Source: Catellatospora bangladeshensis
GTDB lineage: Bacteria > Actinomycetota > Actinomycetes > Mycobacteriales > Micromonosporaceae
Direction of reading: 5' to 3'
Length of the DNA: 64,000 nucleotides
Assembly: GCF_016862575.1 (NCBI RefSeq)
Contig: NZ_BONF01000009.1
Coordinates: 1 to 64,000 of the forward strand
The notes beneath the pieces were generated by a model. That model saw only the letters and a program-made list of their open reading frames with translations, did no database searches and was not told the DNA's origin. This document shows, in pieces, positions 1 to 64,000 of this stretch (the first letter of the stretch is position 1; every line of letters starts with the position of its first letter). The position numbers and the translations under genes were made by a program.

Positions 1-19
1 CGGGGAGGTCACCTACTGA
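1..19 (+). CDS. possible 3' end of an upstream gene
   Basis: One frame reads G-E-V-T-Y then TGA at bases 17-19. This could be the tail of a gene that starts left of the window, and the hairpin at 49-109 would then lie just behind it. Six codons cannot prove coding, so this is a placeholder for the left edge. Confidence 0.25.
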
Positions 20-48
20 CCGCCGCGGTGTGACGCGTCGGTTGCGAT

Positions 49-109
49 GATCGCCGTCTCGTGTCAGAAAGTGTGGTCAGACCAGACTTTTTGACACGAG
101 ACGGCGATC
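49..109. repeat. 61-bp near-perfect inverted repeat
   Basis: The arms 49-72 and 86-109 pair over 24 positions with one G-T wobble. The inner TGGT (74-77) and ACCA (81-84) pair again around CAG, so nearly the whole 61 bp folds into one hairpin. It begins GATCGCCGTCTCG and ends CGAGACGGCGATC. It could be a terminator for an upstream gene or a non-autonomous mobile palindrome. There is no T-tract typical of a factor-independent terminator. Confidence 0.75.
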
Positions 110-176
110 TTGAGGGTTGTGGCGCGCGTGGCGAGGGTGGGCGGTGGCGGGGGAGCGGGCCTGAGATAGTGGGCCG

Positions 177-518
177 GTGGTGATTTACAAGATCCTGCTG
201 CCGTCCGAGTGGGCGGAGTTCCAGGCAAAGGGCGAGTTCGCCGGGTCGGCGCACGATCTGCGCGACGGGTTCGTCCACCTGTCCACCCGCGACCAGGTGG
301 CCGAGACCGCGCGGCGGGTGTTCGCGGCCGAGCCGGAGCTGGTCGTGGCGGCCGTGGACACTGACGCGGTGGCGCCGTGGCTGCGCTGGGAGGAGTCGGC
401 GAGCCGGGGCGCGAGCTTCCCGCACGTGTACGCGCCGCTGCCGCTCAGCGCCGTGGGCGAGGTGTACCGCGTCCCGGGCGTGACGGAGATCGACGCGGCC
501 CTGCCGCCCGCGGGCTGA
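177..518 (+). CDS. DUF952 family protein
   Basis: This small soluble protein of 113 residues matches the DUF952 pattern: N-terminal I-Y-K-I with a W at about 12, a central GFVHLSTRDQV segment (residues 30-40) and a C-terminal FPHVYAPLPLSAV segment. DUF952 proteins are compact, ART-fold-like and of unknown biochemical role. Two GTG codons stand in tandem at 177 and 180, so the start may be three bases later. No strong ribosome-binding site precedes either. A hydrolase gene follows 66 bases downstream on the same strand. The family assignment is from remembered motifs; function is unknown. Confidence 0.75.
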   Translation: MVIYKILLPSEWAEFQAKGEFAGSAHDLRDGFVHLSTRDQVAETARRVFAAEPELVVAAVDTDAVAPWLRWEESASRGASFPHVYAPLPLSAVGEVYRVPGVTEIDAALPPAG

Positions 519-584
519 CCGCGCTCGCCCGATTCGGGCACGCGCCGCTGCTCGCTGTGCTGGGGTGGAGGCGGGGGTGGCGCC

Positions 585-1787
585 ATGCGGCAGCTGTTCG
601 ACGATCCGCTGTTCCAGACGTTCGCCGAGCGGGCGCTGATGACGGCGACCCGCGGCGGGGCCGAGTACGGCGAGGTCGCCGCGATCGCCGCGCAGATCGG
701 ACCGGGTGACGTCGACGGCTGGCACCGGGCCTGGAGCGGGTACGCCGAGCAGGTGTTCGGCTGGGCCGAGCAGAGCCGGGCGGCCGGGCACCGGGTGAGC
801 GCGCGGGAGGCGTACCTGCGCGCGTCCACGTACTTCCGGGCCTCGTTCACGCCGCTGTTCGGCGAGCCGGTGGATGCCCGGCTGACCGTCGCGTTCGCGC
901 GCGAGCAGGAGGCGTTCGACAGGTTCGCCGCGCTGGCGAGCCGGCCGGTGCAGCCGGTGCGGGTGCCGTACGAGCACACGTCCCTGCCCGGCTACTTCTG
1001 CCGGGTCGACGACACCGACCGGGTGCGCCCGACCCTGATCGCGGTCAACGGCTACGACTCCAGCGTGCACGAGATGTACTGGTCGCACACGATCCCGGCG
1101 CTGCGGCGCGGATACCACTGCCTGCTTGTCGACGGCCCCGGGCAGGGCGGGGCGCTGATCGAGCAGCAGCTGCGGCTGCGGCCGGACTGGGCGGAGGTGC
1201 TGCGCCCGATCGTGGACTTCGCGCTGGCCCGGCCGGGGGTCGACGGCGACCGGCTCGCGGTGATGGGCTGGAGCCTGGGCGGCTACCTGGCCCCGCGCGG
1301 GGTGAGCGGCGAGCCGCGGGTGGCCGCGCTGGTCGCCGACCCCGGCATGTGGGACACCGCCGGCACGGTCAGCAGGATGCTGCCGGAGCCGCTGCGGGAC
1401 AGGTTCCCGGACGTGGACCCGGCGGAGCTGGAGCCGCTGCTGCAGGAGGCCGTGCAGGACCCGATGACCCGCTGGAAGCTCCAGCAGCGCGGCCTGTGGG
1501 TGCACGGCCTGCCGACGCTCGGCGCTCTCGTCGTGGACCTGGGCCGCCGCTACCGCCTGTCGGACGTCGCGGACCGGATCGCCTGCCCGACGCTGCTGAC
1601 AGCGGCCGAGGGCGATCCGCTGGCCGGCGGCGCGCAGTCGCTCTATGACGCGCTGACCTGCCCGAAGACGCTCGTCCGGTTCACCGCGGCGGAGGGCGCG
1701 CAGGGGCACTGCGAAGGCTGGAACCGGTCGCGCTTCGACCAGCGGGTCTTCGACTGGCTCGACGAGGTCCTGCGGCAGCGTCCGTGA
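585..1787 (+). CDS. alpha/beta hydrolase (acyl-peptidase/esterase type)
   Basis: A 400-residue protein with a helical N-terminal domain of about 120 residues followed by an alpha/beta-hydrolase core. The nucleophile elbow is G-W-S-L-G-G (about residues 228-233), D-G-P-G-Q-G precedes it, and the acid and histidine candidates lie in E-G-D-P and G-A-Q-G-H-C near the C-terminus. The layout resembles DUF1100/S9-like esterases and 2,6-dihydroxypseudooxynicotine-hydrolase-type enzymes, in which the helical part forms the lid. The ATG at 585 follows a purine-rich GGTGGAGGCGGGGG stretch. No signal peptide is seen, so it is cytosolic. The substrate cannot be told from the sequence. Confidence 0.8.
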   Translation: MRQLFDDPLFQTFAERALMTATRGGAEYGEVAAIAAQIGPGDVDGWHRAWSGYAEQVFGWAEQSRAAGHRVSAREAYLRASTYFRASFTPLFGEPVDARLTVAFAREQEAFDRFAALASRPVQPVRVPYEHTSLPGYFCRVDDTDRVRPTLIAVNGYDSSVHEMYWSHTIPALRRGYHCLLVDGPGQGGALIEQQLRLRPDWAEVLRPIVDFALARPGVDGDRLAVMGWSLGGYLAPRGVSGEPRVAALVADPGMWDTAGTVSRMLPEPLRDRFPDVDPAELEPLLQEAVQDPMTRWKLQQRGLWVHGLPTLGALVVDLGRRYRLSDVADRIACPTLLTAAEGDPLAGGAQSLYDALTCPKTLVRFTAAEGAQGHCEGWNRSRFDQRVFDWLDEVLRQRP

Positions 1788-1879
1788 CGGCGTACCGGGC
1801 GCTTTCCGGCGAATCGGCACGTCGCGGGGACGATCGCGCGATGATCGGGGCGAACATCCGTGACGAGCAAGGGGGCGGC

Positions 1880-2389
1880 ATGACCACACCAGGGGATCGG
1901 GGACAGGGTGTCCCCATCCAGCCGGTGGACCCGACCCGCGCGATGGTGACCGTCGCGACGTACCCGGAGTACGCCGACGCGCAGCGGGCGATGGACTTCC
2001 TGTCGGACAACAACTTCCCGGTCGAGCACAGCGCGATCGTCGGCACCAACCTGCGCATGGTCGAGCAGGTGCTGGGCCGCATGACGACGGGCAAGGCCAC
2101 GCTCTACGGCATCGGCGCCGGGGCCTGGTTCGGCCTGTTCATCGGCCTGCTGTTCGCGATCTTCGTGCCGCGGGCCTGGCTGACCATGATCCTGACCGCG
2201 GTGCTGATCGGCGCGATCTGGGGTGCCATCTTCGGCGCGATCGCGCACGCGATGACCCGGGGCAAGCGCGACTTCACGGCCGCGCGGTCGCTGCAGGCGA
2301 GCGAGTACGGCATCAGCGTCAGCGCGCAGTACGCCGAGCAGGCGCAGCAGCTGCTGGCCAGGCTCAGCGCGCAGCCGCTGACCACCTGA
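1880..2389 (+). CDS. general stress protein 17M-like membrane protein
   Basis: I start this gene at the ATG at 1880, preceded by AAGGGGGCGGC, and not at the upstream frame opening at 1784, which lacks a ribosome site. The 169-residue product has an N-terminal alpha/beta domain (ATYPEYADAQRAMDFL) typical of the YflT/GSP17M family. Two hydrophobic helices rich in glycine, alanine and isoleucine follow at about residues 75-120. A second soluble piece (ISVSAQYAEQAQQLL) ends the protein. GSP17M was named from Bacillus stress induction; molecular function is unknown. A strong hairpin at 2401-2433 follows the stop. Confidence 0.8.
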   Translation: MTTPGDRGQGVPIQPVDPTRAMVTVATYPEYADAQRAMDFLSDNNFPVEHSAIVGTNLRMVEQVLGRMTTGKATLYGIGAGAWFGLFIGLLFAIFVPRAWLTMILTAVLIGAIWGAIFGAIAHAMTRGKRDFTAARSLQASEYGISVSAQYAEQAQQLLARLSAQPLTT

Positions 2390-2400
2390 CCGGACGGGCC

Positions 2401-2433
2401 GCGGGCCGGGCTCCCACGGGAGACCCGGCCCGC
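2401..2433. terminator. bidirectional hairpin terminator
   Basis: GCGGGCCGGG (2401-2410) pairs perfectly with 2424-2433, and CTCCC (2411-2415) pairs with GGGAG (2418-2422), giving a 15-bp stem with one bulged A. It sits between two convergent genes and can serve both. There is no T-run, as is usual in high-GC actinobacteria. Confidence 0.75.
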
Positions 2434-2438
2434 CCCGG

Positions 2439-3722
2439 TCACCGGCGCTCGTCGCTCGGCGGCAGCGCCCGGCCCCGGCTGCGGGACTTGTACGACGCGT
2501 CCGCCGACGAGTACTTCGCGGCGCGCGCGATGCTGCCCTGCTCGGTCTGCTCGGCCAGGTAGGTCAGCGAGGAGACCTCCTCGGCGAGGTCGGCCTGCAG
2601 GTGGACCGGGGCGGCCTCCATCGCGTCCAGCACGCTGTCGCGCGCGTGGCGGATCTCGGCGAGCGCCGCGCCGGGCTCGTTCGCGCTCAGGTGCCGGGAG
2701 GCCCGCCGCTTGGCCTGCTGGACCCGCAGGTACATCAGCTCGGTGCGGACCGCCGGGTCGGTGATGCGGCCGGCCGCCTGGTCGCCGGGCACCACGTTCA
2801 CGTGCAGCGGCACGGTCACCGTGTGCTGGGTGAGGCCCGGCAGCTCGACCCAGGTGAACTCGCAGGTGGCGACCTCGGCCAGGCCGAGCGCGGGGATCGC
2901 CGGGATGTCGAAGGTCAGCAGGATCTTGCGGGTCTCCTCGGCGTAGAAGCTGCCCAGCTCGGCCAGCACCGCGTCGCCGGTGGTGGTGACCGGCAGGTCG
3001 TTGATCACCTGCACCCCGCGCACCTGCGGCGCGACCTTGATCAGCAGTGAGGCGGCCTGCGCGGTCTGCGCGAGCAGCCCGCCGACCTCGCCCGCGATGA
3101 GCGCCCCGGCGGTGTCGGCCTCCTCGGCGAACAGCTCGTTGCCGTTGCCGCCGCGCGCGATCGCCGCGAGCAGCCGCTCGTCGTAGCCGAGGCCGAAGCC
3201 CAGCGTCGAGGACGTGACGCGCTCCGCGTACGCCTTCGCGGCGACGCCGCCGAGCTGCTCCGGGTCGGTGACTCCGGCGTTGGCGTGCCCGTCGGAGACC
3301 AGCAGCACGGTCGCCCCGCCCGCGCCCGCCACCCGCCTGGCCTCCTGCAGGCCGCGCAGGTATCCGGCGGACAGGTCGGTGCCGCCGCGCGCGTGCAGGT
3401 CGGCGATCGCCCGCTTGACCGCGGCCTTGTCCTTCAGCGGTCCGGCCGGGACGGTCACCTCGACCTGGTTGTTGAACGCGACCAGCCCGAAGTGGTCCGC
3501 CGGGTCCAGCCGGTCGATCAGGCCGAGCAGCGCGGTCTTGGCGCCCTCGATGCGGTCGCCGTGCATGGAGCCGCTGCGGTCGAGCACCACCTGCAAGGTG
3601 GACGGCGGCCGCGGCCCACCGGACGCGGGTGCGGGCGGGGCGGTGAGTTCGATGAGCACCGACAGCTGGTCGTCGGTCTCGACGGCGATGACATCGACAT
3701 CCAGGTGCGCGGACAGGTGCAA
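2439..3722 (-). CDS. VWA-domain protein
   Basis: The reading frame stays open far upstream but overlaps genes there. The likely start is TTG at 3722, directly behind GAAGGAGATCGCC, giving 427 residues. A von Willebrand factor A domain covers about residues 35-215: the MIDAS motif D-R-S-G-S, a GGTDLSAG threonine loop and V-S-D-G-H-A-N-A-G. An all-beta region and a helical C-terminus with S-R-G-R near the end follow. No signal peptide or membrane helix is evident, so it is probably a cytosolic metal-dependent protein-binding factor. Such proteins often act with MoxR ATPases, but none is nearby. The partner is unknown. Confidence 0.85.
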   Translation of the reverse strand: MHLSAHLDVDVIAVETDDQLSVLIELTAPPAPASGGPRPPSTLQVVLDRSGSMHGDRIEGAKTALLGLIDRLDPADHFGLVAFNNQVEVTVPAGPLKDKAAVKRAIADLHARGGTDLSAGYLRGLQEARRVAGAGGATVLLVSDGHANAGVTDPEQLGGVAAKAYAERVTSSTLGFGLGYDERLLAAIARGGNGNELFAEEADTAGALIAGEVGGLLAQTAQAASLLIKVAPQVRGVQVINDLPVTTTGDAVLAELGSFYAEETRKILLTFDIPAIPALGLAEVATCEFTWVELPGLTQHTVTVPLHVNVVPGDQAAGRITDPAVRTELMYLRVQQAKRRASRHLSANEPGAALAEIRHARDSVLDAMEAAPVHLQADLAEEVSSLTYLAEQTEQGSIARAAKYSSADASYKSRSRGRALPPSDERR

Positions 3723-3827
3723 GGCGATCTCCTTCGGACACGGTGGGCACGACAGTAGGCAATGGTGTCGACCAGCCCCGACATCCGGACGTTTGCGCAG
3801 GTCCCGGGTTGGATACTCACCCGGGTC

Positions 3828-4043
3828 ATGGGTAAGAAGGCGTTCCGCAAGGGTGAGAAGGTGACCTGGCGCAGCCACGGGCAGACCGTGCACGGCGAGG
3901 TCGAGGAGAAGATCACCGAACGCACCGAGGAGGCCGGCCGCACCGTCGCCGCCTCGGCCGACGACCCGCAGTACCGCGTCACGAGCGACAAGTCCGGCCG
4001 CGACGCGGTGCACAAGCCGGAGGCGCTGCGCCGTGAGCGATGA
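3828..4043 (+). CDS. DUF2945 (hypervirulence-associated TUDOR-like) protein
   Basis: A 71-residue basic protein that starts M-G-K-K-A-F-R-K-G-E-K-V-T-W and continues with G-x-V-E-E-K-I-T, then Y-R-V-T-S-D-K-S-G near residue 50, as in DUF2945. The family adopts a small beta-barrel similar to Tudor/SH3 domains. I use the internal ATG at 3828, because the frame opening at 3762 would add 22 residues unlike the family. Its end overlaps the next gene by 11 bases. DUF2945 and DUF3140 genes are often paired in actinobacteria, suggesting joint action. Confidence 0.8.
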   Translation: MGKKAFRKGEKVTWRSHGQTVHGEVEEKITERTEEAGRTVAASADDPQYRVTSDKSGRDAVHKPEALRRER

Positions 4044-4365
4044 GGAACGGGACCAGACATACCGGGAGTTCGGTGACGCGGTGAACATGACCGCGTCCGA
4101 GCTGGAGAAGTGGCTGGACACCGACGAGTCGCGGGCGGTCGGGCAGAAGTCCGGCGGCGGCGAGTCCACCGGGCACGCCTCGGGGCGGCGGATCGTGACA
4201 CTGCTGCGTACCCGCAAGGCGGAGCTGTCCGGCGCGGACCTGGCCCACATGCGCAAGGTCGTCGGCTACGTGCACCGGCACCTCGCGCAGCGTCCCGGCG
4301 GCGACGTCACCGGCACACCGTGGCGCTACTCGCTGATGAACTGGGGCCACGACCCGCTCAGGTGA
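4033..4365 (+). CDS. DUF3140 family protein
   Basis: A 110-residue protein starting at GTG 4033 inside the end of the DUF2945 gene. It contains the DUF3140 hallmarks: V-N-M-T-A-S-E-L-E-K-W-L near residues 17-28, then G-R-R-I-V-x-L-L-R-T-R-K, a central M-R-K-V-V-G-Y-V-H-R-H-L helix and a terminal W-R-Y-S-L-M-N-W-G-H-D-P. The family is thought to bind DNA or a partner protein, but no activity is established. The 11-base overlap implies translational coupling with DUF2945. Confidence 0.82.
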   Translation: MSDEERDQTYREFGDAVNMTASELEKWLDTDESRAVGQKSGGGESTGHASGRRIVTLLRTRKAELSGADLAHMRKVVGYVHRHLAQRPGGDVTGTPWRYSLMNWGHDPLR

Positions 4366-4392
4366 GCCCGCGGCCGGTGGGATGATCGAGCC

Positions 4393-5076
4393 ATGCCGTC
4401 CACCGCGCTCGCCCGACCGCTCGCCGCCGCCGGAACCGCGGCCGTCCTGCTCGGCATCCTGGCCGTCGGCGCGCTGCACGTGCTGCCGCCGACCGCCGAG
4501 ATCAGCCCGGTCCGGCGCACCATCAGCGAGTACGCCCTGCACGAGACCGCCTGGGTGTTCAACCTCGGGGTGCTCGTGCTGGCGCTCGGGTCGCTGGCGG
4601 TGTCGGCCGCGCTCGCGTACGCGGGCCAGCTCCGCATCGCCTCCGTCGCGGGCCTCGGCCTGCTGCTGTGGTCGCTGGGCCTGGCCGCGGTCGTCTACTT
4701 CCCGAAGCACGACTGGGCGGTCGGCCCGTCGCTGGACGGGCACCTGCACCGCGTCGCCAGCCTGGTCGCGTTCCTGAGCCTGCCGGTCGGCGCGCTGCTG
4801 GTCGTGCTCGCCTGGCGCCGTGACGCCCGCCGCCGCGCCGACGTGTGGCTGACCGCGCTGCCCGCGCTCGCGGCCCTGGCCATGTTCGGCGTGATCATCG
4901 GCGCGTTCCTGCTCCAGCCGTACACCGGCGTCGCCTGGTGGCGGGCCATCCCGCTGGGCGCGGTCGAGCGCGGCCTGGCCGTCTTCGAGGTGCTGACCGT
5001 GCTCGCCCTGGGCCGCTGGGCCTGGCGCGCCGCCACCGACGAAAGGAAGGGCGCCTTCTTAACGGACGTCCGTTAA
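4393..5076 (+). CDS. DUF998-like integral membrane protein
   Basis: A 227-residue protein with about six hydrophobic helices. The N-terminus carries T-I-S-E-Y-A-L-H after the first helix and Y-F-P-K-H-D between helices, as in DUF998 proteins. Substrate or role is unknown. The last 11 codons and the TAA lie inside repeat copy 1 (5041-5094): the C-terminal ERKGAFLTDVR is repeat-encoded. The native end was probably near residue 216, and the repeat has replaced or extended it. Confidence 0.75.
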   Translation: MPSTALARPLAAAGTAAVLLGILAVGALHVLPPTAEISPVRRTISEYALHETAWVFNLGVLVLALGSLAVSAALAYAGQLRIASVAGLGLLLWSLGLAAVVYFPKHDWAVGPSLDGHLHRVASLVAFLSLPVGALLVVLAWRRDARRRADVWLTALPALAALAMFGVIIGAFLLQPYTGVAWWRAIPLGAVERGLAVFEVLTVLALGRWAWRAATDERKGAFLTDVR

Positions 5077-5094
5077 GAAGGTGCCCTTCCTTTC
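5041..5094. repeat. stop-supplying palindromic repeat, copy 1
   Basis: A 54-bp inverted repeat. The left 27 bases begin GAAAGGAAGGGCGCC and end TTAACGGAC; the right half is their reverse complement except for one base. It lies between two convergent genes. It encodes the tail and TAA of the gene on the left and provides the TGA of the gene on the right. It has the most symmetrical layout of the seven copies. Confidence 0.9.
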
Positions 5095-6229
5095 AGGTGG
5101 CCGCGAGTGGGGCGGGGGTGGCGCGGCGCAGGAAGGCCCACGTGGTCAGGCCGACCGGGATGATCAGCCAGCAGGACAGCAGCCGGTATCCGATGACGAC
5201 GGCGGTGGCCGTCACCTCGTCCGCGCCTGCCGTGGTCAGCGCGGTGAGCAGGCTCGCCTCGATGACGCCGAGGCCGCCGGGGCTGATCGGGATCTGGCGG
5301 ACCAGCTGGACCACGACGTAGATCGTGCCGAGCTGGAGCAGGTCGAGCGGCAGCTGGAACGCCTGCGCCACGGCGGCCAGGCAGGCCAGGTCGGCGGCCC
5401 AGTTCGCGGCGGCGTAGCCGAGCGCGCCGAGGCGGTCGCGGGCCGGGATGGTGGTGGAGACCGCGACCACGTTGGCCAGCTGCTCGCCGAGCCGGGCGAG
5501 CCGGTGCCGCAGCCGGGTGACCGGCCGGTCGCCGTCCGCCAGCGCACGGGTGCGGTCGGCGGCCCTCGCGGCGCAGTTCCCGCTGGTACGCGTGGCGCCG
5601 GTGCGGTGCCGGATCCGCCGCCGGACCGCCAGCGCCGCGATCGAGGTGGCGGTCGCCAGGGTGAGCGCCGCGGCGGCCGGGTGCGTCTGCGCGGCCGTGG
5701 CGGGGGAGGACAGCAGCACGATCAGGAAGCCGGCCAGGTAGAGCAGGGCCAGCGCGGCGAACGTGGACAGGTTGGACAGCAGCACGACGGCCGTGGCGGA
5801 ATCGCGGTCGGCGCCCCAGCGCCGGTAGGACTGGTAGCCGAACGCGGCCGACAGGGCCGAGCCCGCGGGCAGGCTGCTGGCGATGGCCGAGCGGCTGTAG
5901 GTCACGGCCAGCGCGCTGCGCAGCGACACGGCGGTGCCGACGCCGCGCAGGAGCCGCACCTGCTGGCGGGCGAACATCGACAGCGACACCCACTCGGCGG
6001 CCAGTGCGATGCCCAGCCAGGTCAGGTCACCGCCGGTGAGCACGGGCCAGATCTCGTCCGGGCCGGGCACGCGGTCGCGGATGGTGAGCAGGGCCAGCAG
6101 GATCACCGCGACCGGGAGCAGCCGCCGCAGCCAGCGCTGCCAGCCCGGCCGGGCGCGGGCCGCGGGGGGCTCGTCGTCCGTGCCACGGGGGGTGTCGAGG
6201 AGGTCCTCGGCCGGCGGGGGCTGGCTCAC
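5093..6229 (-). CDS. lysylphosphatidylglycerol synthase-like integral membrane protein (UPF0104)
   Basis: About 378 residues from GTG 6229; a GTG at 6286 would add 19 residues. After a proline-rich cytosolic leader come about eight hydrophobic helices. The typical R-x-x-S-x-A segment (TYSRSAIASSLPAGSALSAA) lies near residue 120 and IPISPGGLGVIEASL near residue 315. These match the flippase-like domain of MprF-type proteins and the YbhN/AglD group, which lacks the aminoacyl-transferase domain. It probably handles a lipid in the cytoplasmic membrane. Its TGA stop is the terminal TGA of repeat copy 1. Confidence 0.82.
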   Translation of the reverse strand: MSQPPPAEDLLDTPRGTDDEPPAARARPGWQRWLRRLLPVAVILLALLTIRDRVPGPDEIWPVLTGGDLTWLGIALAAEWVSLSMFARQQVRLLRGVGTAVSLRSALAVTYSRSAIASSLPAGSALSAAFGYQSYRRWGADRDSATAVVLLSNLSTFAALALLYLAGFLIVLLSSPATAAQTHPAAAALTLATATSIAALAVRRRIRHRTGATRTSGNCAARAADRTRALADGDRPVTRLRHRLARLGEQLANVVAVSTTIPARDRLGALGYAAANWAADLACLAAVAQAFQLPLDLLQLGTIYVVVQLVRQIPISPGGLGVIEASLLTALTTAGADEVTATAVVIGYRLLSCWLIIPVGLTTWAFLRRATPAPLAAT

Positions 6230-6302
6230 GTTCTGTGACCATACCGGCCCGGTGATCGTTGTCGAGTGGCTCGTAATGTTGCCCACAGCGCGGCCCGGCC
6301 GC

Positions 6303-6896
6303 CTAGGCGAAGCGCTCGGCGGCGCGGTCCAGCCCGGCGCGGACGGCCTCGCCGAGCGAGGCGCCGCCGGGCTGCTCGGCCCACAGGCCGGTGGCCGTGC
6401 GCATGGTCACCAGGAACACCGCGGCCATGACCCGGGAGCGCATCGGCTCGTCGCGATGGCCGGGATCGCGGGCGGCGATCTCGGCCGCCAGCTCCAGCTC
6501 CAGCGCGTTCTGCGCGGCGGTCTGCTGGGCGAGCAGCGCCGGGTGGCGGCGCAGCAGCCGGACCTGGGCCAGCCAGTTCGGGTCGACCTCGCCGATGGCG
6601 GCGTGGTGCGCGGCGGTCGCCTCGGTCAGCGCCTGCCATGGCGGCTCGGTGAGGGGGCGGGCGCGCAGGCGCTCCAGCAGGCGGGTCACCCGGACCCGGT
6701 CGCCGTGCAGGAGGGCGTCCTCCTTGTTGGCGAAGTAGTTGGAGAACGTGCGCCGCGACACGCCCGCCTCGTCGGCCACGGCGTCGACGGTCACCGCGTC
6801 CAGGCCGCGTTCCAGGGCCAGCCGCAGGGTCGCCTCGTGCAGCGCCTGCCGGGTGGCTTCCTTCTTGCGCTCGCGCAGCGTCGTCGTCGCTTCCAC
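6303..6896 (-). CDS. TetR family transcriptional regulator
   Basis: A 197-residue regulator from GTG 6896. The N-terminal helix-turn-helix is clear: V-T-V-D-A-V-A-D-E-A-G-V-S-R-R-T-F-S-N-Y-F at about residues 30-50. The ligand domain is divergent, as expected. It is divergent from a DHA2 efflux gene, and two palindromes fill the 85-base gap. It is thus very likely the local repressor of the transporter and of itself. The start is uncertain by a few codons, because no clear ribosome-binding site precedes it. Confidence 0.88.
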   Translation of the reverse strand: MEATTTLRERKKEATRQALHEATLRLALERGLDAVTVDAVADEAGVSRRTFSNYFANKEDALLHGDRVRVTRLLERLRARPLTEPPWQALTEATAAHHAAIGEVDPNWLAQVRLLRRHPALLAQQTAAQNALELELAAEIAARDPGHRDEPMRSRVMAAVFLVTMRTATGLWAEQPGGASLGEAVRAGLDRAAERFA

Positions 6897-6927
6897 GAGC
6901 AGGAGACGATACCGGCGATGTGACGCA

Positions 6928-6942
6928 TTGCCCAATGGGCAA
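6928..6942. promoter_or_regulatory. operator-like palindrome 1 (TetR/DHA2 gap)
   Basis: TTGCCCA-A-TGGGCAA, a perfect 15-bp palindrome lying 32 bases from the regulator start and 40 bases from the transporter start. The size and symmetry suit a TetR dimer. Confidence 0.65.
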
Positions 6943-6943
6943 C

Positions 6944-6960
6944 TTTGCACACTGCGCAAA
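6944..6960. promoter_or_regulatory. operator-like palindrome 2 (TetR/DHA2 gap)
   Basis: TTTGCAC-ACT-GCGCAAA, a 17-bp palindrome with one mismatch, immediately next to palindrome 1 and just upstream of the transporter start. It may be a second site for the same regulator or the edge of the promoter. Confidence 0.5.
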
Positions 6961-6981
6961 ATCAGTGTCATGCTGGTCGGC

Positions 6982-9213
6982 ATGAGCGCCACCCCCCACG
7001 CCCCCCGCCACGCCCGCATGGGCCACCGCGAGATCCTGGAGTCCCTCAGCGGCCTCCTGCTCGTGCTGTTCGTGGCCATGATCAGCTCGACCATCGTGTC
7101 GACCGCGCTGCCGCGCATCCTCGGCGAGCTGAACGGCACGCAGACGCAGTACACCTGGGTCGTCACCGCCACCCTGCTCGCGGCGACCGCCACCACCCCG
7201 GTCTGGGGCCGCCTGGCGGACATGTTCGACAAGAAGCTGCTGGTCCTCGCCGCGATCACGATCTTCGTGGTGGGCTCGCTGCTCAGCGGCTTCGCGCAGA
7301 ACGCCGGGCAGATCATCGGCGCGCGGGCGGTGCAGGGCATCGGCGTGGGCGGCCTGCAGGCCCTGGTCCAGATCGTGATCGCGGCGATGATCCCGCCCCG
7401 CGAGCGCGGCCGGTACAACGGCTACCTGGGCGGCGTCATGGCCGTGGCGACCCTGGCCGGGCCGCTGCTGGGCGGCCTCATCGTGGACACCTCCTGGCTC
7501 GGCTGGCGCTGGTGCTTCTTCGTCGGCGTGCCCATCGCGCTGCTCGCCTTCGGCCTGCTCTGGTTCACCCTCGACCTGCCGCGCACCGCGCGGGTCAAGG
7601 GAAAGATCGACTACCTGGGCGCGATCCTCATCGCGGCCGGGGTGAGCACGCTGCTCATCTGGGTCTCGTTCGTCGACAACTCGTTCGGCTGGGCATCCTG
7701 GCAGACCGCGGCGATGGTCGGCGGCTCGCTGGCCCTGCTCGGCCTGGCCGTGCTGGTCGAGCGCCGCGCCGAGCACCCGGTGGTGCCGCTGAACGTGATC
7801 AAGCAGCGCATCCCCGCGCTGGCCATCCTCGCCAGCCTCGCGGTCGGCATGGCCATGTTCGGCGGCTCGGTGTTCCTCGGCCAGTACTTCCAGATCGGCC
7901 GCGGCTACAGCCCCACCGAGGCGGGCCTGCTCACCATGCCGATGATGCTCGGCGTGCTGATCTCCTCGACCGTCTCCGGCCGGATGGTGAGCAAGTCCGG
8001 CCAGATCAAGCCGTACATCGTCACCGGCACGATCGTGCTGGTCGCAGGCTTCCTCGGGCTCTCCTTCATCGACCACGCCACGCCGCTCACCGCCATCGGC
8101 GCGGGCATGCTGCTGGTCGGCGTCGGCGTCGGCATGACCATGCAGAACCTGGTGCTCGCCGTGCAGAACACCGCCGCCATGAAGGACCTCGGCGCGGCCA
8201 CCGGCTCGGTGACCTTCTTCCGCTCCCTCGGCGGCACGATCGGCGTGTCGGTGCTCGGCGCGGTGCTGGCCAACCGGGTCCAGACGCTCATCGTCGAGCA
8301 CCTGGCCGCGGCCGGGCTGCCCGTCTCGGGCGGCAGCGGCGGCGGCTCGCTGAACCTCAACGCCCTCCTGCCGGTCGCGCAGCAGATCGTGCGCGAGGCG
8401 TACGGCGACGCCACCGGGCACATCTTCCTCATCTCCGCCGCCATCGGCGTGGTCGGCGTCATCGCGTCGATCCTGCTCCCGAAGATCACCCTGCGCTCCA
8501 GCTTCGAGGCCGCGCCCGCCGCCGCTCCGGTGTCGCCCGCTCCGGCGGGTGCCCCCACGGGTCTGTCCGCCCTGACGGGCGCGGTGGGCGTGGTGCCGCC
8601 CGTCCCGGCGGCTTCCGGCGCGCCGGCCGGGCCTGCGCCTGCCGACCTGCCCGGCCGTGCGGTGCCGGTGGGCGCTGGCGGTGCGATGATCGCGCCGGTG
8701 GGAGTCGCTGCGGCGCTCACCGCGCCGGTGGCCGCGGCAGGGGCGACGCCCGTCGCCGCGGTGAGTGAATCTTGTGCACTTGGTGCTGCTGGAGCAGCAC
8801 GAACTGCACAAGATCTGCCGGGCGATGCGGCTGCCGACGCCGCCGCATCGGAAGAGGTGCCCGCGCCGCTGCCCGTCCTCGCCGACGGCGCCGTGCCGGC
8901 GCAGGCCCTCGCGGACGCGATCTCCCTGACCCCGGCCGCCGGCTCTCTTGCGGCCTCGCCGGACGTCGACGACGCTCCCGCGAAGGCGTCCCGCGCCGAG
9001 GTCACTCCCGCGGCGCTGATCTACGCGGAGGTCGCCCGGTCCAAGACGGCGATCGCGGCCGACACCATGACCGTGGTCTCGGACGCTCCGGTGACCGTCG
9101 TGGCGAAGGCACCGGTCACCCTGGTGCTGCACGCGTCGGGTACCGTCCTGGCCCACTCGCCCGCCACGGCGTTCGCCACCCTGACGGGCGAGCCCGCCGC
9201 GGCCGGGAACTGA
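6982..9213 (+). CDS. DHA2-family MFS drug efflux transporter with long Ala/Pro-rich tail
   Basis: A 743-residue protein from ATG 6982 (ATG 6970 is an alternative). Residues 1 to about 510 form a 14-helix EmrB/QacA-type major facilitator: W-G-R-L-A-D-M-F-D-K-K after helix 2, R-A-V-Q-G-I-G-V-G-G and G-P-L-L-G-G in helices 4-5. It should export drugs or metabolites by proton antiport. The remaining 230 residues are an Ala/Pro/Val/Thr-rich tail absent from normal family members. This tail uses noticeably more codons ending in T than the core. At residues 596-611 it contains a 46-bp DNA palindrome read in frame. Confidence 0.9.
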   Translation: MSATPHAPRHARMGHREILESLSGLLLVLFVAMISSTIVSTALPRILGELNGTQTQYTWVVTATLLAATATTPVWGRLADMFDKKLLVLAAITIFVVGSLLSGFAQNAGQIIGARAVQGIGVGGLQALVQIVIAAMIPPRERGRYNGYLGGVMAVATLAGPLLGGLIVDTSWLGWRWCFFVGVPIALLAFGLLWFTLDLPRTARVKGKIDYLGAILIAAGVSTLLIWVSFVDNSFGWASWQTAAMVGGSLALLGLAVLVERRAEHPVVPLNVIKQRIPALAILASLAVGMAMFGGSVFLGQYFQIGRGYSPTEAGLLTMPMMLGVLISSTVSGRMVSKSGQIKPYIVTGTIVLVAGFLGLSFIDHATPLTAIGAGMLLVGVGVGMTMQNLVLAVQNTAAMKDLGAATGSVTFFRSLGGTIGVSVLGAVLANRVQTLIVEHLAAAGLPVSGGSGGGSLNLNALLPVAQQIVREAYGDATGHIFLISAAIGVVGVIASILLPKITLRSSFEAAPAAAPVSPAPAGAPTGLSALTGAVGVVPPVPAASGAPAGPAPADLPGRAVPVGAGGAMIAPVGVAAALTAPVAAAGATPVAAVSESCALGAAGAARTAQDLPGDAAADAAASEEVPAPLPVLADGAVPAQALADAISLTPAAGSLAASPDVDDAPAKASRAEVTPAALIYAEVARSKTAIAADTMTVVSDAPVTVVAKAPVTLVLHASGTVLAHSPATAFATLTGEPAAAGN
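8769..8814. repeat. 46-bp hairpin embedded in a coding region
   Basis: Arms 8769-8790 and 8793-8814 match at 20 of 22 positions around a two-base centre. It starts ATCTTGTGCAC and ends GTGCACAAGAT-like. It lies wholly inside the tail-coding part of the DHA2 transporter and is translated as roughly S-C-A-L-G-A-A-G-A-A-R-T-A-Q-D without a stop. The shape is that of a short mobile palindrome inserted in frame. Confidence 0.8.
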
Positions 9214-9239
9214 CGGTCACCGAAGGCGGAGGCGTACCC

Positions 9240-9740
9240 GTGGACATTCCGCAGCAGCGCGCCGGGGTCGAGCACTACGGCCCGGCCGCGGCGCGCTGCG
9301 AGTTCGAGCGCGGCACCGACGGCCCCCGGCTGATCATGGTGGGCGTGGACGGCAGCCCCACCTCCGAGCGCGCGGCCTCGTACGCGGCCGGCCTGGCCCG
9401 CCGCCAGCGCAGCCGCCTGGCCGTGGTGTTCGTGGGGACGACCACGAGCCTGGTCGGCGCGCTCTACGGCCAGGCCGCGGCGGCCGCCGCCGACACCAAC
9501 GACGAGCTGGCCGAGGTGCTGCGCGCGGCGGCGAAGCAGGGCGCCGAGGAGATGGGCGTGCCGATCACGTTCATCGTCCGGCGCGGTGACCCGTACACCG
9601 AGCTGCGCGACACCGCCGACCAGCTCAAGGCCGACATGCTCGTGGTCGGCGCTTCGGCCCAGGCCGGCCACCGCATCATCGGCTCCGTCGCCACCCGCCT
9701 CGTCAAGCAGGGCCGCTGGCCCGTGGTCGTGGTCCCCTGA
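9240..9740 (+). CDS. universal stress protein (single UspA domain)
   Basis: 166 residues starting at GTG 9240 behind GGCGGAGGCG. After a 30-residue leader the UspA fold begins with I-M-V-G-V-D-G-S-P-T-S. It ends with the nucleotide-loop region V-V-G-A-S-A-Q-A-G-H-R-I-I-G-S-V followed by V-V-V-V-P. The G-2x-G-9x-G(S) ATP motif is only partly kept (A-S-A replaces G-S-R/H), so ATP binding is uncertain. It lies 27 bases behind the transporter and may be co-transcribed. Confidence 0.85.
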   Translation: MDIPQQRAGVEHYGPAAARCEFERGTDGPRLIMVGVDGSPTSERAASYAAGLARRQRSRLAVVFVGTTTSLVGALYGQAAAAAADTNDELAEVLRAAAKQGAEEMGVPITFIVRRGDPYTELRDTADQLKADMLVVGASAQAGHRIIGSVATRLVKQGRWPVVVVP

Positions 9741-9816
9741 GCCCTGTCCGGCAGAACCCGGCGATATCCGACAAAGCCTTGTAATTTGGGAAGGAGTCGC
9801 GCCTAGGGGGTCTGTG

Positions 9817-11016
9817 ATGACCGGCATGCTGGAGACGAACGTCCCGTCCTACCCGTTCGGCAACGACGGGCTCGATCCGCTGCTGCCGCACTTCGCCGAG
9901 AACGGCGACGGCGTCGGGCAGGTGCGGCTGCCCACCGGCCAGCTGGCGTTCCTGTTCACCCGGCACGACCACATCCGCGAGCTGCTGCGCAGCCCCGACT
10001 TCTCCAGCGACTTCACCCGGCCGGGCTTCCCGCTGATCCGCCCGCTGGCCGAGGACATGCCGCGCCCGGACGGTTCGCTGATCCGGATGGACCCGCCCGA
10101 GCACACGAAGTTCCGGCGGCTGCTCACGCCCGAGTTCATGATCAAGAATATGCGGCCGCTGGAGCCGCTGATCCGGCAGACCGTCGTCGACGCCATCGAA
10201 CGGCTGCGGGCCGCCGGGCAACCGGCCGACCTCGTCGAGCACTTCGCGCTGCCCGTGCCGTCGATGGTCATCTGCCACCTGCTCGGCGTGCCGTACGCCG
10301 ACCACGACTACTTCCAGGAGTGCAGCCGCACGCTGCTGGCCTGGAAGACGCCGCCCGAGCAGGCCCGCGCCGCGATCGAGGACCTGCGGGCATACCTCGC
10401 CGGGCTGGTCGACAAGCGGATGCGCGAACCCGGCGACGACCTCATCAGCCGGCTCGCGACCGAGCGGCTCGCCACCGGTGAGCTGACCGTCGACGAGCTG
10501 GTCGGGCTGTCCACGCTGCTGCTCATCGCCGGGCACGAGACGACCTCGAACATGCTCGGGCTGAGCACGATGGTGCTGCTCCAGCACCCCGACCAGCTGC
10601 GGCAGCTGCGCGAGCGGCCCGAGCTGGTGGACGACACCGTCGAGGAGCTGCTGCGTTACCTGACCATCGTGCGCACCGGGCTGACCCGCGTCGCGGTCAA
10701 CGACACCGTGGTCGGCGGCCATGCCCTGAAGGCCGGGGACGGGGTGATCGCGCTGCTGTCGGCGGCCAACCGGGACTCCGACGTGTTCCGGGAGGGGGAG
10801 GAGTTCGACCTGCACCGGGGCTCGCACCAGCACATGGCGTTCGGGTTCGGCATCCACCAGTGCATCGGGCAGCCGCTGGCGCGGGCCGAGCTGCGGATCG
10901 CGCTCGGGGAGCTGTTCACCCGGCTGCCGGCGCTGGCGCTGGCCGTGGACCCGGCCGACGTCGAGTACCGCGACGCGGTGGTGTTCGGCGTGCAGCGGCT
11001 GCCGGTGACCTGGTGA
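9817..11016 (+). CDS. cytochrome P450 (CYP105-like)
   Basis: A 399-residue soluble monooxygenase. The heme loop is F-G-F-G-I-H-Q-C-I-G with the thiolate ligand Cys349, the I-helix carries A-G-H-E-T-T and the K-helix ExxR is E-L-L-R. The segment FALPVPSMVICHLLGVPYAD is characteristic of actinobacterial CYP105-type enzymes. ATG 9817 follows TAGGGGG at a good spacing. Its stop overlaps the start of a ferredoxin gene by four bases, so its electron donor is encoded in the same transcript. The substrate is unknown. Confidence 0.93.
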   Translation: MTGMLETNVPSYPFGNDGLDPLLPHFAENGDGVGQVRLPTGQLAFLFTRHDHIRELLRSPDFSSDFTRPGFPLIRPLAEDMPRPDGSLIRMDPPEHTKFRRLLTPEFMIKNMRPLEPLIRQTVVDAIERLRAAGQPADLVEHFALPVPSMVICHLLGVPYADHDYFQECSRTLLAWKTPPEQARAAIEDLRAYLAGLVDKRMREPGDDLISRLATERLATGELTVDELVGLSTLLLIAGHETTSNMLGLSTMVLLQHPDQLRQLRERPELVDDTVEELLRYLTIVRTGLTRVAVNDTVVGGHALKAGDGVIALLSAANRDSDVFREGEEFDLHRGSHQHMAFGFGIHQCIGQPLARAELRIALGELFTRLPALALAVDPADVEYRDAVVFGVQRLPVTW

Positions 11017-11240
11017 CCGACGGGCTGCGGGTCGTCGTGGACCGCGACGCGTGCTGCGGGTCGGGCAACTGCGTGCGCACCGCGCCCGAGGTGTTCGACC
11101 AGGACGACGCCGAGGGGCTGGTCGTGCTGCGCCAGCCGGAGCCGCCGGAGCGGCTGCACGGGGCGGTGCGGGAGGCGGCGTACAACTGCCCGGCCGGTGC
11201 CATCGAGGTGGTCGAGCAGCGTCCGGGTGGTGCGGCTTGA
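11013..11240 (+). CDS. 3Fe-4S ferredoxin for the P450
   Basis: 75 residues from GTG 11013, whose GTGA overlaps the P450 stop. D-A-C-C-G-S-G-N-C and the later N-C-P-A-G-A-I match the single-cluster [3Fe-4S] ferredoxins that serve CYP105 enzymes; A-P-E-V-F-D-Q-D-D is also typical. It should pass electrons from a ferredoxin reductase, not present here, to the P450. Its TGA overlaps the TTG start of the next gene. Confidence 0.92.
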   Translation: MTDGLRVVVDRDACCGSGNCVRTAPEVFDQDDAEGLVVLRQPEPPERLHGAVREAAYNCPAGAIEVVEQRPGGAA

Positions 11241-12646
11241 CCACGATCACCCCGTCCCGGCGCAGGTCGCCGTGGCTGTTCTTCGTCGGCGCCGTGGTGA
11301 TGCTCGCCGGTCTGCTGTTCGGCTACGACCAGGGCGTCATCGGCGGCGCGCTGCACGGCATCGAGGACACGTTCCACCCCAGCACGCTCGTCGTCGAGAT
11401 CATCACGAGCTGGGTGACGCTGGGCGCGCTGGTCGGCGCGCTGGTCGCGGGCTCGATGACGGAGCGGCTCGGCCGCCGCTGGAGCATCATCTGGGCGGCG
11501 ATCCTGTTCACCATCGGGGCCCTGGTGGAGGCGCTGGCCCCGAACACCGGCGTCATGATCGTCGGCAGGCTCGTGGTCGGCTTCGGGGTGGGCGTCGCGT
11601 CGATGGCGGCGCCGCTCTACGCGGCGGAGATGGCCCCGGCGCGGCTGCGCGGCCGCTTCGTGTCGATGTACCAGCTCGCCATCACCTTCGGCATCCTCAT
11701 CGCCGACATCGTCGACCAGGTGCTGTCCTCGGGCAGCCAGTGGCGGCTCATGCTGGGGCTGTCCGTGCTGCCGTCCATCCTGCTGGTGCTGGCCATGTTC
11801 CCGCTGCCCGACTCGGCGACGTGGTATCTCAAGGCGGGCCGGCGCGACGACGCCGCGGGCGCGCTGCGCAAGGTCCGGCCGGGCGAGGATGTGCAGGCGG
11901 ACCTCGACGGCATCGCCGCCAGCCTCGGCGAGTCGCAGGCGACGTGGCGGGAGGTGTTCGCGGCGAGGTGGCGGGCGCCGCTGGTCGTCGGCATCGGACT
12001 CGCCGTGTTCCAGCAGCTGACCGGGGTGAACGCGGTCATCTACTACTCGGACAAGATCTTCGCCGCGGCGGGCTTCAGCACCCCCGCCCAGCAGACGGCC
12101 GCCACGACCTGGTCCATCGGCGTGGTCAACGTGGTCGCGACGTTCATCGCGATCGCGTTCGTGGACCGGCTCGGCCGCCGGCCGCTGCTGTTCGCCGGCC
12201 TGATCGGCATGGGCCTCGCGCTGCTGGTGATGGCGGCCTGCTTCCGCTACCTGGAGCAGCCCACCACCGCCACCGCGCCGCCGAGCCACAGCCCCAGCGA
12301 CGCCGGGGTCATCCTGCTGGTCGCCATGGTCGTGTTCATCGCCAGCTTCGCGTTCTCGCTCGGGCCCGTGGTGTGGACCGTGATCAACGAGATCTATCCC
12401 GCCGCGGTGCGCGGCCGGGGCGTCGCGATCGCCACGGCCGCCAACTGGGGCGCCGCCTGGCTGGTGACACGGTTCTTCCTCACCCTGGTCGACGCGATCG
12501 GGCAGTCGGCCACGTTCGTGCTGTTCGCCGTGGTCTGCGCGATCACCTACGTGTTCGTGTGGCGGCGGCTGCCGGAGACCCGCGGGCGCACTCTGGAGCA
12601 GATCCAGCAGATGTGGGTCGACCGCGACCCGGCGCAGGCGCGCTGA
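11237..12646 (+). CDS. MFS sugar porter family transporter
   Basis: 469 residues with 12 helices, starting at TTG 11237 in a TTGA overlap with the ferredoxin stop. Sugar-porter signatures are present: F-G-Y-D-Q-G-V-I-G-G in helix 1, G-R-L-V-V-G-F-G-V-G and A-P-L-Y-A-A-E-M-A-P in helix 4 to loop 5, Q-Q-L-T-G-V-N-A-V-I-Y-Y in helix 7, and a terminal P-E-T-R-G-R-T-L-E-Q-I. It is a proton-coupled carrier for a hexose, pentose or polyol. Coupling to a P450 and ferredoxin suggests uptake or export of the P450 substrate, but that is inference. Confidence 0.9.
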   Translation: MTTITPSRRRSPWLFFVGAVVMLAGLLFGYDQGVIGGALHGIEDTFHPSTLVVEIITSWVTLGALVGALVAGSMTERLGRRWSIIWAAILFTIGALVEALAPNTGVMIVGRLVVGFGVGVASMAAPLYAAEMAPARLRGRFVSMYQLAITFGILIADIVDQVLSSGSQWRLMLGLSVLPSILLVLAMFPLPDSATWYLKAGRRDDAAGALRKVRPGEDVQADLDGIAASLGESQATWREVFAARWRAPLVVGIGLAVFQQLTGVNAVIYYSDKIFAAAGFSTPAQQTAATTWSIGVVNVVATFIAIAFVDRLGRRPLLFAGLIGMGLALLVMAACFRYLEQPTTATAPPSHSPSDAGVILLVAMVVFIASFAFSLGPVVWTVINEIYPAAVRGRGVAIATAANWGAAWLVTRFFLTLVDAIGQSATFVLFAVVCAITYVFVWRRLPETRGRTLEQIQQMWVDRDPAQAR

Positions 12647-12655
12647 GCCGCGTGA

Positions 12656-13423
12656 TCAAGCCCAGGGCAGGCGCAGCGCCTCCAGTTCCGGGTCGGCGAG
12701 CACCCGCTCGACGAGCCCGGCCGGTCCGCTGATCTTCGTGCCCCACAGGTCCCAGTCGGACCAGGTCACCCACGACCGGTCCACCGGCCACAGATTCGCG
12801 GGCGAGCCGCTGCCCAGCTCGTGGTCGTACAGCTCGGCCGCGTGCCCCAGCACTCCCGCGAGCACGTGCCCGCGCTGGTCGACGGCCGCCCCGGGGGCGA
12901 TGTACGCCAGCACCGGAGTGTCCGGACCCGACCAGGCCACCAGCAGCTCCAGCAGCCGCACCCAGCCCTCCCGGTCCAGCGACCCCTCGCCGGGCGGCTC
13001 GATGCTGGCGGGCCAGCTCGCGTCCGGATGCGACCCGGGCAGGCTGCGGAAACTCGGCTTGGTGCCGGGCGTCACCATGGGCTCGTCCGTGCGCGCGGCC
13101 AGTTCCGCCCAGCGCAGCCGCCGCCAGCCCGGCCCCGGGTGCTGGGACCGGCCCAGCGCGCCGCCGGTGTCGACCACGCCCCACTCGTCGAGGTTGATCC
13201 CGCCCAGCAGTTCCGGCTCGACCAGGTCCGCGTCGAGCAGGCTCTCGCGGACCTGCTGGTGGGTGGTCTCGGTGGGGCCGGACTCCCACTCGTACATCGC
13301 GTGCAGGATCCACGCCGCGTCCGGCCGGGGCCCGGGGTCGTAGCCGGTCCACTCGCCCTCCGGGCACAGCTCGGCCAGCCAGCCGGTCTCGTCGAGGTGC
13401 GTCTCGCGCCACCCGTCGCTCAT
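12656..13423 (-). CDS. hypothetical protein, Trp-rich
   Basis: 255 residues, acidic and rich in tryptophan (about 16) and proline, without signal peptide or membrane helices. I do not recognise a family. Visible features are G-L-L-G-G-I-N-L-D-E-W-G-V near residue 75 and a C-terminal W-P-V-D-R-S-W-V-T-W-S-D-W-D-L-W. It is convergent with the sugar porter, ten bases from its stop. The size and composition resemble immunity- or contact-type proteins, but nothing proves this. Confidence 0.7.
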   Translation of the reverse strand: MSDGWRETHLDETGWLAELCPEGEWTGYDPGPRPDAAWILHAMYEWESGPTETTHQQVRESLLDADLVEPELLGGINLDEWGVVDTGGALGRSQHPGPGWRRLRWAELAARTDEPMVTPGTKPSFRSLPGSHPDASWPASIEPPGEGSLDREGWVRLLELLVAWSGPDTPVLAYIAPGAAVDQRGHVLAGVLGHAAELYDHELGSGSPANLWPVDRSWVTWSDWDLWGTKISGPAGLVERVLADPELEALRLPWA

Positions 13424-13537
13424 GGTTCATGACATCACAGGATCGCCCCGCGGTGCGGGCGCCGTGCGCGGCGGACGGCCGATATGGACGGCCGTTCGGC
13501 CGAGGGACGCACCGGCGAAGATCGGGATACTGGACCG

Positions 13538-13675
13538 ATGCCGAGAATTCTCGCCGACGCCGCCCCGCCGCCGGAGACGCTGGGACTGGGCGCCGCGCTG
13601 CTGTGCGTCTGCGTGATCGCCGTGGTGGCCGCGATCGTCCTGGTCGTCGTGCTGGTCAAGCGCTCGCGTAAATGA
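13538..13675 (+). CDS. small single-pass membrane protein
   Basis: 45 residues beginning M-P-R-I-L-A-D-A-A. One strongly hydrophobic helix (about residues 18-40, rich in V, A, L and I) ends in K-R-S-R-K, which predicts an outside-in orientation with a basic cytosolic tail. No ribosome-binding site of note precedes the ATG. It overlaps the end of the opposite gene by 20 bases. Coding is plausible but not proven. Confidence 0.45.
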   Translation: MPRILADAAPPPETLGLGAALLCVCVIAVVAAIVLVVVLVKRSRK

Positions 13676-13997
13676 GCCCCGCGGTGACCGAGGCCGCGTT
13701 CGCCAGCACTGCGAGCACGGCCAGCAGCGGGTCGCGCCGCCGCAGCCACCAGGCCAGCAGCGCCGCCTCGGCCGCGCACACGGCGACCTCCGCGAAGAGC
13801 ATGATCAGCGGGTACGCCGACCGCCCCGTCCACGGCCCGAGCAGCCACCACAGCAGCGGATGGGTCACCAGGTTCACGCCCAGCGCGCACCACAGCGCCG
13901 TACGCGGGCGCACGAGCCAGCCGCTATGCAGCGCGACGGCGTACACCGGGATCTCGACGGCCAGCGTCAGCGCGAGCGCGGCCGGATAGGGGAACAC
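13656..13997 (-). CDS. small polytopic membrane protein
   Basis: About 113 residues from GTG 13997, with four hydrophobic helices, conserved-looking P-L-L-W-W-L-L-G-P-W and A-E-A-A-L-L-A-W-W-L-R-R-R. I do not recognise the family. The start lies only three bases from the divergent gene at 14001, so its own ribosome site would fall inside that gene. A leaderless message or an internal start is possible. Confidence 0.6.
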   Translation of the reverse strand: MFPYPAALALTLAVEIPVYAVALHSGWLVRPRTALWCALGVNLVTHPLLWWLLGPWTGRSAYPLIMLFAEVAVCAAEAALLAWWLRRRDPLLAVLAVLANAASVTAGLIYASA

Positions 13998-14000
13998 CGC

Positions 14001-14957
14001 ATGACCGTAGCGACCCTGCCCACCCCGCGCACCCCCGCGCCGCCGCGCGCGGCCCTGCTCGCGCTCGGGTTCGCCGCCTGCGCGGCTGCCGCGCTCGCCG
14101 CCGCCCTGCGGGCCCCGCTGGCCACGACGGTGCTCGGGCTGATCGCGTTCGGGGTGCTGCACAACGTCCTGGAGCTGCGCTACGTGGCCGGGCGGTTCGC
14201 GCACGTGCTGACCGGGCGGCTGCTGTGGACCGCGCTGGCCCTGGTCACCGCGATCGTGGGCTGCCGCCTGCTGGCGCTGCGGGTGCCGGAGATCGTGCTC
14301 TGCTACGGCGTGCTGGCCGCCGGGCTGTGGCACGCGCTGCCCCGGCGCTGGCTCGCCCCGGCGCTGGCCGGGCTGGCGGTCGCGGCCGCGGTGTCGCTGA
14401 GCTGGCCGGCGTACCACTTCGTGGTTTTGGCCCATCTGCACAACGTGGTGCCGCTGTTCTTCCTCTGGGAGTGGTCGCGGCGGCTGCCGGGCCGCGAGCG
14501 GGCCGTGTTCCGCGCCGCGCAGCTCGGCTGGGTGCTGGTCGTGCCCGCGCTGCTGCTGGCCGGGGTGTTCGACCCGCTGCTGGCCGACGGCTCGGCGGCC
14601 GTGGTCGCGTTCGCGGGGACCCCGGAGTCGCTGTCCGCGCCGGTCACCCCACCGGGCCTGGCCGCCGGGCTGCGTTTCCTGGCCGTGTTCGCGTTCCTGC
14701 AGGCGATGCACTACGTGGTGTGGCTCGGGTTCCTGCCCCGCTACGCGCCGGACGCGGCGGCGGCGTTCGAGCAGCGGGTGCCGTGGCTGTCCGGCTGGCG
14801 GCCGTGGGCGCTGGGCGCGGGTGCCGCGCTGGTGCTCGGGGTGCTGTTCCTGGCCGACTACGGCCAGGGCCGCACGCTCTACCAGGCGTTCGCCAGCTAC
14901 CACGCGTACCTGGAGTTCCCGGTGCTGCTCGCGCTGCTGTTCGGGGTGCGCCGGTAG
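14001..14957 (+). CDS. polytopic membrane protein with conserved-looking histidines
   Basis: 318 residues, about nine hydrophobic helices. ATG 14001 follows AGGGGAA at proper spacing. Histidines lie in or next to helices in recurring contexts: V-L-H-N-V-L-E-L-R-Y (about residue 50), H-F-V-V-L-A-H-L-H-N-V-V-P, M-H-Y-V-V-W and a C-terminal S-Y-H-A-Y-L-E-F-P. That spacing suggests bound metal or heme in the membrane, loosely like Brp/Blh-type or other di-metal membrane enzymes, but I cannot place it in a family. An SRPBCC gene follows 14 bases later. Confidence 0.7.
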   Translation: MTVATLPTPRTPAPPRAALLALGFAACAAAALAAALRAPLATTVLGLIAFGVLHNVLELRYVAGRFAHVLTGRLLWTALALVTAIVGCRLLALRVPEIVLCYGVLAAGLWHALPRRWLAPALAGLAVAAAVSLSWPAYHFVVLAHLHNVVPLFFLWEWSRRLPGRERAVFRAAQLGWVLVVPALLLAGVFDPLLADGSAAVVAFAGTPESLSAPVTPPGLAAGLRFLAVFAFLQAMHYVVWLGFLPRYAPDAAAAFEQRVPWLSGWRPWALGAGAALVLGVLFLADYGQGRTLYQAFASYHAYLEFPVLLALLFGVRR

Positions 14958-14971
14958 GGCAGGATGGGCCG

Positions 14972-15463
14972 ATGCCCGTCGTGGAGGCCGTCGCCGTCGT
15001 GCCCGTCCCGCCGGAGGTCGCGTTCGCCGTGTCGCAGACCACCGGCGAGATCCGCTACCGCTGGGACCCGTTCGTACGCCGCCAGCAGCTGCTCGACGGC
15101 GCGACCCGGCCCGGCAAGGGGGTGCGCACGTTCACCCGGTCCCGGCACGGGCTGTCCATGGTCAGCGAGTACGTCTCCTACGCCCCGCCGACGAACGTGG
15201 GCATGAAGATGGTCCGCGGCCCGTGGTTCTTCGAGATGATGGCGGGCGGCTGGCGCTTCGCCCCGGCGCCCGAGCCAGGCCACGCCGTCGCCACCTGGCG
15301 CTACCACTTCCGGACCAGGCCCGCGCTGATCAGGCCGCTCGCGGACCGGATCGGGGTATGGCTGCTCGGCCGCGACATCCGCCGCCGCATCCAGGGCTTC
15401 GCCCGCGGCTGCCAGGACCCGGCCGTGCTCGCCGCCGTGGCCGCCGACCGGCCCGGCCGGTGA
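14972..15463 (+). CDS. SRPBCC family protein (START/Bet v1-like)
   Basis: 163 residues. The N-terminus V-E-A-V-A-V-V-P-V-P-P-E-V-A-F-A-V and the W-D-P-F-V-R-R-Q segment (about residue 30) are typical of polyketide cyclase/dehydrase-type SRPBCC proteins, which form a hydrophobic pocket. A later W-R-Y-H-F-R-T-R-P is also typical, and helix 3 is at the C-terminus. It probably binds a lipid-like or polyketide-like ligand. It sits directly behind the His-rich membrane protein and may work with it. Confidence 0.75.
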   Translation: MPVVEAVAVVPVPPEVAFAVSQTTGEIRYRWDPFVRRQQLLDGATRPGKGVRTFTRSRHGLSMVSEYVSYAPPTNVGMKMVRGPWFFEMMAGGWRFAPAPEPGHAVATWRYHFRTRPALIRPLADRIGVWLLGRDIRRRIQGFARGCQDPAVLAAVAADRPGR

Positions 15464-15464
15464 C

Positions 15465-15507
15465 CGGGACGCCCGCCACGCCGCTGCGGCAGCGCGGAGG
15501 CGTCCCG
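15465..15507. terminator. hairpin terminator between convergent genes
   Basis: CGGGACGCC (15465-15473) pairs with GGCGTCCCG (15499-15507); the loop contains a further small GC hairpin. It lies between the convergent SRPBCC and dehydrogenase genes. Confidence 0.6.
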
Positions 15508-15517
15508 ATCGTCCGGA

Positions 15518-17530
15518 TCAGCCGAGCGCGACGTGCAGGATGCGCTCGTTGCTGTTGTTCGGCACGCTGTCCTTGTCGCCGGTGTTCGACGTGGTCAGCC
15601 AGAGGCCGCCGCTCGGTGACGGCTCGACGGTGCGCAGCCGCCCGTACGTGCCGACGAAGTACGACTGCACGTTCGTCAGGCTCGTCCCGCTGATCACACC
15701 CCGGTACAGGCGGGTGCCGCGCAGGCAGGCGACGTACAGCGCGTCCCGCACGATCGCGATGCCGCTGCACGAGCCCTCGGAGGTCGGGTAGGTGCGCTTG
15801 GGCGCGATGAACCCGGCCGTGCCGCAGGTGCCCGTGGTGCCCTCGCAGGCGGGCCAGCCGTAGTTGCCGCCCCGCTCGATCAGGTTCGTCTCGTCCATCA
15901 CCGAGTTGCCGAACTCCTGCTCCCACAGGCGGCCCTGGGCGTCGAAGGCCAGGCCCTGCGGGTTGCGGTGGCCGTAACTCCAGACCAGGTTGCCGAACGG
16001 GTTGTCGGCCGGGACGCTCCCGTCCGGGTTCAGCCGCAGGATCTTGCCTTCCAGACGCGTGCGATCCTGCGCCCAGTTGCCGTTCTGCGCGTCGCCCGTG
16101 GCGGCGTAGAGCTTGCCGTCGGGGCCGAACCGCAGCCGCCCGCCGTCGTGGTACTTGTTCCGCCCGATGCCGCTGACCAGCACCGCGAGGCTCGCGGTGT
16201 CGAGCCGGTCGTTCACCACGCGCAGCCGCACGATGCGGTTGTCGGTGGGGGAGGTGTGCATGACGTACAGCCACGGGTTGCTCGCGAAGTCGGGCGCGAC
16301 CGCGATGCCGAGCAGCCCGCCCTCGCCGTCGGTGCTCTGCGCGTTGGGGATCGTGCCGAGCGTGGTCTTCGCGCCCGTCGTGGGGTTGAGCCGGATGACG
16401 TCGTGGGCGTCGCGGCGGGAGTAGAGGATCGACCCGTCGGGCAGCGTGGCCAGGCCCCACGGGATGTCGTTGTCGGTGGTGACCTGGGTGACCGTGCAGA
16501 CGGTGCAGCCGCCGGTGGTGGTGACGGTCGCGGTGTTGCTGCTCGGCGAGGTGTTGCCCGCCGCGTCGCGTGCGATCACGTGGTACTGGTACGTGGTGCT
16601 CGCCGCCAGGCCGCTGTCGATGAACGTGGTCGCGGGCGGGTTGCCGCTGACCGTGCCGACGGCCGTGCCGTTGCGGTACACGTCGTAGGCGCGTACCCCC
16701 ACGTTGTCGGTCGCGGCGGTCCACTGCAGCGTGACGGTGGTGCCCGTGGCCGCGCCGGTCAGCTGTGCCGGGGCGGTGGGCGGCGTCGTGTCGACCTGGC
16801 ACTGCGGCGGGGTGATGGTCACCGTGCTGCTGGCCTGCGACACGTTCCCGGCCGCGTCGCGGGCGTTGACGTAGAGGCCCCAGGTCGCGCCCGGCACGAC
16901 GGTCAGGTTCGCCGACAGCGTGCTGCCGCTGACGGACGTCATCTGCTGCCCGTCGTGGTAGACGTCGTAGAACGCCACGCCGACGTTGTCCGTGGACGCG
17001 TTCCAGGCGAAGGTGACCGAGTTGCAGGTCAGGTTGCTGGTGCGAGGGCTGCCGGGCACCGTCGGCGGCTGGGTGTCGGCCGGTGCCGGTGACGACGGGG
17101 CGGCGGAGGACGGCGTGACGGAGCCGGTGCAGGTGACGCCGTTCATGGTGAACACGGTGGGGACCGGGTTGCTGCCGGACCAGCTGCCGTTGAAGCCGAA
17201 CGCGGTGCTCGCGCCGGTGGCCAGCGCCCCGTTGTAGGCGGCGTTGCCGACGGTCACCTGCGCGCCGGACTGGGTGAACGTGCCGTTCCACAGCTGGGTG
17301 ACGCGCTGCCCGGCGCCGAACGACCAGCCCACCTGCCAGGAGCCGACCGGGTCGCCGAGGTTGGTGAGGCTGACGTTGGCGCCGAAGCCGCCGGTCCACT
17401 GGCTCGACACGGTATAGGTGACGCGGCAGCCGGGAGCGGCCTGCGCGGCACTGACGGCGGCCACGGCACCGGCCGTGGCCAGGATGACGGCGGACAGCAG
17501 CACGGCCGTCCGCCTTCTCGCTGAGGTCAT
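15518..17530 (-). CDS. secreted PQQ-type glucose/sorbosone dehydrogenase with CBM2 and two FN3 domains
   Basis: 670 residues from ATG 17530 with GGAGACC upstream. Order: Sec signal peptide (about 1-33, ending A-A-Q-A-A-P), family 2 cellulose-binding module (about 34-135, Y-T-V-S-S-Q-W-T-G-G-F), Ser/Pro/Thr linker, two fibronectin type III repeats (about 160-248 and 255-342, each with D-N-V-G-V-x-x-Y-D-V-Y), then a six-bladed GSDH domain to the end (L-P-D-G-S-I-L-Y, N-K-Y-H-D-G-G-R-L-R-F-G-P-D-G-K-L-Y, Y-G-H-R-N-P-Q-G-L). It should oxidise a sugar outside the cell while bound to polysaccharide. Confidence 0.92.
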   Translation of the reverse strand: MTSARRRTAVLLSAVILATAGAVAAVSAAQAAPGCRVTYTVSSQWTGGFGANVSLTNLGDPVGSWQVGWSFGAGQRVTQLWNGTFTQSGAQVTVGNAAYNGALATGASTAFGFNGSWSGSNPVPTVFTMNGVTCTGSVTPSSAAPSSPAPADTQPPTVPGSPRTSNLTCNSVTFAWNASTDNVGVAFYDVYHDGQQMTSVSGSTLSANLTVVPGATWGLYVNARDAAGNVSQASSTVTITPPQCQVDTTPPTAPAQLTGAATGTTVTLQWTAATDNVGVRAYDVYRNGTAVGTVSGNPPATTFIDSGLAASTTYQYHVIARDAAGNTSPSSNTATVTTTGGCTVCTVTQVTTDNDIPWGLATLPDGSILYSRRDAHDVIRLNPTTGAKTTLGTIPNAQSTDGEGGLLGIAVAPDFASNPWLYVMHTSPTDNRIVRLRVVNDRLDTASLAVLVSGIGRNKYHDGGRLRFGPDGKLYAATGDAQNGNWAQDRTRLEGKILRLNPDGSVPADNPFGNLVWSYGHRNPQGLAFDAQGRLWEQEFGNSVMDETNLIERGGNYGWPACEGTTGTCGTAGFIAPKRTYPTSEGSCSGIAIVRDALYVACLRGTRLYRGVISGTSLTNVQSYFVGTYGRLRTVEPSPSGGLWLTTSNTGDKDSVPNNSNERILHVALG

Positions 17531-17741
17531 CGGAAGGTCTCCATGCGGTCGTGACGCCGTGCGGGCGGCGCCCGCGGCCGACGTCAGGGACAGTGACGTC
17601 CGAGGGAGGGGCGGAGCACGAGCGCGCGAACGGCCGGCATCGGCCGCGTATGCCCTGAACACGCTCGGCGTGTGGCGAAGACTCCCGATTGGAGACTAAA
17701 CGTACGAAAGCCGCCGCACAAGGCGACGAGCTTCGTCGATG

Positions 17742-18335
17742 TCAGACGTGCAGGGCCGGGGGCACGCCGGTCCAGCGCACCGGCTCGGGCAGGTGCGACA
17801 CGTCGTTGAAGGTCAGCAGCGCGGGCGGGCGGCCGTCACGGTAGGCGAGCACCGTCACCCCGCAGTTCTGCTGGTTGATGCCGATCCATCGGGCGGGCGG
17901 GGCGTCCAGCGCCTGCCGGACCAGCCACGCGATCAGGAAGTTGTGCGTGACCACCAGCTCGCGCGTGTCCTGCTCGGCCGGGCGGGCGAACCGCTGCTCG
18001 GCCGCCGCCGCCAGGGCCGCGCCCTCGGCGACCTCCTGCTCGGTGTACCCGTCCAGGAAGGAGGCGTACGCCGGGGCCAGCTCCTCCCGCGCGGGCCGGT
18101 GCGGCACGTAGTCCCCGGCCAGCGCCGACTCCGCGACGGGCACGCCGGGCAGGTGCGCTGCGATGATCCCGGCGGTCTGCGCCGCGCGAGTCACCGGGCT
18201 GTGCCACAGGCCGCTGAACGGCACCCCGGCCAGCCGCTGCCCGGTCAGCCGGGCCTGCTCCCGTCCCGCCTCGGTCAGCGGGCCGTCCTCGGCCGCCTCG
18301 CCGTGCCGGACCAGATACAGCAGCCGGTTCGCCAT
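17742..18335 (-). CDS. histidine phosphatase family protein
   Basis: 197 residues. The phosphohistidine motif L-V-R-H-G-E-A starts at residue 8, and the second catalytic His is in V-V-T-H-N-F at about residue 129. The R-A-x-Q-T segment (R-A-A-Q-T-A) is typical of the phosphoglycerate-mutase-like clan. ATG 18335 is preceded by CGGGAGGACG. It is about the usual length for the SixA/GpmB-like soluble phosphatases. The substrate is unknown. A NUDIX gene lies just upstream on the same strand, suggesting a nucleotide or metabolite clean-up pair. Confidence 0.88.
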   Translation of the reverse strand: MANRLLYLVRHGEAAEDGPLTEAGREQARLTGQRLAGVPFSGLWHSPVTRAAQTAGIIAAHLPGVPVAESALAGDYVPHRPAREELAPAYASFLDGYTEQEVAEGAALAAAAEQRFARPAEQDTRELVVTHNFLIAWLVRQALDAPPARWIGINQQNCGVTVLAYRDGRPPALLTFNDVSHLPEPVRWTGVPPALHV

Positions 18336-18387
18336 CGTCGTCCTCCCGCCGGGCCGACGATGATCGTAAGCGAACCGGCGCGTCCGC

Positions 18388-18822
18388 TCAGCCCCGTGCG
18401 GCGAGCCGCGCGTACTCGTCAGAGGCGAGGAACTGCGCCAGCGCCACCGCCGTACCGGGGGTGAACTCGCGGCCGTCGAGGATCTCGCCGGCCGGCACGA
18501 AGATGATCGCGGCGCCCTCGCCGACCACCACGTCGTCCTGCACCGCGCTGGTCGGGCCGTAGAAGTAGTGCTTGAGCCGGTTCGTCGCGGGCAGCGGCTG
18601 GGACAGGAACAGCCGCAGCGGCTCCTCCGGCCGCAGCGCCGTCTCCTCCAGCAGCTCGCGCGGCGCGGCCTCGGCCGGCGTCTCACCGGGCTCGACGTGC
18701 CCGCCGGGCAGGCCCCAGATGTTCGGGTAGTGCGGGGCGTGCTCGTCGCGCAGCTGCAGCAGCAGCCGGCCGGTGCGGTCGACGAGCATCACCGCGGCGA
18801 GTTCCACTGGGGCGTCGGTCAT
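18388..18822 (-). CDS. NUDIX hydrolase
   Basis: 144 residues from ATG 18822. The Nudix box is intact: G-G-H-V-E-P-G-E-T-P-A-E-A-A-P-R-E-L-L-E-E-T at about residues 40-61, so the metal-binding glutamates are present. The N-terminal strand A-A-V-M-L-V-D-R-T-G-R-L-L-L-Q-L-R is typical. It should hydrolyse a nucleoside diphosphate linked to X; the substrate is not evident. It is probably co-transcribed with the histidine phosphatase 52 bases downstream. Confidence 0.9.
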   Translation of the reverse strand: MTDAPVELAAVMLVDRTGRLLLQLRDEHAPHYPNIWGLPGGHVEPGETPAEAAPRELLEETALRPEEPLRLFLSQPLPATNRLKHYFYGPTSAVQDDVVVGEGAAIIFVPAGEILDGREFTPGTAVALAQFLASDEYARLAARG

Positions 18823-18903
18823 CGGGCCAGCGTAAGCCACCTCCGGCCCGGCTTGACGGACCCTGCCACAGTGATGGGCCACACCGGCACGGGGAGAGGG
18901 CAG

Positions 18904-19383
18904 ATGGCGGCAGGACGGCTGAGATCACGTGACGTGGCGCTGGGCGCGGCGTTCCTGGGGCTGGCGGCGAGCTCGCTGGCCTGCGGGTTCGGGCCGGAGC
19001 CGCCGGACGAGCCGTACTACCAGCCCAACTACGGCTCCGGTGGATACACCGACCCCGGTTACGTGGCACCGCCAGCCGACCCCGTCGTCACCGAGGAGAC
19101 GTACGTCTTCTACTGCGTGGACGAGACCGAGCTGATCGTCGACCCGGACAACTGCGACGCCGACCTCGCCCTGGACGAGAACTGGCCGTACTTCCTGGCG
19201 TTCGCCACCTTCTACGGGCGCAACCTGCGGGTCGGCACGCGGCTGCCGAAGGGCGGCGACATGTTCAGCGCCGCCGACACCGAGTCCCGGCTCGGCTGGG
19301 GCCTGCCGTCGCGGATCACCAACGGCAGCACGGTGCGCTCCGGCATCGTCGGGGGCACCCACACCGGCACCGTGGGCAGCTGA
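18904..19383 (+). CDS. exported small protein next to an ATP-grasp (YgiB-like position)
   Basis: 159 residues from ATG 18904, behind GGGGAGAGGGCAG. An N-terminal hydrophobic stretch ends S-S-L-A-C, weakly lipobox-like, so it may be a lipoprotein. It continues with a Pro/Tyr/Gly-rich part (Y-Y-Q-P-N-Y-G-S-G-G-Y) and a folded region with Y-C-V-D-E-T-E-L-I-V-D-P-D-N-C-D. In Escherichia coli the DUF1190 lipoprotein YgiB precedes the ATP-grasp YgiC; the order is the same here. Homology to DUF1190 is suggested by position and layout only. It lies one base from the next gene. Confidence 0.7.
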   Translation: MAAGRLRSRDVALGAAFLGLAASSLACGFGPEPPDEPYYQPNYGSGGYTDPGYVAPPADPVVTEETYVFYCVDETELIVDPDNCDADLALDENWPYFLAFATFYGRNLRVGTRLPKGGDMFSAADTESRLGWGLPSRITNGSTVRSGIVGGTHTGTVGS

Positions 19384-19384
19384 G

Positions 19385-20809
19385 GTGCGCCGGATCCACC
19401 ACGGCGCGCCCCGGCCCGGCTGGGCCGACACCAACCGCGCGCTTGGCCTGGTCTTCAACGACACGGTGAGCGAGGACGGCACCGTGCAGTCGTACTGGCG
19501 CGAGGGCCCGTTCTACGACTTCGACCTGGACGAGATCCTGCTCTTGGAGCAGGCCGCCGCGACCCTGCACCGGATGTGCGTCGCCGCGGGCGACCACCTC
19601 GCCGCGGGCTGCCCGCGCAGCGACCCGGCGGTGCGCCGGGAGGCGTACCTGACCTCGGTGTGCACCCCGGACACGTGCCTGCTCGCCCGTGCCGGGGTGC
19701 CCGAGTTCACCCACGAGCAGGTCATCCGCACCTGGCACGACGCCAGCCCGCAGGCGTGGACGCACGCCGACAAGGACCTGTTCGGCACGCACGCGCACGC
19801 CCGGCAGAGCCCGGACTTCTCGCCGAGCGTCTACGGCCGGTTCGACCTCTGGTACGGCGGCCGGGGCACCACCCCGAAGCTGCTGGAGTACAACGCGCAG
19901 ACGCCGACGTCGCTGCTGGAGGCGGCCGTGGTGCAGTGGCGCTGGCTGGAGCAGACCGGGCACACCCACCACCCCGAGCGGCAGTGGACCAGCGTGCACG
20001 AGCGCCTTATCGAGGCGTGGCGGCGCAACCTCGGCGAGCTGGTCGCCGCCCGCCCCTGGCTGCCGCAGCGCCCCACGGTGTACTTCGCCTACCACGGCGC
20101 CGAGACGTCCGGCGAGGACCTGATGACCGCCGGCTACCTGGCCGAGACGGCACGCCAGGCCGGGTACCCCGTCGAGCTGATCGAGGTGGACCGGATCGGC
20201 GTGGACATGGCCGACGGGCGCATCGTGTACGAGCCCCGCAAAGGCGCTCCGGCCCGGCCCATCGACGTGATCTTCCTGCTCTACCCGTGGGAGTGGCTCT
20301 GGCAGGAGGAGGGCGGCCGGCCGATCTTCGCCGACATGGCCGACCCGAACAAGCGCGGCACGGTCTGGCTCGAACCGCCGTGGACGGCCGCGCTGTGGTC
20401 GAACAAGGCGCTGCTGCCGGTGCTGTGGGAGCTGTACCGCGACGACCCGGTGCACCGCGAGCTGCTGCTGCCCGCGTACTTCGGCGACGCGCGGCCAGCG
20501 GACCTGACCAGCTACGCCCGCAAGCCGATCTGGTCGCGCGAGGGCGCCAACGTCGAGCTGGTGCGCGAGGGCACGGTGCTGGCGAGCAGCGGCGGCGACT
20601 ACGGGGACGGGGGCATGATCTGCCAGCAGCTGTGCGAGCTGCCGTCGTTCGCGGGGCCCGGTGGGCCGTACCATCCGGTCCTCGGGGTCTGGATGATCGA
20701 CGGCGAGCCGGCCGGGATGGGCATCCGCGAGGGGGTCGGCACCGACGGCCTGATCACGCGCAACGGCGCCTGCTTCGTGCCGCACACGATCGGCTCACAC
20801 CTGAGCTGA
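19385..20809 (+). CDS. glutathionylspermidine synthase-like ATP-grasp (YgiC/YjfC family)
   Basis: 474 residues from GTG 19385. It has the family pattern: R-P-G-W-A-D-T near residue 10, Y-W-R-E-G-P-F-Y-D-F-D-L-D-E-I (about 38-52), L-L-E-Y-N-A-Q-T-P-T-S-L-L-E-A and, near the end, P-V-L-G-V-W-M-I-D-G-E-P-A-G-M-G-I-R-E. YgiC-type proteins keep the C-terminal synthetase domain of GspSA and lack the amidase. They form amide bonds using ATP, but their acceptors are not firmly known. It is coupled to the small exported protein upstream. Confidence 0.88.
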   Translation: MRRIHHGAPRPGWADTNRALGLVFNDTVSEDGTVQSYWREGPFYDFDLDEILLLEQAAATLHRMCVAAGDHLAAGCPRSDPAVRREAYLTSVCTPDTCLLARAGVPEFTHEQVIRTWHDASPQAWTHADKDLFGTHAHARQSPDFSPSVYGRFDLWYGGRGTTPKLLEYNAQTPTSLLEAAVVQWRWLEQTGHTHHPERQWTSVHERLIEAWRRNLGELVAARPWLPQRPTVYFAYHGAETSGEDLMTAGYLAETARQAGYPVELIEVDRIGVDMADGRIVYEPRKGAPARPIDVIFLLYPWEWLWQEEGGRPIFADMADPNKRGTVWLEPPWTAALWSNKALLPVLWELYRDDPVHRELLLPAYFGDARPADLTSYARKPIWSREGANVELVREGTVLASSGGDYGDGGMICQQLCELPSFAGPGGPYHPVLGVWMIDGEPAGMGIREGVGTDGLITRNGACFVPHTIGSHLS

Positions 20810-20810
20810 C

Positions 20811-21158
20811 CTAGCCGCGGGCCGGGGGCAGCTCCTCCGGCGGGGTGTAGTCACCGGCCCGCTCGGCCAGCAGCTGCCCGAAGACGCCGCTGAACGCGCC
20901 GCAGTCCCGGCACAGGAAGTTGTCGTCGAGCGGGCCGCCGCAGTAGTCGCAGCGCCCCTTGTCCCGCGGGTCGTGGAACACCCGCAGCGCCTCCACCAGC
21001 GCCTTCACCACCGGCTCGGACAGTGCGAGCCGCTCCTCGCGCCCGTCGACCAGCAGCGTCAGCTCCTGCACGGCGGGCGCGGTGCGGTCCAGCGCGTGGA
21101 TGCGCCGCACGAAGTCACGCAGCGCGGTCAGCGCATCCTCGGACGGGCGTAGCGCCAC
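20811..21158 (-). CDS. small zinc-ribbon protein
   Basis: 115 residues from GTG 21158 with GAGGAGGTG upstream. A helical N-terminal half is followed by a zinc ribbon with C-D-Y-C and C-R-D-C about 13 residues apart (residues 70-87). It is probably a cytosolic zinc-binding factor of unknown role. It is convergent with the ATP-grasp, with a one-base gap between the stops. Confidence 0.72.
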   Translation of the reverse strand: MALRPSEDALTALRDFVRRIHALDRTAPAVQELTLLVDGREERLALSEPVVKALVEALRVFHDPRDKGRCDYCGGPLDDNFLCRDCGAFSGVFGQLLAERAGDYTPPEELPPARG

Positions 21159-21174
21159 CCGCGCACCTCCTCGG

Positions 21175-21654
21175 TCAGTCGAGCCCGTTCAGCCTACGGT
21201 GCAGCGCGCGCAGCTCCCCCGCCAGCTCCGGCGCGGGCCCGTCCACCGCGATCCCCGGCGCGACCTGCTGGATCGGCAGCGGGCGCACCGGCCCCGGCGG
21301 CAGCCCCATCTCCGCACGCCACGCGGTGAGCTGCTCGGACGAGCCGGCGTACACGATCCGCCCCAGCCCCACCCACGCGTGGGCGGCCGCGCACATGGGG
21401 CAGTGCTCGCCCGAGGTGTACACCGTCGCCAGTGCCCGGTCCGCCGGGCTCAGGTGCTCGGCCGCCCACCGCGCGATCTCGAACTCCGGATGCCGCGTCT
21501 CATCCCCCGACGCCACGTGGTTGTGGTCCTCGAACAGCACCGTCCCGTCCGCCCCCACCAGCAGCGACCCGAACGGCTCGTCCCCCACCTCCAACGCCAG
21601 CGTCGCCAGCTCCACCGCCCGCCGCAAATACCTCAAATCAGTCTCATCGACCAC
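21175..21654 (-). CDS. nucleoside deaminase (cytidine/guanine/tRNA-adenosine deaminase fold)
   Basis: 159 residues from GTG 21654, which has GGCGGAG at proper spacing; a GTG at 21672 is the alternative. The zinc site is visible: H-P-E-F-E (His and proton-shuttling Glu) and E-H-C-P-M-C-A-A-A-H (two Cys ligands). The CPMC form and the length fit the guanine deaminase/TadA side of the family. It should release ammonia from a nucleobase or nucleoside; the exact substrate is open. Confidence 0.87.
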   Translation of the reverse strand: MVDETDLRYLRRAVELATLALEVGDEPFGSLLVGADGTVLFEDHNHVASGDETRHPEFEIARWAAEHLSPADRALATVYTSGEHCPMCAAAHAWVGLGRIVYAGSSEQLTAWRAEMGLPPGPVRPLPIQQVAPGIAVDGPAPELAGELRALHRRLNGLD

Positions 21655-21676
21655 TGCCGCTCCGCCGTCCACTCGT

Positions 21677-21757
21677 CAAGATCGCTCGATTTGCCTGGCA
21701 CATGGGGGTATTCACGCTCAAGATTCGCACAGATGCCAGGCAAGTTGCGCGATCTTG
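21677..21757. repeat. 81-bp palindromic element, copy A
   Basis: Arms 21677-21700 (CAAGATCGC then ATTTGCCTGGCA-like) and 21734-21757 match at 21 of 24 positions; the loop is 33 bases. An 81-bp relative in opposite orientation is at 30021-30101. It lies between the deaminase start and the AlkD-like stop, both on the minus strand. Confidence 0.85.
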
Positions 21758-21771
21758 GCAGGCGAGGGCGG

Positions 21772-22434
21772 TCACGCGGCCTGCTGGCGGCGGACGATCT
21801 CGGTGATCCAGGTGGGGGCGAAGGGGGAGGTGCAGCCCGGGGGAGTGGGGTAGTCCTTGAGGACCTCGAGGCGCTCGCCGATGTCGAGGGCGCGGGCGCG
21901 GTGCTCGGGGTGGTCGATGCCGATCTGCGCGAGGCAGTGGTTCATCGCCCACTGCAGGCGGTCCGGCGCGCCCTTCATCTCGGCCTCGATGGTGTCGAGC
22001 AGACCGGGCAGGTCGAGACCGGCGGGCTGCTTCGCGACGCGTTCGGTCGTCAGCGCCCAGCCGGCGCTGGCGACCACCGGATCCGGGTCGGCGAACCAGG
22101 CCACGCGCAGCTCCTCAGCGTGCGGGCTCTTCTTCACCACGTAGTTGACCAGCCAGTCGTGCACCTTCGGGGCACGCGCCTCGCGCAGCATGGTGTCCAG
22201 CTCGTCCCGCGCGAACGCCTTCGGGCGGCAGATCAGCAGGGACAGCAGCCTGGCCGCGGTGTCGCCGGTCGCCCACAGCTCACGCGACAGCTCCTGCTGC
22301 GTCTTCAGCCGCTTCGCCACCGCCCGCAGCTTGCCCAGGTTCACCCCGTGGTCGTCGCCGTGCCGCTCGTTCACGGCCCGCGCCTTCGGGTCCTCCAGCG
22401 CGGCAAGCTCGGCCATCACCTCGGCCACGGTCAT
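21772..22434 (-). CDS. AlkD-like DNA alkylation repair HEAT-repeat protein
   Basis: 220 residues from ATG 22434, behind GAGGGAGGGGCCGGG. The all-helical sequence contains V-N-L-G-K-L-R-A-V-A-K-R-L at about 35-47, typical of the AlkC/AlkD fold, and repeated amphipathic helices with A-W-F-A-D-P-D-P-V-V-A-S-A-G-W-A-L. AlkD excises or binds cationic alkylated bases. The match is at the fold level, and the sub-group may lack glycosylase activity. Repeat copy 2 lies 39 bases upstream of its start. Confidence 0.75.
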   Translation of the reverse strand: MTVAEVMAELAALEDPKARAVNERHGDDHGVNLGKLRAVAKRLKTQQELSRELWATGDTAARLLSLLICRPKAFARDELDTMLREARAPKVHDWLVNYVVKKSPHAEELRVAWFADPDPVVASAGWALTTERVAKQPAGLDLPGLLDTIEAEMKGAPDRLQWAMNHCLAQIGIDHPEHRARALDIGERLEVLKDYPTPPGCTSPFAPTWITEIVRRQQAA

Positions 22435-22472
22435 CCCGGCCCCCTCCCTCACGAGGCCGCCAGCCTACTACC

Positions 22473-22527
22473 GAAAGGAAGGGCACCCTCTTAACGCTTT
22501 CCGTAGAGGAAGGTGCCCTTCTTAACG
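22473..22527. repeat. stop-supplying palindromic repeat, copy 2
   Basis: GAAAGGAAGGGCACC...TTAACG, then CTTTCCGTAG, then AGGAAGGTGCCCTTC...TTAACG. It sits in a divergent gap (AlkD-like and histidine kinase starts), so it is not at a gene end and cannot work as a simple terminator here. Confidence 0.88.
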
Positions 22528-22626
22528 CCTCACCTCCTGGAGCGCAGGATGGTAGGGCTGTCCCCACCATCACGCCGGTGGGCAGCGGGATGGGCTGCGC
22601 CGGGCCGGGCGCATAGCGTCTGCGGC

Positions 22627-23886
22627 ATGACGATGCTGCAACGGCTCGGCCGCGACGCCGCGTACAACCTCCTGGGTCTGCCGCTCGCGGTGGTCTCGTT
22701 CTCGCTCGGGGTGACGCTGTTCGCCGCCGGGGTGGGCACGCTGGTGACGTTCTTCATCGGCGTCGCGGTGCTCGCCGCCGCGCTGCTGACCGCCCGGGGC
22801 TTCGCCGACATCGAGCGGGTACGCCTGCAGGCCCTCCACAGCCACCCGGTCCCGCGCCCCCGCTACCGCACCGCCGAACCGGGCGCCGGCTGGATCCGCC
22901 GCATGATCACGCCGCTGCGCCAGGGACAGGGCTGGCTCGACCTGCTGTGGACCGTACTCAACCTGCCCATCGCGATCATCGCGTTCGTGCTGACGGTCAC
23001 CTGGTGGGCGACGGCGCTCGGCGGCCTCACCTTCTGGTTCTGGGGACGTTTCCTGCCGGAGGACGACGGCACCGACGTCGTGCTCGAGCACGTCTTCGGC
23101 GCCGACACCTCCGTGACCCGCACCTGGTGGTACACGATGATCGGCGTGTTCGCGCTGCTCACCGTGTACGCCGTGCAGCGTGGCGCGGCGATGCTGCATT
23201 CCGGGTTCGCCTCGCTCCTGCTGACCCGGCTCGCGCAGCTGCAGGGCCGCCTGGACGACCTGGCCGAGGGCCGCGCGGCGGCGGTGTCGGCCGAGGCGGT
23301 GGCGCTGCGCAAGCTGGAGCGCGACATCCACGACGGGCCGCAGCAGCGGCTGATCCGTCTGGCCATGGAGCTGTCCCGGGCCCGCCGCCAGCTCGCCGAC
23401 GATCCGGGCGCCGCCGCGTCGACCATCGACGGCGCGCTCGGCCAGGCCAAGGAGACCCTCGACGAGCTGCGGGCGCTGTCGCGCGGCATCGCCCCGCCGA
23501 TCCTGGCCGACCGCGGCCTGGCCGCCGCGCTGACGTCGCTGGCCGAGCGCTGCACCGTGCCGGTGGAGCTGGACCTCGCGGTCGAGGACCGGCTGCCCGC
23601 GGCGACCGAGAACGCGCTGTACTTCGCCGCCGCCGAGGCGCTGTCCAACATCGCCAAGCACAGCGGGGCCGCCTCCGCCCGGCTGGAGCTGACCGCGCAG
23701 GATGGACGGGTGTACCTGATGGTGACCGACGACGGCGTGGGCGGCGCGCACCTGGCCAAGGGCCACGGCCTGGCCGGGCTGGCCGACCGGCTGCGCGCGG
23801 TGGACGGCGAGTTCGCGGTGGACTCCCCGGCGGGCGGCCCGACGATCGTGGTCGCGCAGGCCCCGGCGACCGTGCCGGTGGCGTGA
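22627..23886 (+). CDS. NarL-type sensor histidine kinase with 'sensor' membrane domain
   Basis: 419 residues from ATG 22627. Residues 1-200 hold two pairs of hydrophobic helices (L-L-G-L-P-L-A-V-V-S-F) as in the actinobacterial putative-sensor domain. HisKA_3 follows with E-R-D-I-H-D-G-P-Q-Q-R, phospho-acceptor His235. The HATPase domain has an N-box (A-A-E-A-L-S-N-I-A-K-H) and V-T-D-D-G-V-G-G and K-G-H-G-L-A-G-L. It signals to the response regulator four bases downstream. The stimulus is unknown, probably membrane-linked since there is no large outer domain. Confidence 0.92.
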   Translation: MTMLQRLGRDAAYNLLGLPLAVVSFSLGVTLFAAGVGTLVTFFIGVAVLAAALLTARGFADIERVRLQALHSHPVPRPRYRTAEPGAGWIRRMITPLRQGQGWLDLLWTVLNLPIAIIAFVLTVTWWATALGGLTFWFWGRFLPEDDGTDVVLEHVFGADTSVTRTWWYTMIGVFALLTVYAVQRGAAMLHSGFASLLLTRLAQLQGRLDDLAEGRAAAVSAEAVALRKLERDIHDGPQQRLIRLAMELSRARRQLADDPGAAASTIDGALGQAKETLDELRALSRGIAPPILADRGLAAALTSLAERCTVPVELDLAVEDRLPAATENALYFAAAEALSNIAKHSGAASARLELTAQDGRVYLMVTDDGVGGAHLAKGHGLAGLADRLRAVDGEFAVDSPAGGPTIVVAQAPATVPVA

Positions 23887-23890
23887 GCTG

Positions 23891-24532
23891 ATGCGGATCG
23901 TGGTCGCCGAGGACAGCGTGCTGCTGCGCGAGGGCATCGTCCGGCTGCTCGCGGAGGCCGGGCACGAGGTCGCCGCGGCGGTCGGCGACGGGCCCGCGCT
24001 GGTCGCGGCCGTCGCCGAGCACGCTCCGGACGTCGCGATCGTCGATGTGCGCATGCCGCCCACCCACACCGACGAGGGCCTGCGCGCGGCGGTACGTGCC
24101 CGCCGGGACGTGCCCGGCACGCGGGTGCTGGTGCTGTCGCAGTACGTCGAGCTGGCGTACGCCGACGAGCTGCTCGCCGACGGCCGGGGCGGGGTCGGCT
24201 ACCTGCTCAAGGACGCGGTGGTCGATGTGGACGGCTTCCTGGACGCGCTGGCCCGGGTCGGCGCGGGCGCGACGGTGCTCGATCCACAGGTGATCTCGCA
24301 GTTGATGCTGCGGGGCAGGAGGGATCCGGTGCGCGAGCTGACCCCGCGCGAGCGCGAGGTGCTGGAGCTGATGGCGCAGGGCTGGTCGAACATGGCGATC
24401 GGCCGCCGGCTGTCGGTCGGCGACGGCGCGGTGGAGAAGCACATCGGCAACATCTTCGCCAAGCTCGACCTGCCCCCGGACGCCGACCAGCACCGCCGCG
24501 TGCTGGCCGTGCTGGCGTACCTGCGCTCCTGA
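23891..24532 (+). CDS. NarL/LuxR-type response regulator
   Basis: 213 residues. The receiver has the acidic pocket E7-D8, phospho-acceptor Asp52 (V-D-V-R-M-P) and the Lys of L-L-K-D-A-V. A LuxR helix-turn-helix follows: L-T-P-R-E-R-E-V-L-E-L-M-A-Q-G-W-S-N at about residues 148-165. It starts four bases after the kinase stop, so the pair is co-translated. It is a transcription factor phosphorylated by the upstream kinase; the targets are not visible. Confidence 0.93.
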   Translation: MRIVVAEDSVLLREGIVRLLAEAGHEVAAAVGDGPALVAAVAEHAPDVAIVDVRMPPTHTDEGLRAAVRARRDVPGTRVLVLSQYVELAYADELLADGRGGVGYLLKDAVVDVDGFLDALARVGAGATVLDPQVISQLMLRGRRDPVRELTPREREVLELMAQGWSNMAIGRRLSVGDGAVEKHIGNIFAKLDLPPDADQHRRVLAVLAYLRS

Positions 24533-24575
24533 GGGACGGAGCAACCTCCCACCCGCGCTGCACGTCTTGACAGGC

Positions 24576-25142
24576 ATGAATCGCGTATGGCGTATCGCGC
24601 TCACCGCCCTGGTCCTGGCGTTCCTGGTGCCGGTCCTGGTGCTGGCCTCGGTGGCGGCGGGCCTCGCGCCGCGGCACTGGTCGGGCATCCCGCTGTCCGG
24701 ATGGGACCTGGCGCTGATCGACTTCAAGCCGGAACAAGGCCGCCTGACCGGACCGCCCGGACAGCCCGACCCGGTGGTCGACGGGATCATCGCGATGGAC
24801 GACCCGGGCGTGTTCATGGTGGTGCCCCTGCACGACGGATCGGTGTACGTCGCGTCCAGGAGCCTGCGGCCGTCGCTGTTCCTCGAGCTGGGCAGCCGCT
24901 TCGACGCGGACCAGGTGAGCGTGGTGTGGTCGCCGCTGATGGGGGACATCAACCCCGACGCCGGCGACCGCGGCCCCGCCCGGACCTTCTGGCAGCGCAC
25001 CGAACCCCTGGCCACGTGGGTGACCCTGATGGTCGGCTTCCCGTGGCAGCTCGGCGCGGGCCTGCTGCTGGTCGCCGCCGGGTACACGCTGCGGGCCCGC
25101 CGCCGTGCGAAGGCCGGCGACGCGGAGCCCGCCGCGTCCTGA
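24576..25142 (+). CDS. hypothetical two-helix membrane protein
   Basis: 188 residues from ATG 24576. One membrane helix lies at about residues 8-30 and a second at about 150-172, with an approximately 115-residue exported domain between them and a basic tail R-A-R-R-R-A-K. The outer domain includes G-I-I-A-M-D-D-P-G-V-F-M-V-V-P. No family is recognised. It follows the response regulator by 43 bases in the same direction and may be part of the same unit or a target of it. Confidence 0.68.
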   Translation: MNRVWRIALTALVLAFLVPVLVLASVAAGLAPRHWSGIPLSGWDLALIDFKPEQGRLTGPPGQPDPVVDGIIAMDDPGVFMVVPLHDGSVYVASRSLRPSLFLELGSRFDADQVSVVWSPLMGDINPDAGDRGPARTFWQRTEPLATWVTLMVGFPWQLGAGLLLVAAGYTLRARRRAKAGDAEPAAS

Positions 25143-25152
25143 CCGGCAGGCG

Positions 25153-25455
25153 TCAGCCGGGCAGCTTCGCGGCGAGCACCTGCACCTGCCGGATCTCCGG
25201 CGGCTTGGCCAGCAGCTGTCCCGCGTGGCCCATCAGCGCACCCGCGATGTCCCCGTCGAGGTGCGCCTGCAGGGCGTCCGCGTCGCCGAACGCGTCGAAG
25301 ATGCCGAACGTCGACTCGTCGATGCGGAAGCAGTACCAGGCCACCGTGCCGCGCTCGGCCTGGGCCAGGGGCAGCGCGCCGGCCAGGAACGACGCGACCT
25401 CGTCCGCCTTGCCAGGCGCGGCATGCAGCGTCACCAGCAGACCGACCGTCACCAT
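25153..25455 (-). CDS. ABM-domain (antibiotic biosynthesis monooxygenase-like) protein
   Basis: 100 residues, one ferredoxin-like ABM domain: V-T-L-H-A-A-P-G-K-A-D-E-V near the start, A-W-Y-C-F-R-I-D-E-S-T-F-G-I-F-D-A-F in the middle and H-L-D-G-D-I-A later. Members are small dimeric oxygenases or heme/quinone-binding proteins. ATG 25455 is preceded by GGGGCGGC. The substrate is unknown. Confidence 0.83.
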   Translation of the reverse strand: MVTVGLLVTLHAAPGKADEVASFLAGALPLAQAERGTVAWYCFRIDESTFGIFDAFGDADALQAHLDGDIAGALMGHAGQLLAKPPEIRQVQVLAAKLPG

Positions 25456-25586
25456 GTGCCGCCCCCGAAGCCGATGGATCGTCTGGTATGCACCCTATGC
25501 GGCTGCTTCGCCGCGCGGCACGGAACGCCGAGGTGATCAGGAACCTGTGGCCGCGACACACCGCCGAACCGTGCCATAAGTTCATG

Positions 25587-25601
25587 ATCAACGGGGTTGA
25601 T
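25587..25601. promoter_or_regulatory. 15-bp palindrome upstream of the SDR gene
   Basis: ATCAAC-GGG-GTTGAT, perfect arms of six bases, in the 195-base gap upstream of the SDR/DUF2867 gene. It could be an operator or a remnant of a larger repeat. Confidence 0.35.
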
Positions 25602-25650
25602 GGCGGGTGATCGCGGCCGGGTGGGGGTGGGGGCGGCATAGGGTGGGGGG

Positions 25651-27138
25651 ATGGGGGAGCGGGCTGTTGGGGGCCGGCGCGTGCTGGTGACCGGGGCGAC
25701 CGGGTACATCGGCGGGCGGCTCGCCCCGCGGCTCATCGAGGCGGGGCACCAGGTGCGCTGCCTGACCCGGTCCGCGGCGCGGCTGCGCGACGTGCCCTGG
25801 GCGTCGCAGGCGGAGATCGCCGAGGCGGACGTGCTCGACCTCGGGGCCACCCGCCGGGCGCTGCGTGACATCGAGGTGGCGTACTACCTGGTGCACTCGC
25901 TCGGCTCGCCCGGCTTCGAGAAGATCGACCGGCGGGCGGCGCAGACCTTCGCCGCGGCCGCCCTGGCCGAGCGCGTCAAACGCATCGTCTACCTGGGCGG
26001 GCCTGCCCCGGAGCCGTCGCTCGACGGCTCGGCCGCCTCGGCGCACCTGCGTTCACGCGACGAGGTCGCCGCCATCCTCACCAACTCCGGGGTGCCGACG
26101 GTGACCCTGCGCGCCGCCGTGATCATCGGGTCCGGCTCGGCGTCGTTCGAGATGCTGCGCTACCTCACCGAGCGGCTGCCCGTCATGGTGACGCCGCGCT
26201 GGGTGAGCAACCGGATCCAGCCCATCGCAGTCCGCGACGTGCTGCACTACCTGGTCGGCTGGGCGAGCGTGCCCGGGGACGTGAACCGGTCGTTCGGCAT
26301 CGGCGGCCCCGACGTGCTGACCTTCCAGGAGATGATGCAGCGGTACGCCCACATCGCGCACCTGAACCGGCGGGTCATCATGCCGGTGCGCACGCTGTCG
26401 CCGTGGCTGTCGTCGCAGTGGGTCGGCCTGGTCACCCCCGTGCCCGGAGCCATCGCCAAACCGCTGGTGGAGAGCCTGATCCACGAGGCGGTGTGCCACG
26501 AGCACGACATCAGCCGGTACGTCACCGACCCGGCCGGCGGGCTCAAGCCGTTCGACGAGGCGGTGCGGCTGGCCCTCGTCAAGATCCGTGACGCGGACGT
26601 GGAGACCCGCTGGTCGACGGCGACGTGGACGCGCGCCGCGGCCGAACCGCTGCCCACCGACCCGGACTGGTCCGGCGGCAGCGTCTACATCGACCACCGT
26701 ACGCAGCAGGTGAAGGCCCCACCCCGCGCGCTGTGGAACGTGGTCACCAGCATCGGCGGCGAGAAGGGCTGGTACTCCTTCCCGCTCGCCTGGTCCGCGC
26801 GGGGCTGGTTCGACCGGGCCATCGGCGGGGTCGGGCTGCGCCGCGGCCGCCGCGACCCGGTCCGCCTCTACACCGGTGAGGCGCTGGACTTCTGGCGCGT
26901 CGAGGAGATCGAGCCGGGGCGGCTGCTGCGGCTGCGCGCCGAGATGATGCTGCCCGGCCGCGCCTGGCTGGAGCTGCGCGTCTGCGACGACCCGCAGGGC
27001 AGCCGGTACGAGCAGCGCGCCGTGTTCATCCCCCGCGGCCTGGCCGGTCACCTCTACTGGCGCTCGATCTCCCCGTTCCACGCGATCGTCTTCGGCGGCA
27101 TGGCCCGCAACATCGCCCGCGCCGCCGAACGCGCCTGA
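25651..27138 (+). CDS. SDR-type NAD(P)-binding protein with C-terminal DUF2867
   Basis: 495 residues. The Rossmann motif V-T-G-A-T-G-Y-I-G-G-R-L starts at residue 12, and residues 1 to about 300 form an atypical NmrA-like SDR (A-Y-Y-L-V-H-S-L-G-S-P). Residues from about 345 to the end are a DUF2867/SRPBCC-like domain (W-N-V-V-T-S-I-G-G-E-K-G-W-Y, G-L-A-G-H-L-Y-W). The fusion is common in actinobacteria; it may act in lipid or quinone metabolism, but no reaction is firmly assigned. It is probably NAD(P)-dependent. Confidence 0.88.
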   Translation: MGERAVGGRRVLVTGATGYIGGRLAPRLIEAGHQVRCLTRSAARLRDVPWASQAEIAEADVLDLGATRRALRDIEVAYYLVHSLGSPGFEKIDRRAAQTFAAAALAERVKRIVYLGGPAPEPSLDGSAASAHLRSRDEVAAILTNSGVPTVTLRAAVIIGSGSASFEMLRYLTERLPVMVTPRWVSNRIQPIAVRDVLHYLVGWASVPGDVNRSFGIGGPDVLTFQEMMQRYAHIAHLNRRVIMPVRTLSPWLSSQWVGLVTPVPGAIAKPLVESLIHEAVCHEHDISRYVTDPAGGLKPFDEAVRLALVKIRDADVETRWSTATWTRAAAEPLPTDPDWSGGSVYIDHRTQQVKAPPRALWNVVTSIGGEKGWYSFPLAWSARGWFDRAIGGVGLRRGRRDPVRLYTGEALDFWRVEEIEPGRLLRLRAEMMLPGRAWLELRVCDDPQGSRYEQRAVFIPRGLAGHLYWRSISPFHAIVFGGMARNIARAAERA

Positions 27139-27148
27139 TCCCGGCGGG

Positions 27149-28039
27149 TCAGCGGGAGAGCACGTCGCGAAGGAGGCCGACCAGGGCGGTCGCGCAGGCA
27201 CGGCCGGGGTCCTTGGCGGGGTTGTAGCAGGCGACGGAGAGTCCGATCATGGCGTCGGCGGCCGTCAGCGGGCGCATCAGGTCGCGCAGGTCGGGCAGGC
27301 GCAGGCCGCCGGGCATCAGGTAGTCGGTGGCGGGGAAGGCGCGTTCGTCGAGCACGTCCACATCGAGGTGCACCCAGTACGGGCCGCCCTGCGCGAGCAC
27401 GTCCCGGGCCTGCTGGCCGGAGTCGGTCATACCCTGCTCGTGCAGGTCGTCGGGAGTGGACTCGGGCGGATAGCCGAGCTGCTCGGGCAGCACCGAGCCG
27501 TACTCGACGGCCTCGTGCCGGTCCCGCGCCCCGAGCAGGCGCAGCCGTTCCGGGGCGACCAGCGGCCCGCCCACGGCGTCGACCCACGCGGCCGGGCCGT
27601 GCCCGGTGACCACGGAGATCGGCATGTCGGCCGGTTCACCGGTGGGCGAGGTGCGGCCGTCGTAGAGGTCGAGATGCCCGTCCAGGTACGCCAGCCCGAT
27701 GCCGCCGAGCGCGTCCCGGGCCCCGGCCAGCGCGGCGGGCAGCAGGGTGCAGCAGCCCCCGGCGAGCAACGGCCGGTCACCGGCGGCGACCAGGTCACGG
27801 ACGGCGCCGCGTACCACGCCGGTCATGGACCGCACCGACGGCCAGGCGATCACGCCGGTCTGCTCGTCGCGGCCCTTGCCGACCAGGCGCACCGGCACGT
27901 CCCCGGCGTCCCGGCCCCCGACGGCGGCGACCAGGCCCGCCTCACGCAGCGCGGCCGGGGCCAGCTCCGTGCCGAACGGCGGATCGCCCGCCTCCGGCAC
28001 TCCGACGCAGTCGATCGGCACACCCACCACAGTGATCAC
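27149..28039 (-). CDS. arginase/agmatinase-family (ureohydrolase-fold) protein with altered metal site
   Basis: 296 residues from GTG 28039. The fold motifs are Y-L-D-G-H-L-D (canonical D-A-H-x-D) and H-L-D-V-D-V-L-D (canonical S-x-D-x-D-x-x-D). The first metal motif, normally G-G-D-H-S, reads G-G-C-C-T, so the His that binds the first manganese is missing and a Cys stands there. It may use one metal, another metal or no longer be an arginase. The sequence otherwise has the length of the family. Confidence 0.82.
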   Translation of the reverse strand: MITVVGVPIDCVGVPEAGDPPFGTELAPAALREAGLVAAVGGRDAGDVPVRLVGKGRDEQTGVIAWPSVRSMTGVVRGAVRDLVAAGDRPLLAGGCCTLLPAALAGARDALGGIGLAYLDGHLDLYDGRTSPTGEPADMPISVVTGHGPAAWVDAVGGPLVAPERLRLLGARDRHEAVEYGSVLPEQLGYPPESTPDDLHEQGMTDSGQQARDVLAQGGPYWVHLDVDVLDERAFPATDYLMPGGLRLPDLRDLMRPLTAADAMIGLSVACYNPAKDPGRACATALVGLLRDVLSR

Positions 28040-28144
28040 GCATCGATTCTCGCCTCCGGCTCCGGCGCAGGTCTGCCGGAACGCCGAGATCGGCTCCCGC
28101 GGAGCCGTCCACGACGCCGACCCGGGCGGGGTCCGACGTTGTGG

Positions 28145-28825
28145 TCAGCGGCGTCGGTCGTCCACCACGAACAGTGCCAGGCCCAGGCCCAGCAGCGCGG
28201 TCGCCGCCCATACCGCCTGGTCGCCGAGGCGTACGGTGAGCAGCCCGCCCAGCACCGCCCCGGCCGCGAACGACCCGATGGCAGGCCAGAGGCTGCGGGC
28301 GCGGGCGGCCGAGTCCCGATCCCGGTGCACCACGGCCCCGTAGACGGCCTGGGCGGCGTTGCGCAGGTTGGTCGTGGTCACCGTCGTGTTGAAGGTCCAG
28401 GCGCCGATGAGCCCGAACGAGGTGATCTGCACCGACGCCACGAACGCGATCAGCACCGCGACCAGGTCGTCGGGCACGCCCGACGGCAGCAGCCCCACGA
28501 CCACCAGCACCAGCACCTCCAGCAGCAGCGCGGCGCGCAGCGGACGGCGGAGGAGGGCGGCGACCCGGGGCAGCCGGATGCTCTCCGCGGTCCACACCCC
28601 GAGCACGAACGCGGCGATCGGCGGCACGTGCCGCAGCGCGGCGTCCCACTGCGCCTGCGCGGCGGCGACGCCCAGCAGCACCATGTTGCCGGTCTGCGCG
28701 GTGGCGAACACCCCGCCCCGCCCGAGGAAGGTGTACGCGTCGAGGAAGCCCGCCGCCGCGGTCAGCAGCAGGATCAGGCGAAGCGAGCGCGAGGTGGGCC
28801 GTGCCTCACCCGCGTCGCCGGTCAC
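28145..28825 (-). CDS. DUF1275 (YoaK-type) membrane protein
   Basis: 226 residues from GTG 28825. It has the family start G-F-L-D-A-Y-T-F-L, R-G-G-V-F-A-T-A-Q-T-G-N-M-V-L-L-G near residues 26-55, about six helices, and W-T-F-N-T-T-V-T-T-T-N-L-R near residue 145. Function is unknown; some members behave as SulP-like or small-molecule carriers. It is divergent from the TMEM175-type gene across a 98-base gap that holds an inverted repeat. Confidence 0.87.
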   Translation of the reverse strand: MTGDAGEARPTSRSLRLILLLTAAAGFLDAYTFLGRGGVFATAQTGNMVLLGVAAAQAQWDAALRHVPPIAAFVLGVWTAESIRLPRVAALLRRPLRAALLLEVLVLVVVGLLPSGVPDDLVAVLIAFVASVQITSFGLIGAWTFNTTVTTTNLRNAAQAVYGAVVHRDRDSAARARSLWPAIGSFAAGAVLGGLLTVRLGDQAVWAATALLGLGLALFVVDDRRR

Positions 28826-28838
28826 GGGGCCCTCCGAT

Positions 28839-28887
28839 CATCCTGCCCGCCATGATCCCCGAAATCACTCCCTAACCGGGCAGGATG
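28839..28887. promoter_or_regulatory. 11-bp inverted repeat in a divergent promoter gap
   Basis: CATCCTGCCCG (28839-28849) and CGGGCAGGATG (28877-28887) are perfect complements 27 bases apart. Both genes start outward from here (28825 and 28924), so it could be a shared binding site or a loop-forming element. Confidence 0.5.
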
Positions 28888-28923
28888 CCATTTTCCGGGC
28901 CACCGGCACCGTAGGGTGGAGCC

Positions 28924-29574
28924 GTGGCCCGGGACACCTCCGCGCGCGTCTGGGGGCGCGACACCGTGGAGTTCGGCCGGGTGACCGCGTTCAGCGACGG
29001 CCTGTTCTCGATCGCGATGACGCTGCTCATCGTCGAGGTGACCGTGCCCCACCTGGTCGACAAGGAGAGCACCCGGGAGCTGTGGCAGCAGCTGGAGGAC
29101 CTGATCCCGAACTTCGTCGGCTTCTTCATCTCGTTCGCGATGATCGGCCGCTACTGGGTGGCCCATCACAAGATGTTCAGCGTCATCCGCGGCACCGACT
29201 ACGGCCTGATCGTCCGCAACCTGTTCTACCTGGCCTTCATCGCGTTCCTGCCGTTCCCCACGGCACTGCTCGGCGACTACTTCGGCAACCCGCTGGCCGT
29301 CATCGCGTACGCGGTCGTGGCCGGGACGGTCAGCACGCTGGAGGTGGTGCTGATCCGCTACGCCTGGCGGGCGAAGCTGCTGCGGGTGCGGGTCACCCCG
29401 GCGGTGATGCGGTGGGCTTCGATCATGTCGCTGTCGCCGGTGGTGGCGTTCGCGGTGTCGATCCCGGTGGCGTTCGCCAGCAGCGTCGCCGCCGTGGTGA
29501 TCTGGTTCCTGCCGCTGGTGTTCGGGATCTTCATGGCCCGCCGGGCTCCGGCGGGCGCGGAGGTGCTGGAGTGA
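28924..29574 (+). CDS. TMEM175-type (DUF1211) potassium channel protein
   Basis: 216 residues. The hallmark R-x-x-x-F-S-D-G is at residues 19-26 (R-V-T-A-F-S-D-G), followed by five more hydrophobic helices and W-V-A-H-H-K near residue 77. This is the bacterial one-repeat form that assembles as a tetrameric potassium-selective channel. It therefore sets membrane potential or potassium leak. GTG 28924 is the start. Confidence 0.88.
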   Translation: MARDTSARVWGRDTVEFGRVTAFSDGLFSIAMTLLIVEVTVPHLVDKESTRELWQQLEDLIPNFVGFFISFAMIGRYWVAHHKMFSVIRGTDYGLIVRNLFYLAFIAFLPFPTALLGDYFGNPLAVIAYAVVAGTVSTLEVVLIRYAWRAKLLRVRVTPAVMRWASIMSLSPVVAFAVSIPVAFASSVAAVVIWFLPLVFGIFMARRAPAGAEVLE

Positions 29575-29581
29575 GCCGGGC

Positions 29582-29920
29582 TCAGCGGGCCGCGGCGACG
29601 GCGGGCTCGGCCTCGGCGGCCTCCGTGACGGCGTCCCGCTTGGCGACCCAGCGCTCGAACAGCAGCCCCAGGAACGGCGGGATCGACGCGGCGCCGCCCA
29701 CGACGACGCGGCCGAAGCCCCACCGGTGCACCTTGGCCGTCCAGAGCATGGTGGCCAGGTAGAACACGAACATCGCGCCGTGCACCCGGCCGAAGACGAA
29801 CACGCCGATGTCGTTCTTCACCACGATGTACTTGAAGAACATGCCGATGAGCAGGCCCACCCACGAGATGGTCTCGGCGATGGCGGCGTAGCGGAACCAG
29901 CGGCCTGCGGTGCTCGACAT
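29582..29920 (-). CDS. DUF3817 membrane protein
   Basis: 112 residues from ATG 29920 behind GGGAGAGTCC. Three helices with the DUF3817 pattern: F-R-Y-A-A-I-A-E-T-I-S-W near residue 8, then F-K-Y, and V-H-G-A-M-F-V-F-Y-L near residue 46. The family is widespread in actinobacteria and of unknown role. An Ala/Glu-rich tail ends the protein. It is convergent with the channel gene. Confidence 0.83.
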   Translation of the reverse strand: MSSTAGRWFRYAAIAETISWVGLLIGMFFKYIVVKNDIGVFVFGRVHGAMFVFYLATMLWTAKVHRWGFGRVVVGGAASIPPFLGLLFERWVAKRDAVTEAAEAEPAVAAAR

Positions 29921-30020
29921 GGACTCTCCCGGCGGTCGGCGTTGACGGAGCTGATCATAGAGCCGCATGGACCCGGGACTCCGGGCTCGCCACGCGGCTG
30001 TGACCGCGGCAACCCTAGGC

Positions 30021-30101
30021 CATGATCCATCAAGTTGCCTGGCAGACGTGCGAAAGAAAGCTGAAGATACGCCCGTCTGCCGGGCAAGTCGGGCGATCTT
30101 G
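30021..30101. repeat. 81-bp palindromic element, copy B
   Basis: Arms 30021-30044 and 30078-30101 pair imperfectly around a 33-base centre. Read in the reverse direction it aligns end to end with copy A (21677-21757): TTGCCTGGCA, then GTGCGAA, then a TGAA-AT-C centre, then TGCC-GGCAA and GCGATCTTG. The length is identical. It sits in the gap upstream of the oxidoreductase operon. Confidence 0.85.
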
Positions 30102-30119
30102 GGTGATCGGGGCATGGGA

Positions 30120-30148
30120 TTGACTCGATCTCCGAGTCGCTCTACTTT
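30120..30148 (+). promoter_or_regulatory. housekeeping-type promoter giving a leaderless mRNA
   Basis: TTGACT at 30120-30125, a 17-base spacer, TACTTT at 30143-30148. Transcription would begin about seven bases later, at or next to the GTG at 30155, so the message would have almost no leader. Confidence 0.7.
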
Positions 30149-30173
30149 GAACATGTGTTCAGAACAGATGTTC
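30149..30173. promoter_or_regulatory. two tandem GAAC-N4-GTTC boxes
   Basis: GAAC-ATGT-GTTC at 30149-30160 and GAAC-AGAT-GTTC at 30162-30173, centres 13 bp apart, starting one base behind the -10 element. A bound protein would block initiation. The operon's own TetR protein is the simplest binder. The core also equals that of Gram-positive LexA boxes (CGAAC-N4-GTTCG), but the flanking C and G are absent. Confidence 0.65.
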
Positions 30174-31738
30174 AGAATCACGTTGCTCCCACCGGATTCG
30201 CGAGGCCGCCTGCGGCCGCGTCCCGCCGGGAGCTGCCGGGACGCCGCGATGTCGCGGTGCTCGGCGGGGGCCTCGCCGGCCTCGCCACCGCGCTGCGGCT
30301 ACAGGCCGCGGGACTGTCCACGATCGTGTTCGAGGCGCACGGGCACGCCGGCGGCTGCGCCGGCTACTTCCGGCACCGCGGCTTCTCCTTCGACGTCGGC
30401 GCGACCACGCTGGTCGACTTCGCGCCCGGCGGGGTCGGCGCCGAGCTGCTGAGCACCGCCGGGATCCCCGACCTCGACGCCGAGCACCTGCCCGGCTACG
30501 TCGCCTGGCTGCCCGACCGGGTCGTCACCCTGCACCGCGAGCAGCACCGCTGGCACGCCGAGCGGCTGCGCGCGCTGGGGGACACCCGGGCGCACCGGCG
30601 GTTCTGGGCCGAGCTGGACCGGATCGCCGAGGTCTTCTGGTCGGCCAGCCGGTCCGGCATCCGGCTGCCGGTCCGCAGCCCGGCCGACGCCGTGCACGAT
30701 CTGCGTGCGGTCGGGCTGCGGCAGCTGCCGCTGGTGCGCCATCTGGGCCGGACCATGGGCGACGCGCTGCGTGCGCACGGCCTGCGCGACCAGGACTCGC
30801 TGGTGGCGCTGCTCGGCATGCTGGTCGAGGACACGGTGCACAGCACCGTCGACCGGGCACCGCTGATCAACGCCGCGCTCGGGGTGACCATCCGCGGCGC
30901 GGGCCTGTCCCGGCACCGGGGCGGCATGCACGGCTTCTGGCGTACGGTCGTCGCGCGCTACCGCGAGCTGGGCGGTGACCTGCGCACCGGCTGCCGTGTC
31001 GAGCGGGTCGCCGGGCGGGAGGGCGCGTTCACCGTGCACACCGCGCGGGGCGCGGTCGAGGCGGGGGCCGTGGTCAGCGCGCTGCCCGCGCAGGTCACCG
31101 CCGAGGTGGCCGCGGGCACCCCCGTCGCGCACCGGCTGCGGCCGTACCTCGAACGCGACGAGCCCGATCTCGGCGGTGCCGTCGTGGTGTTCCTCGGGGT
31201 GCCCGAGGAGGAGGTCGCCGGGCAGGAGTTCACCCACCACCAGCTCATGCAGGACTACGCCCGGCCGCTGGGCGAGGGCAACAACATGTTCGTCTCGGTC
31301 TCCGCACCCGGCGACACGGTCAGCGCGCCGCCCGGCCACCGCGCCGTCATGATCTCCACGCACACCGAGCTGGCCGGCTGGCGCGACCTGCCCGAGGCGG
31401 CCTACGCCGAGCGCAAGCGCGAGATCGGTGAGCGGCTGGTCGAGCTGACCCGGCGCGTATACCCGAGGCTGGGCGAGCGGGCCGTGGTCCGGCAGGTCGG
31501 CACGCCGCGCAGCTACGAGCGGTTCACCCGGCGGCCGGGCGGGGCGGTGGGCGGGGTGCGGCAGACGCTGCGCAACAGCAACCAGTTCGCCGTGCCGCAC
31601 CGCTCCGGCCTGCCCGGGTTCTGGCTGGTCGGCGACTCGACCTGGCCGGGGCTGGGCACGGTCGCCTGCGTGCTGGGCAGCCGGATCGTCGCCGACGACG
31701 TGCGCCGCCACGTCCGCGTCCACGGGGGTGTGCGATGA
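30155..31738 (+). CDS. CrtI-like FAD-dependent oxidoreductase
   Basis: 527 residues from GTG 30155, chosen because the promoter predicts a transcript start there. The dinucleotide-binding motif V-L-G-G-G-L-A-G-L-A-T-A-L-R-L-Q lies at about residues 35-50, followed by E-A-H-G-H-A-G-G-C-A-G-Y. The C-terminal F-W-L-V-G-D-S-T-W-P-G-L-G is the second FAD motif of phytoene-desaturase, CRTISO and retinol-saturase relatives. It should desaturate, isomerise or reduce a polyene or long-chain lipid. It overlaps the desaturase gene by four bases. Confidence 0.88.
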   Translation: MFRTDVQNHVAPTGFARPPAAASRRELPGRRDVAVLGGGLAGLATALRLQAAGLSTIVFEAHGHAGGCAGYFRHRGFSFDVGATTLVDFAPGGVGAELLSTAGIPDLDAEHLPGYVAWLPDRVVTLHREQHRWHAERLRALGDTRAHRRFWAELDRIAEVFWSASRSGIRLPVRSPADAVHDLRAVGLRQLPLVRHLGRTMGDALRAHGLRDQDSLVALLGMLVEDTVHSTVDRAPLINAALGVTIRGAGLSRHRGGMHGFWRTVVARYRELGGDLRTGCRVERVAGREGAFTVHTARGAVEAGAVVSALPAQVTAEVAAGTPVAHRLRPYLERDEPDLGGAVVVFLGVPEEEVAGQEFTHHQLMQDYARPLGEGNNMFVSVSAPGDTVSAPPGHRAVMISTHTELAGWRDLPEAAYAERKREIGERLVELTRRVYPRLGERAVVRQVGTPRSYERFTRRPGGAVGGVRQTLRNSNQFAVPHRSGLPGFWLVGDSTWPGLGTVACVLGSRIVADDVRRHVRVHGGVR

Positions 31739-32538
31739 GGGGCGGGCTGCCCAGCCTCGGCGAGGTCGGCGCGGACCTGCTCGCCGTCTCGCCGTGGCGC
31801 ACGCGGCTCGCGCTGGTCCGGCCGTACCTCGGCATCGGGGTCTTCGCCCTGGTCTGCTGGGCGGGCTGGTGGTGGCTGACGCCGCTGGTGGTGTTCGGGA
31901 TCTTCGTGGCCGTGGTGACGGTGACCCACGACGTGGTGCACCGGGCGCTCGGGCTGTCCGCCCGGCAGTCCGACTGGGCGCTGTTCCTGATGGGACTGGT
32001 GCTGCTGGAGAGCGGGCACGCCTACCGGTCCACGCACCTGCAGCACCACCGGCTGTTCCCCAGCGACGAGGACCCGGAGGGCTATCCGGCGAACCTGTCG
32101 TTGCTGGGCGCGGTCGTCTACGGTCCGGTGTTCCTGGTCCGGCTGTGGTGGTGGTCGTGGCGGCGCGCCCGCGGCGACCGGGGCCTGCGCGCCTGGCTGC
32201 TGGCCGAGGCGGTGGCGCCGTTTGCGGCGGTGGGCGGCGGGGTGCTGCTGTGGCCGGTGACGCCGGGGCTGCTGGCGTACGCGGTGATGGCGATCGCGGG
32301 CTCCTGGGTCTACCCCTTGCTCACGGTGTACCTGCCGCACCACGATTACGGCGACGAGCCGCTCACCCAGACGCGTACGCTGCGCGGGCGGGTCATTCCC
32401 GCGATCTTCCTCGAACTGACCTACCACCTGGAGCACCACCTGTACCCGCAGATCCCCAGCCACCGGCTGCCCGAGCTGGCCCGCCGCCTCGACCCGCACC
32501 TGTCCGCGGCGGGCGTGCGCCCCATCCGGGTCATCTGA
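31735..32538 (+). CDS. membrane fatty-acid desaturase / carotenoid hydroxylase-like di-iron enzyme
   Basis: 267 residues starting at ATG 31735 in an ATGA overlap. Three histidine boxes are present: H-D-V-V-H (about 65), H-L-Q-H-H (about 101) and H-L-E-H-H-L-Y-P (about 229), with P-H-H-D in between. They bind two irons at the cytosolic face between about four helices. The size and boxes suit CrtR-type beta-carotene hydroxylases as well as acyl desaturases. Coupling with a CrtI-like enzyme favours an isoprenoid or lipid pigment substrate; this is inference. Confidence 0.87.
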   Translation: MRGGLPSLGEVGADLLAVSPWRTRLALVRPYLGIGVFALVCWAGWWWLTPLVVFGIFVAVVTVTHDVVHRALGLSARQSDWALFLMGLVLLESGHAYRSTHLQHHRLFPSDEDPEGYPANLSLLGAVVYGPVFLVRLWWWSWRRARGDRGLRAWLLAEAVAPFAAVGGGVLLWPVTPGLLAYAVMAIAGSWVYPLLTVYLPHHDYGDEPLTQTRTLRGRVIPAIFLELTYHLEHHLYPQIPSHRLPELARRLDPHLSAAGVRPIRVI

Positions 32539-33140
32539 TGCCCCGTGCCGACACCCGGGCGCGCGTGCTGCAGGCGGCCGTACACACCCTCGCCGCCGAG
32601 GGGTACGGCCGCTGCACCGCCCGCGCCGTCGCGAAGACCGGCGGGTTCGCGCCCGGCGTCATCTACTACCACTTCGCCGACCTCGACGACCTGTTCGTCG
32701 CGACCGCGCAGTACACCAGCGAGGCGCGCCTGGCCCGCTACCGTGCCGAGCTGGCCGAGGTCGCCACCGCCTCCGACACGCTGGCCGCGCTGCGCCGCCT
32801 CTACACCGAGGACGGTTCCGCCGGGTACATCGCCGCCGTGCAGGAGCTGGTCGCCGCGGCCAACGCCAACGCCCGGCTCGCCGAGCAGGTGAAGGTGCAG
32901 ACCGCCCAGTGGCAGGACTTCGCCGCCGGGATCATCGAACGGCTGCTCACGGGCACGCCGCTGGCCGAGGTGATCCCGGTGCGCGAGGTCGCCACCGCGG
33001 CGGTCGCGCTGTATCTCGGCATGGAGATGCTGTCCCATCTGGAGGCGCACCGCCTCGGCCCGGACGCCCTGTTCGACGCCGCGGAACGGTTCGCGCCGCT
33101 GGTCGACGCCTGGCGCCTGGGCCTGCTGCCGGGCCAGTGA
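32538..33140 (+). CDS. TetR family regulator of the oxidoreductase/desaturase operon
   Basis: 200 residues, ATG 32538 sharing one base with the desaturase stop (TGATG). The helix-turn-helix is C-T-A-R-A-V-A-K-T-G-G-F-A-P-G-V-I-Y-Y-H-F (about 27-47). The C-terminal helical domain binds an unknown ligand. Being last in the operon, it most likely represses the operon at the tandem boxes at 30149-30173. Its stop lies inside a strong terminator hairpin. Confidence 0.9.
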   Translation: MPRADTRARVLQAAVHTLAAEGYGRCTARAVAKTGGFAPGVIYYHFADLDDLFVATAQYTSEARLARYRAELAEVATASDTLAALRRLYTEDGSAGYIAAVQELVAAANANARLAEQVKVQTAQWQDFAAGIIERLLTGTPLAEVIPVREVATAAVALYLGMEMLSHLEAHRLGPDALFDAAERFAPLVDAWRLGLLPGQ

Positions 33141-33170
33141 GCCCGCCGGTGCGCGACCGGCGGGCTCACT
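33136..33170. terminator. bidirectional terminator hairpin
   Basis: A perfect 15-bp stem (33136-33150 with 33156-33170) with a GCGCG loop. It includes the TetR stop codon and separates that gene from the convergent M23 peptidase. Confidence 0.85.
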
Positions 33171-33176
33171 GCCGGT

Positions 33177-33974
33177 TCACGCCGGGACGGTGCCGTTCAG
33201 GTACGCGTTGATCTGGTCGATCTCCAGCGCGTTGAAGACCTCCGGCTGGGCGGCGGCCTGGTTGGAGTTGATGATGCGCTTGAACAGGTTGTAGTGCGCC
33301 ATCGAGCGCAGGCCGATGACACGGTTCGGGGTGACCAGGTAGCCGGTGCCGCCGGTGCTCCAGATGAGGTACATCAGTCCGTCCTTGGTGAGAATGGAGG
33401 GGGGATTGCCGGGCGCCCCGGCGTAGGGCGCGCCCGCGAGGATCGACTCCGGGTTGTGGTACGCGCCGTTCTGGGTGATCTCCAGGTGCAGGTGCGGCCC
33501 CGTCGACCGGCCCGTCGAGCCGACGTTGCCGAGGTGCTGCCCGGCGGCGACCTGCGTGCCGCTGCCGACCACCGGAGCCTCGCGCATGTGGCCGTAGAGG
33601 GTGCGCCAGCCGTCGGCGTGGGTGACCGTGGCGTAGTGGCCGAAGCCGGCGGCGTTGTAGCCGACGCTCACCGTGCCCGCGGCGCACGCCCGGATCGGGT
33701 AGCCCAGGATGCCGCTCGCGCTGTAGTCGGTGCCGTAGTGCATCCGCGACTCCCCGGTGATCGGGTCGGTGCGCATGCCGAACCCGGCCGTGATCGGGAT
33801 CCACTTGTCGAACGGCCGGTTCCACGCCGGTGCGGCGTACGCGGCCTCGGCGAGCCAGGCCTCCGGGATGACGCCGACGGCGAGCGCGGCGGTGATCATT
33901 CCGAGCAGGCGCCGCCGGTCCGTGCCGCGCGGGCTCGCTGCGTGCTCAGGTGATGTCTGCATTGGCGGGTGCAT
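33177..33974 (-). CDS. secreted M23 peptidase (Tat-exported)
   Basis: 265 residues from ATG 33974 behind AGAAGGAAC. The leader has a twin-arginine motif, D-R-R-R-L-L-G, and ends near A-A-Y-A-A-P. The LytM domain (about residues 60-180) has the zinc ligands in H-Y-G-T-D-Y and H-L-H-L-E. A C-terminal region of about 80 residues with Y-L-I-W-S-T-G-G-T-G-Y-L-V is extra. It should cleave peptidoglycan peptide cross-links outside the membrane. No c-di-AMP riboswitch could be made out upstream. Confidence 0.9.
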   Translation of the reverse strand: MHPPMQTSPEHAASPRGTDRRRLLGMITAALAVGVIPEAWLAEAAYAAPAWNRPFDKWIPITAGFGMRTDPITGESRMHYGTDYSASGILGYPIRACAAGTVSVGYNAAGFGHYATVTHADGWRTLYGHMREAPVVGSGTQVAAGQHLGNVGSTGRSTGPHLHLEITQNGAYHNPESILAGAPYAGAPGNPPSILTKDGLMYLIWSTGGTGYLVTPNRVIGLRSMAHYNLFKRIINSNQAAAQPEVFNALEIDQINAYLNGTVPA

Positions 33975-34198
33975 ACCGTTCCTTCTGCTGCCATCGATGG
34001 CGACGGGGGTGCCCACAGGATCGCCGCGCGCCTTCACACGTCGGCCCACACAAGCCTCATGCGCCCAGGTCCGGGCCTGCTCGCGCCGCTTTCCGCGATG
34101 TCTGTGCGTGCGATGTACTTCGATGTATGCCGGATGTGCGCCGTTCTCCGGCTCCCGCGCCACGATGTGACCACATGAGACTCCCCAGGAGGTCGCCG

Positions 34199-34960
34199 AT
34201 GCGGCAGACACGTCCCCGTCCGTTCCCGCCCCGGCTGCGCCGCGCGGCGCTGGCCACCGCGCTGGCACTGGCCACCCTCACCGCGGCCGCGGCCGTCGCC
34301 ACCCCCGCGCACGCCGTCAGCTCCACGGCGACCTGCCCCGGCGTCATCGTCATCGGCGTACGCGGCACCAACGAGGCCGCCGGCACCGGCGGCAACACCT
34401 ACCAGTACGCCAGCGGCGGCTTCGGCGGCCGCCTCAACCTGACCTCCAGCGCCGTCATCGAGACGTCGTACACGGCGCGCCGCGTCGGGCTCAAGTACCC
34501 GGCGACCGCCATCGCACCGATCTACCCGATCAGCCAGGGCACCGGCACGGACAACCTCAAGAGCCTGGTCACCTCGCTCGGCAGCACGTGCTCGTCGGCC
34601 ACCAGGTTCGTCCTCGTCGGGTACTCGCAGGGGGCGCACGTAATCGGCGACGCCCTGGCCAGCGACTCCAGCAAGCGGATCGCCGCGGCGTACCGCAGCC
34701 GCATCGCCGCGGTCGTGTTCTTCGGCGACCCCACCTACCGCAAGGGCGAGCCGTTCAACGTCGGGGGCGCGACGGGCACCGGCACCTGGCCCCGCGCCGC
34801 CGGTGTGCTGAGCGAGTTCAACAGCCGCCTGCGCTCGTACTGCTACGCCAACGACAAGTGGTGCCAGAACGCGAGCGACCCGGCCGACGTCCACGGCACC
34901 AAGTACCAGACGTCGACGGTGCAGACCGCGGCGAAGAACTTCATCCTCTCCAAGCTCTGA
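34199..34960 (+). CDS. secreted cutinase family esterase
   Basis: 253 residues from ATG 34199, with CAGGAGGTCGCCG directly upstream; an ATG at 34175 lacks such a site. The Sec signal peptide ends A-T-P-A-H-A near residue 39. The nucleophile Ser143 is in G-Y-S-Q-G-A-H-V. Asp219 (Y-A-N-D-K-W-C) and His232 (D-V-H-G-T-K-Y) complete the triad. It hydrolyses cutin-like esters, triglycerides or lipid esters outside the cell. A clear terminator follows. Confidence 0.93.
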   Translation: MRQTRPRPFPPRLRRAALATALALATLTAAAAVATPAHAVSSTATCPGVIVIGVRGTNEAAGTGGNTYQYASGGFGGRLNLTSSAVIETSYTARRVGLKYPATAIAPIYPISQGTGTDNLKSLVTSLGSTCSSATRFVLVGYSQGAHVIGDALASDSSKRIAAAYRSRIAAVVFFGDPTYRKGEPFNVGGATGTGTWPRAAGVLSEFNSRLRSYCYANDKWCQNASDPADVHGTKYQTSTVQTAAKNFILSKL

Positions 34961-34992
34961 CCGGCGGGCCGCCACCGGTCCATCCTCCTAGG

Positions 34993-35025
34993 ACGGCGTG
35001 GGCAGAGTGACCCTGCCCACGCCGT
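34993..35025. terminator. perfect 13-bp terminator hairpin
   Basis: ACGGCGTGGGCAG (34993-35005) pairs exactly with 35013-35025 around a seven-base loop, 32 bases behind the cutinase stop. Confidence 0.85.
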
Positions 35026-35099
35026 GAAGACGGGAGCTACCCCTCGCCGCGGTGTCCGGCGCGTTGCGCGGCCCGCGGCGGGTGCGGCAGGGTGGGCGG

Positions 35100-36323
35100 G
35101 TGGCGGTCGGCGGGGGAGCGGACACGGCGGGGGTACGCCGGCTCGGCCGGCTCTACGCGACCCTGCGCGGCTGTGACGAGGGCGTGCTGTTCTTCCCGCT
35201 GTTCACGCTGCTGATGGCGGATGCTGGGCTGTCCACGGCGGAGCTGACCACGCTGCTGATGATCTGGGGCGGCGTCGCGTTTGCGCTGGAGGTGCCGTCG
35301 GGCGCGTGGGCGGACACGTTCTCCCGGCGGCGGCTGCTGGCGTCCGGCGCGGTGCTGCGCGGGATCGGCTTCGCGGTGTGGTTCCTGTGGCCGGCGTACC
35401 CGGGCTTCGCGATCGGGTTCGTGCTCTGGGGCGTACGCAGCGCGATCAGCTCCGGCACCAAGGAGGCACTGCTCTACGACGAGCTGACGGCGCTGGGCGC
35501 GGAATCCCGCTACACCGCGCTGGCCGGGCGCGCCGCGACCGTGGCCATGCTGACCATGCTCGCCGCGAGCGCCCTGGCCGCCCCGGCGTTCGCGTTCGGC
35601 GGCTACGGTCTCATCGCGGCGCTCAGCGTGCTGGCCTGCCTGGGCAGCGCCGCCGCCGCGCTCGCGCTGCCGGAGCGGCCGCGCGTCCGCCCGGTGCGGG
35701 AGAACGGCGGCGTCGGGGCATACCTGGGGAATCTGCGGGCGGGGATCACGGAGGTCCGCACCGACCGGCGGGTCTGGCACGCGGTGCTGATCGCCGCCGC
35801 CGTGCCCAGCCTCAGCGCGCTCGACGAGTACGGACCGCTGCTCGTCCGCGACCTGGGCGTCAGCACGGCCGGGGTGCCGCTGGTGATCGCGGCCCTGATC
35901 GCCGCGATGGCGCTGGGCAGCATGCTGGCCGAGCGCTGGCGGGCGACCCCGGCCGCCGTCGGTGCGACGATCGCCGCCGCCGGGGTCGCGCTGGCGGTCG
36001 GCGCGGGGGCGGGGCGGGTGTGGGGTCTGGTGCCGATCGCGGTCTGCTTCGGGCTGCTCCAGCTCACCCGGGTGCTGGCGGAGGCCAGCCTGCAGCACAC
36101 GATGAGCGGGCACACCCGGGCCACCGTCCTGTCGGTGTCGGGCTTCGGCGCGGAGCTGGGCGCGCTGGGCGTATACGCGGCGTTCGGCGCCGGCTCGCTG
36201 TGGCTGCCGATCGCCCCGCTGGCGGCGCTGTGCGCGGTGCCGATCGTGCTGGTCGGCGTGCTTGCCCACCGCTGGCTGCCCGCGCCCGCCGCGCCGGGCG
36301 GGGCCGCCGCCGAGGCGGCCTAG
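35100..36323 (+). CDS. MFS transporter (YjiJ/SalX-like 12-helix)
   Basis: About 407 residues from GTG 35100 with AGGGTGGG before it; GTG 35052 would add 16 residues without a ribosome site. Twelve helices; E-V-P-S-G-A-W-A-D-T-F-S-R-R-R-L-L between helices 2 and 3 is the MFS signature, and A-I-S-S-G-T-K-E-A-L-L-Y-D-E follows helix 4. It is of the efflux-like subgroup that carries G-A-x-A-D-x-x-S-R. The substrate is unknown. It lies behind the cutinase terminator and so has its own promoter. Confidence 0.82.
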   Translation: MAVGGGADTAGVRRLGRLYATLRGCDEGVLFFPLFTLLMADAGLSTAELTTLLMIWGGVAFALEVPSGAWADTFSRRRLLASGAVLRGIGFAVWFLWPAYPGFAIGFVLWGVRSAISSGTKEALLYDELTALGAESRYTALAGRAATVAMLTMLAASALAAPAFAFGGYGLIAALSVLACLGSAAAALALPERPRVRPVRENGGVGAYLGNLRAGITEVRTDRRVWHAVLIAAAVPSLSALDEYGPLLVRDLGVSTAGVPLVIAALIAAMALGSMLAERWRATPAAVGATIAAAGVALAVGAGAGRVWGLVPIAVCFGLLQLTRVLAEASLQHTMSGHTRATVLSVSGFGAELGALGVYAAFGAGSLWLPIAPLAALCAVPIVLVGVLAHRWLPAPAAPGGAAAEAA

Positions 36324-36400
36324 ACCGGTCCGGCACGCTCACCGTCCATGCCGGATGCAGCGCGCCCGTGCGCCTTGACACGGCATAGAAACATGTCCAC

Positions 36401-37003
36401 GTGACCGTGGATGACGACCGCGACCGCTGGCGCGACACGCTGCGCACCGGGCTCCGGCGCCGGATCGCCGGGTTCGCCGTGGCCGGGCTGCTGCTGGTGA
36501 TCGGCGTCGGCGCCTCGCTGCTGTGGGGCGACGCCTTCCCCGACGCCGGGGACGCGCTGCCCGAGCGGCTCGCCGCGACCGCGGCGCTGGGCGTCGGCCT
36601 GCTGCTGCTGGGCTGGGCCGGATACGCGGCGGTCCGGGCGTACGTCACGCACTGGCGGGCGGTGATGGAGGCCGAGATCGTGCCGGCCACCATCGTGGAG
36701 ACGTACTACGTCGGCGACGGCGAGGGCGGCTACCGCTGGGACGTCCGGGTCGCGGGCAGCGCCCGGTCGGGGGCGGTGTCCTTCAACCGCCGGGTGTACT
36801 TCGGCCACGACGACCCCGGCCCGGTCGGCTCGTCGATCACGGTGCGCTACCACGCGGGGCTGCGGCGGATCTCGACCGTCGACCGGGGCGTGCTCGCGGT
36901 CGTCACGTCGGTGATCGGCCACCTGCTCGCGCTCGGCGGCGTCGGGCTGCTGTTCTATTCGCTGTGGCGGGTCGCGGTGCTCATCGCCGGGCTGTGGCCG
37001 TGA
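36401..37003 (+). CDS. DUF3592-like membrane protein
   Basis: 200 residues from GTG 36401. Two helices near residues 23-43 and 62-82, an exported or cytosolic beta-rich domain (A-T-I-V-E-T-Y-Y-V, Y-R-W-D-V-R-V-A-G, V-R-Y-H-A-G-L), then a final helix pair. The beta domain layout is that of DUF3592. Function is unknown. It is followed by a short hydrophobic reading frame that may be a remnant. Confidence 0.65.
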   Translation: MTVDDDRDRWRDTLRTGLRRRIAGFAVAGLLLVIGVGASLLWGDAFPDAGDALPERLAATAALGVGLLLLGWAGYAAVRAYVTHWRAVMEAEIVPATIVETYYVGDGEGGYRWDVRVAGSARSGAVSFNRRVYFGHDDPGPVGSSITVRYHAGLRRISTVDRGVLAVVTSVIGHLLALGGVGLLFYSLWRVAVLIAGLWP

Positions 37004-37034
37004 CCGGCGGGGCGTCGCCGCCTTCGCGCTGGTC

Positions 37035-37127
37035 GTGTTCTGGCACCTGAGCGGCCTGTGGGGCGCGGTGGTGCCGGCGATCCTGACCTACTTCTCCGTG
37101 CTCGACATCGGGCAGGTCTGGACCTGA
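37035..37127 (+). CDS. possible 30-residue hydrophobic peptide or gene remnant
   Basis: From GTG 37035 the frame reads a peptide with F-W-H-L-S-G-L-W-G-A-V-V-P, then A-I-L-T-Y-F-S-V-L-D-I-G-Q-V-W-T and a stop. It looks like the last helix of a membrane protein. The frame continues upstream over the end of the DUF3592 gene without a good start, so it may be the shifted tail of that gene or a decayed gene. Confidence 0.3.
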   Translation: MFWHLSGLWGAVVPAILTYFSVLDIGQVWT

Positions 37128-37135
37128 TCGGGCGT

Positions 37136-37154
37136 CCGCGCGATCGTCGCGCGG
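37136..37154. promoter_or_regulatory. perfect 19-bp palindrome
   Basis: CCGCGCGA-TCG-TCGCGCGG, about 90 bases upstream of the secreted-protein gene at 37247. It could be an operator or the end-of-gene hairpin of the preceding frame. Confidence 0.45.
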
Positions 37155-37246
37155 CGGCAACTGATCATTCGTGTCGCGGCCATGTCGTGGGCGCTTGTTA
37201 CCGCCTAGTATCTCCATCCATCGATGTCGTTGGAAGGGGAGCGTGC

Positions 37247-38248
<1,002 letters not shown>

Positions 38249-38254
<6 letters not shown>

Positions 38255-39217
38255 AAGGAAGGGCACCTTCTTAACGCTATCCGTTGTGGAGGGTGCCCTT
38301 CTTAACAGGCCGTCCAGCAGGCGGGGGAGGCCGTAGTCGAAGACGGCGTCCAGGCTGAGGTCGAAGTCGTCGATCTCGGCGATGCGGGCCACCATCGGGA
38401 AGCCACCCAAGCCGATGATGCCGCCGAACAGCTCACCTTGCCGCTGCATCCACTCGTCGCTGGTCATCCCGGTGTGCTGGGCGGCCTGCGCCTCGGTCTC
38501 GAAGCCCATGGCCAGGCCGCGTACGAACCCGAACAGGCTGATGTTGACGTGCATCATCTCGGTCATCGGCAGACCCAGCGGGGCGAGGGCCGCCAGTACG
38601 AACTCGGTGTAGCGCATGCCGTGCGGCGCGAACTCCGGCCGGGTGATCGACATCGTCGGAGCCAGCCACGGGTGGCGCCGGAAGATGTCCCACAGGTGCC
38701 GGGCGGCCAGCTCCAGCTGCGCGTACGCGCCGCGCGGCGGCACCGAGGGCAGCGGCGCCTCGGCGAACGCGGCGTCGACCATCATCCGGACCAGGTCGTC
38801 CTTGCCGCGCACGTAGCGGTAGAGGCCCATGGTGGGCAGCTCGTGCTCGGCGGCGAGCCGGCGCATGGACACCGCGTCGAGTCCCTCGGCGTCGGCGAGC
38901 GCCAGCGCATGACGGATCACCTGGTCCCGGGTGGTGGTGTCGGCGGGCTCGGCGCGCGGGCGCCGCTCGCGCCGGGCGGGCGGCGCGGCCGGGGCGGGGG
39001 TGCGGTCCGCGACGACGGTGCCGACTCCGCGCACGGCGGTGACCAGTCCCTCGGTACGCAGCGCGGCCAGCACCTTCGTCGCGGTGGCCAGGGCCACGCC
39101 CCACTCGGCGGTGATCTGCCGCGCCGACGGCACCCGGTCGCCGGGGCGCAGTCGCCCGCTCTCGATGCGCCCCCGGATCTGCCCGACGATCTGCCGGTAC
39201 GGTGCCTCGCCGCTCAC
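38249..39217 (-). CDS. chimeric GntR-TetR transcriptional regulator
   Basis: 322 residues from GTG 39217 (the frame opens at 39259). Residues 1-72 are a GntR winged helix (P-Y-R-Q-I-V-G-Q-I-R-G-R-I at the start, G-D-R-V-P-S-A-R-Q). After a Pro/Arg linker, residues 92-150 are a TetR helix-turn-helix (V-S-M-R-R-L-A-A-E-H-E-L-P-T-M-G-L-Y-R-Y-V) and the rest a TetR ligand domain. Two DNA-binding units in one chain can read two half-sites. The C-terminal 19 residues, ending V-K-K-V-P-F-L-S, are encoded by repeat copy 3. It should control the divergent monooxygenase. Confidence 0.88.
38252..38306. repeat. stop-supplying palindromic repeat, copy 3
   Basis: TGAAAGGAAGGGCACC...TTAACGCTAT-CCGTTGTGGA-GGGTGCCCTTC-TTAAC. 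It provides the TGA of the left gene and the last 19 residues plus the TGA context of the right gene. The two stops share the palindrome TCATGA at 38249-38254. Confidence 0.9.
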
Positions 39218-39219
39218 GC

Positions 39220-39229
39220 GTACTAGTAC
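39220..39229. promoter_or_regulatory. operator box 1, GTACTAGTAC
   Basis: A perfect 10-bp palindrome, flanked as CGC and ACACC, lying three bases from the regulator's GTG start. It suggests autoregulation. Confidence 0.65.
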
Positions 39230-39273
39230 ACCACGGCCGTCCTCGCGCTCGCTCACCACGCCGACCTCGACCG

Positions 39274-39299
39274 GTGTACTAGGTAGCGTGCTAGTACAC
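39274..39299. promoter_or_regulatory. operator box 2, GTGTACTAG-N8-CTAGTACAC
   Basis: Two perfect 9-bp arms with an eight-base spacer in the middle of the divergent gap. Each arm is a half or a near-complete copy of box 1. Confidence 0.7.
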
Positions 39300-39353
39300 C
39301 CGGAACGCTGTTGCAGGCAGGATGTGCGTGCTCATACGGTTCACCCATCACGT

Positions 39354-39366
39354 TGTACACCGTACA
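39354..39366. promoter_or_regulatory. operator box 3, TGTAC-ACC-GTACA
   Basis: A perfect 13-bp palindrome 19 bases upstream of the monooxygenase ATG, sharing the TGTAC half-site with boxes 1 and 2. Confidence 0.6.
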
Positions 39367-39384
39367 CACTCTGGGGAGCGGACG

Positions 39385-40578
39385 ATGAGGACCAACACCG
39401 TACTGATCTCGGGCGCGAGCATCGCCGGACCGGCGCTGGCGTACTGGCTGCACCGGCACGGCTACGCCGTCACCGTGGTGGAGCGCGCGCCCGCGATCCG
39501 GCCCGGCGGGCACGCCGTCGACATCCGCGGCGTCGCCCGCGACGTCTGCGCGGCGATGGGCATCATGCCGCAGATCACCCGTGACCGGGTGCACGAGGAG
39601 GGCTTCGCGTGGGTCGACCCGGCCGGGCGGCGCACCTCGGAGATGCCCGCGAGCCTGTTCGGCGGCGAGGGCATCGTGGCCGAGTACGAGATCCTGCGCG
39701 GCGACCTCGCGCACATCCTCCACGAGGCCACCCGCGCCGACGCCGAGTACCGCTTCGGCGACCGGATCACCGCGCTGTCCGAAGGCGACGACGGCGTCGA
39801 GGTGACCTTCCGCAGCGGGCGTACCGAGCGCTACGACCTGGTGATCGGCGCGGACGGCATCCACTCGGGGGTGCGGGCGCTCGCGTTCGGGCCCGAGGAG
39901 CGTTTCATCCGGCGGCTGGGCGCGTACACCGCGTACTTCACCATGCCCGCGCAGCCGGACCTCGACCCGCACTGGTTCCTGATGCACGGGATCCCGGGCG
40001 GGCGCTGCGCCGGCATCCGGCCGGAGAACGAGCACACCGCCAAGGCTATGCTCTCCTTCCGCGCCGACGGTCGCACCGTCGATCCTCGTGACGTCGCTGC
40101 GCAGAAGGCGCTGCTGGCCGAGGTGTTCGCCGGGGCCGGCTGGCGGGTGCCGGCCATGCTCGACGCGATGGGGGACGCGCCCGACTTCTACTTCGACGTC
40201 ATCGGGCAGGTGCACATGGACCGGTGGAGCACCGGCCGGGTCGCGCTGCTCGGCGACGCGGGCTACTGCGCGTCCCCGCTCAGCGGCCTGGGCACCAGCA
40301 TGGGCCTGGTGGGGGCGTACCTGCTCGCCGGTGAGCTGGCCCGCTCCGGCGGCGACCACGTGACCGCGTTCGCGGCGTACGAGCGGCTGATGCGGCCGTA
40401 CGTGAAGCAGTGCCAGCAGCTGCCGCCCGGCGGCGTGCGGGGCATGCTGCCCGACTCCCGGTGGGCGATCAGCCTGCGCGACCTGAGCACCCGCATCATG
40501 ACCCGCCGCCCGTTCGCCGCCCTGATGGCCAAGCAGGCCGCCAAGGCCGACGCCATCACCCTCCCCGCCTACGCATAA
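39385..40578 (+). CDS. FAD-dependent monooxygenase (PHBH/TetX-like)
   Basis: 397 residues from ATG 39385, with GGGGAGCGG upstream. The FAD fold begins V-L-I-S-G-A-S-I-A-G-P-A-L-A (an S in the second glycine place, common here). The D-G motif is G-A-D-G-I-H-S-G-V-R, and the G-D motif is L-L-G-D-A-G-Y-C-A-S-P-L-S-G-L-G. Such class A flavoprotein enzymes hydroxylate aromatic or polyketide substrates, including tetracyclines. It is divergent from a regulator, the usual arrangement for inducible detoxification. Its TAA lies at the edge of repeat copy 4. Confidence 0.88.
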   Translation: MRTNTVLISGASIAGPALAYWLHRHGYAVTVVERAPAIRPGGHAVDIRGVARDVCAAMGIMPQITRDRVHEEGFAWVDPAGRRTSEMPASLFGGEGIVAEYEILRGDLAHILHEATRADAEYRFGDRITALSEGDDGVEVTFRSGRTERYDLVIGADGIHSGVRALAFGPEERFIRRLGAYTAYFTMPAQPDLDPHWFLMHGIPGGRCAGIRPENEHTAKAMLSFRADGRTVDPRDVAAQKALLAEVFAGAGWRVPAMLDAMGDAPDFYFDVIGQVHMDRWSTGRVALLGDAGYCASPLSGLGTSMGLVGAYLLAGELARSGGDHVTAFAAYERLMRPYVKQCQQLPPGGVRGMLPDSRWAISLRDLSTRIMTRRPFAALMAKQAAKADAITLPAYA

Positions 40579-40629
40579 GGAAGGGCACCTTCTTAACGCT
40601 ATGCGTAGAGGAAGGTGCCCTTCTTAACG
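40576..40629. repeat. stop-supplying palindromic repeat, copy 4
   Basis: TAAGGAAGGGCACC...TTAACGCTATGCGTAGAGGAAGGTGCCCTTCTTAACG. It supplies the monooxygenase TAA. The opposite gene ends 40 bases beyond the repeat, the one 3' end that does not stop inside it. Confidence 0.88.
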
Positions 40630-40668
40630 CTCACCCGCGGACGGCGCCAGACGCGACGGCCAGGCGCT

Positions 40669-40905
40669 TCAGCGCTGGTCGGCCGCCGAGGCGCCGTCGC
40701 GTCGTCCACCCGCGCCGCCGTTGCGGGCTCTGATCGCCTTCTGCAGGTCCGTCAGCTGGCGGGACAGCCGTCCGATCTCGGCGATGAGGTGCCGGGCCCG
40801 CTGGCGCAGGTCCGCGAACTCGCCGTCGAAGTCGGTCCGCCTCTGGTCGGCCGGCCTGGCGCGCCGTGACACGTCATTTCGGGGCGGCATGTCGGCCCAG
40901 CTCAT
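40669..40905 (-). CDS. small coiled-coil protein
   Basis: 78 residues from ATG 40905 behind GGAGAGGAG, a strong ribosome site. M-S-W-A-D-M-P-P opens the protein and a charged helix with heptad-like spacing (F-A-D-L-R-Q-R-A-R-H-L-I-A-E-I-G-R-L) fills the middle. The tail is Arg/Gly-rich and disordered. No family is recognised; a role in protein or nucleic-acid binding is possible. Confidence 0.6.
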   Translation of the reverse strand: MSWADMPPRNDVSRRARPADQRRTDFDGEFADLRQRARHLIAEIGRLSRQLTDLQKAIRARNGGAGGRRDGASAADQR

Positions 40906-41082
40906 GTCGCACTCCTCTCCATCGGACGCGCCTACCCGGCAGCGACCGCCCGAAACGGCCGGAGCGCGGACAATACTGTGATGTTTCTCCGCCGTACGGC
41001 TGCTCGCCCGGCACCAGGGGCGACGGCACGACCGTCGTGAAGCGCTACGCGCCGCGTCCCGGCGGGACCAGAGCACCGGCGA

Positions 41083-41138
41083 CGTTAAGAAGGTGCCCTT
41101 CCTCTACGCATAGCGTTAAGAAGGTGCCCTTCCTTTCA
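41083..41138. repeat. stop-supplying palindromic repeat, copy 5
   Basis: GTTAAGAAGGTGCCCTTC-CTCTACGCATAGC-GTTAAGAAGGTGCCCTTCCTTTCA. Here the two 20-base units are direct repeats. The terminal TCA is the TGA stop of the minus-strand gene on its right. Confidence 0.88.
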
Positions 41139-41720
41139 GTAGAGGTAGCGGCGGAGGAGGCGGCTGAGGAAGGGCATGACCAGGTAGGTGAGGAGGACGG
41201 AGAGCAGCAGGGGGATGATCGCGGCGCGGACCAGGTAGGGCAGGGGGAGTTCGGCGAGGTGTTCGGTGCCGAGCAGGTTGAAGATCAGGATCAGGGGGTA
41301 GACGCCGAGGAAGGAGACCAGGGCCATCTTCCACCTGGCGGGTGGTAGGACGGGGCGGCCGGGCAGGCTGAACCAGGTCTCCATGCCGGTGGTGGTCTCG
41401 CGCTGCTCGGCCTCCTCCGCGATCCCGGCCAGGTGCCGGACGGTGACCTCCCGCTCGGGCGAGGTGAGCCAGCGGCTGAGGTGGCGGCCGTTGTCGAAGC
41501 GCAGTACGCAGTGGTAGCGGCGCTGCTCCGCAGGTGTTCCTGCGGGCGGGCGCAGCCAGGTGACGCCGCGGTGCCCGGGAAACCGCGAAGACACCTGGTT
41601 GATCTCCTCCAGCCACCGCTCGAAGTCGGCCTCCCGGCCCGGCATGACCCGCCAGGTGAACAGCACGGAGACGGGTTCGTCGTCGGGCACCGGCCCCGCG
41701 GCCGCCGATCCCTCGATCAC
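41136..41720 (-). CDS. ABM-domain membrane protein
   Basis: 194 residues from GTG 41720. An ABM domain at about residues 16-110 (V-L-F-T-W-R-V-M-P-G-R-E-A-D-F, W-L-T-S-P-E-R) is followed by two membrane helices to the end. Such ABM-plus-helices proteins are of unknown activity. It lies 13 bases behind the molybdenum-subunit gene and is probably in that operon. Its TGA stop comes from repeat copy 5. Confidence 0.8.
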   Translation of the reverse strand: MIEGSAAAGPVPDDEPVSVLFTWRVMPGREADFERWLEEINQVSSRFPGHRGVTWLRPPAGTPAEQRRYHCVLRFDNGRHLSRWLTSPEREVTVRHLAGIAEEAEQRETTTGMETWFSLPGRPVLPPARWKMALVSFLGVYPLILIFNLLGTEHLAELPLPYLVRAAIIPLLLSVLLTYLVMPFLSRLLRRYLY

Positions 41721-41733
41721 CGGCGGCCCGTCC

Positions 41734-43968
41734 TCACAGCACGCTCTCGATCGTGATCGGCAGCCGGTGGTGGCGGCGGCCGGTGGCGTGCCAGATCGCG
41801 TTGGCGATCGCGGCGGCGGTGCCGACCATGCTGACCTCGCCGATGCCCTTGACTCCCAGCGGGTTCACCACCGTGTCGGTGGTCTCGACCGTCTCGATGA
41901 GCACGTCGGGCGCGTCGGCGTTGACGGGCACCAGGTACTCGCCGAGGCTGGCGTTGGACCAGCGGCCGGCCGGGTCCATCACGGTGCCCTCCAGCAGGGC
42001 CTGGCTCATACCCCAGAGCATGCCGCCCATCAGCTGGCTGTGCGCGGTCTTGCGGTTGAGCACCCGCCCCGGGTCGAACACGCCGATCAGGCGCCGCACC
42101 CGGCACAGGCCCAGCTCGGGGTCCACCGCCACCTGCGCGAACTGTGCGCCGAACGTCATCGTGCCGTAGCCGGTGCCCATCATGCTGGGCGGGTTCCACG
42201 TGCCCAGCGCCTCGGCGTCGGTCATGTTCGCGCGCTGCAGCAGCTCGGCGTAGGACTCGCCGGTGTCCGGGCGCTCCCGCAGGTGCATCCGGCCCTCGGT
42301 CACGGTGATCTGCCCCGGGTCGGCGCCGTGCAGCGGCGAGCGCTCGTCGGCCACCGCCTGGGCGATCAGCTGGTCGCGCAGCGCCGTCGTCGCCACGTGC
42401 ACCGCGGCGCTGACCATCCCGGCCCCGGCCGAGCCGACGGCCGCGGCCGTGTTGGGCAGATCCGTGTCGCCGTACTGGACGCGCACCCGCTCCAGCGGCA
42501 GGCCCAGCCCGTCCGCGGCGACCTGCGTCATCACCGTCGCCGAGCCGGTGCCGAAGTCGGCGAAGCTGGACTGCACCACGGCGCTGCCGTCGGCGAAGAT
42601 GCGGGCGCGGGCCCGTTGCGGCCCGCCGGGCGGCGTCACCGGGTACGCGGAGCTGGCCATGCCCCAGCCGAGCAGCCAGTTGCCGTCGCGCTCGCGGCCG
42701 GGCCGCGGGTCGCGTTCGGACCAGCGGGCCAGCTCCGCGCCGCGCTGGTAGCACTCGCGCAGCCCCTTGCTGGACCACGGGTTGCCGGTGCCCGGCTCGG
42801 TCTCGGCGTAGTTGCGCAGCCGGATCTCCAGCGGGTCGAGGTCGAGCCGCTCGGCCAGCTCGTCGAGCGCGGTCTCCATGACGAACATGCCCGCCGCCTC
42901 GCCGGGGCACCGGGTGAACGTCGGGGTCATCGTGTTGGCCTTGATCAGGCGGTAGACGCCCTCGTAGTTGTCGCAGGCGTACATGCTCGACGCGACGCTC
43001 AGCGACGGTTCGGCCCAGTCGTCGAAGTGCGAGGTGGGGGAGAGCTTGTGATGGCGGATCGCCGTCAGCCGCCCGTCGCGGTCCGCCCCCAGGACGATCC
43101 GCATCTCCTGCTCCTCGCGGTGGCCGCAGCCGCTGAACATCTGCTCGCGGCTCAGCGCCAGCCGCACCGGCCGGTGCACCGCGCGCGCCGCGAGCGCCGA
43201 CAGCGCCGGGTGGGCCCAGATCATCGCCTTGCAGCCGAAGCTGCCGCCGACGTAGCCGGTGACCACGCGGATATGCGACGGCATGATGTTGAGCAGCTCG
43301 GCGACGGTGTGCAGGGTCGCGTTGGGACCCTGGGTCGAGTCGTATAGGGTGAGCCGGTCGCCCTCCCAGACCGCCGTGGTCGCCGAGCACTCGATCGGGT
43401 TGTGGTGGTTGGCGGCGAGGTGGTAGCTCAGGTCCACCGTCTCGGCGGCCTCGGCGAGCCCGGCCGCCGCGTCGCCGCGGGTGATACGGCCCGGGATGAA
43501 CCCCGCGAAGATCTTCTCCGCCTCGTACGCCCGGTCGCGTCCCTGCTCGATGGTGGTGATCGCGGGGGTGTGCTCGTAGGTGATGTGCACCAGCCGCGCC
43601 GCGTGCTCGGCCCGGTCCAGGGTGTCGGCGACCACGACGGCCAGCGGCTGTCCCGCGTAGTGGATCACCTCGTCCTGCATCGGGAAGAACGTCTGGCCGG
43701 ACGCGGCCGCGCCGAACAGCGACGGCAGCAGCGCCGGCACCGACCCGCCCTTGGGCAGGTTCAGGTGGTGCAGTACGGCGAGCACGCCCTCGGCCCGCTC
43801 GGCGTCGTAGGTGTCGAGGTGCCCGATCCGGCCGCTCGGGATGCGTGAGGTGACCAGCACCGCGTGCACCAGGCCGGGCAGCGCGATCTCGGCCGAGTAG
43901 CGGCCCGCGCCGGTGATCTTCGCCAGCCCGTCGACGCGGTCCACGGGGCGCCCGATGGCGGTGCTCAC
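41734..43968 (-). CDS. molybdopterin-binding subunit, xanthine/aldehyde oxidoreductase family
   Basis: 744 residues, the usual size for the split large subunit. The family's catalytic glutamate is in G-V-K-G-I-G-E-V-S-M near residue 710. Other cofactor contacts are G-Y-V-G-G-S-F-G-C-K and G-S-A-G-A-G-M-V. Together with the two genes before it, it forms a PaoABC-like enzyme oxidising aldehydes or purines with water. Its start overlaps the FAD-subunit stop by four bases. A cofactor sulfurase or XdhC-type factor is not in the window. Confidence 0.92.
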   Translation of the reverse strand: MSTAIGRPVDRVDGLAKITGAGRYSAEIALPGLVHAVLVTSRIPSGRIGHLDTYDAERAEGVLAVLHHLNLPKGGSVPALLPSLFGAAASGQTFFPMQDEVIHYAGQPLAVVVADTLDRAEHAARLVHITYEHTPAITTIEQGRDRAYEAEKIFAGFIPGRITRGDAAAGLAEAAETVDLSYHLAANHHNPIECSATTAVWEGDRLTLYDSTQGPNATLHTVAELLNIMPSHIRVVTGYVGGSFGCKAMIWAHPALSALAARAVHRPVRLALSREQMFSGCGHREEQEMRIVLGADRDGRLTAIRHHKLSPTSHFDDWAEPSLSVASSMYACDNYEGVYRLIKANTMTPTFTRCPGEAAGMFVMETALDELAERLDLDPLEIRLRNYAETEPGTGNPWSSKGLRECYQRGAELARWSERDPRPGRERDGNWLLGWGMASSAYPVTPPGGPQRARARIFADGSAVVQSSFADFGTGSATVMTQVAADGLGLPLERVRVQYGDTDLPNTAAAVGSAGAGMVSAAVHVATTALRDQLIAQAVADERSPLHGADPGQITVTEGRMHLRERPDTGESYAELLQRANMTDAEALGTWNPPSMMGTGYGTMTFGAQFAQVAVDPELGLCRVRRLIGVFDPGRVLNRKTAHSQLMGGMLWGMSQALLEGTVMDPAGRWSNASLGEYLVPVNADAPDVLIETVETTDTVVNPLGVKGIGEVSMVGTAAAIANAIWHATGRRHHRLPITIESVL

Positions 43969-44960
43969 GAGACGTCTCCTCTCGCGGCGAGGGTCTCCAG
44001 CGCGCGGACCATGGTGCGCTGCGCCAGCTCGATCTTGAACTCATTCATGGGCCGGGCAACGGCATCCGACATCTCCTCGGCCGCCGCACGGGCGAACGAC
44101 TCGCGGGTCGCGGGCTGCCCGAGCAGCGCGCGCTCGGCCCGGCGGGCCCGCCACGGCTTGGTCGCCACGCCGCCCAGGGCCAGCCGCACCTCGGCCACCA
44201 CGCCGTTCTCGAGCCGCAGCGCGCACGCCGCCGAGGCCAGCGCGAACTCGTACGACTCCCGGTCGCGCACCTTGAGGTACAGCGAGTTGCGGCCCACGGG
44301 CAGCGCCGGCACCTCGATCGCGGTGATCAGGTCACCGTGGTTGAGCGGGTGCTCCCGCTGCGGGGTGCCCCCGGGCAGCAGGAAGAAGTCGTCGATCGGG
44401 TACGCGTGGTGGCCGCCGGTGTTCTGCACGTGGATGACGGCGTCCAGCGCGGTCAGCGCCACCGCGACGTCGGACGGGTGGGTCGCGATGCAATGCTTGC
44501 TCGTGCCCAGCACCGCGTGACCGCGGTTGACGCCGGTCAGCGCGTCGCAGCCGCTGCCCGGCTCGCGCTTGTTGCAGGACGCCTCCGCGTCGCGGAAGTA
44601 CGTGCACCGGGTGCGCTGCAGCATGTTGCCGCCCATCGAGGCCATGTTGCGCAGCTGCGCCGACGCCCCGAGCACCAGCGCTTCGGAGATCACCGGGAAT
44701 CGCTCCATGACCAGCGGCGCCATCGCGACGTCGTTCATCCGGGCCATCGCGCCGATCCGCAGCGCGCCGTCGGGCTGCACCTCGATGTGGTCGATGGGCA
44801 GGTCGTTGATGTCGACCAGGCGCTGCGACGCCTCGGCGTAGATGCGCAGCATGTCCACCTTGGTGGTGCCGCCGGCCAGGTACGCGGCGCCCGCGTCGGC
44901 GGTGACGGTGGCGATCGCGGTGGCCACGTCGCGGACTCGGGAGTAGCTAACGGGCCGCAC
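43965..44960 (-). CDS. FAD-binding subunit with extra 4Fe-4S site (PaoB-like)
   Basis: 331 residues from GTG 44960. The FAD site A-G-G-T-T-K-V-D and G-A-S-A-Q-L-R-N-M-A-S-M-G-G-N-M are typical of molybdenum hydroxylase medium subunits. Four cysteines, Cys119, 129, 138 and 157 (R-C-T-Y-F-R-D, A-S-C-N-K-R, S-G-C-D-A-L, K-H-C-I-A-T-H-P-S-D), match the inserted [4Fe-4S] loop of Escherichia coli PaoB. It passes electrons between the 2Fe-2S subunit and FAD. It overlaps both neighbours. Confidence 0.93.
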   Translation of the reverse strand: MRPVSYSRVRDVATAIATVTADAGAAYLAGGTTKVDMLRIYAEASQRLVDINDLPIDHIEVQPDGALRIGAMARMNDVAMAPLVMERFPVISEALVLGASAQLRNMASMGGNMLQRTRCTYFRDAEASCNKREPGSGCDALTGVNRGHAVLGTSKHCIATHPSDVAVALTALDAVIHVQNTGGHHAYPIDDFFLLPGGTPQREHPLNHGDLITAIEVPALPVGRNSLYLKVRDRESYEFALASAACALRLENGVVAEVRLALGGVATKPWRARRAERALLGQPATRESFARAAAEEMSDAVARPMNEFKIELAQRTMVRALETLAARGDVS

Positions 44961-45474
44961 TGCCCACCCCTCCCACGCCGTCGCGCACGTCGCGGATCGC
45001 GGTGCGGATGTTCGGGTACGCCGCGCAGCGGCAGATGTTGCCGCTCATCCACTCGGCGATCTCGGCGTCGGAGCCGGCGTGCCCCTCGGCCAGCAGCGCG
45101 ACGGCCGACATGATCTGGCCCGGGGTGCAGTAGCCGCACTGGAACGCGTCCTCGGACAGGAACGCCTTCTGCATCGGGTGCAGGATGCCGTTCTCGGCCA
45201 GGCCCTCGATCGTGGTGATCTCGCGGCCCTCGCAGGCGATGGCCAGGGTGAGGCAGGCGACGACGCGCCGCTTGTCGACCCATACCGTGCACGCGCCGCA
45301 GGCGCCCTGGTTGCAGCCCTTCTTGGCACCGGTGAGGTTCATGTGGTCGCGCAGGCAGTCCAGCAGGCTGACCCGCGGCTCGATACGCACCACGTGCGTG
45401 GCGCCGTTGACGTTGAGCACTACGTCGACCGGACCCGGGCCCTGCACCGCGTCCGGCAGATGGGAAGCCACCAT
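44947..45474 (-). CDS. 2Fe-2S subunit (PaoA-like)
   Basis: 175 residues from ATG 45474 behind GGAGGAGGAGC. Two [2Fe-2S] sites: Cys54, 59, 62 and 74 in the plant-ferredoxin part, and Cys113, 116, 148 and 150 in the helical part. Unlike Escherichia coli PaoA, no Tat leader is present, so the complex should be cytosolic. First gene of the operon; the FAD gene starts inside its end (14-base overlap). Confidence 0.93.
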   Translation of the reverse strand: MVASHLPDAVQGPGPVDVVLNVNGATHVVRIEPRVSLLDCLRDHMNLTGAKKGCNQGACGACTVWVDKRRVVACLTLAIACEGREITTIEGLAENGILHPMQKAFLSEDAFQCGYCTPGQIMSAVALLAEGHAGSDAEIAEWMSGNICRCAAYPNIRTAIRDVRDGVGGVGSAAR

Positions 45475-45594
45475 CGCTCCTCCTCCTACGCGCCTCACGC
45501 CACGCTATAGCAGCTGGCCGGGCTTATCGGGGCGAATACGCATAGTCTGGACAAGGTCGGGTCGCGTGTCGTACCCGGGCCGCATGATCGCGCG

Positions 45595-45957
45595 ATGGCA
45601 ACCTCCGCGAACCGGCTCGACCGGTATCCCGTCGACGAGCACGGCAACCTGGAGCACTACCCGAGCAGCGTCCACACCTGGCAGGGGCGCGTCGTCGACA
45701 ACGGCCAGCTGTGGTCGGCGGGCAACGAGCCGTTCGCGGCCGAGCTCACCTTCGTGGACGGCCGGCGGGGGCGCTCCGCGGCGGTCTTCGAATGGCGTGA
45801 CGCGGCCGGCCGGGTGTACCCGATGTTCATGACGGACCTGCTCGACGTCCTCCACCACAAGGTGGTGGAGCGCGGCGTCGTGCGCGGTGTCTGGCAGGTG
45901 CGCAAGCGCGGCCAGAACTACGGGCTCGCCCTGGCCCCGGGCGAGCTGCCCGCCTGA
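45595..45957 (+). CDS. hypothetical protein
   Basis: 120 residues from ATG 45595. Soluble, with conserved-looking Y-P-V-D-E-H-G-N-L, W-R-D-A-A-G-R-V-Y-P-M-F-M-T-D-L and a basic V-R-K-R-G-Q-N-Y-G-L. The pattern F-x-W-R-D-x-x-G-R-x-Y-P-M-F suggests a small beta-rich binding domain. I do not recognise the family. No clear ribosome site precedes it. It is divergent from the molybdenum enzyme operon and 69 bases before phosphoketolase. Confidence 0.68.
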   Translation: MATSANRLDRYPVDEHGNLEHYPSSVHTWQGRVVDNGQLWSAGNEPFAAELTFVDGRRGRSAAVFEWRDAAGRVYPMFMTDLLDVLHHKVVERGVVRGVWQVRKRGQNYGLALAPGELPA

Positions 45958-46026
45958 GCTGCTCCGGCACCCGGAAAAGCGGACGAAGTGCCTGCGTAGC
46001 GCGTTGCGGCAGGCGAGGATCAGCAC

Positions 46027-48426
46027 ATGACGGTGACAGAGCGACCGGGCGCCGGGCACACCGCCGGTGTGACGCATCTCCGCGATGACGATCTGAGCAG
46101 GCTCGACGCCTGGTGGCGGGCGGCCAACTACCTGACCGTGGGCCAGATCTACCTGATGGGCAACCCGCTGCTGCGCGAGCCGCTGCTGCCCGAGCACATC
46201 AAACCCCGGCTGCTCGGCCACTGGGGCACGAGCCCCGGCCTCAACATGCTGTGGGCCCACCTCAACCGCACCATCACCAACCGCGACCTCAACGCCATGT
46301 TCATCTGCGGTCCCGGCCACGGCGGCCCGGCGATCGTGGCGAACACCTGGCTGGAGGGCACCTACAGCGAGCTGTACCCGAGCGTGGACCGCAGCGAGGC
46401 GGGCATGGGGCGGCTGTTCCGCCAGTTCTCGTTCCCGGGCGGCATCCCCAGCCATGTGGCGGCGGAGGTGCCGGGCTCCATCCACGAGGGCGGCGAGCTG
46501 GGCTACTCGCTGATGCACGCCTACGGCGCGGCGCTGGACAACCCCGGGCTGGTGGTGGCCTGCGTGATCGGCGACGGGGAGGCCGAGACCGGGCCGCTGG
46601 CGTGCAGCTGGCTGGCGAACACGTTCCTCAGCCCGGTGACCGACGGTGTGGTGCTGCCGATCCTGCACCTCAACGGCTACAAGATCGCCAACCCGACGGT
46701 GCTGGCCCGGATCCCCGAGCACGACCTGATGGCGATGATGCACGGGTTCGGGTACCGGCCGATCCTGGTCTCGGGGCACGACCCGGTGCGGGTGCACCAC
46801 GAACTGGCGTACGCCCTGGACACCGCGCTCGACGAGATCGCCGGCATCCAGGCCCGCGCCCGGCAGGGCGCCGACGGGCAGCGGCCGCGCTGGCCGATGA
46901 TCATCCTGCGTACGCCGAAGGGCTGGACCGGCCCCAGGATCGTCGACGGCGTGCCGGTCGAGGGCACGTTCCGGGCGCACCAGGTGCCGCTGTCCACCGT
47001 GCGCGACAACCCCGAGCACCTGGCGCAGCTGGAGCAGTGGCTGCGCTCGTACCGGCCGGAGGAGCTGTTCGACGCGACCGGCGCGCCGATGGGCTTCCTC
47101 GCCCCGCTGGCCCCGCGGGCGGCCCGGCGGATGAGCGCCAACCCGCATACCAACGGCGGCCTGCTGCTGCGCGACCTGGTCCTGCCCGACATCCGGGCGT
47201 ACGCCGCCGACGTGCCCGCACCGGGTACGCCCGTCGCCGAGGCGACCCGGGCGCTCGGGGTGTGGCTGCGCGACGTGATCCGCGCCAATCCGGACCGGTT
47301 CCGGCTGTTCGGGCCGGACGAGGTCAACTCGAACCGGCTCAACGCCGTGTTCGAGGTGACCGACCGCGAGTTCGACGCGCAGATCTACGAGGGCGACGAC
47401 CACCTGGCGCAGTCCGGCCGGGTCATCGAGGTGCTGTCCGAGCACCTGTGCGAGGGCCTGCTGGAGGGCTACCTCCTCACCGGCCGGCACGGCCTGCTCA
47501 CCAGCTACGAGGCGTTCATCCACGTCGTCGACTCGATGGTCAACCAGCACGCGAAGTGGCTCAAGGTGACCCGCGGCATCGAGTGGCGCCGGCCCATCGC
47601 GTCGCTGACCTACCTGCTGTCCAGCCACGTGTGGCGCCAGGACCACAACGGCTTCTCGCACCAGGACCCCGGGTTCATCGACCACGTGGTGAACAAGAAG
47701 GCCGAGGTGTGCCGGATCTACCTGCCGCCGGACACCAACACGCTGCTGTCGACGATGGACCACTGCCTGCGCAGCCGCAACTACATCAACGTGGTGGTGG
47801 CCGGCAAACAGCCGCAGCCGTCCTGGCTGAGCATGACCGAGGCGGCCCTGCACTGCCGCCGCGGCCTGGGCATCTGGAACTGGGCCAGCAACGACGCGGG
47901 CGGGGTGCCGGACGTGGTGATGGCGTGCGCCGGGGACGTGCCCACGCTGGAGACGCTGGCCGCCGTCGACCTGCTCCAGCGCTACCTGCCCGAGCTGCGG
48001 GTGCGGGTGGTCAACGTGGTGGACCTGATGCGCCTGCAGCCGGAGAGCGAGCACCCGCACGGCCTGCCGGACGCCCAGTTCGACGCGATCTTCACGGTGG
48101 ACCGGCCGGTGATCTTCGCGTACCACGGCTATCCGACGCTGATCCACCGGCTCACCTACCGGCGTACCAACCACGGCAACATCCACGTGCGCGGGTACAA
48201 GGAGGAGGGCACCACGACCACGCCGTTCGACATGGTGATGCTGAACGACCTGGACCGCTACCGGCTGGTCATCGACGTCATCGACCGGGTGCCGGGGCTG
48301 GGCGTGAGCGCGGCCGGGCTGCGCCAGTACATGACCGACGCCCGGCAGCGAGCCCGCGACCACACCCGCGCGTACGGGCAGGACGCCCCCGACATCACCG
48401 ACTGGACCTGGCCGGGGCGCCGATGA
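46027..48426 (+). CDS. xfp: phosphoketolase (xylulose 5-/fructose 6-phosphate)
   Basis: 799 residues, full length. Family motifs: [16 protein letters not shown] (about 37-52), G-P-G-H-G-G-P-A (thiamine-diphosphate site), [10 protein letters not shown] and the G-D-G-E-A-E-T-G motif with the ThDP aspartate. It splits xylulose or fructose phosphate with inorganic phosphate to acetyl phosphate, which yields ATP via acetate kinase. The kinase and phosphotransacetylase are not in the window. Its stop overlaps the start of a universal stress protein gene (ATGA). Confidence 0.96.
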
Positions 48427-49358
48427 ACAGTCTCGACGCCGGGGCAGGCCCGGCCATGAACACCGAGGAGGGCGGCGCCCGGCCGGTCGTCGTCGGCGCC
48501 GACGGATCGGAGTCGTCGCTGGCCGCGGTGCGCATCGCCACCCGCGAGGCGGCCTGGCGGCAGCTGCCGCTGCGCATCGTGCACGCGTTCATCTGGCCGC
48601 TGATGCACGTCAAGATGGGCCCGTCGGAGGCCGGGCCGCAGGAGGGCGGACTGCGCCACGACGCCGAGCGCACCCTCGCCGCGGCGGCGGCCGTCGCCCG
48701 GGAGGCCGACCCGTCGGTCTCCGTGCTCACCGACCTGGTCACCGGCGCGCCCTCGCCGGTGCTGCTGCGCGCCGCCCGCGACGCGGAGCTGCTGGTCATC
48801 GGCGACCGCGGGCTCGGCGGGTTCACCGGGCTGCTGGTCGGGTCGGTCGCGGTGCAGTGCACGGCGCACGGGCGTACGCCGGTGCTGGTCGTGCGCGGCG
48901 AGCGCCGCGACGAGGGCCCGGTCGTGGTCGGCGTCGACGGATCGCCGGACTCGGTGCGCACCATCGAGGCGGCGTTCGAGGAGGCCGCCATGCGCGACAC
49001 CGAGGTGCTGGCCGTGCACAGCTGGTCCCGCGCCGGCGGCCACGGCCACGGCGAGCACCACGACCACAAGCACGACGCGGCCACCGTCGCGCAGGAGGAG
49101 GGGCACCTGCTGGAGGACGCCCTGGCCGCCGTACGCAAGGACTACCCCGACGTCAAGGTCCGCGAGCACCTGCTCCGCGGCCGCCCCGCCAAGGTCCTGG
49201 TCGAACTGAGCAAGCAGGCGCAGCTCGTGGTCGTCGGCGCCCACGGCCGCGGCGGCTTCACCGGCCTGCTCCTCGGCTCGGTCAGCCACCAGGTCCTCCA
49301 CCACGCCGACAGCCCCGTCCTCGTCATCCCCCGCACCGAAGGAAGGGCACCTTCTTAA
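48423..49358 (+). CDS. tandem universal stress protein with His-rich loop
   Basis: 311 residues from ATG 48423. Two UspA domains, about residues 20-160 and 163-305, each with V-V-G-A/V-D-G-S at its start and G-x-R/H-G-x-G-G-F-T-G-L-L-x-G-S-V at its ATP loop, so both keep the G-2x-G-9x-G-S motif. Between them lies a loop [13 protein letters not shown], able to bind a divalent metal. It is coupled to phosphoketolase. The last six residues, E-G-R-A-P-S, and TAA come from repeat copy 6. Confidence 0.92.
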
Positions 49359-49391
49359 CGGTTTCCGTAGAGGAAGGGCACCTTCTTAACG
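49338..49391. repeat. stop-supplying palindromic repeat, copy 6
   Basis: GAAGGAAGGGCACC...TTAACGG-TTTCCGTAGA-GGAAGGGCACCTTCTTAACG, with the two units as direct repeats. It ends the stress-protein gene on the left and supplies the TAA for the minus-strand gene on the right. Confidence 0.9.
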
Positions 49392-50021
49392 CGGCCCCTG
49401 CGCAGCGCTGCGGGCCAGGATCGCCGGGTCGACCAGGCCGGCCGGGTCCCACTCGGCACCGTCGTCGCAGGCGGCCACGGCGGCGAGGAAATCCGCCTCG
49501 ACCGGGCGCAGGTGCTCGATCAGCGCGGGGACCGGGTGAGGGTACGCGAAGCGGGCAGCCGCGGAGCCGACCAGCAGCACCGCGAGCGGCTGATCCCCGC
49601 TGAGCGGCAGGTCGGGGTAGACGTGGCCACCCCAGTGCAGGACCGCGGACTCGGCGCCTGCGTCGGCGAACCGGCCCGCCCCGGCGAGCATCAGCAGGTC
49701 CGTCTGGGTGCCGTAGGAGTCGCCGTGGTAGTCGTACAGGTACACCTCCAGCGCGCCGTCCCGGTGCCGGGCCAGCGTCATCCCGCCCGCCGCGCGCTCG
49801 GCGAGCCGGTCCAGGGGTGTGCCCGCCCGCGCGGCCAGGATGCCGGCCGCGACCGCCGGGTAGGCCGCAAGCTGGCCGAGCGCCCAGTCGGCGGCGGCGC
49901 CGTCGTTGCCCCAGCCACGCCACATCGCGTCGGGGTTCTCGACGGCCTCGACACCCGGCAGCGGGGTGCTGAGCCAGCCCTCGAAGCCGGTGCGCGACAT
50001 CGGGATCCGTGCCGCGACCAT
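49386..50021 (-). CDS. hypothetical protein
   Basis: 211 residues from ATG 50021; GTG 50039 is an alternative. Soluble; M-W-R-G-W-G-N-D near residue 33, Y-L-Y-D-Y-H-G-D-S-Y-G and A-V-L-H-W-G-G-H-V-Y-P in the middle, a charged C-terminus. I do not recognise a family. The aromatic, acidic nature is shared with immunity-type proteins. The TAA stop comes from repeat copy 6, and repeat copy 7 lies upstream of its start, so it is flanked by repeats on both sides. Confidence 0.68.
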   Translation of the reverse strand: MVAARIPMSRTGFEGWLSTPLPGVEAVENPDAMWRGWGNDGAAADWALGQLAAYPAVAAGILAARAGTPLDRLAERAAGGMTLARHRDGALEVYLYDYHGDSYGTQTDLLMLAGAGRFADAGAESAVLHWGGHVYPDLPLSGDQPLAVLLVGSAAARFAYPHPVPALIEHLRPVEADFLAAVAACDDGAEWDPAGLVDPAILARSAAQGPR

Positions 50022-50071
50022 GTACGACCGTCCACTCACGGCCAGACCGTAGCCCACCTGCCCGACAGGGT

Positions 50072-50123
50072 TAGGAAGGGCACCTTCTACTACGGAAAGC
50101 GATAACAAGGTGCCCTTCCTTTC
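50072..50123. repeat. stop-supplying palindromic repeat, copy 7
   Basis: TTAGGAAGGGCACCTTC-TACTACGGAAAGCGATAACAAGG-TGCCCTTCCTTTC. The outward inverted layout is like copy 1. It lies in a divergent gap between the hypothetical gene and SulP, again without a gene end. Confidence 0.86.
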
Positions 50124-50162
50124 GGGGGTTTCGGGGTGGGGCGGCATGAGGTAGAAGTGGGC

Positions 50163-51854
50163 ATGGCTGAGAGACCACGGTGGATCCCGGGTGCGCCCGG
50201 GGTGGTGACGTTGCGCGGGTACGAGCGGGGCTGGCTGCGCGGGGACGTGCTGGCGGGGGCGACCGTCGCGGCGTACCTGATCCCGCAGGTGATGGCGTAC
50301 GCGGGCCTGGCGGGGCTGCCGCCTGTCGCCGGGCTGTGGGCGGCGCTGCCCGCGCTGGCGCTCTACGCGCTGCTCGGCTCGTCGCGGCAGCTGTCGGTCG
50401 GGCCGGAGTCCACCACCGCGCTGATGACGGCCACCGTGATCGCGCCGCTGGCGGCGGGTGATCCCGGCCGGTACGCGGCGCTGGCCGCCGGACTCGCCGT
50501 CATCGTCGGCCTGCTGTGCCTGGTCTCCTGGGCGGTGCGGCTCGGGTTCGTGGCCGACCTGCTGTCCAAGCCGATCCTGGTCGGTTACATGGCGGGCGTC
50601 GCCGTAATCATGATCATCGGTCAGCTGGAGCGGCTCACCGGCATCCCCGTCGAGGGCGGCACGCTGCTGGGTGAGGTGTGGTCGTTCGTCAAGGGCATGG
50701 GCCAGGCGCACCTGGCCACCGTCGTGCTCGCCGCGCTGGTGCTGGCGTTCCTCTACCTGGTGCAGCGGCAGTGGCCCAAGCTGCCCGGCCCGCTGCTGGC
50801 GGTGCTGCTGGCCACGGCCGCCACCGCGGTGTTCGGGCTGCAGGACTACGGCATCGACACGGTCGGGGCGGTGCCGTCAGGGCTGCCGCCGTTCGCGCTG
50901 CCGGACCTGTCGGACTTCCAGGACCTGCTGCTGCCCGCCGTCGGCGTGATGCTGGTCGGGTACACCGACAACATGCTCACCGCCCGCGCCTTCGCCGCCC
51001 GCCACCGCCAGGAGGTCGACGCCGACCAGGAGCTGTTCGCCCTCGGCGTGGCCAACCTCGGCTCGGGCCTGCTGCGCGGCTTCCCGGTGAGCAGCAGCGG
51101 CAGCCGCACCGCGCTGGCCGACGCGGCGGGCGCGCGCAGCCAGGTCTACTCCCTGAGCGCGCTGGTGCTGGTCGTGTGCACGCTGCTGTTCGCCGGGCCG
51201 CTGCTGTCGGCGTTCCCCAGCGCGGCGCTGGGCGCGATCATCGTGTACGCGGCGCTGCGCCTGATCGACCTGCCCGGCTTCCGGCGGCTGGCCGCGTTCC
51301 GGCGCAGCGAGCTGCTGCTGGCGCTGGCCGCCTGCGCGGGCGTGCTGGTCTTCGACATCCTCTACGGCGTGCTCGCCGCGGTGGCGCTGTCGGTGGCCGA
51401 GATGCTGGCCCGGGTGGCCCGCCCGCACGACGCGGTGCTGGGCATCGTGCCCGGGGTGGCCGGGATGCACGACGTGGACGACTACCCGCAGGCGCGGACC
51501 GTGCCGGGTCTGATGATCTACCGGTACGACTCGCCGCTGTTCTTCGCCAACGCGCAGGACCTGCGGCGGCGGGCGCTGGCCGCGGTCAGCGAGGCGCCGG
51601 AGGTGAAGTGGTTCGTGCTCAACGCCGAGGCGATCGTCGAGGTCGACTACACCGCCATGGAGGCGGTCGAGGAGCTGCGCAGCGAGCTGACCCAGCGCGG
51701 CATCGTCTTCGGCATGGCCCACGTCAAACAGGAACTCATGGACGAAATGGTGTCATTCGGCCTGGCCGACGCGGTCGGGCGGGACCACCTGTTCCACACC
51801 CTGCCCACGGTCGTCGCGGCATACCGCAAGGAGCATCCCGAGATACCGGCCTGA
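50163..51854 (+). CDS. SulP-family anion transporter with STAS domain
   Basis: 563 residues from ATG 50163. The membrane part (about 20-400) has about 14 helices; the family mark is G-A-T-V-A-A-Y-L-I-P-Q-V-M-A-Y-A-G-L-A-G in helix 1, with G-S-S-R-Q-L-S-V-G-P-E-S in helix 3. A STAS domain follows at about 425-550 (V-K-W-F-V-L-N-A-E-A-I-V-E-V-D-Y-T-A). SulP proteins carry sulfate, bicarbonate, dicarboxylates or chloride; the substrate is not set by sequence. Rv1739c of Mycobacterium tuberculosis, in the DosR regulon, is of this family. Confidence 0.92.
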   Translation: MAERPRWIPGAPGVVTLRGYERGWLRGDVLAGATVAAYLIPQVMAYAGLAGLPPVAGLWAALPALALYALLGSSRQLSVGPESTTALMTATVIAPLAAGDPGRYAALAAGLAVIVGLLCLVSWAVRLGFVADLLSKPILVGYMAGVAVIMIIGQLERLTGIPVEGGTLLGEVWSFVKGMGQAHLATVVLAALVLAFLYLVQRQWPKLPGPLLAVLLATAATAVFGLQDYGIDTVGAVPSGLPPFALPDLSDFQDLLLPAVGVMLVGYTDNMLTARAFAARHRQEVDADQELFALGVANLGSGLLRGFPVSSSGSRTALADAAGARSQVYSLSALVLVVCTLLFAGPLLSAFPSAALGAIIVYAALRLIDLPGFRRLAAFRRSELLLALAACAGVLVFDILYGVLAAVALSVAEMLARVARPHDAVLGIVPGVAGMHDVDDYPQARTVPGLMIYRYDSPLFFANAQDLRRRALAAVSEAPEVKWFVLNAEAIVEVDYTAMEAVEELRSELTQRGIVFGMAHVKQELMDEMVSFGLADAVGRDHLFHTLPTVVAAYRKEHPEIPA

Positions 51855-51918
51855 TCGGCGAAGTCCTGGTCACGGGGCCTCTTGCGGGACGAACATGGTG
51901 GGGGAGGGAGTTGGTGCC

Positions 51919-52575
51919 ATGTTCCGCAACCGCAGCGACGCCGGCCACCGGCTGGCGCAGATGCTGACCTTCCTCCACGACGCCGACGTGGTGGTGCTCG
52001 GGTTGCCCCGGGGCGGCGTGGTCGTCGCCGCCGAGGTGGCCCGTGCCCTGCGCGCCCCGCTCGACGTGCTCGTGGTGCGCAAGCTCGGCGTGCCGTACCA
52101 GCCCGAGGTCGCCATGGGCGCGGTGGGCGAGGACGGCGTACGCGTGCTCAACCCGACCGTGATCGAGGCCGCGGGTGTCTCCGCGGCGGCCCTCGACCGG
52201 GTCGAGCAGGCCGAGCGGGCCGAGCTGGACCGCCGGGTGCAGCGCTACCGCCACGGCCGCGACGCCGAGGCGCTGGCCGAGCGCACCGTGGTCGTGGTCG
52301 ACGACGGCATCGCCACCGGCGCCACCGCGCGGGCCGCCTGCCAGGTGGCGCGGGCCCGGGGCGCGGCGCACGTGGTGCTGGCCGTCCCGGTGGCCGCGGC
52401 CGACACCGCCGAGGACATGCGCGCCGTCGCCGACCAGGTGGTCTGCGTCGACACGCCGCGGTTCTTCATGGCCGTGGGCGAGCACTACGACGACTTCCGG
52501 CAGACCTCGGACGAGGAGGTCGTGGCGCTGCTGGAGGGTTCGGCGCACATCCTGGAGGGGAGGCACCCGCGATGA
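51919..52575 (+). CDS. phosphoribosyltransferase-domain protein
   Basis: 218 residues from ATG 51919. The PRPP loop is V-V-V-V-D-D-G-I-A-T-G-A-T-A near residue 130, and L-G-L-P-R-G-G-V-V-V-A-A-E near 28 is typical of the Rv0571c-like group in actinobacteria. Whether it moves phosphoribosyl groups is unknown. Its stop overlaps the DUF1876 start (ATGA). Confidence 0.88.
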   Translation: MFRNRSDAGHRLAQMLTFLHDADVVVLGLPRGGVVVAAEVARALRAPLDVLVVRKLGVPYQPEVAMGAVGEDGVRVLNPTVIEAAGVSAAALDRVEQAERAELDRRVQRYRHGRDAEALAERTVVVVDDGIATGATARAACQVARARGAAHVVLAVPVAAADTAEDMRAVADQVVCVDTPRFFMAVGEHYDDFRQTSDEEVVALLEGSAHILEGRHPR

Positions 52576-52844
52576 GTTCGATGAAGCGCTGGAACGTGGA
52601 GATCTTCGTCGGGGAGGACGAGGGACGCACCTACGCCGAGGCACGCATGCTCGACGACGACATCGGCGACCGCCTGATCGGCGTGGGCCGGGCCAAGCTG
52701 AACCCCGAGGACACCGACGTCCCCGAGATCGGCGACGAGCTGGCGGTCGCCCGCGCGCTGTCCGACCTCGGGCACCGGATGCTGGTCACCGCCGCGAGCG
52801 ACATCCAGCGGGCGACCGGGCAGAACGTACGGCTCACGCATTGA
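52572..52844 (+). CDS. DUF1876 (Rv1738/Rv2632c-like) protein
   Basis: 90 residues from ATG 52572. It has the family pattern W-N-V-E-I-F-V-G-E-D-E-G-R-T-Y-A-E-A-R, G-V-G-R-A-K-L-N-P and I-G-D-E-L-A-V-A-R-A-L-S-D-L-G-H. Rv1738 in Mycobacterium tuberculosis is a strongly hypoxia-induced member whose fold resembles ribosome hibernation factors. It is coupled to the phosphoribosyltransferase gene, so they act together or under one control. Confidence 0.9.
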   Translation: MSSMKRWNVEIFVGEDEGRTYAEARMLDDDIGDRLIGVGRAKLNPEDTDVPEIGDELAVARALSDLGHRMLVTAASDIQRATGQNVRLTH

Positions 52845-52892
52845 CACGACCGGTCGCGTTAGCGGCGGCGTGCCGAGGGTAGGGGGCGGTTC

Positions 52893-53357
52893 ATGGCGAA
52901 CTTCCGGATCGTGGTCGGCGTGGACGGTTCCGAGGGCGGCCGGCGGGCGCTGCGCTGGGCGGTGCACGAGGCGGCCGGACGCGGCGGCACCGTGCAGGCC
53001 GTCGCCGCGTGGCGCTGGGACGAGGTCGACGACGACGTCATCGGCTCGGCCGCCCGCGAGGACGCGACGGCGATGCTGGACCGCGAGCTGGGCGCGCTGC
53101 CGCCGTTCCAGCGGGAGGGCGTGAGCATCGCCGGTGAGGTGGTCGAGGGCCGGGCCGCCGACGTGCTCGCCGCCGCCGCGGCCGACGCCGACCTGCTGGT
53201 GCTGGGCAGTCACGGTACGAGCCGGCTGATGCACACCGTGCTCGGCTCGGTCAGCGAGGAGTGCATCGGCAAGGCCAGCTGCCCCGTGGTCGTCGTGCCC
53301 GTCGGCCACGAGCTGCCCCACCCCGCCGAGCTCGCGGTCCCCGACCCGGCGAACTGA
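52893..53357 (+). CDS. universal stress protein (single domain)
   Basis: 154 residues from ATG 52893, with GGGTAGGGGGCGG upstream. UspA signature: V-V-G-V-D-G-S-E-G-G-R-R-A-L-R-W-A at the start and L-V-L-G-S-H-G-T-S-R-L-M-H-T-V-L-G-S-V-S near residue 105. That gives G-S-H-G then nine residues then G-S, so it should bind ATP. It follows the DUF1876 gene by 48 bases and probably belongs to the same stress unit. Confidence 0.92.
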   Translation: MANFRIVVGVDGSEGGRRALRWAVHEAAGRGGTVQAVAAWRWDEVDDDVIGSAAREDATAMLDRELGALPPFQREGVSIAGEVVEGRAADVLAAAAADADLLVLGSHGTSRLMHTVLGSVSEECIGKASCPVVVVPVGHELPHPAELAVPDPAN

Positions 53358-53488
53358 CCGCCGGATCCGCCGGATCCGCCGGACGTCACCCTCCCGGGCG
53401 ACCGGCGCGCCGGGACTGTCGGGAACGTGTACCGGCGGCAGTCGGCCACCGCACAGTCCGAACGTGCCGCAGGCCGCATGCTCGACCG

Positions 53489-54607
53489 ATGACGACATCG
53501 GGAGCGGGTCCGACCAGGCGCCGGCTGCTCGCCGGGCTGGGCGGCCTGGCGGCGCTCACCCTGCTGCCGGGCTGCAAGGAGGCCATCGAGGCGGCCGCTG
53601 ACAGCTGCCCCGAGGATCCGGCCGAGTCCGGCGGCGTCACCTGGAACCCGGACATCGGCCGCCCCGTGTTCTGGGGCGTGCACGACCTGACCGCAGCGGC
53701 TCACGGCACGCCCCGCGACCTGCGGATCTACTACCCGAGCTACGACGGCGCGACCGCGAATGCGCCCATGCTCAAGCTCTGCCTGACCCGCTGGCCCATG
53801 GTGCTGCTGCTGCACGGCCAGCCGCCGCGGGGCGTGTCGCTCACGGGCTACCACGCGCGCTGGGAGCGGTTCGCGGCGGTGCTGGCACGCTGTGGGTACG
53901 TCGTCGTGGTGCCCAGCCATCCGGCACAGCTCGCGCAGAACGGCGCCGATCCGGCGATCGCCGCGGCGGGCGCCGACCTCGCCTGGGTGCGCGACAGCTG
54001 GGAGCACCGGCGCTGGGTGGACGCCCGCCCGGAGTCCACCGCCGTGGTCGGGCACTCGTACGGCGGCCTGCTGGGCGCCCGGGTCATGGCGGCCAACCCC
54101 GCCTTCGCCGCGTTCGTCAGCCTCGGCGCTCCGTACGGCGAGCTGACCGATCGCAGCGCCGTGCTCACCGGGATCGGCCGCCCGACGTTCTTCGCCTGGG
54201 CGGAGGGCAACGGCGGCGGCCTGTTCCTGGAGGACCTTGGCCCGCCGGCGAACGTGTGGGACGGCCTGCCCCAGCCCCGGTATGCCGCGGTGTACCAGGG
54301 TGAGCACTTCGACTATCTGCGCGCGCAGGATGCGGGCACCGACCTGCGCGGCCCGTGCCCGCTGGTCGGCGGCGCGATGGCGGACCTGGTGGCGCTGTTC
54401 CTGTCCACGCACGCGCCGGTGCCGCTGGGTCGCACGCGGGTCGGTGCCGACCTGAAACCGCCGCAGGTGGAGCTGACGCCGGAGCAGCAGTTCTTCGCCG
54501 GGGGGCACCTGCAGGGCGTGGCGCAGTTCCAGTCCGCCCCGGGATGCCGCCTGGACCTGCGCTGGAACCTCGACGGCCAGACGGGCAGCCGCAAGCTCGG
54601 CCCCTGA
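53489..54607 (+). CDS. exported lipoprotein alpha/beta hydrolase
   Basis: 372 residues from ATG 53489. The leader has T-R-R-R-L-L-A-G (Tat-type) and a lipobox L-L-P-G-C, so it should be anchored outside the membrane. The hydrolase core has L-L-L-H-G-Q-P-P (oxyanion), nucleophile G-H-S-Y-G-G (about residue 190) and E-H-F-D-Y as a possible His. It resembles PAF-acetylhydrolase-like or DUF-type esterases. The substrate is not known. Confidence 0.82.
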   Translation: MTTSGAGPTRRRLLAGLGGLAALTLLPGCKEAIEAAADSCPEDPAESGGVTWNPDIGRPVFWGVHDLTAAAHGTPRDLRIYYPSYDGATANAPMLKLCLTRWPMVLLLHGQPPRGVSLTGYHARWERFAAVLARCGYVVVVPSHPAQLAQNGADPAIAAAGADLAWVRDSWEHRRWVDARPESTAVVGHSYGGLLGARVMAANPAFAAFVSLGAPYGELTDRSAVLTGIGRPTFFAWAEGNGGGLFLEDLGPPANVWDGLPQPRYAAVYQGEHFDYLRAQDAGTDLRGPCPLVGGAMADLVALFLSTHAPVPLGRTRVGADLKPPQVELTPEQQFFAGGHLQGVAQFQSAPGCRLDLRWNLDGQTGSRKLGP

Positions 54608-54697
54608 CGCCGGACGGCCCGGCGGCACCGCTCGGCGATGACACAATGATGTCGTGCCTTCGCGGGATATTTCGGACAGCAAGACCGGGCATCGGCC

Positions 54698-55912
54698 GTG
54701 TACGGCCTGATCAGCCTCGCGATCGTGCTGATCGCCTGGGCGACCGTCTCGGCCCGCGCGGCGCGCTACAGCGTCACCGTTCCCGTCGCGCTGCTGCTGG
54801 CCGGGCTGCTGCTCGCCGTCGGCGACGAGCCGGCGGTCCGCCTCGACCTGGCGTCCCCCGCCATGCAGCACCTGCTGCAGGCGACGCTTGCGCTGGTGCT
54901 GTTCACCGACGCCACCGAGATCAGCCTGCGCCGCCTGCGCGAGGCAGGTCACCTGCCGCTGCGCCTGATCCTGATCGCGCTCCCGCTGACCGTGGCCGCG
55001 GGGTTCCTGCTCGGCGTCGCGCTGTTCCCGCTCGCGGGCGCGTGGGTGCTCGCACTGGTGGCGGCGGCGCTGGCGGCCACCGACTCCAGCCTGGCCGCGG
55101 TGCTGGTGCACGACCGTCGCATCCCGCACGACCTGCGCACCGCCGTCACCGTGGAGAGCGGCCTGAACGACGGCCTGGCCGCGCCGCTGGTGCTGGCGTT
55201 CCTCGCCGCGGCCGTCGCCGCCGACCACGACCGGCAGGCGGGCCAGGTGCTGGTGCAGACGGTCCGCGAGATCGCGTTCGCCCTGGTAGTGGGCGTGCTC
55301 GTCGGCGGGGCGGCGGCCCGGGTGCTGCGGGCGGCCCGCAAGCGCGGCTGGAGCACGGCCCGCGCCGAGCGGCTGGCGTACCTGGCGATCGCGCTGCTCG
55401 CGTTCGAGGCCGCGCACGCGGTGCACGGCAACGGCATCGTGGCCGGGTTCGTGGCGGGCATGGCCGTACGCGCGGTGGACCAGGACCTGCCCGAAGCGCA
55501 CCTGCAGACCGCGCACGACGTGGTCGGGCTGCTGGCGGCCGGGGTGTGGTTCCTGTTCGGCTCCCTCATCCCGCAGGTCATCGGCGACGTGCTCGACTGG
55601 CGGATCGTGCTGTACGCCGTGCTCAGCCTGACCCTGGTCCGGATGCTGCCGGTCGCGGCGAGCCTGATCGGCCTGCGCCGGTTCAAGCGCGAGGTGCTGC
55701 TGCTGTCCTGGCTCGGGCCACGCGGCCTGCCCAGCGTGATCTTCGCGCTGATCGCGTTGCAGCAGCTCACCGGCGCGGCCGCAGCCCTGGTCGCCGCGCT
55801 CGTCATGGCCACGGTGCTGCTCAGCGTGCTCGCGCACGGGCTGTCGGCGGTGCCCATCGCCGAGCGCTGGACCGACCCCCGCACCCGGGTGCCCGCGTCC
55901 GAGCGGAACTGA
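54698..55912 (+). CDS. CPA1-type cation/proton antiporter
   Basis: 404 residues from GTG 54698, about 12 helices. F-T-D-A-T-E-I-S-L in helix 3, the A-T-D-S-S-L-A-A-V-L-V and E-S-G-L-N-D-G segments (ion-binding aspartates of NhaP-type antiporters) and W-L-G-P-R-G-L-P-S-V-I-F near residue 340 are seen. No large C-terminal domain. It should exchange Na+ or K+ for protons, helping pH balance. Confidence 0.87.
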   Translation: MYGLISLAIVLIAWATVSARAARYSVTVPVALLLAGLLLAVGDEPAVRLDLASPAMQHLLQATLALVLFTDATEISLRRLREAGHLPLRLILIALPLTVAAGFLLGVALFPLAGAWVLALVAAALAATDSSLAAVLVHDRRIPHDLRTAVTVESGLNDGLAAPLVLAFLAAAVAADHDRQAGQVLVQTVREIAFALVVGVLVGGAAARVLRAARKRGWSTARAERLAYLAIALLAFEAAHAVHGNGIVAGFVAGMAVRAVDQDLPEAHLQTAHDVVGLLAAGVWFLFGSLIPQVIGDVLDWRIVLYAVLSLTLVRMLPVAASLIGLRRFKREVLLLSWLGPRGLPSVIFALIALQQLTGAAAALVAALVMATVLLSVLAHGLSAVPIAERWTDPRTRVPASERN

Positions 55913-55947
55913 CCCGTGCGGCCGAACATCGTCCCGCCGGGCACTGC

Positions 55948-57444
55948 TCAGCTGAGCACGGCGGCCACGCCGAGCAGCACCACGGTGACCCCGGCCAGGA
56001 TCGCCAGCAGCGGCCAGACCCAGCGCAGATAGCGGCCGTACGGGACGCGGGCGATGGCCAGCCCGCCCATCACCACCGCCGAGGTCGGGATGAACAGGTT
56101 CATCAGGCCGTTGGCGCTCTGGTACGCCGTCACCACCAGGTCCTGCGGCACCCCGAGGAACCCGGCGAGCGGCGCCATGATCGGCATCGCCACGGTGGCC
56201 AGCCCGGACGACGACGGGATCAGGAACGACAGCGGCAGGAACAGCGTGTACATGACGATGGCGAAGCCTGCCGCGCCCACGTCGCCCAGTGCCAGCTCGG
56301 CCCAGTGCAGCACGGTGTCGGTGATCTGGCCGTTGTTCATGATCACGGTGATGCCGCGGGCGATGCCGATGATCAGCGCCACCCCGAGCAGGTCGCGCCC
56401 GCCGTCCACGAACGAGCTGGTCAGCCTGCCCTCGTTCATGCCGCCGAGCAGGCCGATGAGGACGGAGAAGAACAGGAACGACGCGGTCATCTCGGGGAAC
56501 CACCACCACAGCGTGGGCAGCGGGATGCCGAGGTCGGACCAGGGGATGACGGCGTACATCATCACCACGAAGGCGAGCCCGAACACGGCGAGGATGGCCT
56601 TGTGCCGCCCGGTGAGCTGCCGCGTCGCGTCGTCGGCGGACAGCTTGAAGTGCGCGTCGTTGTCCGCCTTCATGTCCGCGACCAGCGATTTCGCCGGGTC
56701 GCGGCGCACCCGCTCGGCGTAGCGCAGCACGAACCAGATGCCCACGGCCAGGCTGATCAGCAGGATCAGGATGCGCAGGCCGATGCCGTCGCTGATCGGG
56801 ATGCCCGCGAAGCCGGACGCGATGCCGGTGGCGAACGGGTTGATGGTCGAGCCGAGCACCCCGATGCCGCAGCCCAGCAGCAGGATCGCCGCCGCGGTCA
56901 CGGTGTCGTACCCGGCCGCGACCATGACCGCGATGACCAGGGCGTAGAAGGCCAGGCTCTCCTCGGCCATGCCGAACGTGGTGCCGCCCAGCGCGAACAC
57001 CGACATCAGGATCGGGATCATCCACTTCTCCCGGCCCCGCAGCCGGGCGACCAGCCGGCCGATGCCCGCCTGGATCGCGCCGGTCTGCATGGTGACCCCG
57101 AGGAAGCCGCCGATGACGATGATGAACAGGGCCACGTCGATCGCGCCGAACAGCACGCCGCTGTTGTAGTAGCTGATCGTGCCGGCCTCGTCCTCGATGC
57201 CGTAGAGGCCGTTGATCGGCGCGGTCAGCGAGTCGACCACGATGCGCTGCGGCGTCGCGGGCACCTCGTGGTAGGTGCCCGGCACCGGGTTGCCCTCGGC
57301 GTCGCTGTCGTACGCCCCGGCCGGGATCAGCCAGGTCGCGACCGCCATCACCACGATCAGCCCGAACAGGATGGTGTACGCCGACGGCAGCGTGAACCGG
57401 GACCGCTTCGGCGCGGGCGCGGCCTGTTCAGGGTGCTCGCTCAT
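55948..57444 (-). CDS. YfcC-family carrier, likely arginine/ornithine exchanger
   Basis: 498 residues from ATG 57444 with GGAGACGTCG upstream. About 12 helices; L-I-P-A-G-A-Y near residue 40, G-G-T-T-F-G-M-A-E-E near 155, and S-S-S-G-L-A-T-V-A-M-P-I near 425 are marks of YfcC/ArcD-like secondary carriers. Last gene of the arginine deiminase cluster, where such a carrier usually swaps arginine for ornithine. Its start is inside the end of the NhaC-type gene (17-base overlap). Confidence 0.87.
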   Translation of the reverse strand: MSEHPEQAAPAPKRSRFTLPSAYTILFGLIVVMAVATWLIPAGAYDSDAEGNPVPGTYHEVPATPQRIVVDSLTAPINGLYGIEDEAGTISYYNSGVLFGAIDVALFIIVIGGFLGVTMQTGAIQAGIGRLVARLRGREKWMIPILMSVFALGGTTFGMAEESLAFYALVIAVMVAAGYDTVTAAAILLLGCGIGVLGSTINPFATGIASGFAGIPISDGIGLRILILLISLAVGIWFVLRYAERVRRDPAKSLVADMKADNDAHFKLSADDATRQLTGRHKAILAVFGLAFVVMMYAVIPWSDLGIPLPTLWWWFPEMTASFLFFSVLIGLLGGMNEGRLTSSFVDGGRDLLGVALIIGIARGITVIMNNGQITDTVLHWAELALGDVGAAGFAIVMYTLFLPLSFLIPSSSGLATVAMPIMAPLAGFLGVPQDLVVTAYQSANGLMNLFIPTSAVVMGGLAIARVPYGRYLRWVWPLLAILAGVTVVLLGVAAVLS

Positions 57445-58966
57445 CGACGTCTCCCGTCTCCGGCTCGGGCGGCACGGTCGCGACCTTGAAACCCAGGAAG
57501 CCGTAGAGCACGTCCAGCACCGGGCTGAGCAGGTTGAAGAAGCAGTAGGGCAGGTACGCCGCGGTCGGCACGCCGAGCACCCCGGAGATGTAGGCCCCGC
57601 AGGTGTTCCACGGCACCAGCACCGAGGTGACCGTGCCGGAGTCCTCCACGGCGCGCGACAGCACCTCCGGGGCCAGGCCGCGCCGGGCGAACTCGTCGCG
57701 GAACATGCGGGCCGGCAGCACGTCGGCGACGTACTGCTCACCGGCGATGACGTTGAGCCCGATGGCGCTGGAGTTGGCGGCCAGGATCAGCGTGCCGCGG
57801 CTGCGGGCCCGGGCCACGATCGGGGCGAGCAGCCGCTGCAGGAACCCGGCGTGCTCCATGACCGCGGCGAACGACAGCGCCCCCAGGATCAGCCAGACCG
57901 TGGTGAGCATGCCGGCCATGCCGCCCCGGGAGAACAGCTCGTCCACCTTCGGCGCCCCGGAGTGGCTGACGAAACCGGTCGCCATCGCGCCGAACAGCGC
58001 CTCGATCCCCGTGGTGACCGGGCCGAGCGACGGGTCGGCGACGAACGCGCGTACCGCCTCGGGCTGGGTGAACGGCGCGAGCAGGCCCGCGAACAGCGCC
58101 GAGCCGAGGATGGACAGGAACGGCGGATACCGCAGCAGCGCGAACGCGATGAGCAGCAGCAGCGGCAGCAGGCTGAGCAGGCCCGTGTTGAACGCGCCGC
58201 GCAGCGCCTCCTCGGCGGCGGCCGTGCTGACCTCCGCGGCGGGCCGGTTGCGGAACCCGATGATCAGGAACAGGATCAGGCTGATACCGAGCGCGGGCCC
58301 GGCGGTCCAGATCATGTTGCGGATGTGCGCGTTCACTGTCAGGCCGCGCCCGACCAGCTGCGGCACCAGGATGGTGGTCTCCGACAGGGGCGTCATCTTG
58401 TCGCCGAAGTACGCCCCGCAGATCACCGCACCGGCGGCGACGGCTACGGGCAGCTGCATCACGGTGGCCATCGCCACGAACGCGACGCCGAGGGTGCCGG
58501 CCGTGGTCCACGAGCTGCCGGTGACCATGCCTACCACCGCGCAGACCACCGCCGCGGTGAAGAAGAACCAGGCGGGGCTGATCAGCTGGATGCCGATGTC
58601 GACCACGGTCGGGATGGTCCCGGCCATGTTCCAGGTGCCGATCAGCGCGCCGACCGCGAGCAGGATGAACACCGCCCCGACGGCCGAGGTGACGCCGCCG
58701 ATCGCGGCCTCGGCCACCGCCGCCACGGTGTGCCCGTTCTTGAACGCGATCAGGCTCGCGAAAGCCGCGGCCAGCAGCAGCGCCACCTGCAGCGGCCCGT
58801 TGGTCGCGTCGATGCCGAACAGGGCGACGGTCGTGGTCAGCAGCGCGATCAGGACCAGCACGGGCAGGAGCGCGTCCAGCATCGTCGGCGGCCGCGGCTG
58901 CCGGTCGCCGAAGGCGCTGCCCGGCTCGGCGGAGGCGCTGCCAGGCTCAGCGGTGGGCTCAGGCAT
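57428..58966 (-). CDS. NhaC-type antiporter in the arginine deiminase cluster
   Basis: 512 residues from ATG 58966. NhaC marks: F-G-D-K-M-T-P-L-S-E-T-T near residue 193, V-T-G-S-S-W-T-T-A-G-T-L-G-V near 150, about 12 helices and L-V-P-W-N-T-C-G near 465. Classical members exchange Na+ and protons. Inside an arginine catabolism operon, and next to a second carrier, it could instead transport amino acids or balance the alkali made by deiminase. It overlaps both neighbours. Confidence 0.88.
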   Translation of the reverse strand: MPEPTAEPGSASAEPGSAFGDRQPRPPTMLDALLPVLVLIALLTTTVALFGIDATNGPLQVALLLAAAFASLIAFKNGHTVAAVAEAAIGGVTSAVGAVFILLAVGALIGTWNMAGTIPTVVDIGIQLISPAWFFFTAAVVCAVVGMVTGSSWTTAGTLGVAFVAMATVMQLPVAVAAGAVICGAYFGDKMTPLSETTILVPQLVGRGLTVNAHIRNMIWTAGPALGISLILFLIIGFRNRPAAEVSTAAAEEALRGAFNTGLLSLLPLLLLIAFALLRYPPFLSILGSALFAGLLAPFTQPEAVRAFVADPSLGPVTTGIEALFGAMATGFVSHSGAPKVDELFSRGGMAGMLTTVWLILGALSFAAVMEHAGFLQRLLAPIVARARSRGTLILAANSSAIGLNVIAGEQYVADVLPARMFRDEFARRGLAPEVLSRAVEDSGTVTSVLVPWNTCGAYISGVLGVPTAAYLPYCFFNLLSPVLDVLYGFLGFKVATVPPEPETGDVDERAP

Positions 58967-59108
58967 CGCGGACGCCCGTCGCCGTCGCGGCGGCGCGGTC
59001 GCCGATCTGCCAGCCGCGGTGGTGCGCGACGCCCCGCGCGAACAGCAGCATCGCCAGCACGGCGAGCACCGCGACGGCGATCAGCAGCCATCTGCGGGCG
59101 TCGGTCAT
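58959..59108 (-). CDS. 49-residue single-pass membrane peptide in the arc operon
   Basis: A small gene between the deiminase and NhaC-type genes. ATG 59108 is preceded by GGGAGACGCCC, and the TGA overlaps the next start. The peptide starts M-T-D-A-R-R-W, has one helix of about 20 residues (L-L-I-A-V-A-V-L-A-V-L-A-M-L-L-F-A), then H-H-R-G-W-Q-I-G-D-R and an Ala/Thr tail. It may be a carrier subunit or stabiliser. The good ribosome site and overlap support it. Confidence 0.7.
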   Translation of the reverse strand: MTDARRWLLIAVAVLAVLAMLLFARGVAHHRGWQIGDRAAATATGVRDA

Positions 59109-59133
59109 GGGCGTCTCCCGGCTCGCTCGCGGC

Positions 59134-60396
59134 TCAGAGGGGGTCGCGCAGCAGCGGGCACGTCATGCAGTGGCCGCCGCCGCGCCCCTTGCCCAGCTCG
59201 AAGCCCTCGATGGTGATCACCTCGATGCCGAAGGCGCGCATCTTGGCGTTGGTGTGCTCGTTGCGCTCGTACGCGACGACCACGCCGGGGGAGAGGGCGA
59301 CCACGTTGTTGCCGTCGTCCCACTGCTCACGTTCCTGCTGGTAGGCGTCGCCGCCGGTCTCCACCACCCGCAGCCGGCCCACGCCCAGCGCGTCGGCCAT
59401 GGCCGACAGCAGGTCGCGCTCCCGCGTGACGTGGAAGCGCCCGGGTGAGCTGCCGGGCCGCAGGCTGATCGCGCGCACCTGCTCGATCACCTTCGGGTAG
59501 ACGGTGACCGCGTCCCGGTCGAGCATCGTCAGCACGGTGTCCAGGTGCATGTGCGCGCGGTCCTTGGTCATCACCACCGCGATCACCCGCTCGGCCGCGC
59601 CCGCGGCGAACAGCGCCCGCGCGACCTGCTCGATCATGCGCGCGGAGCTGCGCTCGCTGAGCCCGATGAGCACCGTGCCGTTGCCGATCGGCTGCACGTC
59701 GCCGCCCTCCAGGGTGGCCCGGCCGAAGTCCTCCACCTGGAACCGGCCGTCGTCGCCCAGCTCGGGATACCAGTAGTCGAACCTGGCGTCGGCGAACATC
59801 GGGTGGGCCCGGTACACCGCGGCGACGTTGTACGCCTCCAGCCGCCGGGCGGGCCAGAACATCGGGTTGACCGAGACACCGCCGTAGATCCAGCACGACG
59901 AGTCCCGGGTGAACAGGCTGTTCGGCAGCGGCGGCAGCACGAACGCGCTCTCGTCGTCCAGCGCCGCGGCGGGCAGCGAGGACTGCCGCAGCGGGCCGAG
60001 GTCGAGCCCGGCCTCGGCCACGGTGAGGCCGCCGATCAGGTGCCGGGCCAGCTCCGGCGGGGGCAGCTTGTCGAGCACGTCGCGTACGGCGTCGACCAGC
60101 GACACCCCGACGGTGTACTCGGAGGCGGCCAGCTCGATCACCCGCTGCCGGGCCGGGTCGCTCGCCGCCAGCGCCTCGCCGAGCAGGTCCTGCAGGTAGA
60201 ACACCTCGACGCCGTGCTCGCGCATCCGCGCCACGAACTGGTCGTGCTCGTACTGCGCCCGCTCGACCCACAGCACGTCGTCGAAGAGCAGGTCGTCGTG
60301 GTTGGCGGGGGTGAGCCGGCGCAGGCTCAGCTCCGGCCGGTGCACCATGACCTTGCGTAACGTGCCCACCTCCGAGTGGACCCCGAACCGCTCCAT
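59134..60396 (-). CDS. arcA: arginine deiminase
   Basis: 420 residues, full length. Active-site marks: L-E-G-G-D-V near residue 229, M-H-L-D-T-V near 284 and the nucleophile Cys410 in [17 protein letters not shown] (about 158) is also typical. It converts arginine to citrulline and ammonia in the cytosol. It stands third in an order OTC, carbamate kinase, deiminase, then carriers, transcribed leftward, with a three-base gap from carbamate kinase. Confidence 0.95.
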
Positions 60397-60399
60397 CGC

Positions 60400-61335
60400 C
60401 TACCTCCCTGCCTCGCCGCCGTCATCCGGATGGACCTGGGTCCCGGCCGTGCCGTCCACGATCGCGGCGATGTCGGCCAGGCTCCCGATCGCGGCCCGCC
60501 GCCCGGTCCGCTCGACGAAACGCACCGCCGCCTGCACCTTCGGCCCCATCGACCCGGCCGCGAACCCCTGCCCGCGCAGCTGCCCGGCGCTCGCGCGCTC
60601 GATGCGCCGCTGCTGCGGGGCGCCCCAGTCGAGGTACACCCCGTCCACGTCGGTGGCCATCACGAACAGGTCGGCGTCGACCTCGCGGGCCAGCAGCTCA
60701 CCGGCCAGGTCCTTGTCGATCACCGCTTCGACGCCGGTGAGGGTGCGCGGCTCGCCGGGCTGGAACATGGTGGGCACGCCGCCGCCCCCGGCGCAGATCA
60801 CCACGACGTCCTTGTCGAGCAGCCAGCGGATGGGGCGGATCTCGAAGATGCGCCGCGGCTCGGGGGAGGCCACCACCCGGCGCCAGTGCGAGCCGTCGGG
60901 TTTGACGGTCCAGCCCTTCTCCGCCGCGAGACGCTGCGCCTGCGCCCGGTCGTAGACGGGGCCGACGAACTTGCTCGGGTCGCCGAACGCCGGATCGGCC
61001 GGGTCCACCTCGATCATCGTGAGCACGGTCGCCAGCGGCACCTCGGCGGGCAGCAGGTTGCCCAGCTCCTGTTCGAGGACATACCCGATCATGCCTTCGG
61101 TCTGCGCGCCGAGCACGTCCAGCGGGAACGGCTCCGCGCCGGCGTACGCCGCGCCCTGCAGCGCGAGCAGGCCGACCTGCGGGCCGTTGCCGTGCGTGAG
61201 CACGAGCTGGTGCCGCTGCGCGACCTGGGCCAGCAGCGGCGCGGCCACCCGTACGTTGCCCCGCTGCGCCTCGGCCGTCATCGGCTCGCCGCGCCGCAGC
61301 AGCGCGTTGCCGCCCAGCGCCACCACCACGCGCAT
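60400..61335 (-). CDS. arcC: carbamate kinase
   Basis: 311 residues, ATG 61335. [10 protein letters not shown] at the start, [14 protein letters not shown] (about 43-56), I-C-A-G-G-G-G-V-P (about 201) and [13 protein letters not shown] are family marks. It makes ATP and ammonium carbamate from carbamoyl phosphate and ADP, the energy step of the arginine deiminase path. It starts one base after the OTC stop. Confidence 0.95.
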
Positions 61336-61336
61336 C

Positions 61337-62338
61337 TCAGTCGCCCAGCGTCGCCACGAGCACGGCCTTGATCGTGTGCAGCCGGTTCTCGGCCTGGTCG
61401 AACACGATGGAGTGCTTCGACTCGAACACGTCGTCGGTGACCTCCAGCGCGTCCAGGCCGTACTCCTGGTAGATCTGCTCGCCGACCTTGGTCTCCCGGT
61501 TGTGGAACGCCGGCAGGCAGTGCATGAAGGAGACCTTCGGGTTGCCGGTGCGGGCCAGCACGTCCGCGTTCACCTGGTACGGCTTGAGCAGCTCGATGCG
61601 CTCGCCCCACACCGACTTGTCCTCGCCCATGGAGACCCACACGTCGGTGTAGAGGTAGTCGACACCGCGTACGCCCTCGTCCACGTCGGCGGTGAGGGTG
61701 AGCCGGGCGCCGGTCTCGGCGGCGATCTCGTGGCAGGTCTTGACCAGGTCCTCGCGCGGCCACAGGTGCTCCGGCGCGCACAGCCGCACGTCCATCCCGA
61801 ACTTGCAGCCGCCGACCATGAGCGAGTTGCCCATGTTGTTGCGGGCGTCGCCGAGATAGCAGAACGCGACGTCGTGCAGCGGCTTGTCCACGTGCTCCTG
61901 CATGGTGAGCATGTCGGCGAGGATCTGCGTCGGGTGGAACTCGTCGGTCAGGCCGTTGTAGACGGGCACGCCCGCGTACGCGGCGAGCGTCTCCACGTGC
62001 TCCTGCGCCGAGCCGCGATACTCGATCGCGTCGAAGGTGCGCCCGAGCACCCGGGCGGTGTCCTTCATCGACTCCTTGTGCCCGATCTGCGAGCCGGTCG
62101 GCTCCAGGTAGGTGACCTGGGCGCCCTGGTCGTGCGCGGCGGTCTCGAACGCGGTCCGGGTGCGGGTCGAGGTCTTCTCGAAGATCAGCGCGATCTCCTT
62201 GCCGCGCAGCCGGGGCTGCTCGTAGCCGCCGCGCTTGGCCGCCTTCAGCTCCGCCGAGAGCTGAAGCAGGTGGCGCAGCTCCTCGGGGGTGAAGTCGAGC
62301 TCCTTGAGGAAGCTGCGGTTGCGCAGGTTGAACGCCAT
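61337..62338 (-). CDS. arcB: ornithine carbamoyltransferase (catabolic-type context)
   Basis: 333 residues. The carbamoyl-phosphate site S-T-R-T-R-T starts at residue 57, H-P-T-Q near 135, and the ornithine loop F-M-H-C-L-P-A-F-H near 271. In this cluster it runs in reverse, giving carbamoyl phosphate from citrulline. The length and sequence resemble ArcB/ArgF of low-GC bacteria more than the usual shorter anabolic actinobacterial ArgF. It lies 13 bases behind the P-type ATPase stop. Confidence 0.94.
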
Positions 62339-62351
62339 GGACGGTTCCTCT

Positions 62352-64000
62352 CTACGCGGCGGTGCCGCCGGGCACGGTCGCCGCTTCGGGGCGGGCCGGC
62401 ACGCGGTGATGCCGGCGGCGCAGCACGAGCTTGATCAGTTCCTCGACCACCAGCAGGGACAGCGCGATGGCGATCGCGATGCACCACAGCCGCAGGCTGA
62501 GACCGGTGGTGCCGAAGATGCGCGCCAGCGGGTCGAGCAGGGTGACCAGGATGATCGCCAGCAGTGCGAAGCCGTAGCGGCGCAGCTGCGCCACGCTCGG
62601 GATGGCGTCGCGGTCGAAGATCGTGTTCAGCTGGTCCCGCGACAGCAGCCCGGCGACCAGGTGGAACAGCGACAGCGTGGTCAGCAGCATGGTCGCGCCG
62701 ACCACCGCGCCGCCCGCGGCGAACCCGATCTGGTACGCCCACAGCGACCCGACCGTCATCACCGCGCCGAGCACGCACAGCCGGACCCAGTCCGTGGCCG
62801 ACAGCACCGGCGCGCCGACCGGGCGGGGCGGGCGGCGCATGAGCCCGCTGGTCGGGTCGTCGAAGCCGAGCGCGATGGCGATCGGGATGTCCACCACCAT
62901 GTTCAGCCACAGGATCTGCAGCGGGTTGAGCGGCGTACCGGCCGCGATGTCCAGCAGCCCCGCGACCAGGAAGATCGCGATGTAGGCGACCAGCGTGGAC
63001 ATCTGGAAGCGCAGGTACTTGAGCAGGTTGTCGTATAGGCCGCGGCCGTACTCGACGGCCTTGACGATGGTGGCGAAGTTGTCGTCGGTGAGGATCATGA
63101 CGGCGGCCTCCTTGGAGACCTCCGTGCCGGTGATGCCCATGGCCACGCCGATGTCGGCGGCCTTGAGCGCCGGGGCGTCGTTGACGCCGTCGCCGGTCAT
63201 CGACACGACGTTGCCGCTGGCCTTGAGCAGCCGCACCAGGCGCAGCTTGTCCTCCGGCGCGACCCGCGCGATCACCCCGAGCTCGGGCAGCCGGGCCAGC
63301 AGCTCCTCGTCGCTCATCGCCGCGAACTGCGTGCCGGTCACCGCCCGGCCCTCGATGCCCAGCTCCTTGGCGATCGCCGCGGCCGTGGTCGCGTGGTCGC
63401 CGGTGATCATCCGGACCCGGATGCCCGCCTCGCGGCACTCGGCGATGGCCGCCTTCGCCTCCGGCCGGGGCGGGTCCACGATGCCGACCATCGCCAGCAG
63501 CGTCAGGTCCCGCACCTGCCCGATCAGGTCGCCGGACGGGTCGAACGCGGCCGGGTCGAAGTCGCGCTGCGCGACCACCATGACCCGCTCGCCGGCCGCG
63601 GCGATGCGATCGTTGGCGTCGGTGGCCAGGTGCCGGTTGGCGTCGGTGACCGGCAGCACGGTCCCGTCCGGCTTGCGGTACGACGCGGCCCGCGCGATGA
63701 GCACGTCCGGCGCCCCCTTGACGTAGCAGCGCACCACCGGTGCACCGGCGTCGCTGGTCATGTGGTGGAACGTGGCCATGAACTTGTAGTCGGAGTCGAA
63801 CGGCACCTCCGCGATGCGCGGATAGGCACGCCGCGTCTCGGCCAGGTCGAGCCCGCCTTTGGCGGCCAGCACGATCAGCGCGCCCTCGGTCGGGTCGCCG
63901 ATCAGATTCTCGCCGTCCAGCACCGCGTCCGCGCACAGCGCCATCGGCAGCAGGTACGGGTCCAGGTCGAGGCGGGCGCCGCCGACGTGCTTGATCTCGC
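62352..64000 (-). CDS. cation-translocating P-type ATPase, C-terminal part (5' end beyond window)
   Basis: At least 549 codons, open to the right edge. The visible part holds the end of the nucleotide domain (V-K-G-A-P-D-V-L), [23 protein letters not shown] and the C-terminal six-helix region with [11 protein letters not shown]. The phosphorylated Asp lies outside. The layout suits P2-type pumps such as CtpF. It is directly upstream of the arc genes and probably co-transcribed. The ion is not certain. Confidence 0.9.

Follow-up and report, generated by a model that had tools for sequence, protein, structure and literature searches.

A dispersed palindromic repeat at gene 3' ends of Catellatospora bangladeshensis and its contribution to stop codons and C-termini

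Background

The window analyzed here, a stretch of 64,000 nucleotides of Catellatospora bangladeshensis DNA, contains a short repeat that appeared, on a sequence-only reading, to supply stop codons and C-terminal residues to the genes beside it. This raises the question of whether such an element chooses stop codons as its targets or is kept by selection only where it ends genes cleanly. Hundreds of near-identical copies in the genome, together with a sister genome (G007) of ~95% identity, make this choice countable.

Structure and abundance of the repeat

All seven copies sharing a 20-base unit were found where the sequence-only reading had placed them (Table 1). Allowing up to 3 mismatches, the 20-mer matched the window 12 times, and 100 dinucleotide shuffles gave no match; at up to 2 mismatches there were 350 matches in the C. 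bangladeshensis genome (G000) and none for a reversed-pattern control. Each copy consists of two ~20-nt, nearly self-complementary units that form one long hairpin, with a 51-nt core that has an A-rich left end, GAAAGG, and the right end TTAACG. A longer, nested form of the repeat is also present. The predicted folds of the seven window copies range from -25.6 to -43.1 kcal/mol, and none of 200 shuffles per copy was equally stable. No Rfam family matched the window at gathering scores.

For the genome-wide analysis, 100 listed places among the 350 matches, all of them exact, were combined with the window, and the resulting 104 clusters were reduced to 93 copies by removing 9 short fragments and 2 duplicates. 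Because it was built from exact unit matches, the sample is biased towards young copies that have one perfect unit, and this selection accounts for how conserved the left unit is among the 93 copies. Forty-nine copies carry at least two changes, none of them in the left unit, and 43 of these exceed the median random mutant in stability. Genes are codon-model calls rather than curated annotation, with a Pfam check on 15 proteins, one of which proved to be a shadow ORF.

Table 1. Copies of the repeat in the window and adjoining genes
Feature	Position	Strand	Remarks
Repeat copy	5041..5094	-	46-nt core, near-perfect palindrome, between convergent genes; -43.1 kcal/mol
Repeat copy	22473..22527	+	Between divergent genes, no gene 3' end; missing at this site in sister G007
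Repeat copy (core 38257)	38253..38307	+	3' of gene 37247-38254 (TGAAAGG); right-hand gene reads through, tail KKVPFLS
Repeat copy (site 40579)	40577..40629	+	Immediately 3' of stop TAA of gene 39385-40578
Repeat copy	41083..41137	-	Supplies TGA to gene 41136-41720(-); host is 3 residues longer in 9 element-free species
Repeat copy (site 49341)	49339..49391	+	Supplies tail EGRAPS and stop TAA to 48423-49358; CGT TAA to opposite gene
Repeat copy	50069..50123	-	Between divergent gene starts; among six other species compared, copy seen only in G007
DUF998 gene (PF06197)	4393..5076	+	Last ~12 residues (ERKGAFLTDVR*) repeat-encoded
LPG_synthase_TM gene (PF03706)	5093..6229	-	Ends at TGAAAGG
DNA alkylation repair gene (PF08713)	21772..22434	-	Real gene opposite shadow ORF 20959-22494(+)
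Host gene without Pfam match	37247..38254	+	Ends 2 nt ahead of 38257 core
GntR/TetR_C_1 regulator	38249..39217	-	Reads through repeat
FAD_binding_3 gene	39385..40578	+	End PAYA* at repeat
ABM-domain gene (PF03992)	41136..41720	-	End TAC TGA AAGG
Universal stress protein gene	48423..49358	+	End is repeat-encoded GRAPS

Position relative to stop codons

By the codon-model calls, nine gene 3' ends face window copies: both sides of those at 5041, 38252, 40576 and 49338, and one side of that at 41083. The number nine agrees with the earlier reading, by which eight of them stop inside a copy. Seven do so, inside or across the TGAAAGG or TAAGG outer end; the eighth, the right-hand gene at 38252, runs through the entire repeat to a stop just past its GAAA end, and the ninth, to the right of 40576, has its stop 39 nt short of the repeat. 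The count of eight therefore holds only if the abutting gene is included. The copies at 22473 and 50072 both lie between gene starts. That at 22473 had been taken for a gene end (...KGRAPS), which was mistaken, since its 511-aa plus-strand ORF is an antisense shadow: the codon score of 20959-22494(+) is -145 against +127 for the minus-strand gene, and it has no Pfam match while the minus-strand gene matches DNA_alkylation at E=1e-20. The 18 matches from a contig search with the shadow ORF were disregarded as antisense echoes; none of the 11 named actinobacterial genomes that represent 11 of those 18 loci contains the 20-mer.

When the 93 full-length copies were examined, 78 were found to have their left end turned to a gene 3' end. 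In 49 of these 78 the stop overlaps the GAAA (left) end or the core, and on the right side it lies inside in 8 of 57, so the pattern is present genome-wide, though one-sided and weaker than in the window. Distances were compared for 74 of the 78 left neighbors, those at -398, -65, +560 and +809 nt being out of range. The median stop-to-repeat distance is 2 nt, as opposed to 12 nt for ordinary downstream hairpins. Stops lie inside the repeat or within 3 nt of it in 49/74 cases; for the ordinary downstream hairpins at these loci the figure is 11/91 (Fisher p=4e-13). Placement relative to stops is thus clearly non-random, as first suspected. Stop usage differs as well: TGA 32, TAA 28 and TAG 10 (n=70) adjoining copies, and TGA 178, TAG 27 and TAA 9 (n=214) elsewhere, which makes TAA about tenfold commoner beside the repeat. 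Neighboring genes are arranged + - at 48 copies, + + at 30, - - at 8 and - + at 6, with one copy lacking a left gene (n=93). Convergent pairs account for 33 of 60 with a copy and 35 of 226 without one (p=2e-9), and the same-direction orientation prevails by 30 to 8 (p=0.0005). In most cases the repeat either follows closely on the stop of an upstream gene read in the same direction, coincides with it or spans it.

Gene ends compared with element-free orthologs

Placement of this kind might arise by target choice, with an enzyme inserting the repeat at or just behind stops, for instance where a TGA is completed by the GA of the repeat end. A TGA exactly 2 nt ahead of the core, found at 17 of the 70 adjacent stops, agrees with such a mechanism, as does the T at base -5, which is commonest in abutting copies (22/46) and rarest in free ones (5/32). 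Against it, comparison with orthologs shows that the host C-terminus is often changed. The sequence-only reading was right that the repeat provides both stops and residues: the tail PRTEGRAPS* corresponds to PRATG*, PRGGG* or PRPAA* in 9/9 element-free species, and in another host YLY* corresponds to FLYDRR*, FLYGRR* or FLYSGS*, again in 9/9. Nine left-side host genes have an element-free ortholog; three are of the same length (38257, L105:410, L105:7273), one is a residue shorter (L084:11169), and five have a changed C-terminus (40579, 41083, 49341, L105:2927, L105:9839), ranging from one residue gained to twelve lost. For L105:9839, five weak ortholog rows (G010, G002, G006, G003 and G001) belonged to another FAD gene and were dropped, and the element-present flag of the G007 row was due only to the next gene's copy within 110 nt.

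Since the host C-terminus is altered at most comparable sites, the data do not support a precise choice of stop codons as targets. Copies in mid-gene and between gene starts, and the lack of a Y1 transposase match in G000 (below), also argue against it, and we regard target choice as improbable. Of the two options first offered, target choice or selection, retention where tolerated fits better. At L105:11824 the sister genome ends the gene at TGA, and G000 has AAA there and runs on to the TAA of the repeat, a lost stop caught by the repeat.

Copies inside proteins

In the sample, 2 of 93 copies lie inside genes. Four genes with an in-frame internal copy show coding signal on both sides of it, and in-gene copies carry alleles that avoid stops in whichever frame requires it. 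One host protein is a GH42 beta-galactosidase, where the stretch lies in a linker. Different palindromes occupy the same protein loop. One in-gene copy is identical at 54/54 bases across four species, the proteins of which share 82-94% identity, although conversion between copies could also account for this. The in-gene set comprises 16 open-frame stretches found by means of a protein holding one translated variant, so that L191, L193 and L195 are biased towards that variant; of these, L193 was rejected as an internal copy, being a C-terminal tail.

The hairpin as a 3'-end signal

No T-run follows the hairpin, whose tail is TTAACG, and within 36000-52000 a simple terminator scan covering loops of 3-8 found none at any copy. 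The efficiency of an E. coli terminator drops from ~90% to <10% if it lies 5 bp behind a stop (PMC4824070), so the closeness of the repeat to stops should weaken a plain terminator.

One might nevertheless suppose that these are ordinary terminators, made alike by recombination between gene ends without any mobility. Six other species lack the copy at 40577..40629, and in five of them an unrelated strong fold takes its place, as one does in 5/6 rows for L105:7273. In addition, loop versions have been exchanged between G000 and G007 at 4/13 shared sites (38257, L084:4682, L084:11169, L105:410); the pooled core identity over the 13 pairs of copies (0.835) was not used because 4/13 pairs (41083, L084:2764, L105:2927, L105:11824) are misregistered or rearranged. 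Copies inside genes and between gene starts, the missing T-run, and a closeness to stops far beyond that of ordinary hairpins make this explanation very improbable. Replacement of an old terminator by the repeat is likewise not general: strong folds (z<=-2, mononucleotide shuffles) occur in 20/48 element-free orthologs, little above the 11/35 and 4/16 at control gene ends. The repeat itself may help to end transcripts.

Distribution and mobility

The repeat was found in 11/11 genomes of the genus, with 42 to 350 units per genome. At the family level it is patchy, with matches in 37/150 genomes and 9/44 genera. Copies have been lost or are absent at some orthologous sites; at 38253..38307, a copy or its remains is present in 7/8 other genus genomes with data, and G006 has none. 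Flanks of copy-present and copy-absent pairs were too divergent for a target-site duplication, expected of a MITE along with a matching transposase, to be read. In a search confined to Y1 transposases, PF01797 had no match in G000 and matches in 6/11 genus genomes; of nine Y1 loci fetched, the repeat arm was absent from the eight examined. An origin from a RAYT is thus not supported for G000. The 55-nt consensus had no match in a plasmid or phage collection, which gives no support to carriage by either, and a 19-mer had no exact match in viral contigs.

The patchy copy number, the losses at orthologous sites and the different palindromes in one protein loop are what a selfish repeat would leave, one that linkers and gene ends simply tolerate and whose hairpin is useless to the host. 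The same-direction bias, the hairpin retained in diverged copies and, subject to conversion, the in-gene copy identical across four species speak against this, and we consider it a minority possibility.

A model for the repeat

The reading we prefer, with a probability of about 0.6, is that of a palindromic repeat of the REP/RPE kind which spreads without strict site choice, is retained where harmless or helpful, and acts as a 3'-end signal at gene ends. Copies would spread by some route and persist in linkers and at gene ends. In the latter setting, the RNA hairpin might be a terminator or a shield against 3' decay, and between convergent genes it could serve both. The repeat can provide the stop in several ways: a host T followed by the GA of GAAAGG gives TGA, a host T followed by AA gives TAA, and the TAA within TTAACG ends one frame after GRAPS. 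Because one repeat frame is open, copies also persist in frame inside proteins. Stop supply would then follow incidentally from how closely repeat and gene are packed, with point mutations and small deletions adjusting it. In favor of this reading are the hairpins, the placement and strand of the copies, the stop usage beside them, the lost stop at L105:11824, the stop-avoiding in-gene alleles and the unrelated strong folds at 40579 and L105:7273; against it stand the missing T-run, the closeness to stops and the small excess of strong folds over all element-free orthologs.

A more elaborate proposal, which we think rather unlikely, is a mobile gene-end cassette that carries stops in two of the three sense frames, has one open frame and forms a 3' hairpin usable on either strand. 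A copy arriving close to a gene end would leave the gene cleanly ended, and one arriving in a linker would add a tolerated peptide. Given how near the repeat lies to the stop, formation of the 3' end would hinge on ribosomes getting as far as that stop; if true, a translation-coupled gene end would be common to hundreds of genes. With a hairpin 2 nt behind the stop, the dependence of 3'-end formation on translation can readily be tested in high-GC bacteria.

Comparison with known systems

A search of the literature for the repeat sequence strings returned only an unrelated human-gene paper. Mycobacterial MIRUs are inserted at stop-start overlaps, in tandem, and keep translational coupling; our repeat is similarly an actinobacterial element tied to stops, but is a single hairpin and not tandem. 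It differs from an intrinsic terminator in having the GC-rich hairpin without the T-run.

Among the closest descriptions are those of GTAG- and CGTC-tagged REPs (PMC3733652), short palindromes located mostly 3' of genes, between convergent or same-direction ORFs and often <20 bp from 3' ends; their termini often supply the stop TAG to flanking ORFs, and some lie inside ORFs, where the authors suggest possible linkers or loops. Stop supply and location within ORFs are therefore already published for REPs, which our repeat resembles generally as a short palindrome of many copies, mainly downstream of genes or between convergent ORFs, that supplies stops. Unlike the GTAG REPs, it has no GTAG before the left arm (0/90 copies; within the loop in 75/90), no RAYT (Y1) gene in G000, and stops gained from it that are mostly TGA and TAA. 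Its host also sets it apart, being a high-GC actinomycete; the terms Actinobacteria, Streptomyces, Micromonospora and Salinispora are absent from the main text of PMC3733652.

Rickettsia palindromic elements (PMC2229807 and PMC10969869) insert in frame in unrelated proteins with a conserved open frame and are ~100-150 bp long. Our repeat shares the in-frame insertion and the open frame, but its core is 51 nt and most copies are at stops, with few inside genes. The SPRITE, BOX and RUP elements of S. pneumoniae (PMC10969869) are dispersed, terminator-like hairpins nested in each other; the likeness in hairpin and nesting is one of description, sequence and host being unrelated. DNA-uptake-sequence hairpins (PMC2267715) act as terminators in which two close unit copies form a hairpin 3' of genes, and are comparable in this layout rather than in an uptake role. 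Beside these systems, our repeat provides a comparative case of a short repeat rewriting gene ends, with the same hairpin retained inside proteins.

Structure and abundance of the repeat

The seven copies that the sequence-only reading had reported in the window proved to be real. With up to two mismatches, its 20-mer had 350 matches in the 8.83 Mb genome of Catellatospora bangladeshensis (G000), and the reversed control had none. The repeat was found in 11/11 genus genomes, at 42 to 350 units each, and the same search was positive in 12 of 41 genomes; a family-level survey found it in 37/150 genomes and 9/44 genera.

The canonical strand reads GAAA-GGAAGGGCACCTTC-TTAACGCTATGCGTAGAG-GAAGGTGCCCTTC-TTAACG. 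Both halves are nearly self-complementary (GAAGG..CCTTC), and AA directly precedes GGAAGGG in all 88 copies scored. Among 51-nt copies the right half is GGTGCCC in 68/90 and GGGCACC in 22/90, and folding was seen for window copies of either kind. Folding energies were -25.6 to -43.1 kcal/mol for 7/7 window copies, with no equally stable shuffles. In 43 of 49 diverged copies (two or more changes, none of them in the left unit) hairpin stability exceeded that of the median random mutant with an equal number of changes. A longer form, with a nested palindrome (GTCGGCTCGCGTCAGCGAGACGAGC...) in the loop, was seen in the fetched genome stretches L139 (orthologue of L084:2764), L076 (orthologue of window 38257), L207 and L115 (762-845). 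A second repeated palindrome (TTGATCGTCCGACTTGCCTGGCA...TGGCAAGTTGGATGATCAA), at L084:8459-8536, had many matches across the genus genomes.

Location relative to genes and stop codons

Gene calls came from a codon model that had been trained on the window plus fetched stretches of the same genome. We placed 93 full-length copies, a sample leaning to young copies with one perfect unit and drawn from the window and the 100 exact-match places listed among the 350. In canonical orientation, their neighboring genes were + - in 48 cases, + + in 30, - - in 8 and - + in 6, with no left gene in one. Convergent pairs were enriched (33/60 with a copy versus 35/226 without), and in same-direction pairs copy orientation was biased 30 to 8. 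A gene 3' end overlapped or lay within 12 nt of 76/93 copies, and 6/93 were flanked by two gene starts. Facing stops overlapped the repeat, or the GAAA at its end, in 49/78 cases on the left and lay inside it in 8/57 on the right. A 511-aa '+' ORF at window 20959-22494 was rejected as a gene, being the antisense shadow of a gene for DNA alkylation repair.

The median distance from stop to repeat was 2 nt, compared with 12 nt for the 91 ordinary hairpins lying downstream at the same loci, and the stop lay within 3 nt of or inside the element for 49/74 repeat copies versus 11/91 ordinary hairpins. Stops adjoining the repeat were TGA in 32, TAA in 28 and TAG in 10 of 70 cases; the 214 stops elsewhere comprised 178 TGA, 27 TAG and 9 TAA. 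The commonest junctions were a TGA placed 2 nt ahead of the core, in 17 cases, a GRAPS tail ending at the TAA of TTAACG, in nine, and a TAA immediately at the core, in five. The repeat's hairpins might be read as plain terminators, but the T-run is missing. Moreover, the repeat hugs the stop, yet PMC4824070 describes an E. coli terminator 5 bp behind a stop as largely silenced by ribosomes, and strong folds were hardly commoner in element-free orthologues (20/48) than at other gene ends (15/51).

Host gene ends and the sister genome

Host C-termini were compared across up to ten genus genomes (G001-G010), and nine left-side host genes had an element-free orthologue. The sister genome G007, at about 95% identity, had a copy at 13 of 15 G000 sites examined.

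Host C-termini and sister-genome differences (bare numbers, window; L, fetched genome stretch:position)
Site	Host C-terminus versus element-free orthologues	G000 versus G007
22477		no copy in G007
38257	same length (G006)	loop version differs
40579	PAYA*; KSY*/KAY* in 6/6	
41083	three residues shorter than 9/9	
49341	EGRAPS tail; 9/9 differ	
49393-49870		about 0.5 kb between two copies missing in G007, where 117 bases separate the matched stretches
L084:4682		loop version differs
L084:11169	one residue shorter than six	loop version differs
L105:410	same length (G010)	loop version differs
L105:1440-2932		about 1.5 kb missing in G007
L105:2927	at least one residue shorter than 9/9	bounding copy of the 1.5 kb; reads better reversed in G007
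L105:7273	same length (five species)	
L105:9839	12 residues shorter than G007 and G005	no copy in G007
L105:11824		copy in both; G007 stops at TGA, G000 has AAA there and reads on to the repeat's TAA

Three hosts thus kept their length, one was a residue shorter and five were changed. Together with L105:11824, this bears out the earlier proposal that the repeat supplies stops, but not that it lands exactly on them. Behind stops of orthologous genes in element-free species, further recurring palindromes were seen (GGCCTATCT..., GCAGTTTC.GGGAAA.TGC), so gene ends across the genus may host several families of repeats. At the four sites the loop version differed as a block, ..AACGCTAT.. versus ..ATCGTTTTCC.., in both directions; with the orientation at L105:2927, this suggests that copies may have undergone exchange or template switching.

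Copies inside genes

Of the 93 copies, two lay within called genes and had coding signal on both sides, and a search started from one gave two more. In a GH42 beta-galactosidase the copy sits between the catalytic and trimerisation domains. G000 and G007 share one reading frame (RKGTFLT...VEEG); the other (EGRAPS.RSA), with TTATCG, TTGCCG, TTGTCG or another stop-free form in place of TTAACG, was found by DNA in G010, G006, G003, G001 and G002 and by protein alignment in G005. No copy was seen in G004, G008 or G009. A CysS_C-tailed protein carries a copy in 9/10 genus relatives by protein alignment (the G002 gene is split and was left unjudged), with 54 identical bases common to G000, G007, G010 and G003. 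A variable loop of the protein encoded in stretch L195 holds the short form in G000, G002, G006, G004 and G009, the longer nested form in G007 and G003, remnants in G010 and G005, and in G008 (L214) an unrelated in-frame palindrome (CCAGATCTTGTGCGTCTGGTG...CACCAGACGCACAAGATCTGG) instead; G001 gave no match. One copy lies immediately after the DEAD domain of a TIGR03817 helicase.

Proposed function and relation to known repeats

The evidence fits a palindrome that would spread and be retained where tolerated. The hairpin and its retention, the strand and convergent bias, and the unrelated strong folds that, at 40579 and L105:7273, take the repeat's place in relatives suggest a role at gene 3' ends.

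Searches of plasmid, phage and viral collections gave no match to the repeat, and a literature search found no publication with its sequence. The repeat shares general features with GTAG REPs, but it lacks the terminal GTAG and the tie to a RAYT: no Y1 transposase was found in G000, and no copies lay at the 8 Y1 loci examined, of 9 fetched, in relatives. PMC3733652 had already described GTAG REPs as frequent providers of stop codons that lie near 3' ends and also occur within ORFs, and RPEs are the classic case of in-frame repeats (PMC2229807, PMC10969869).
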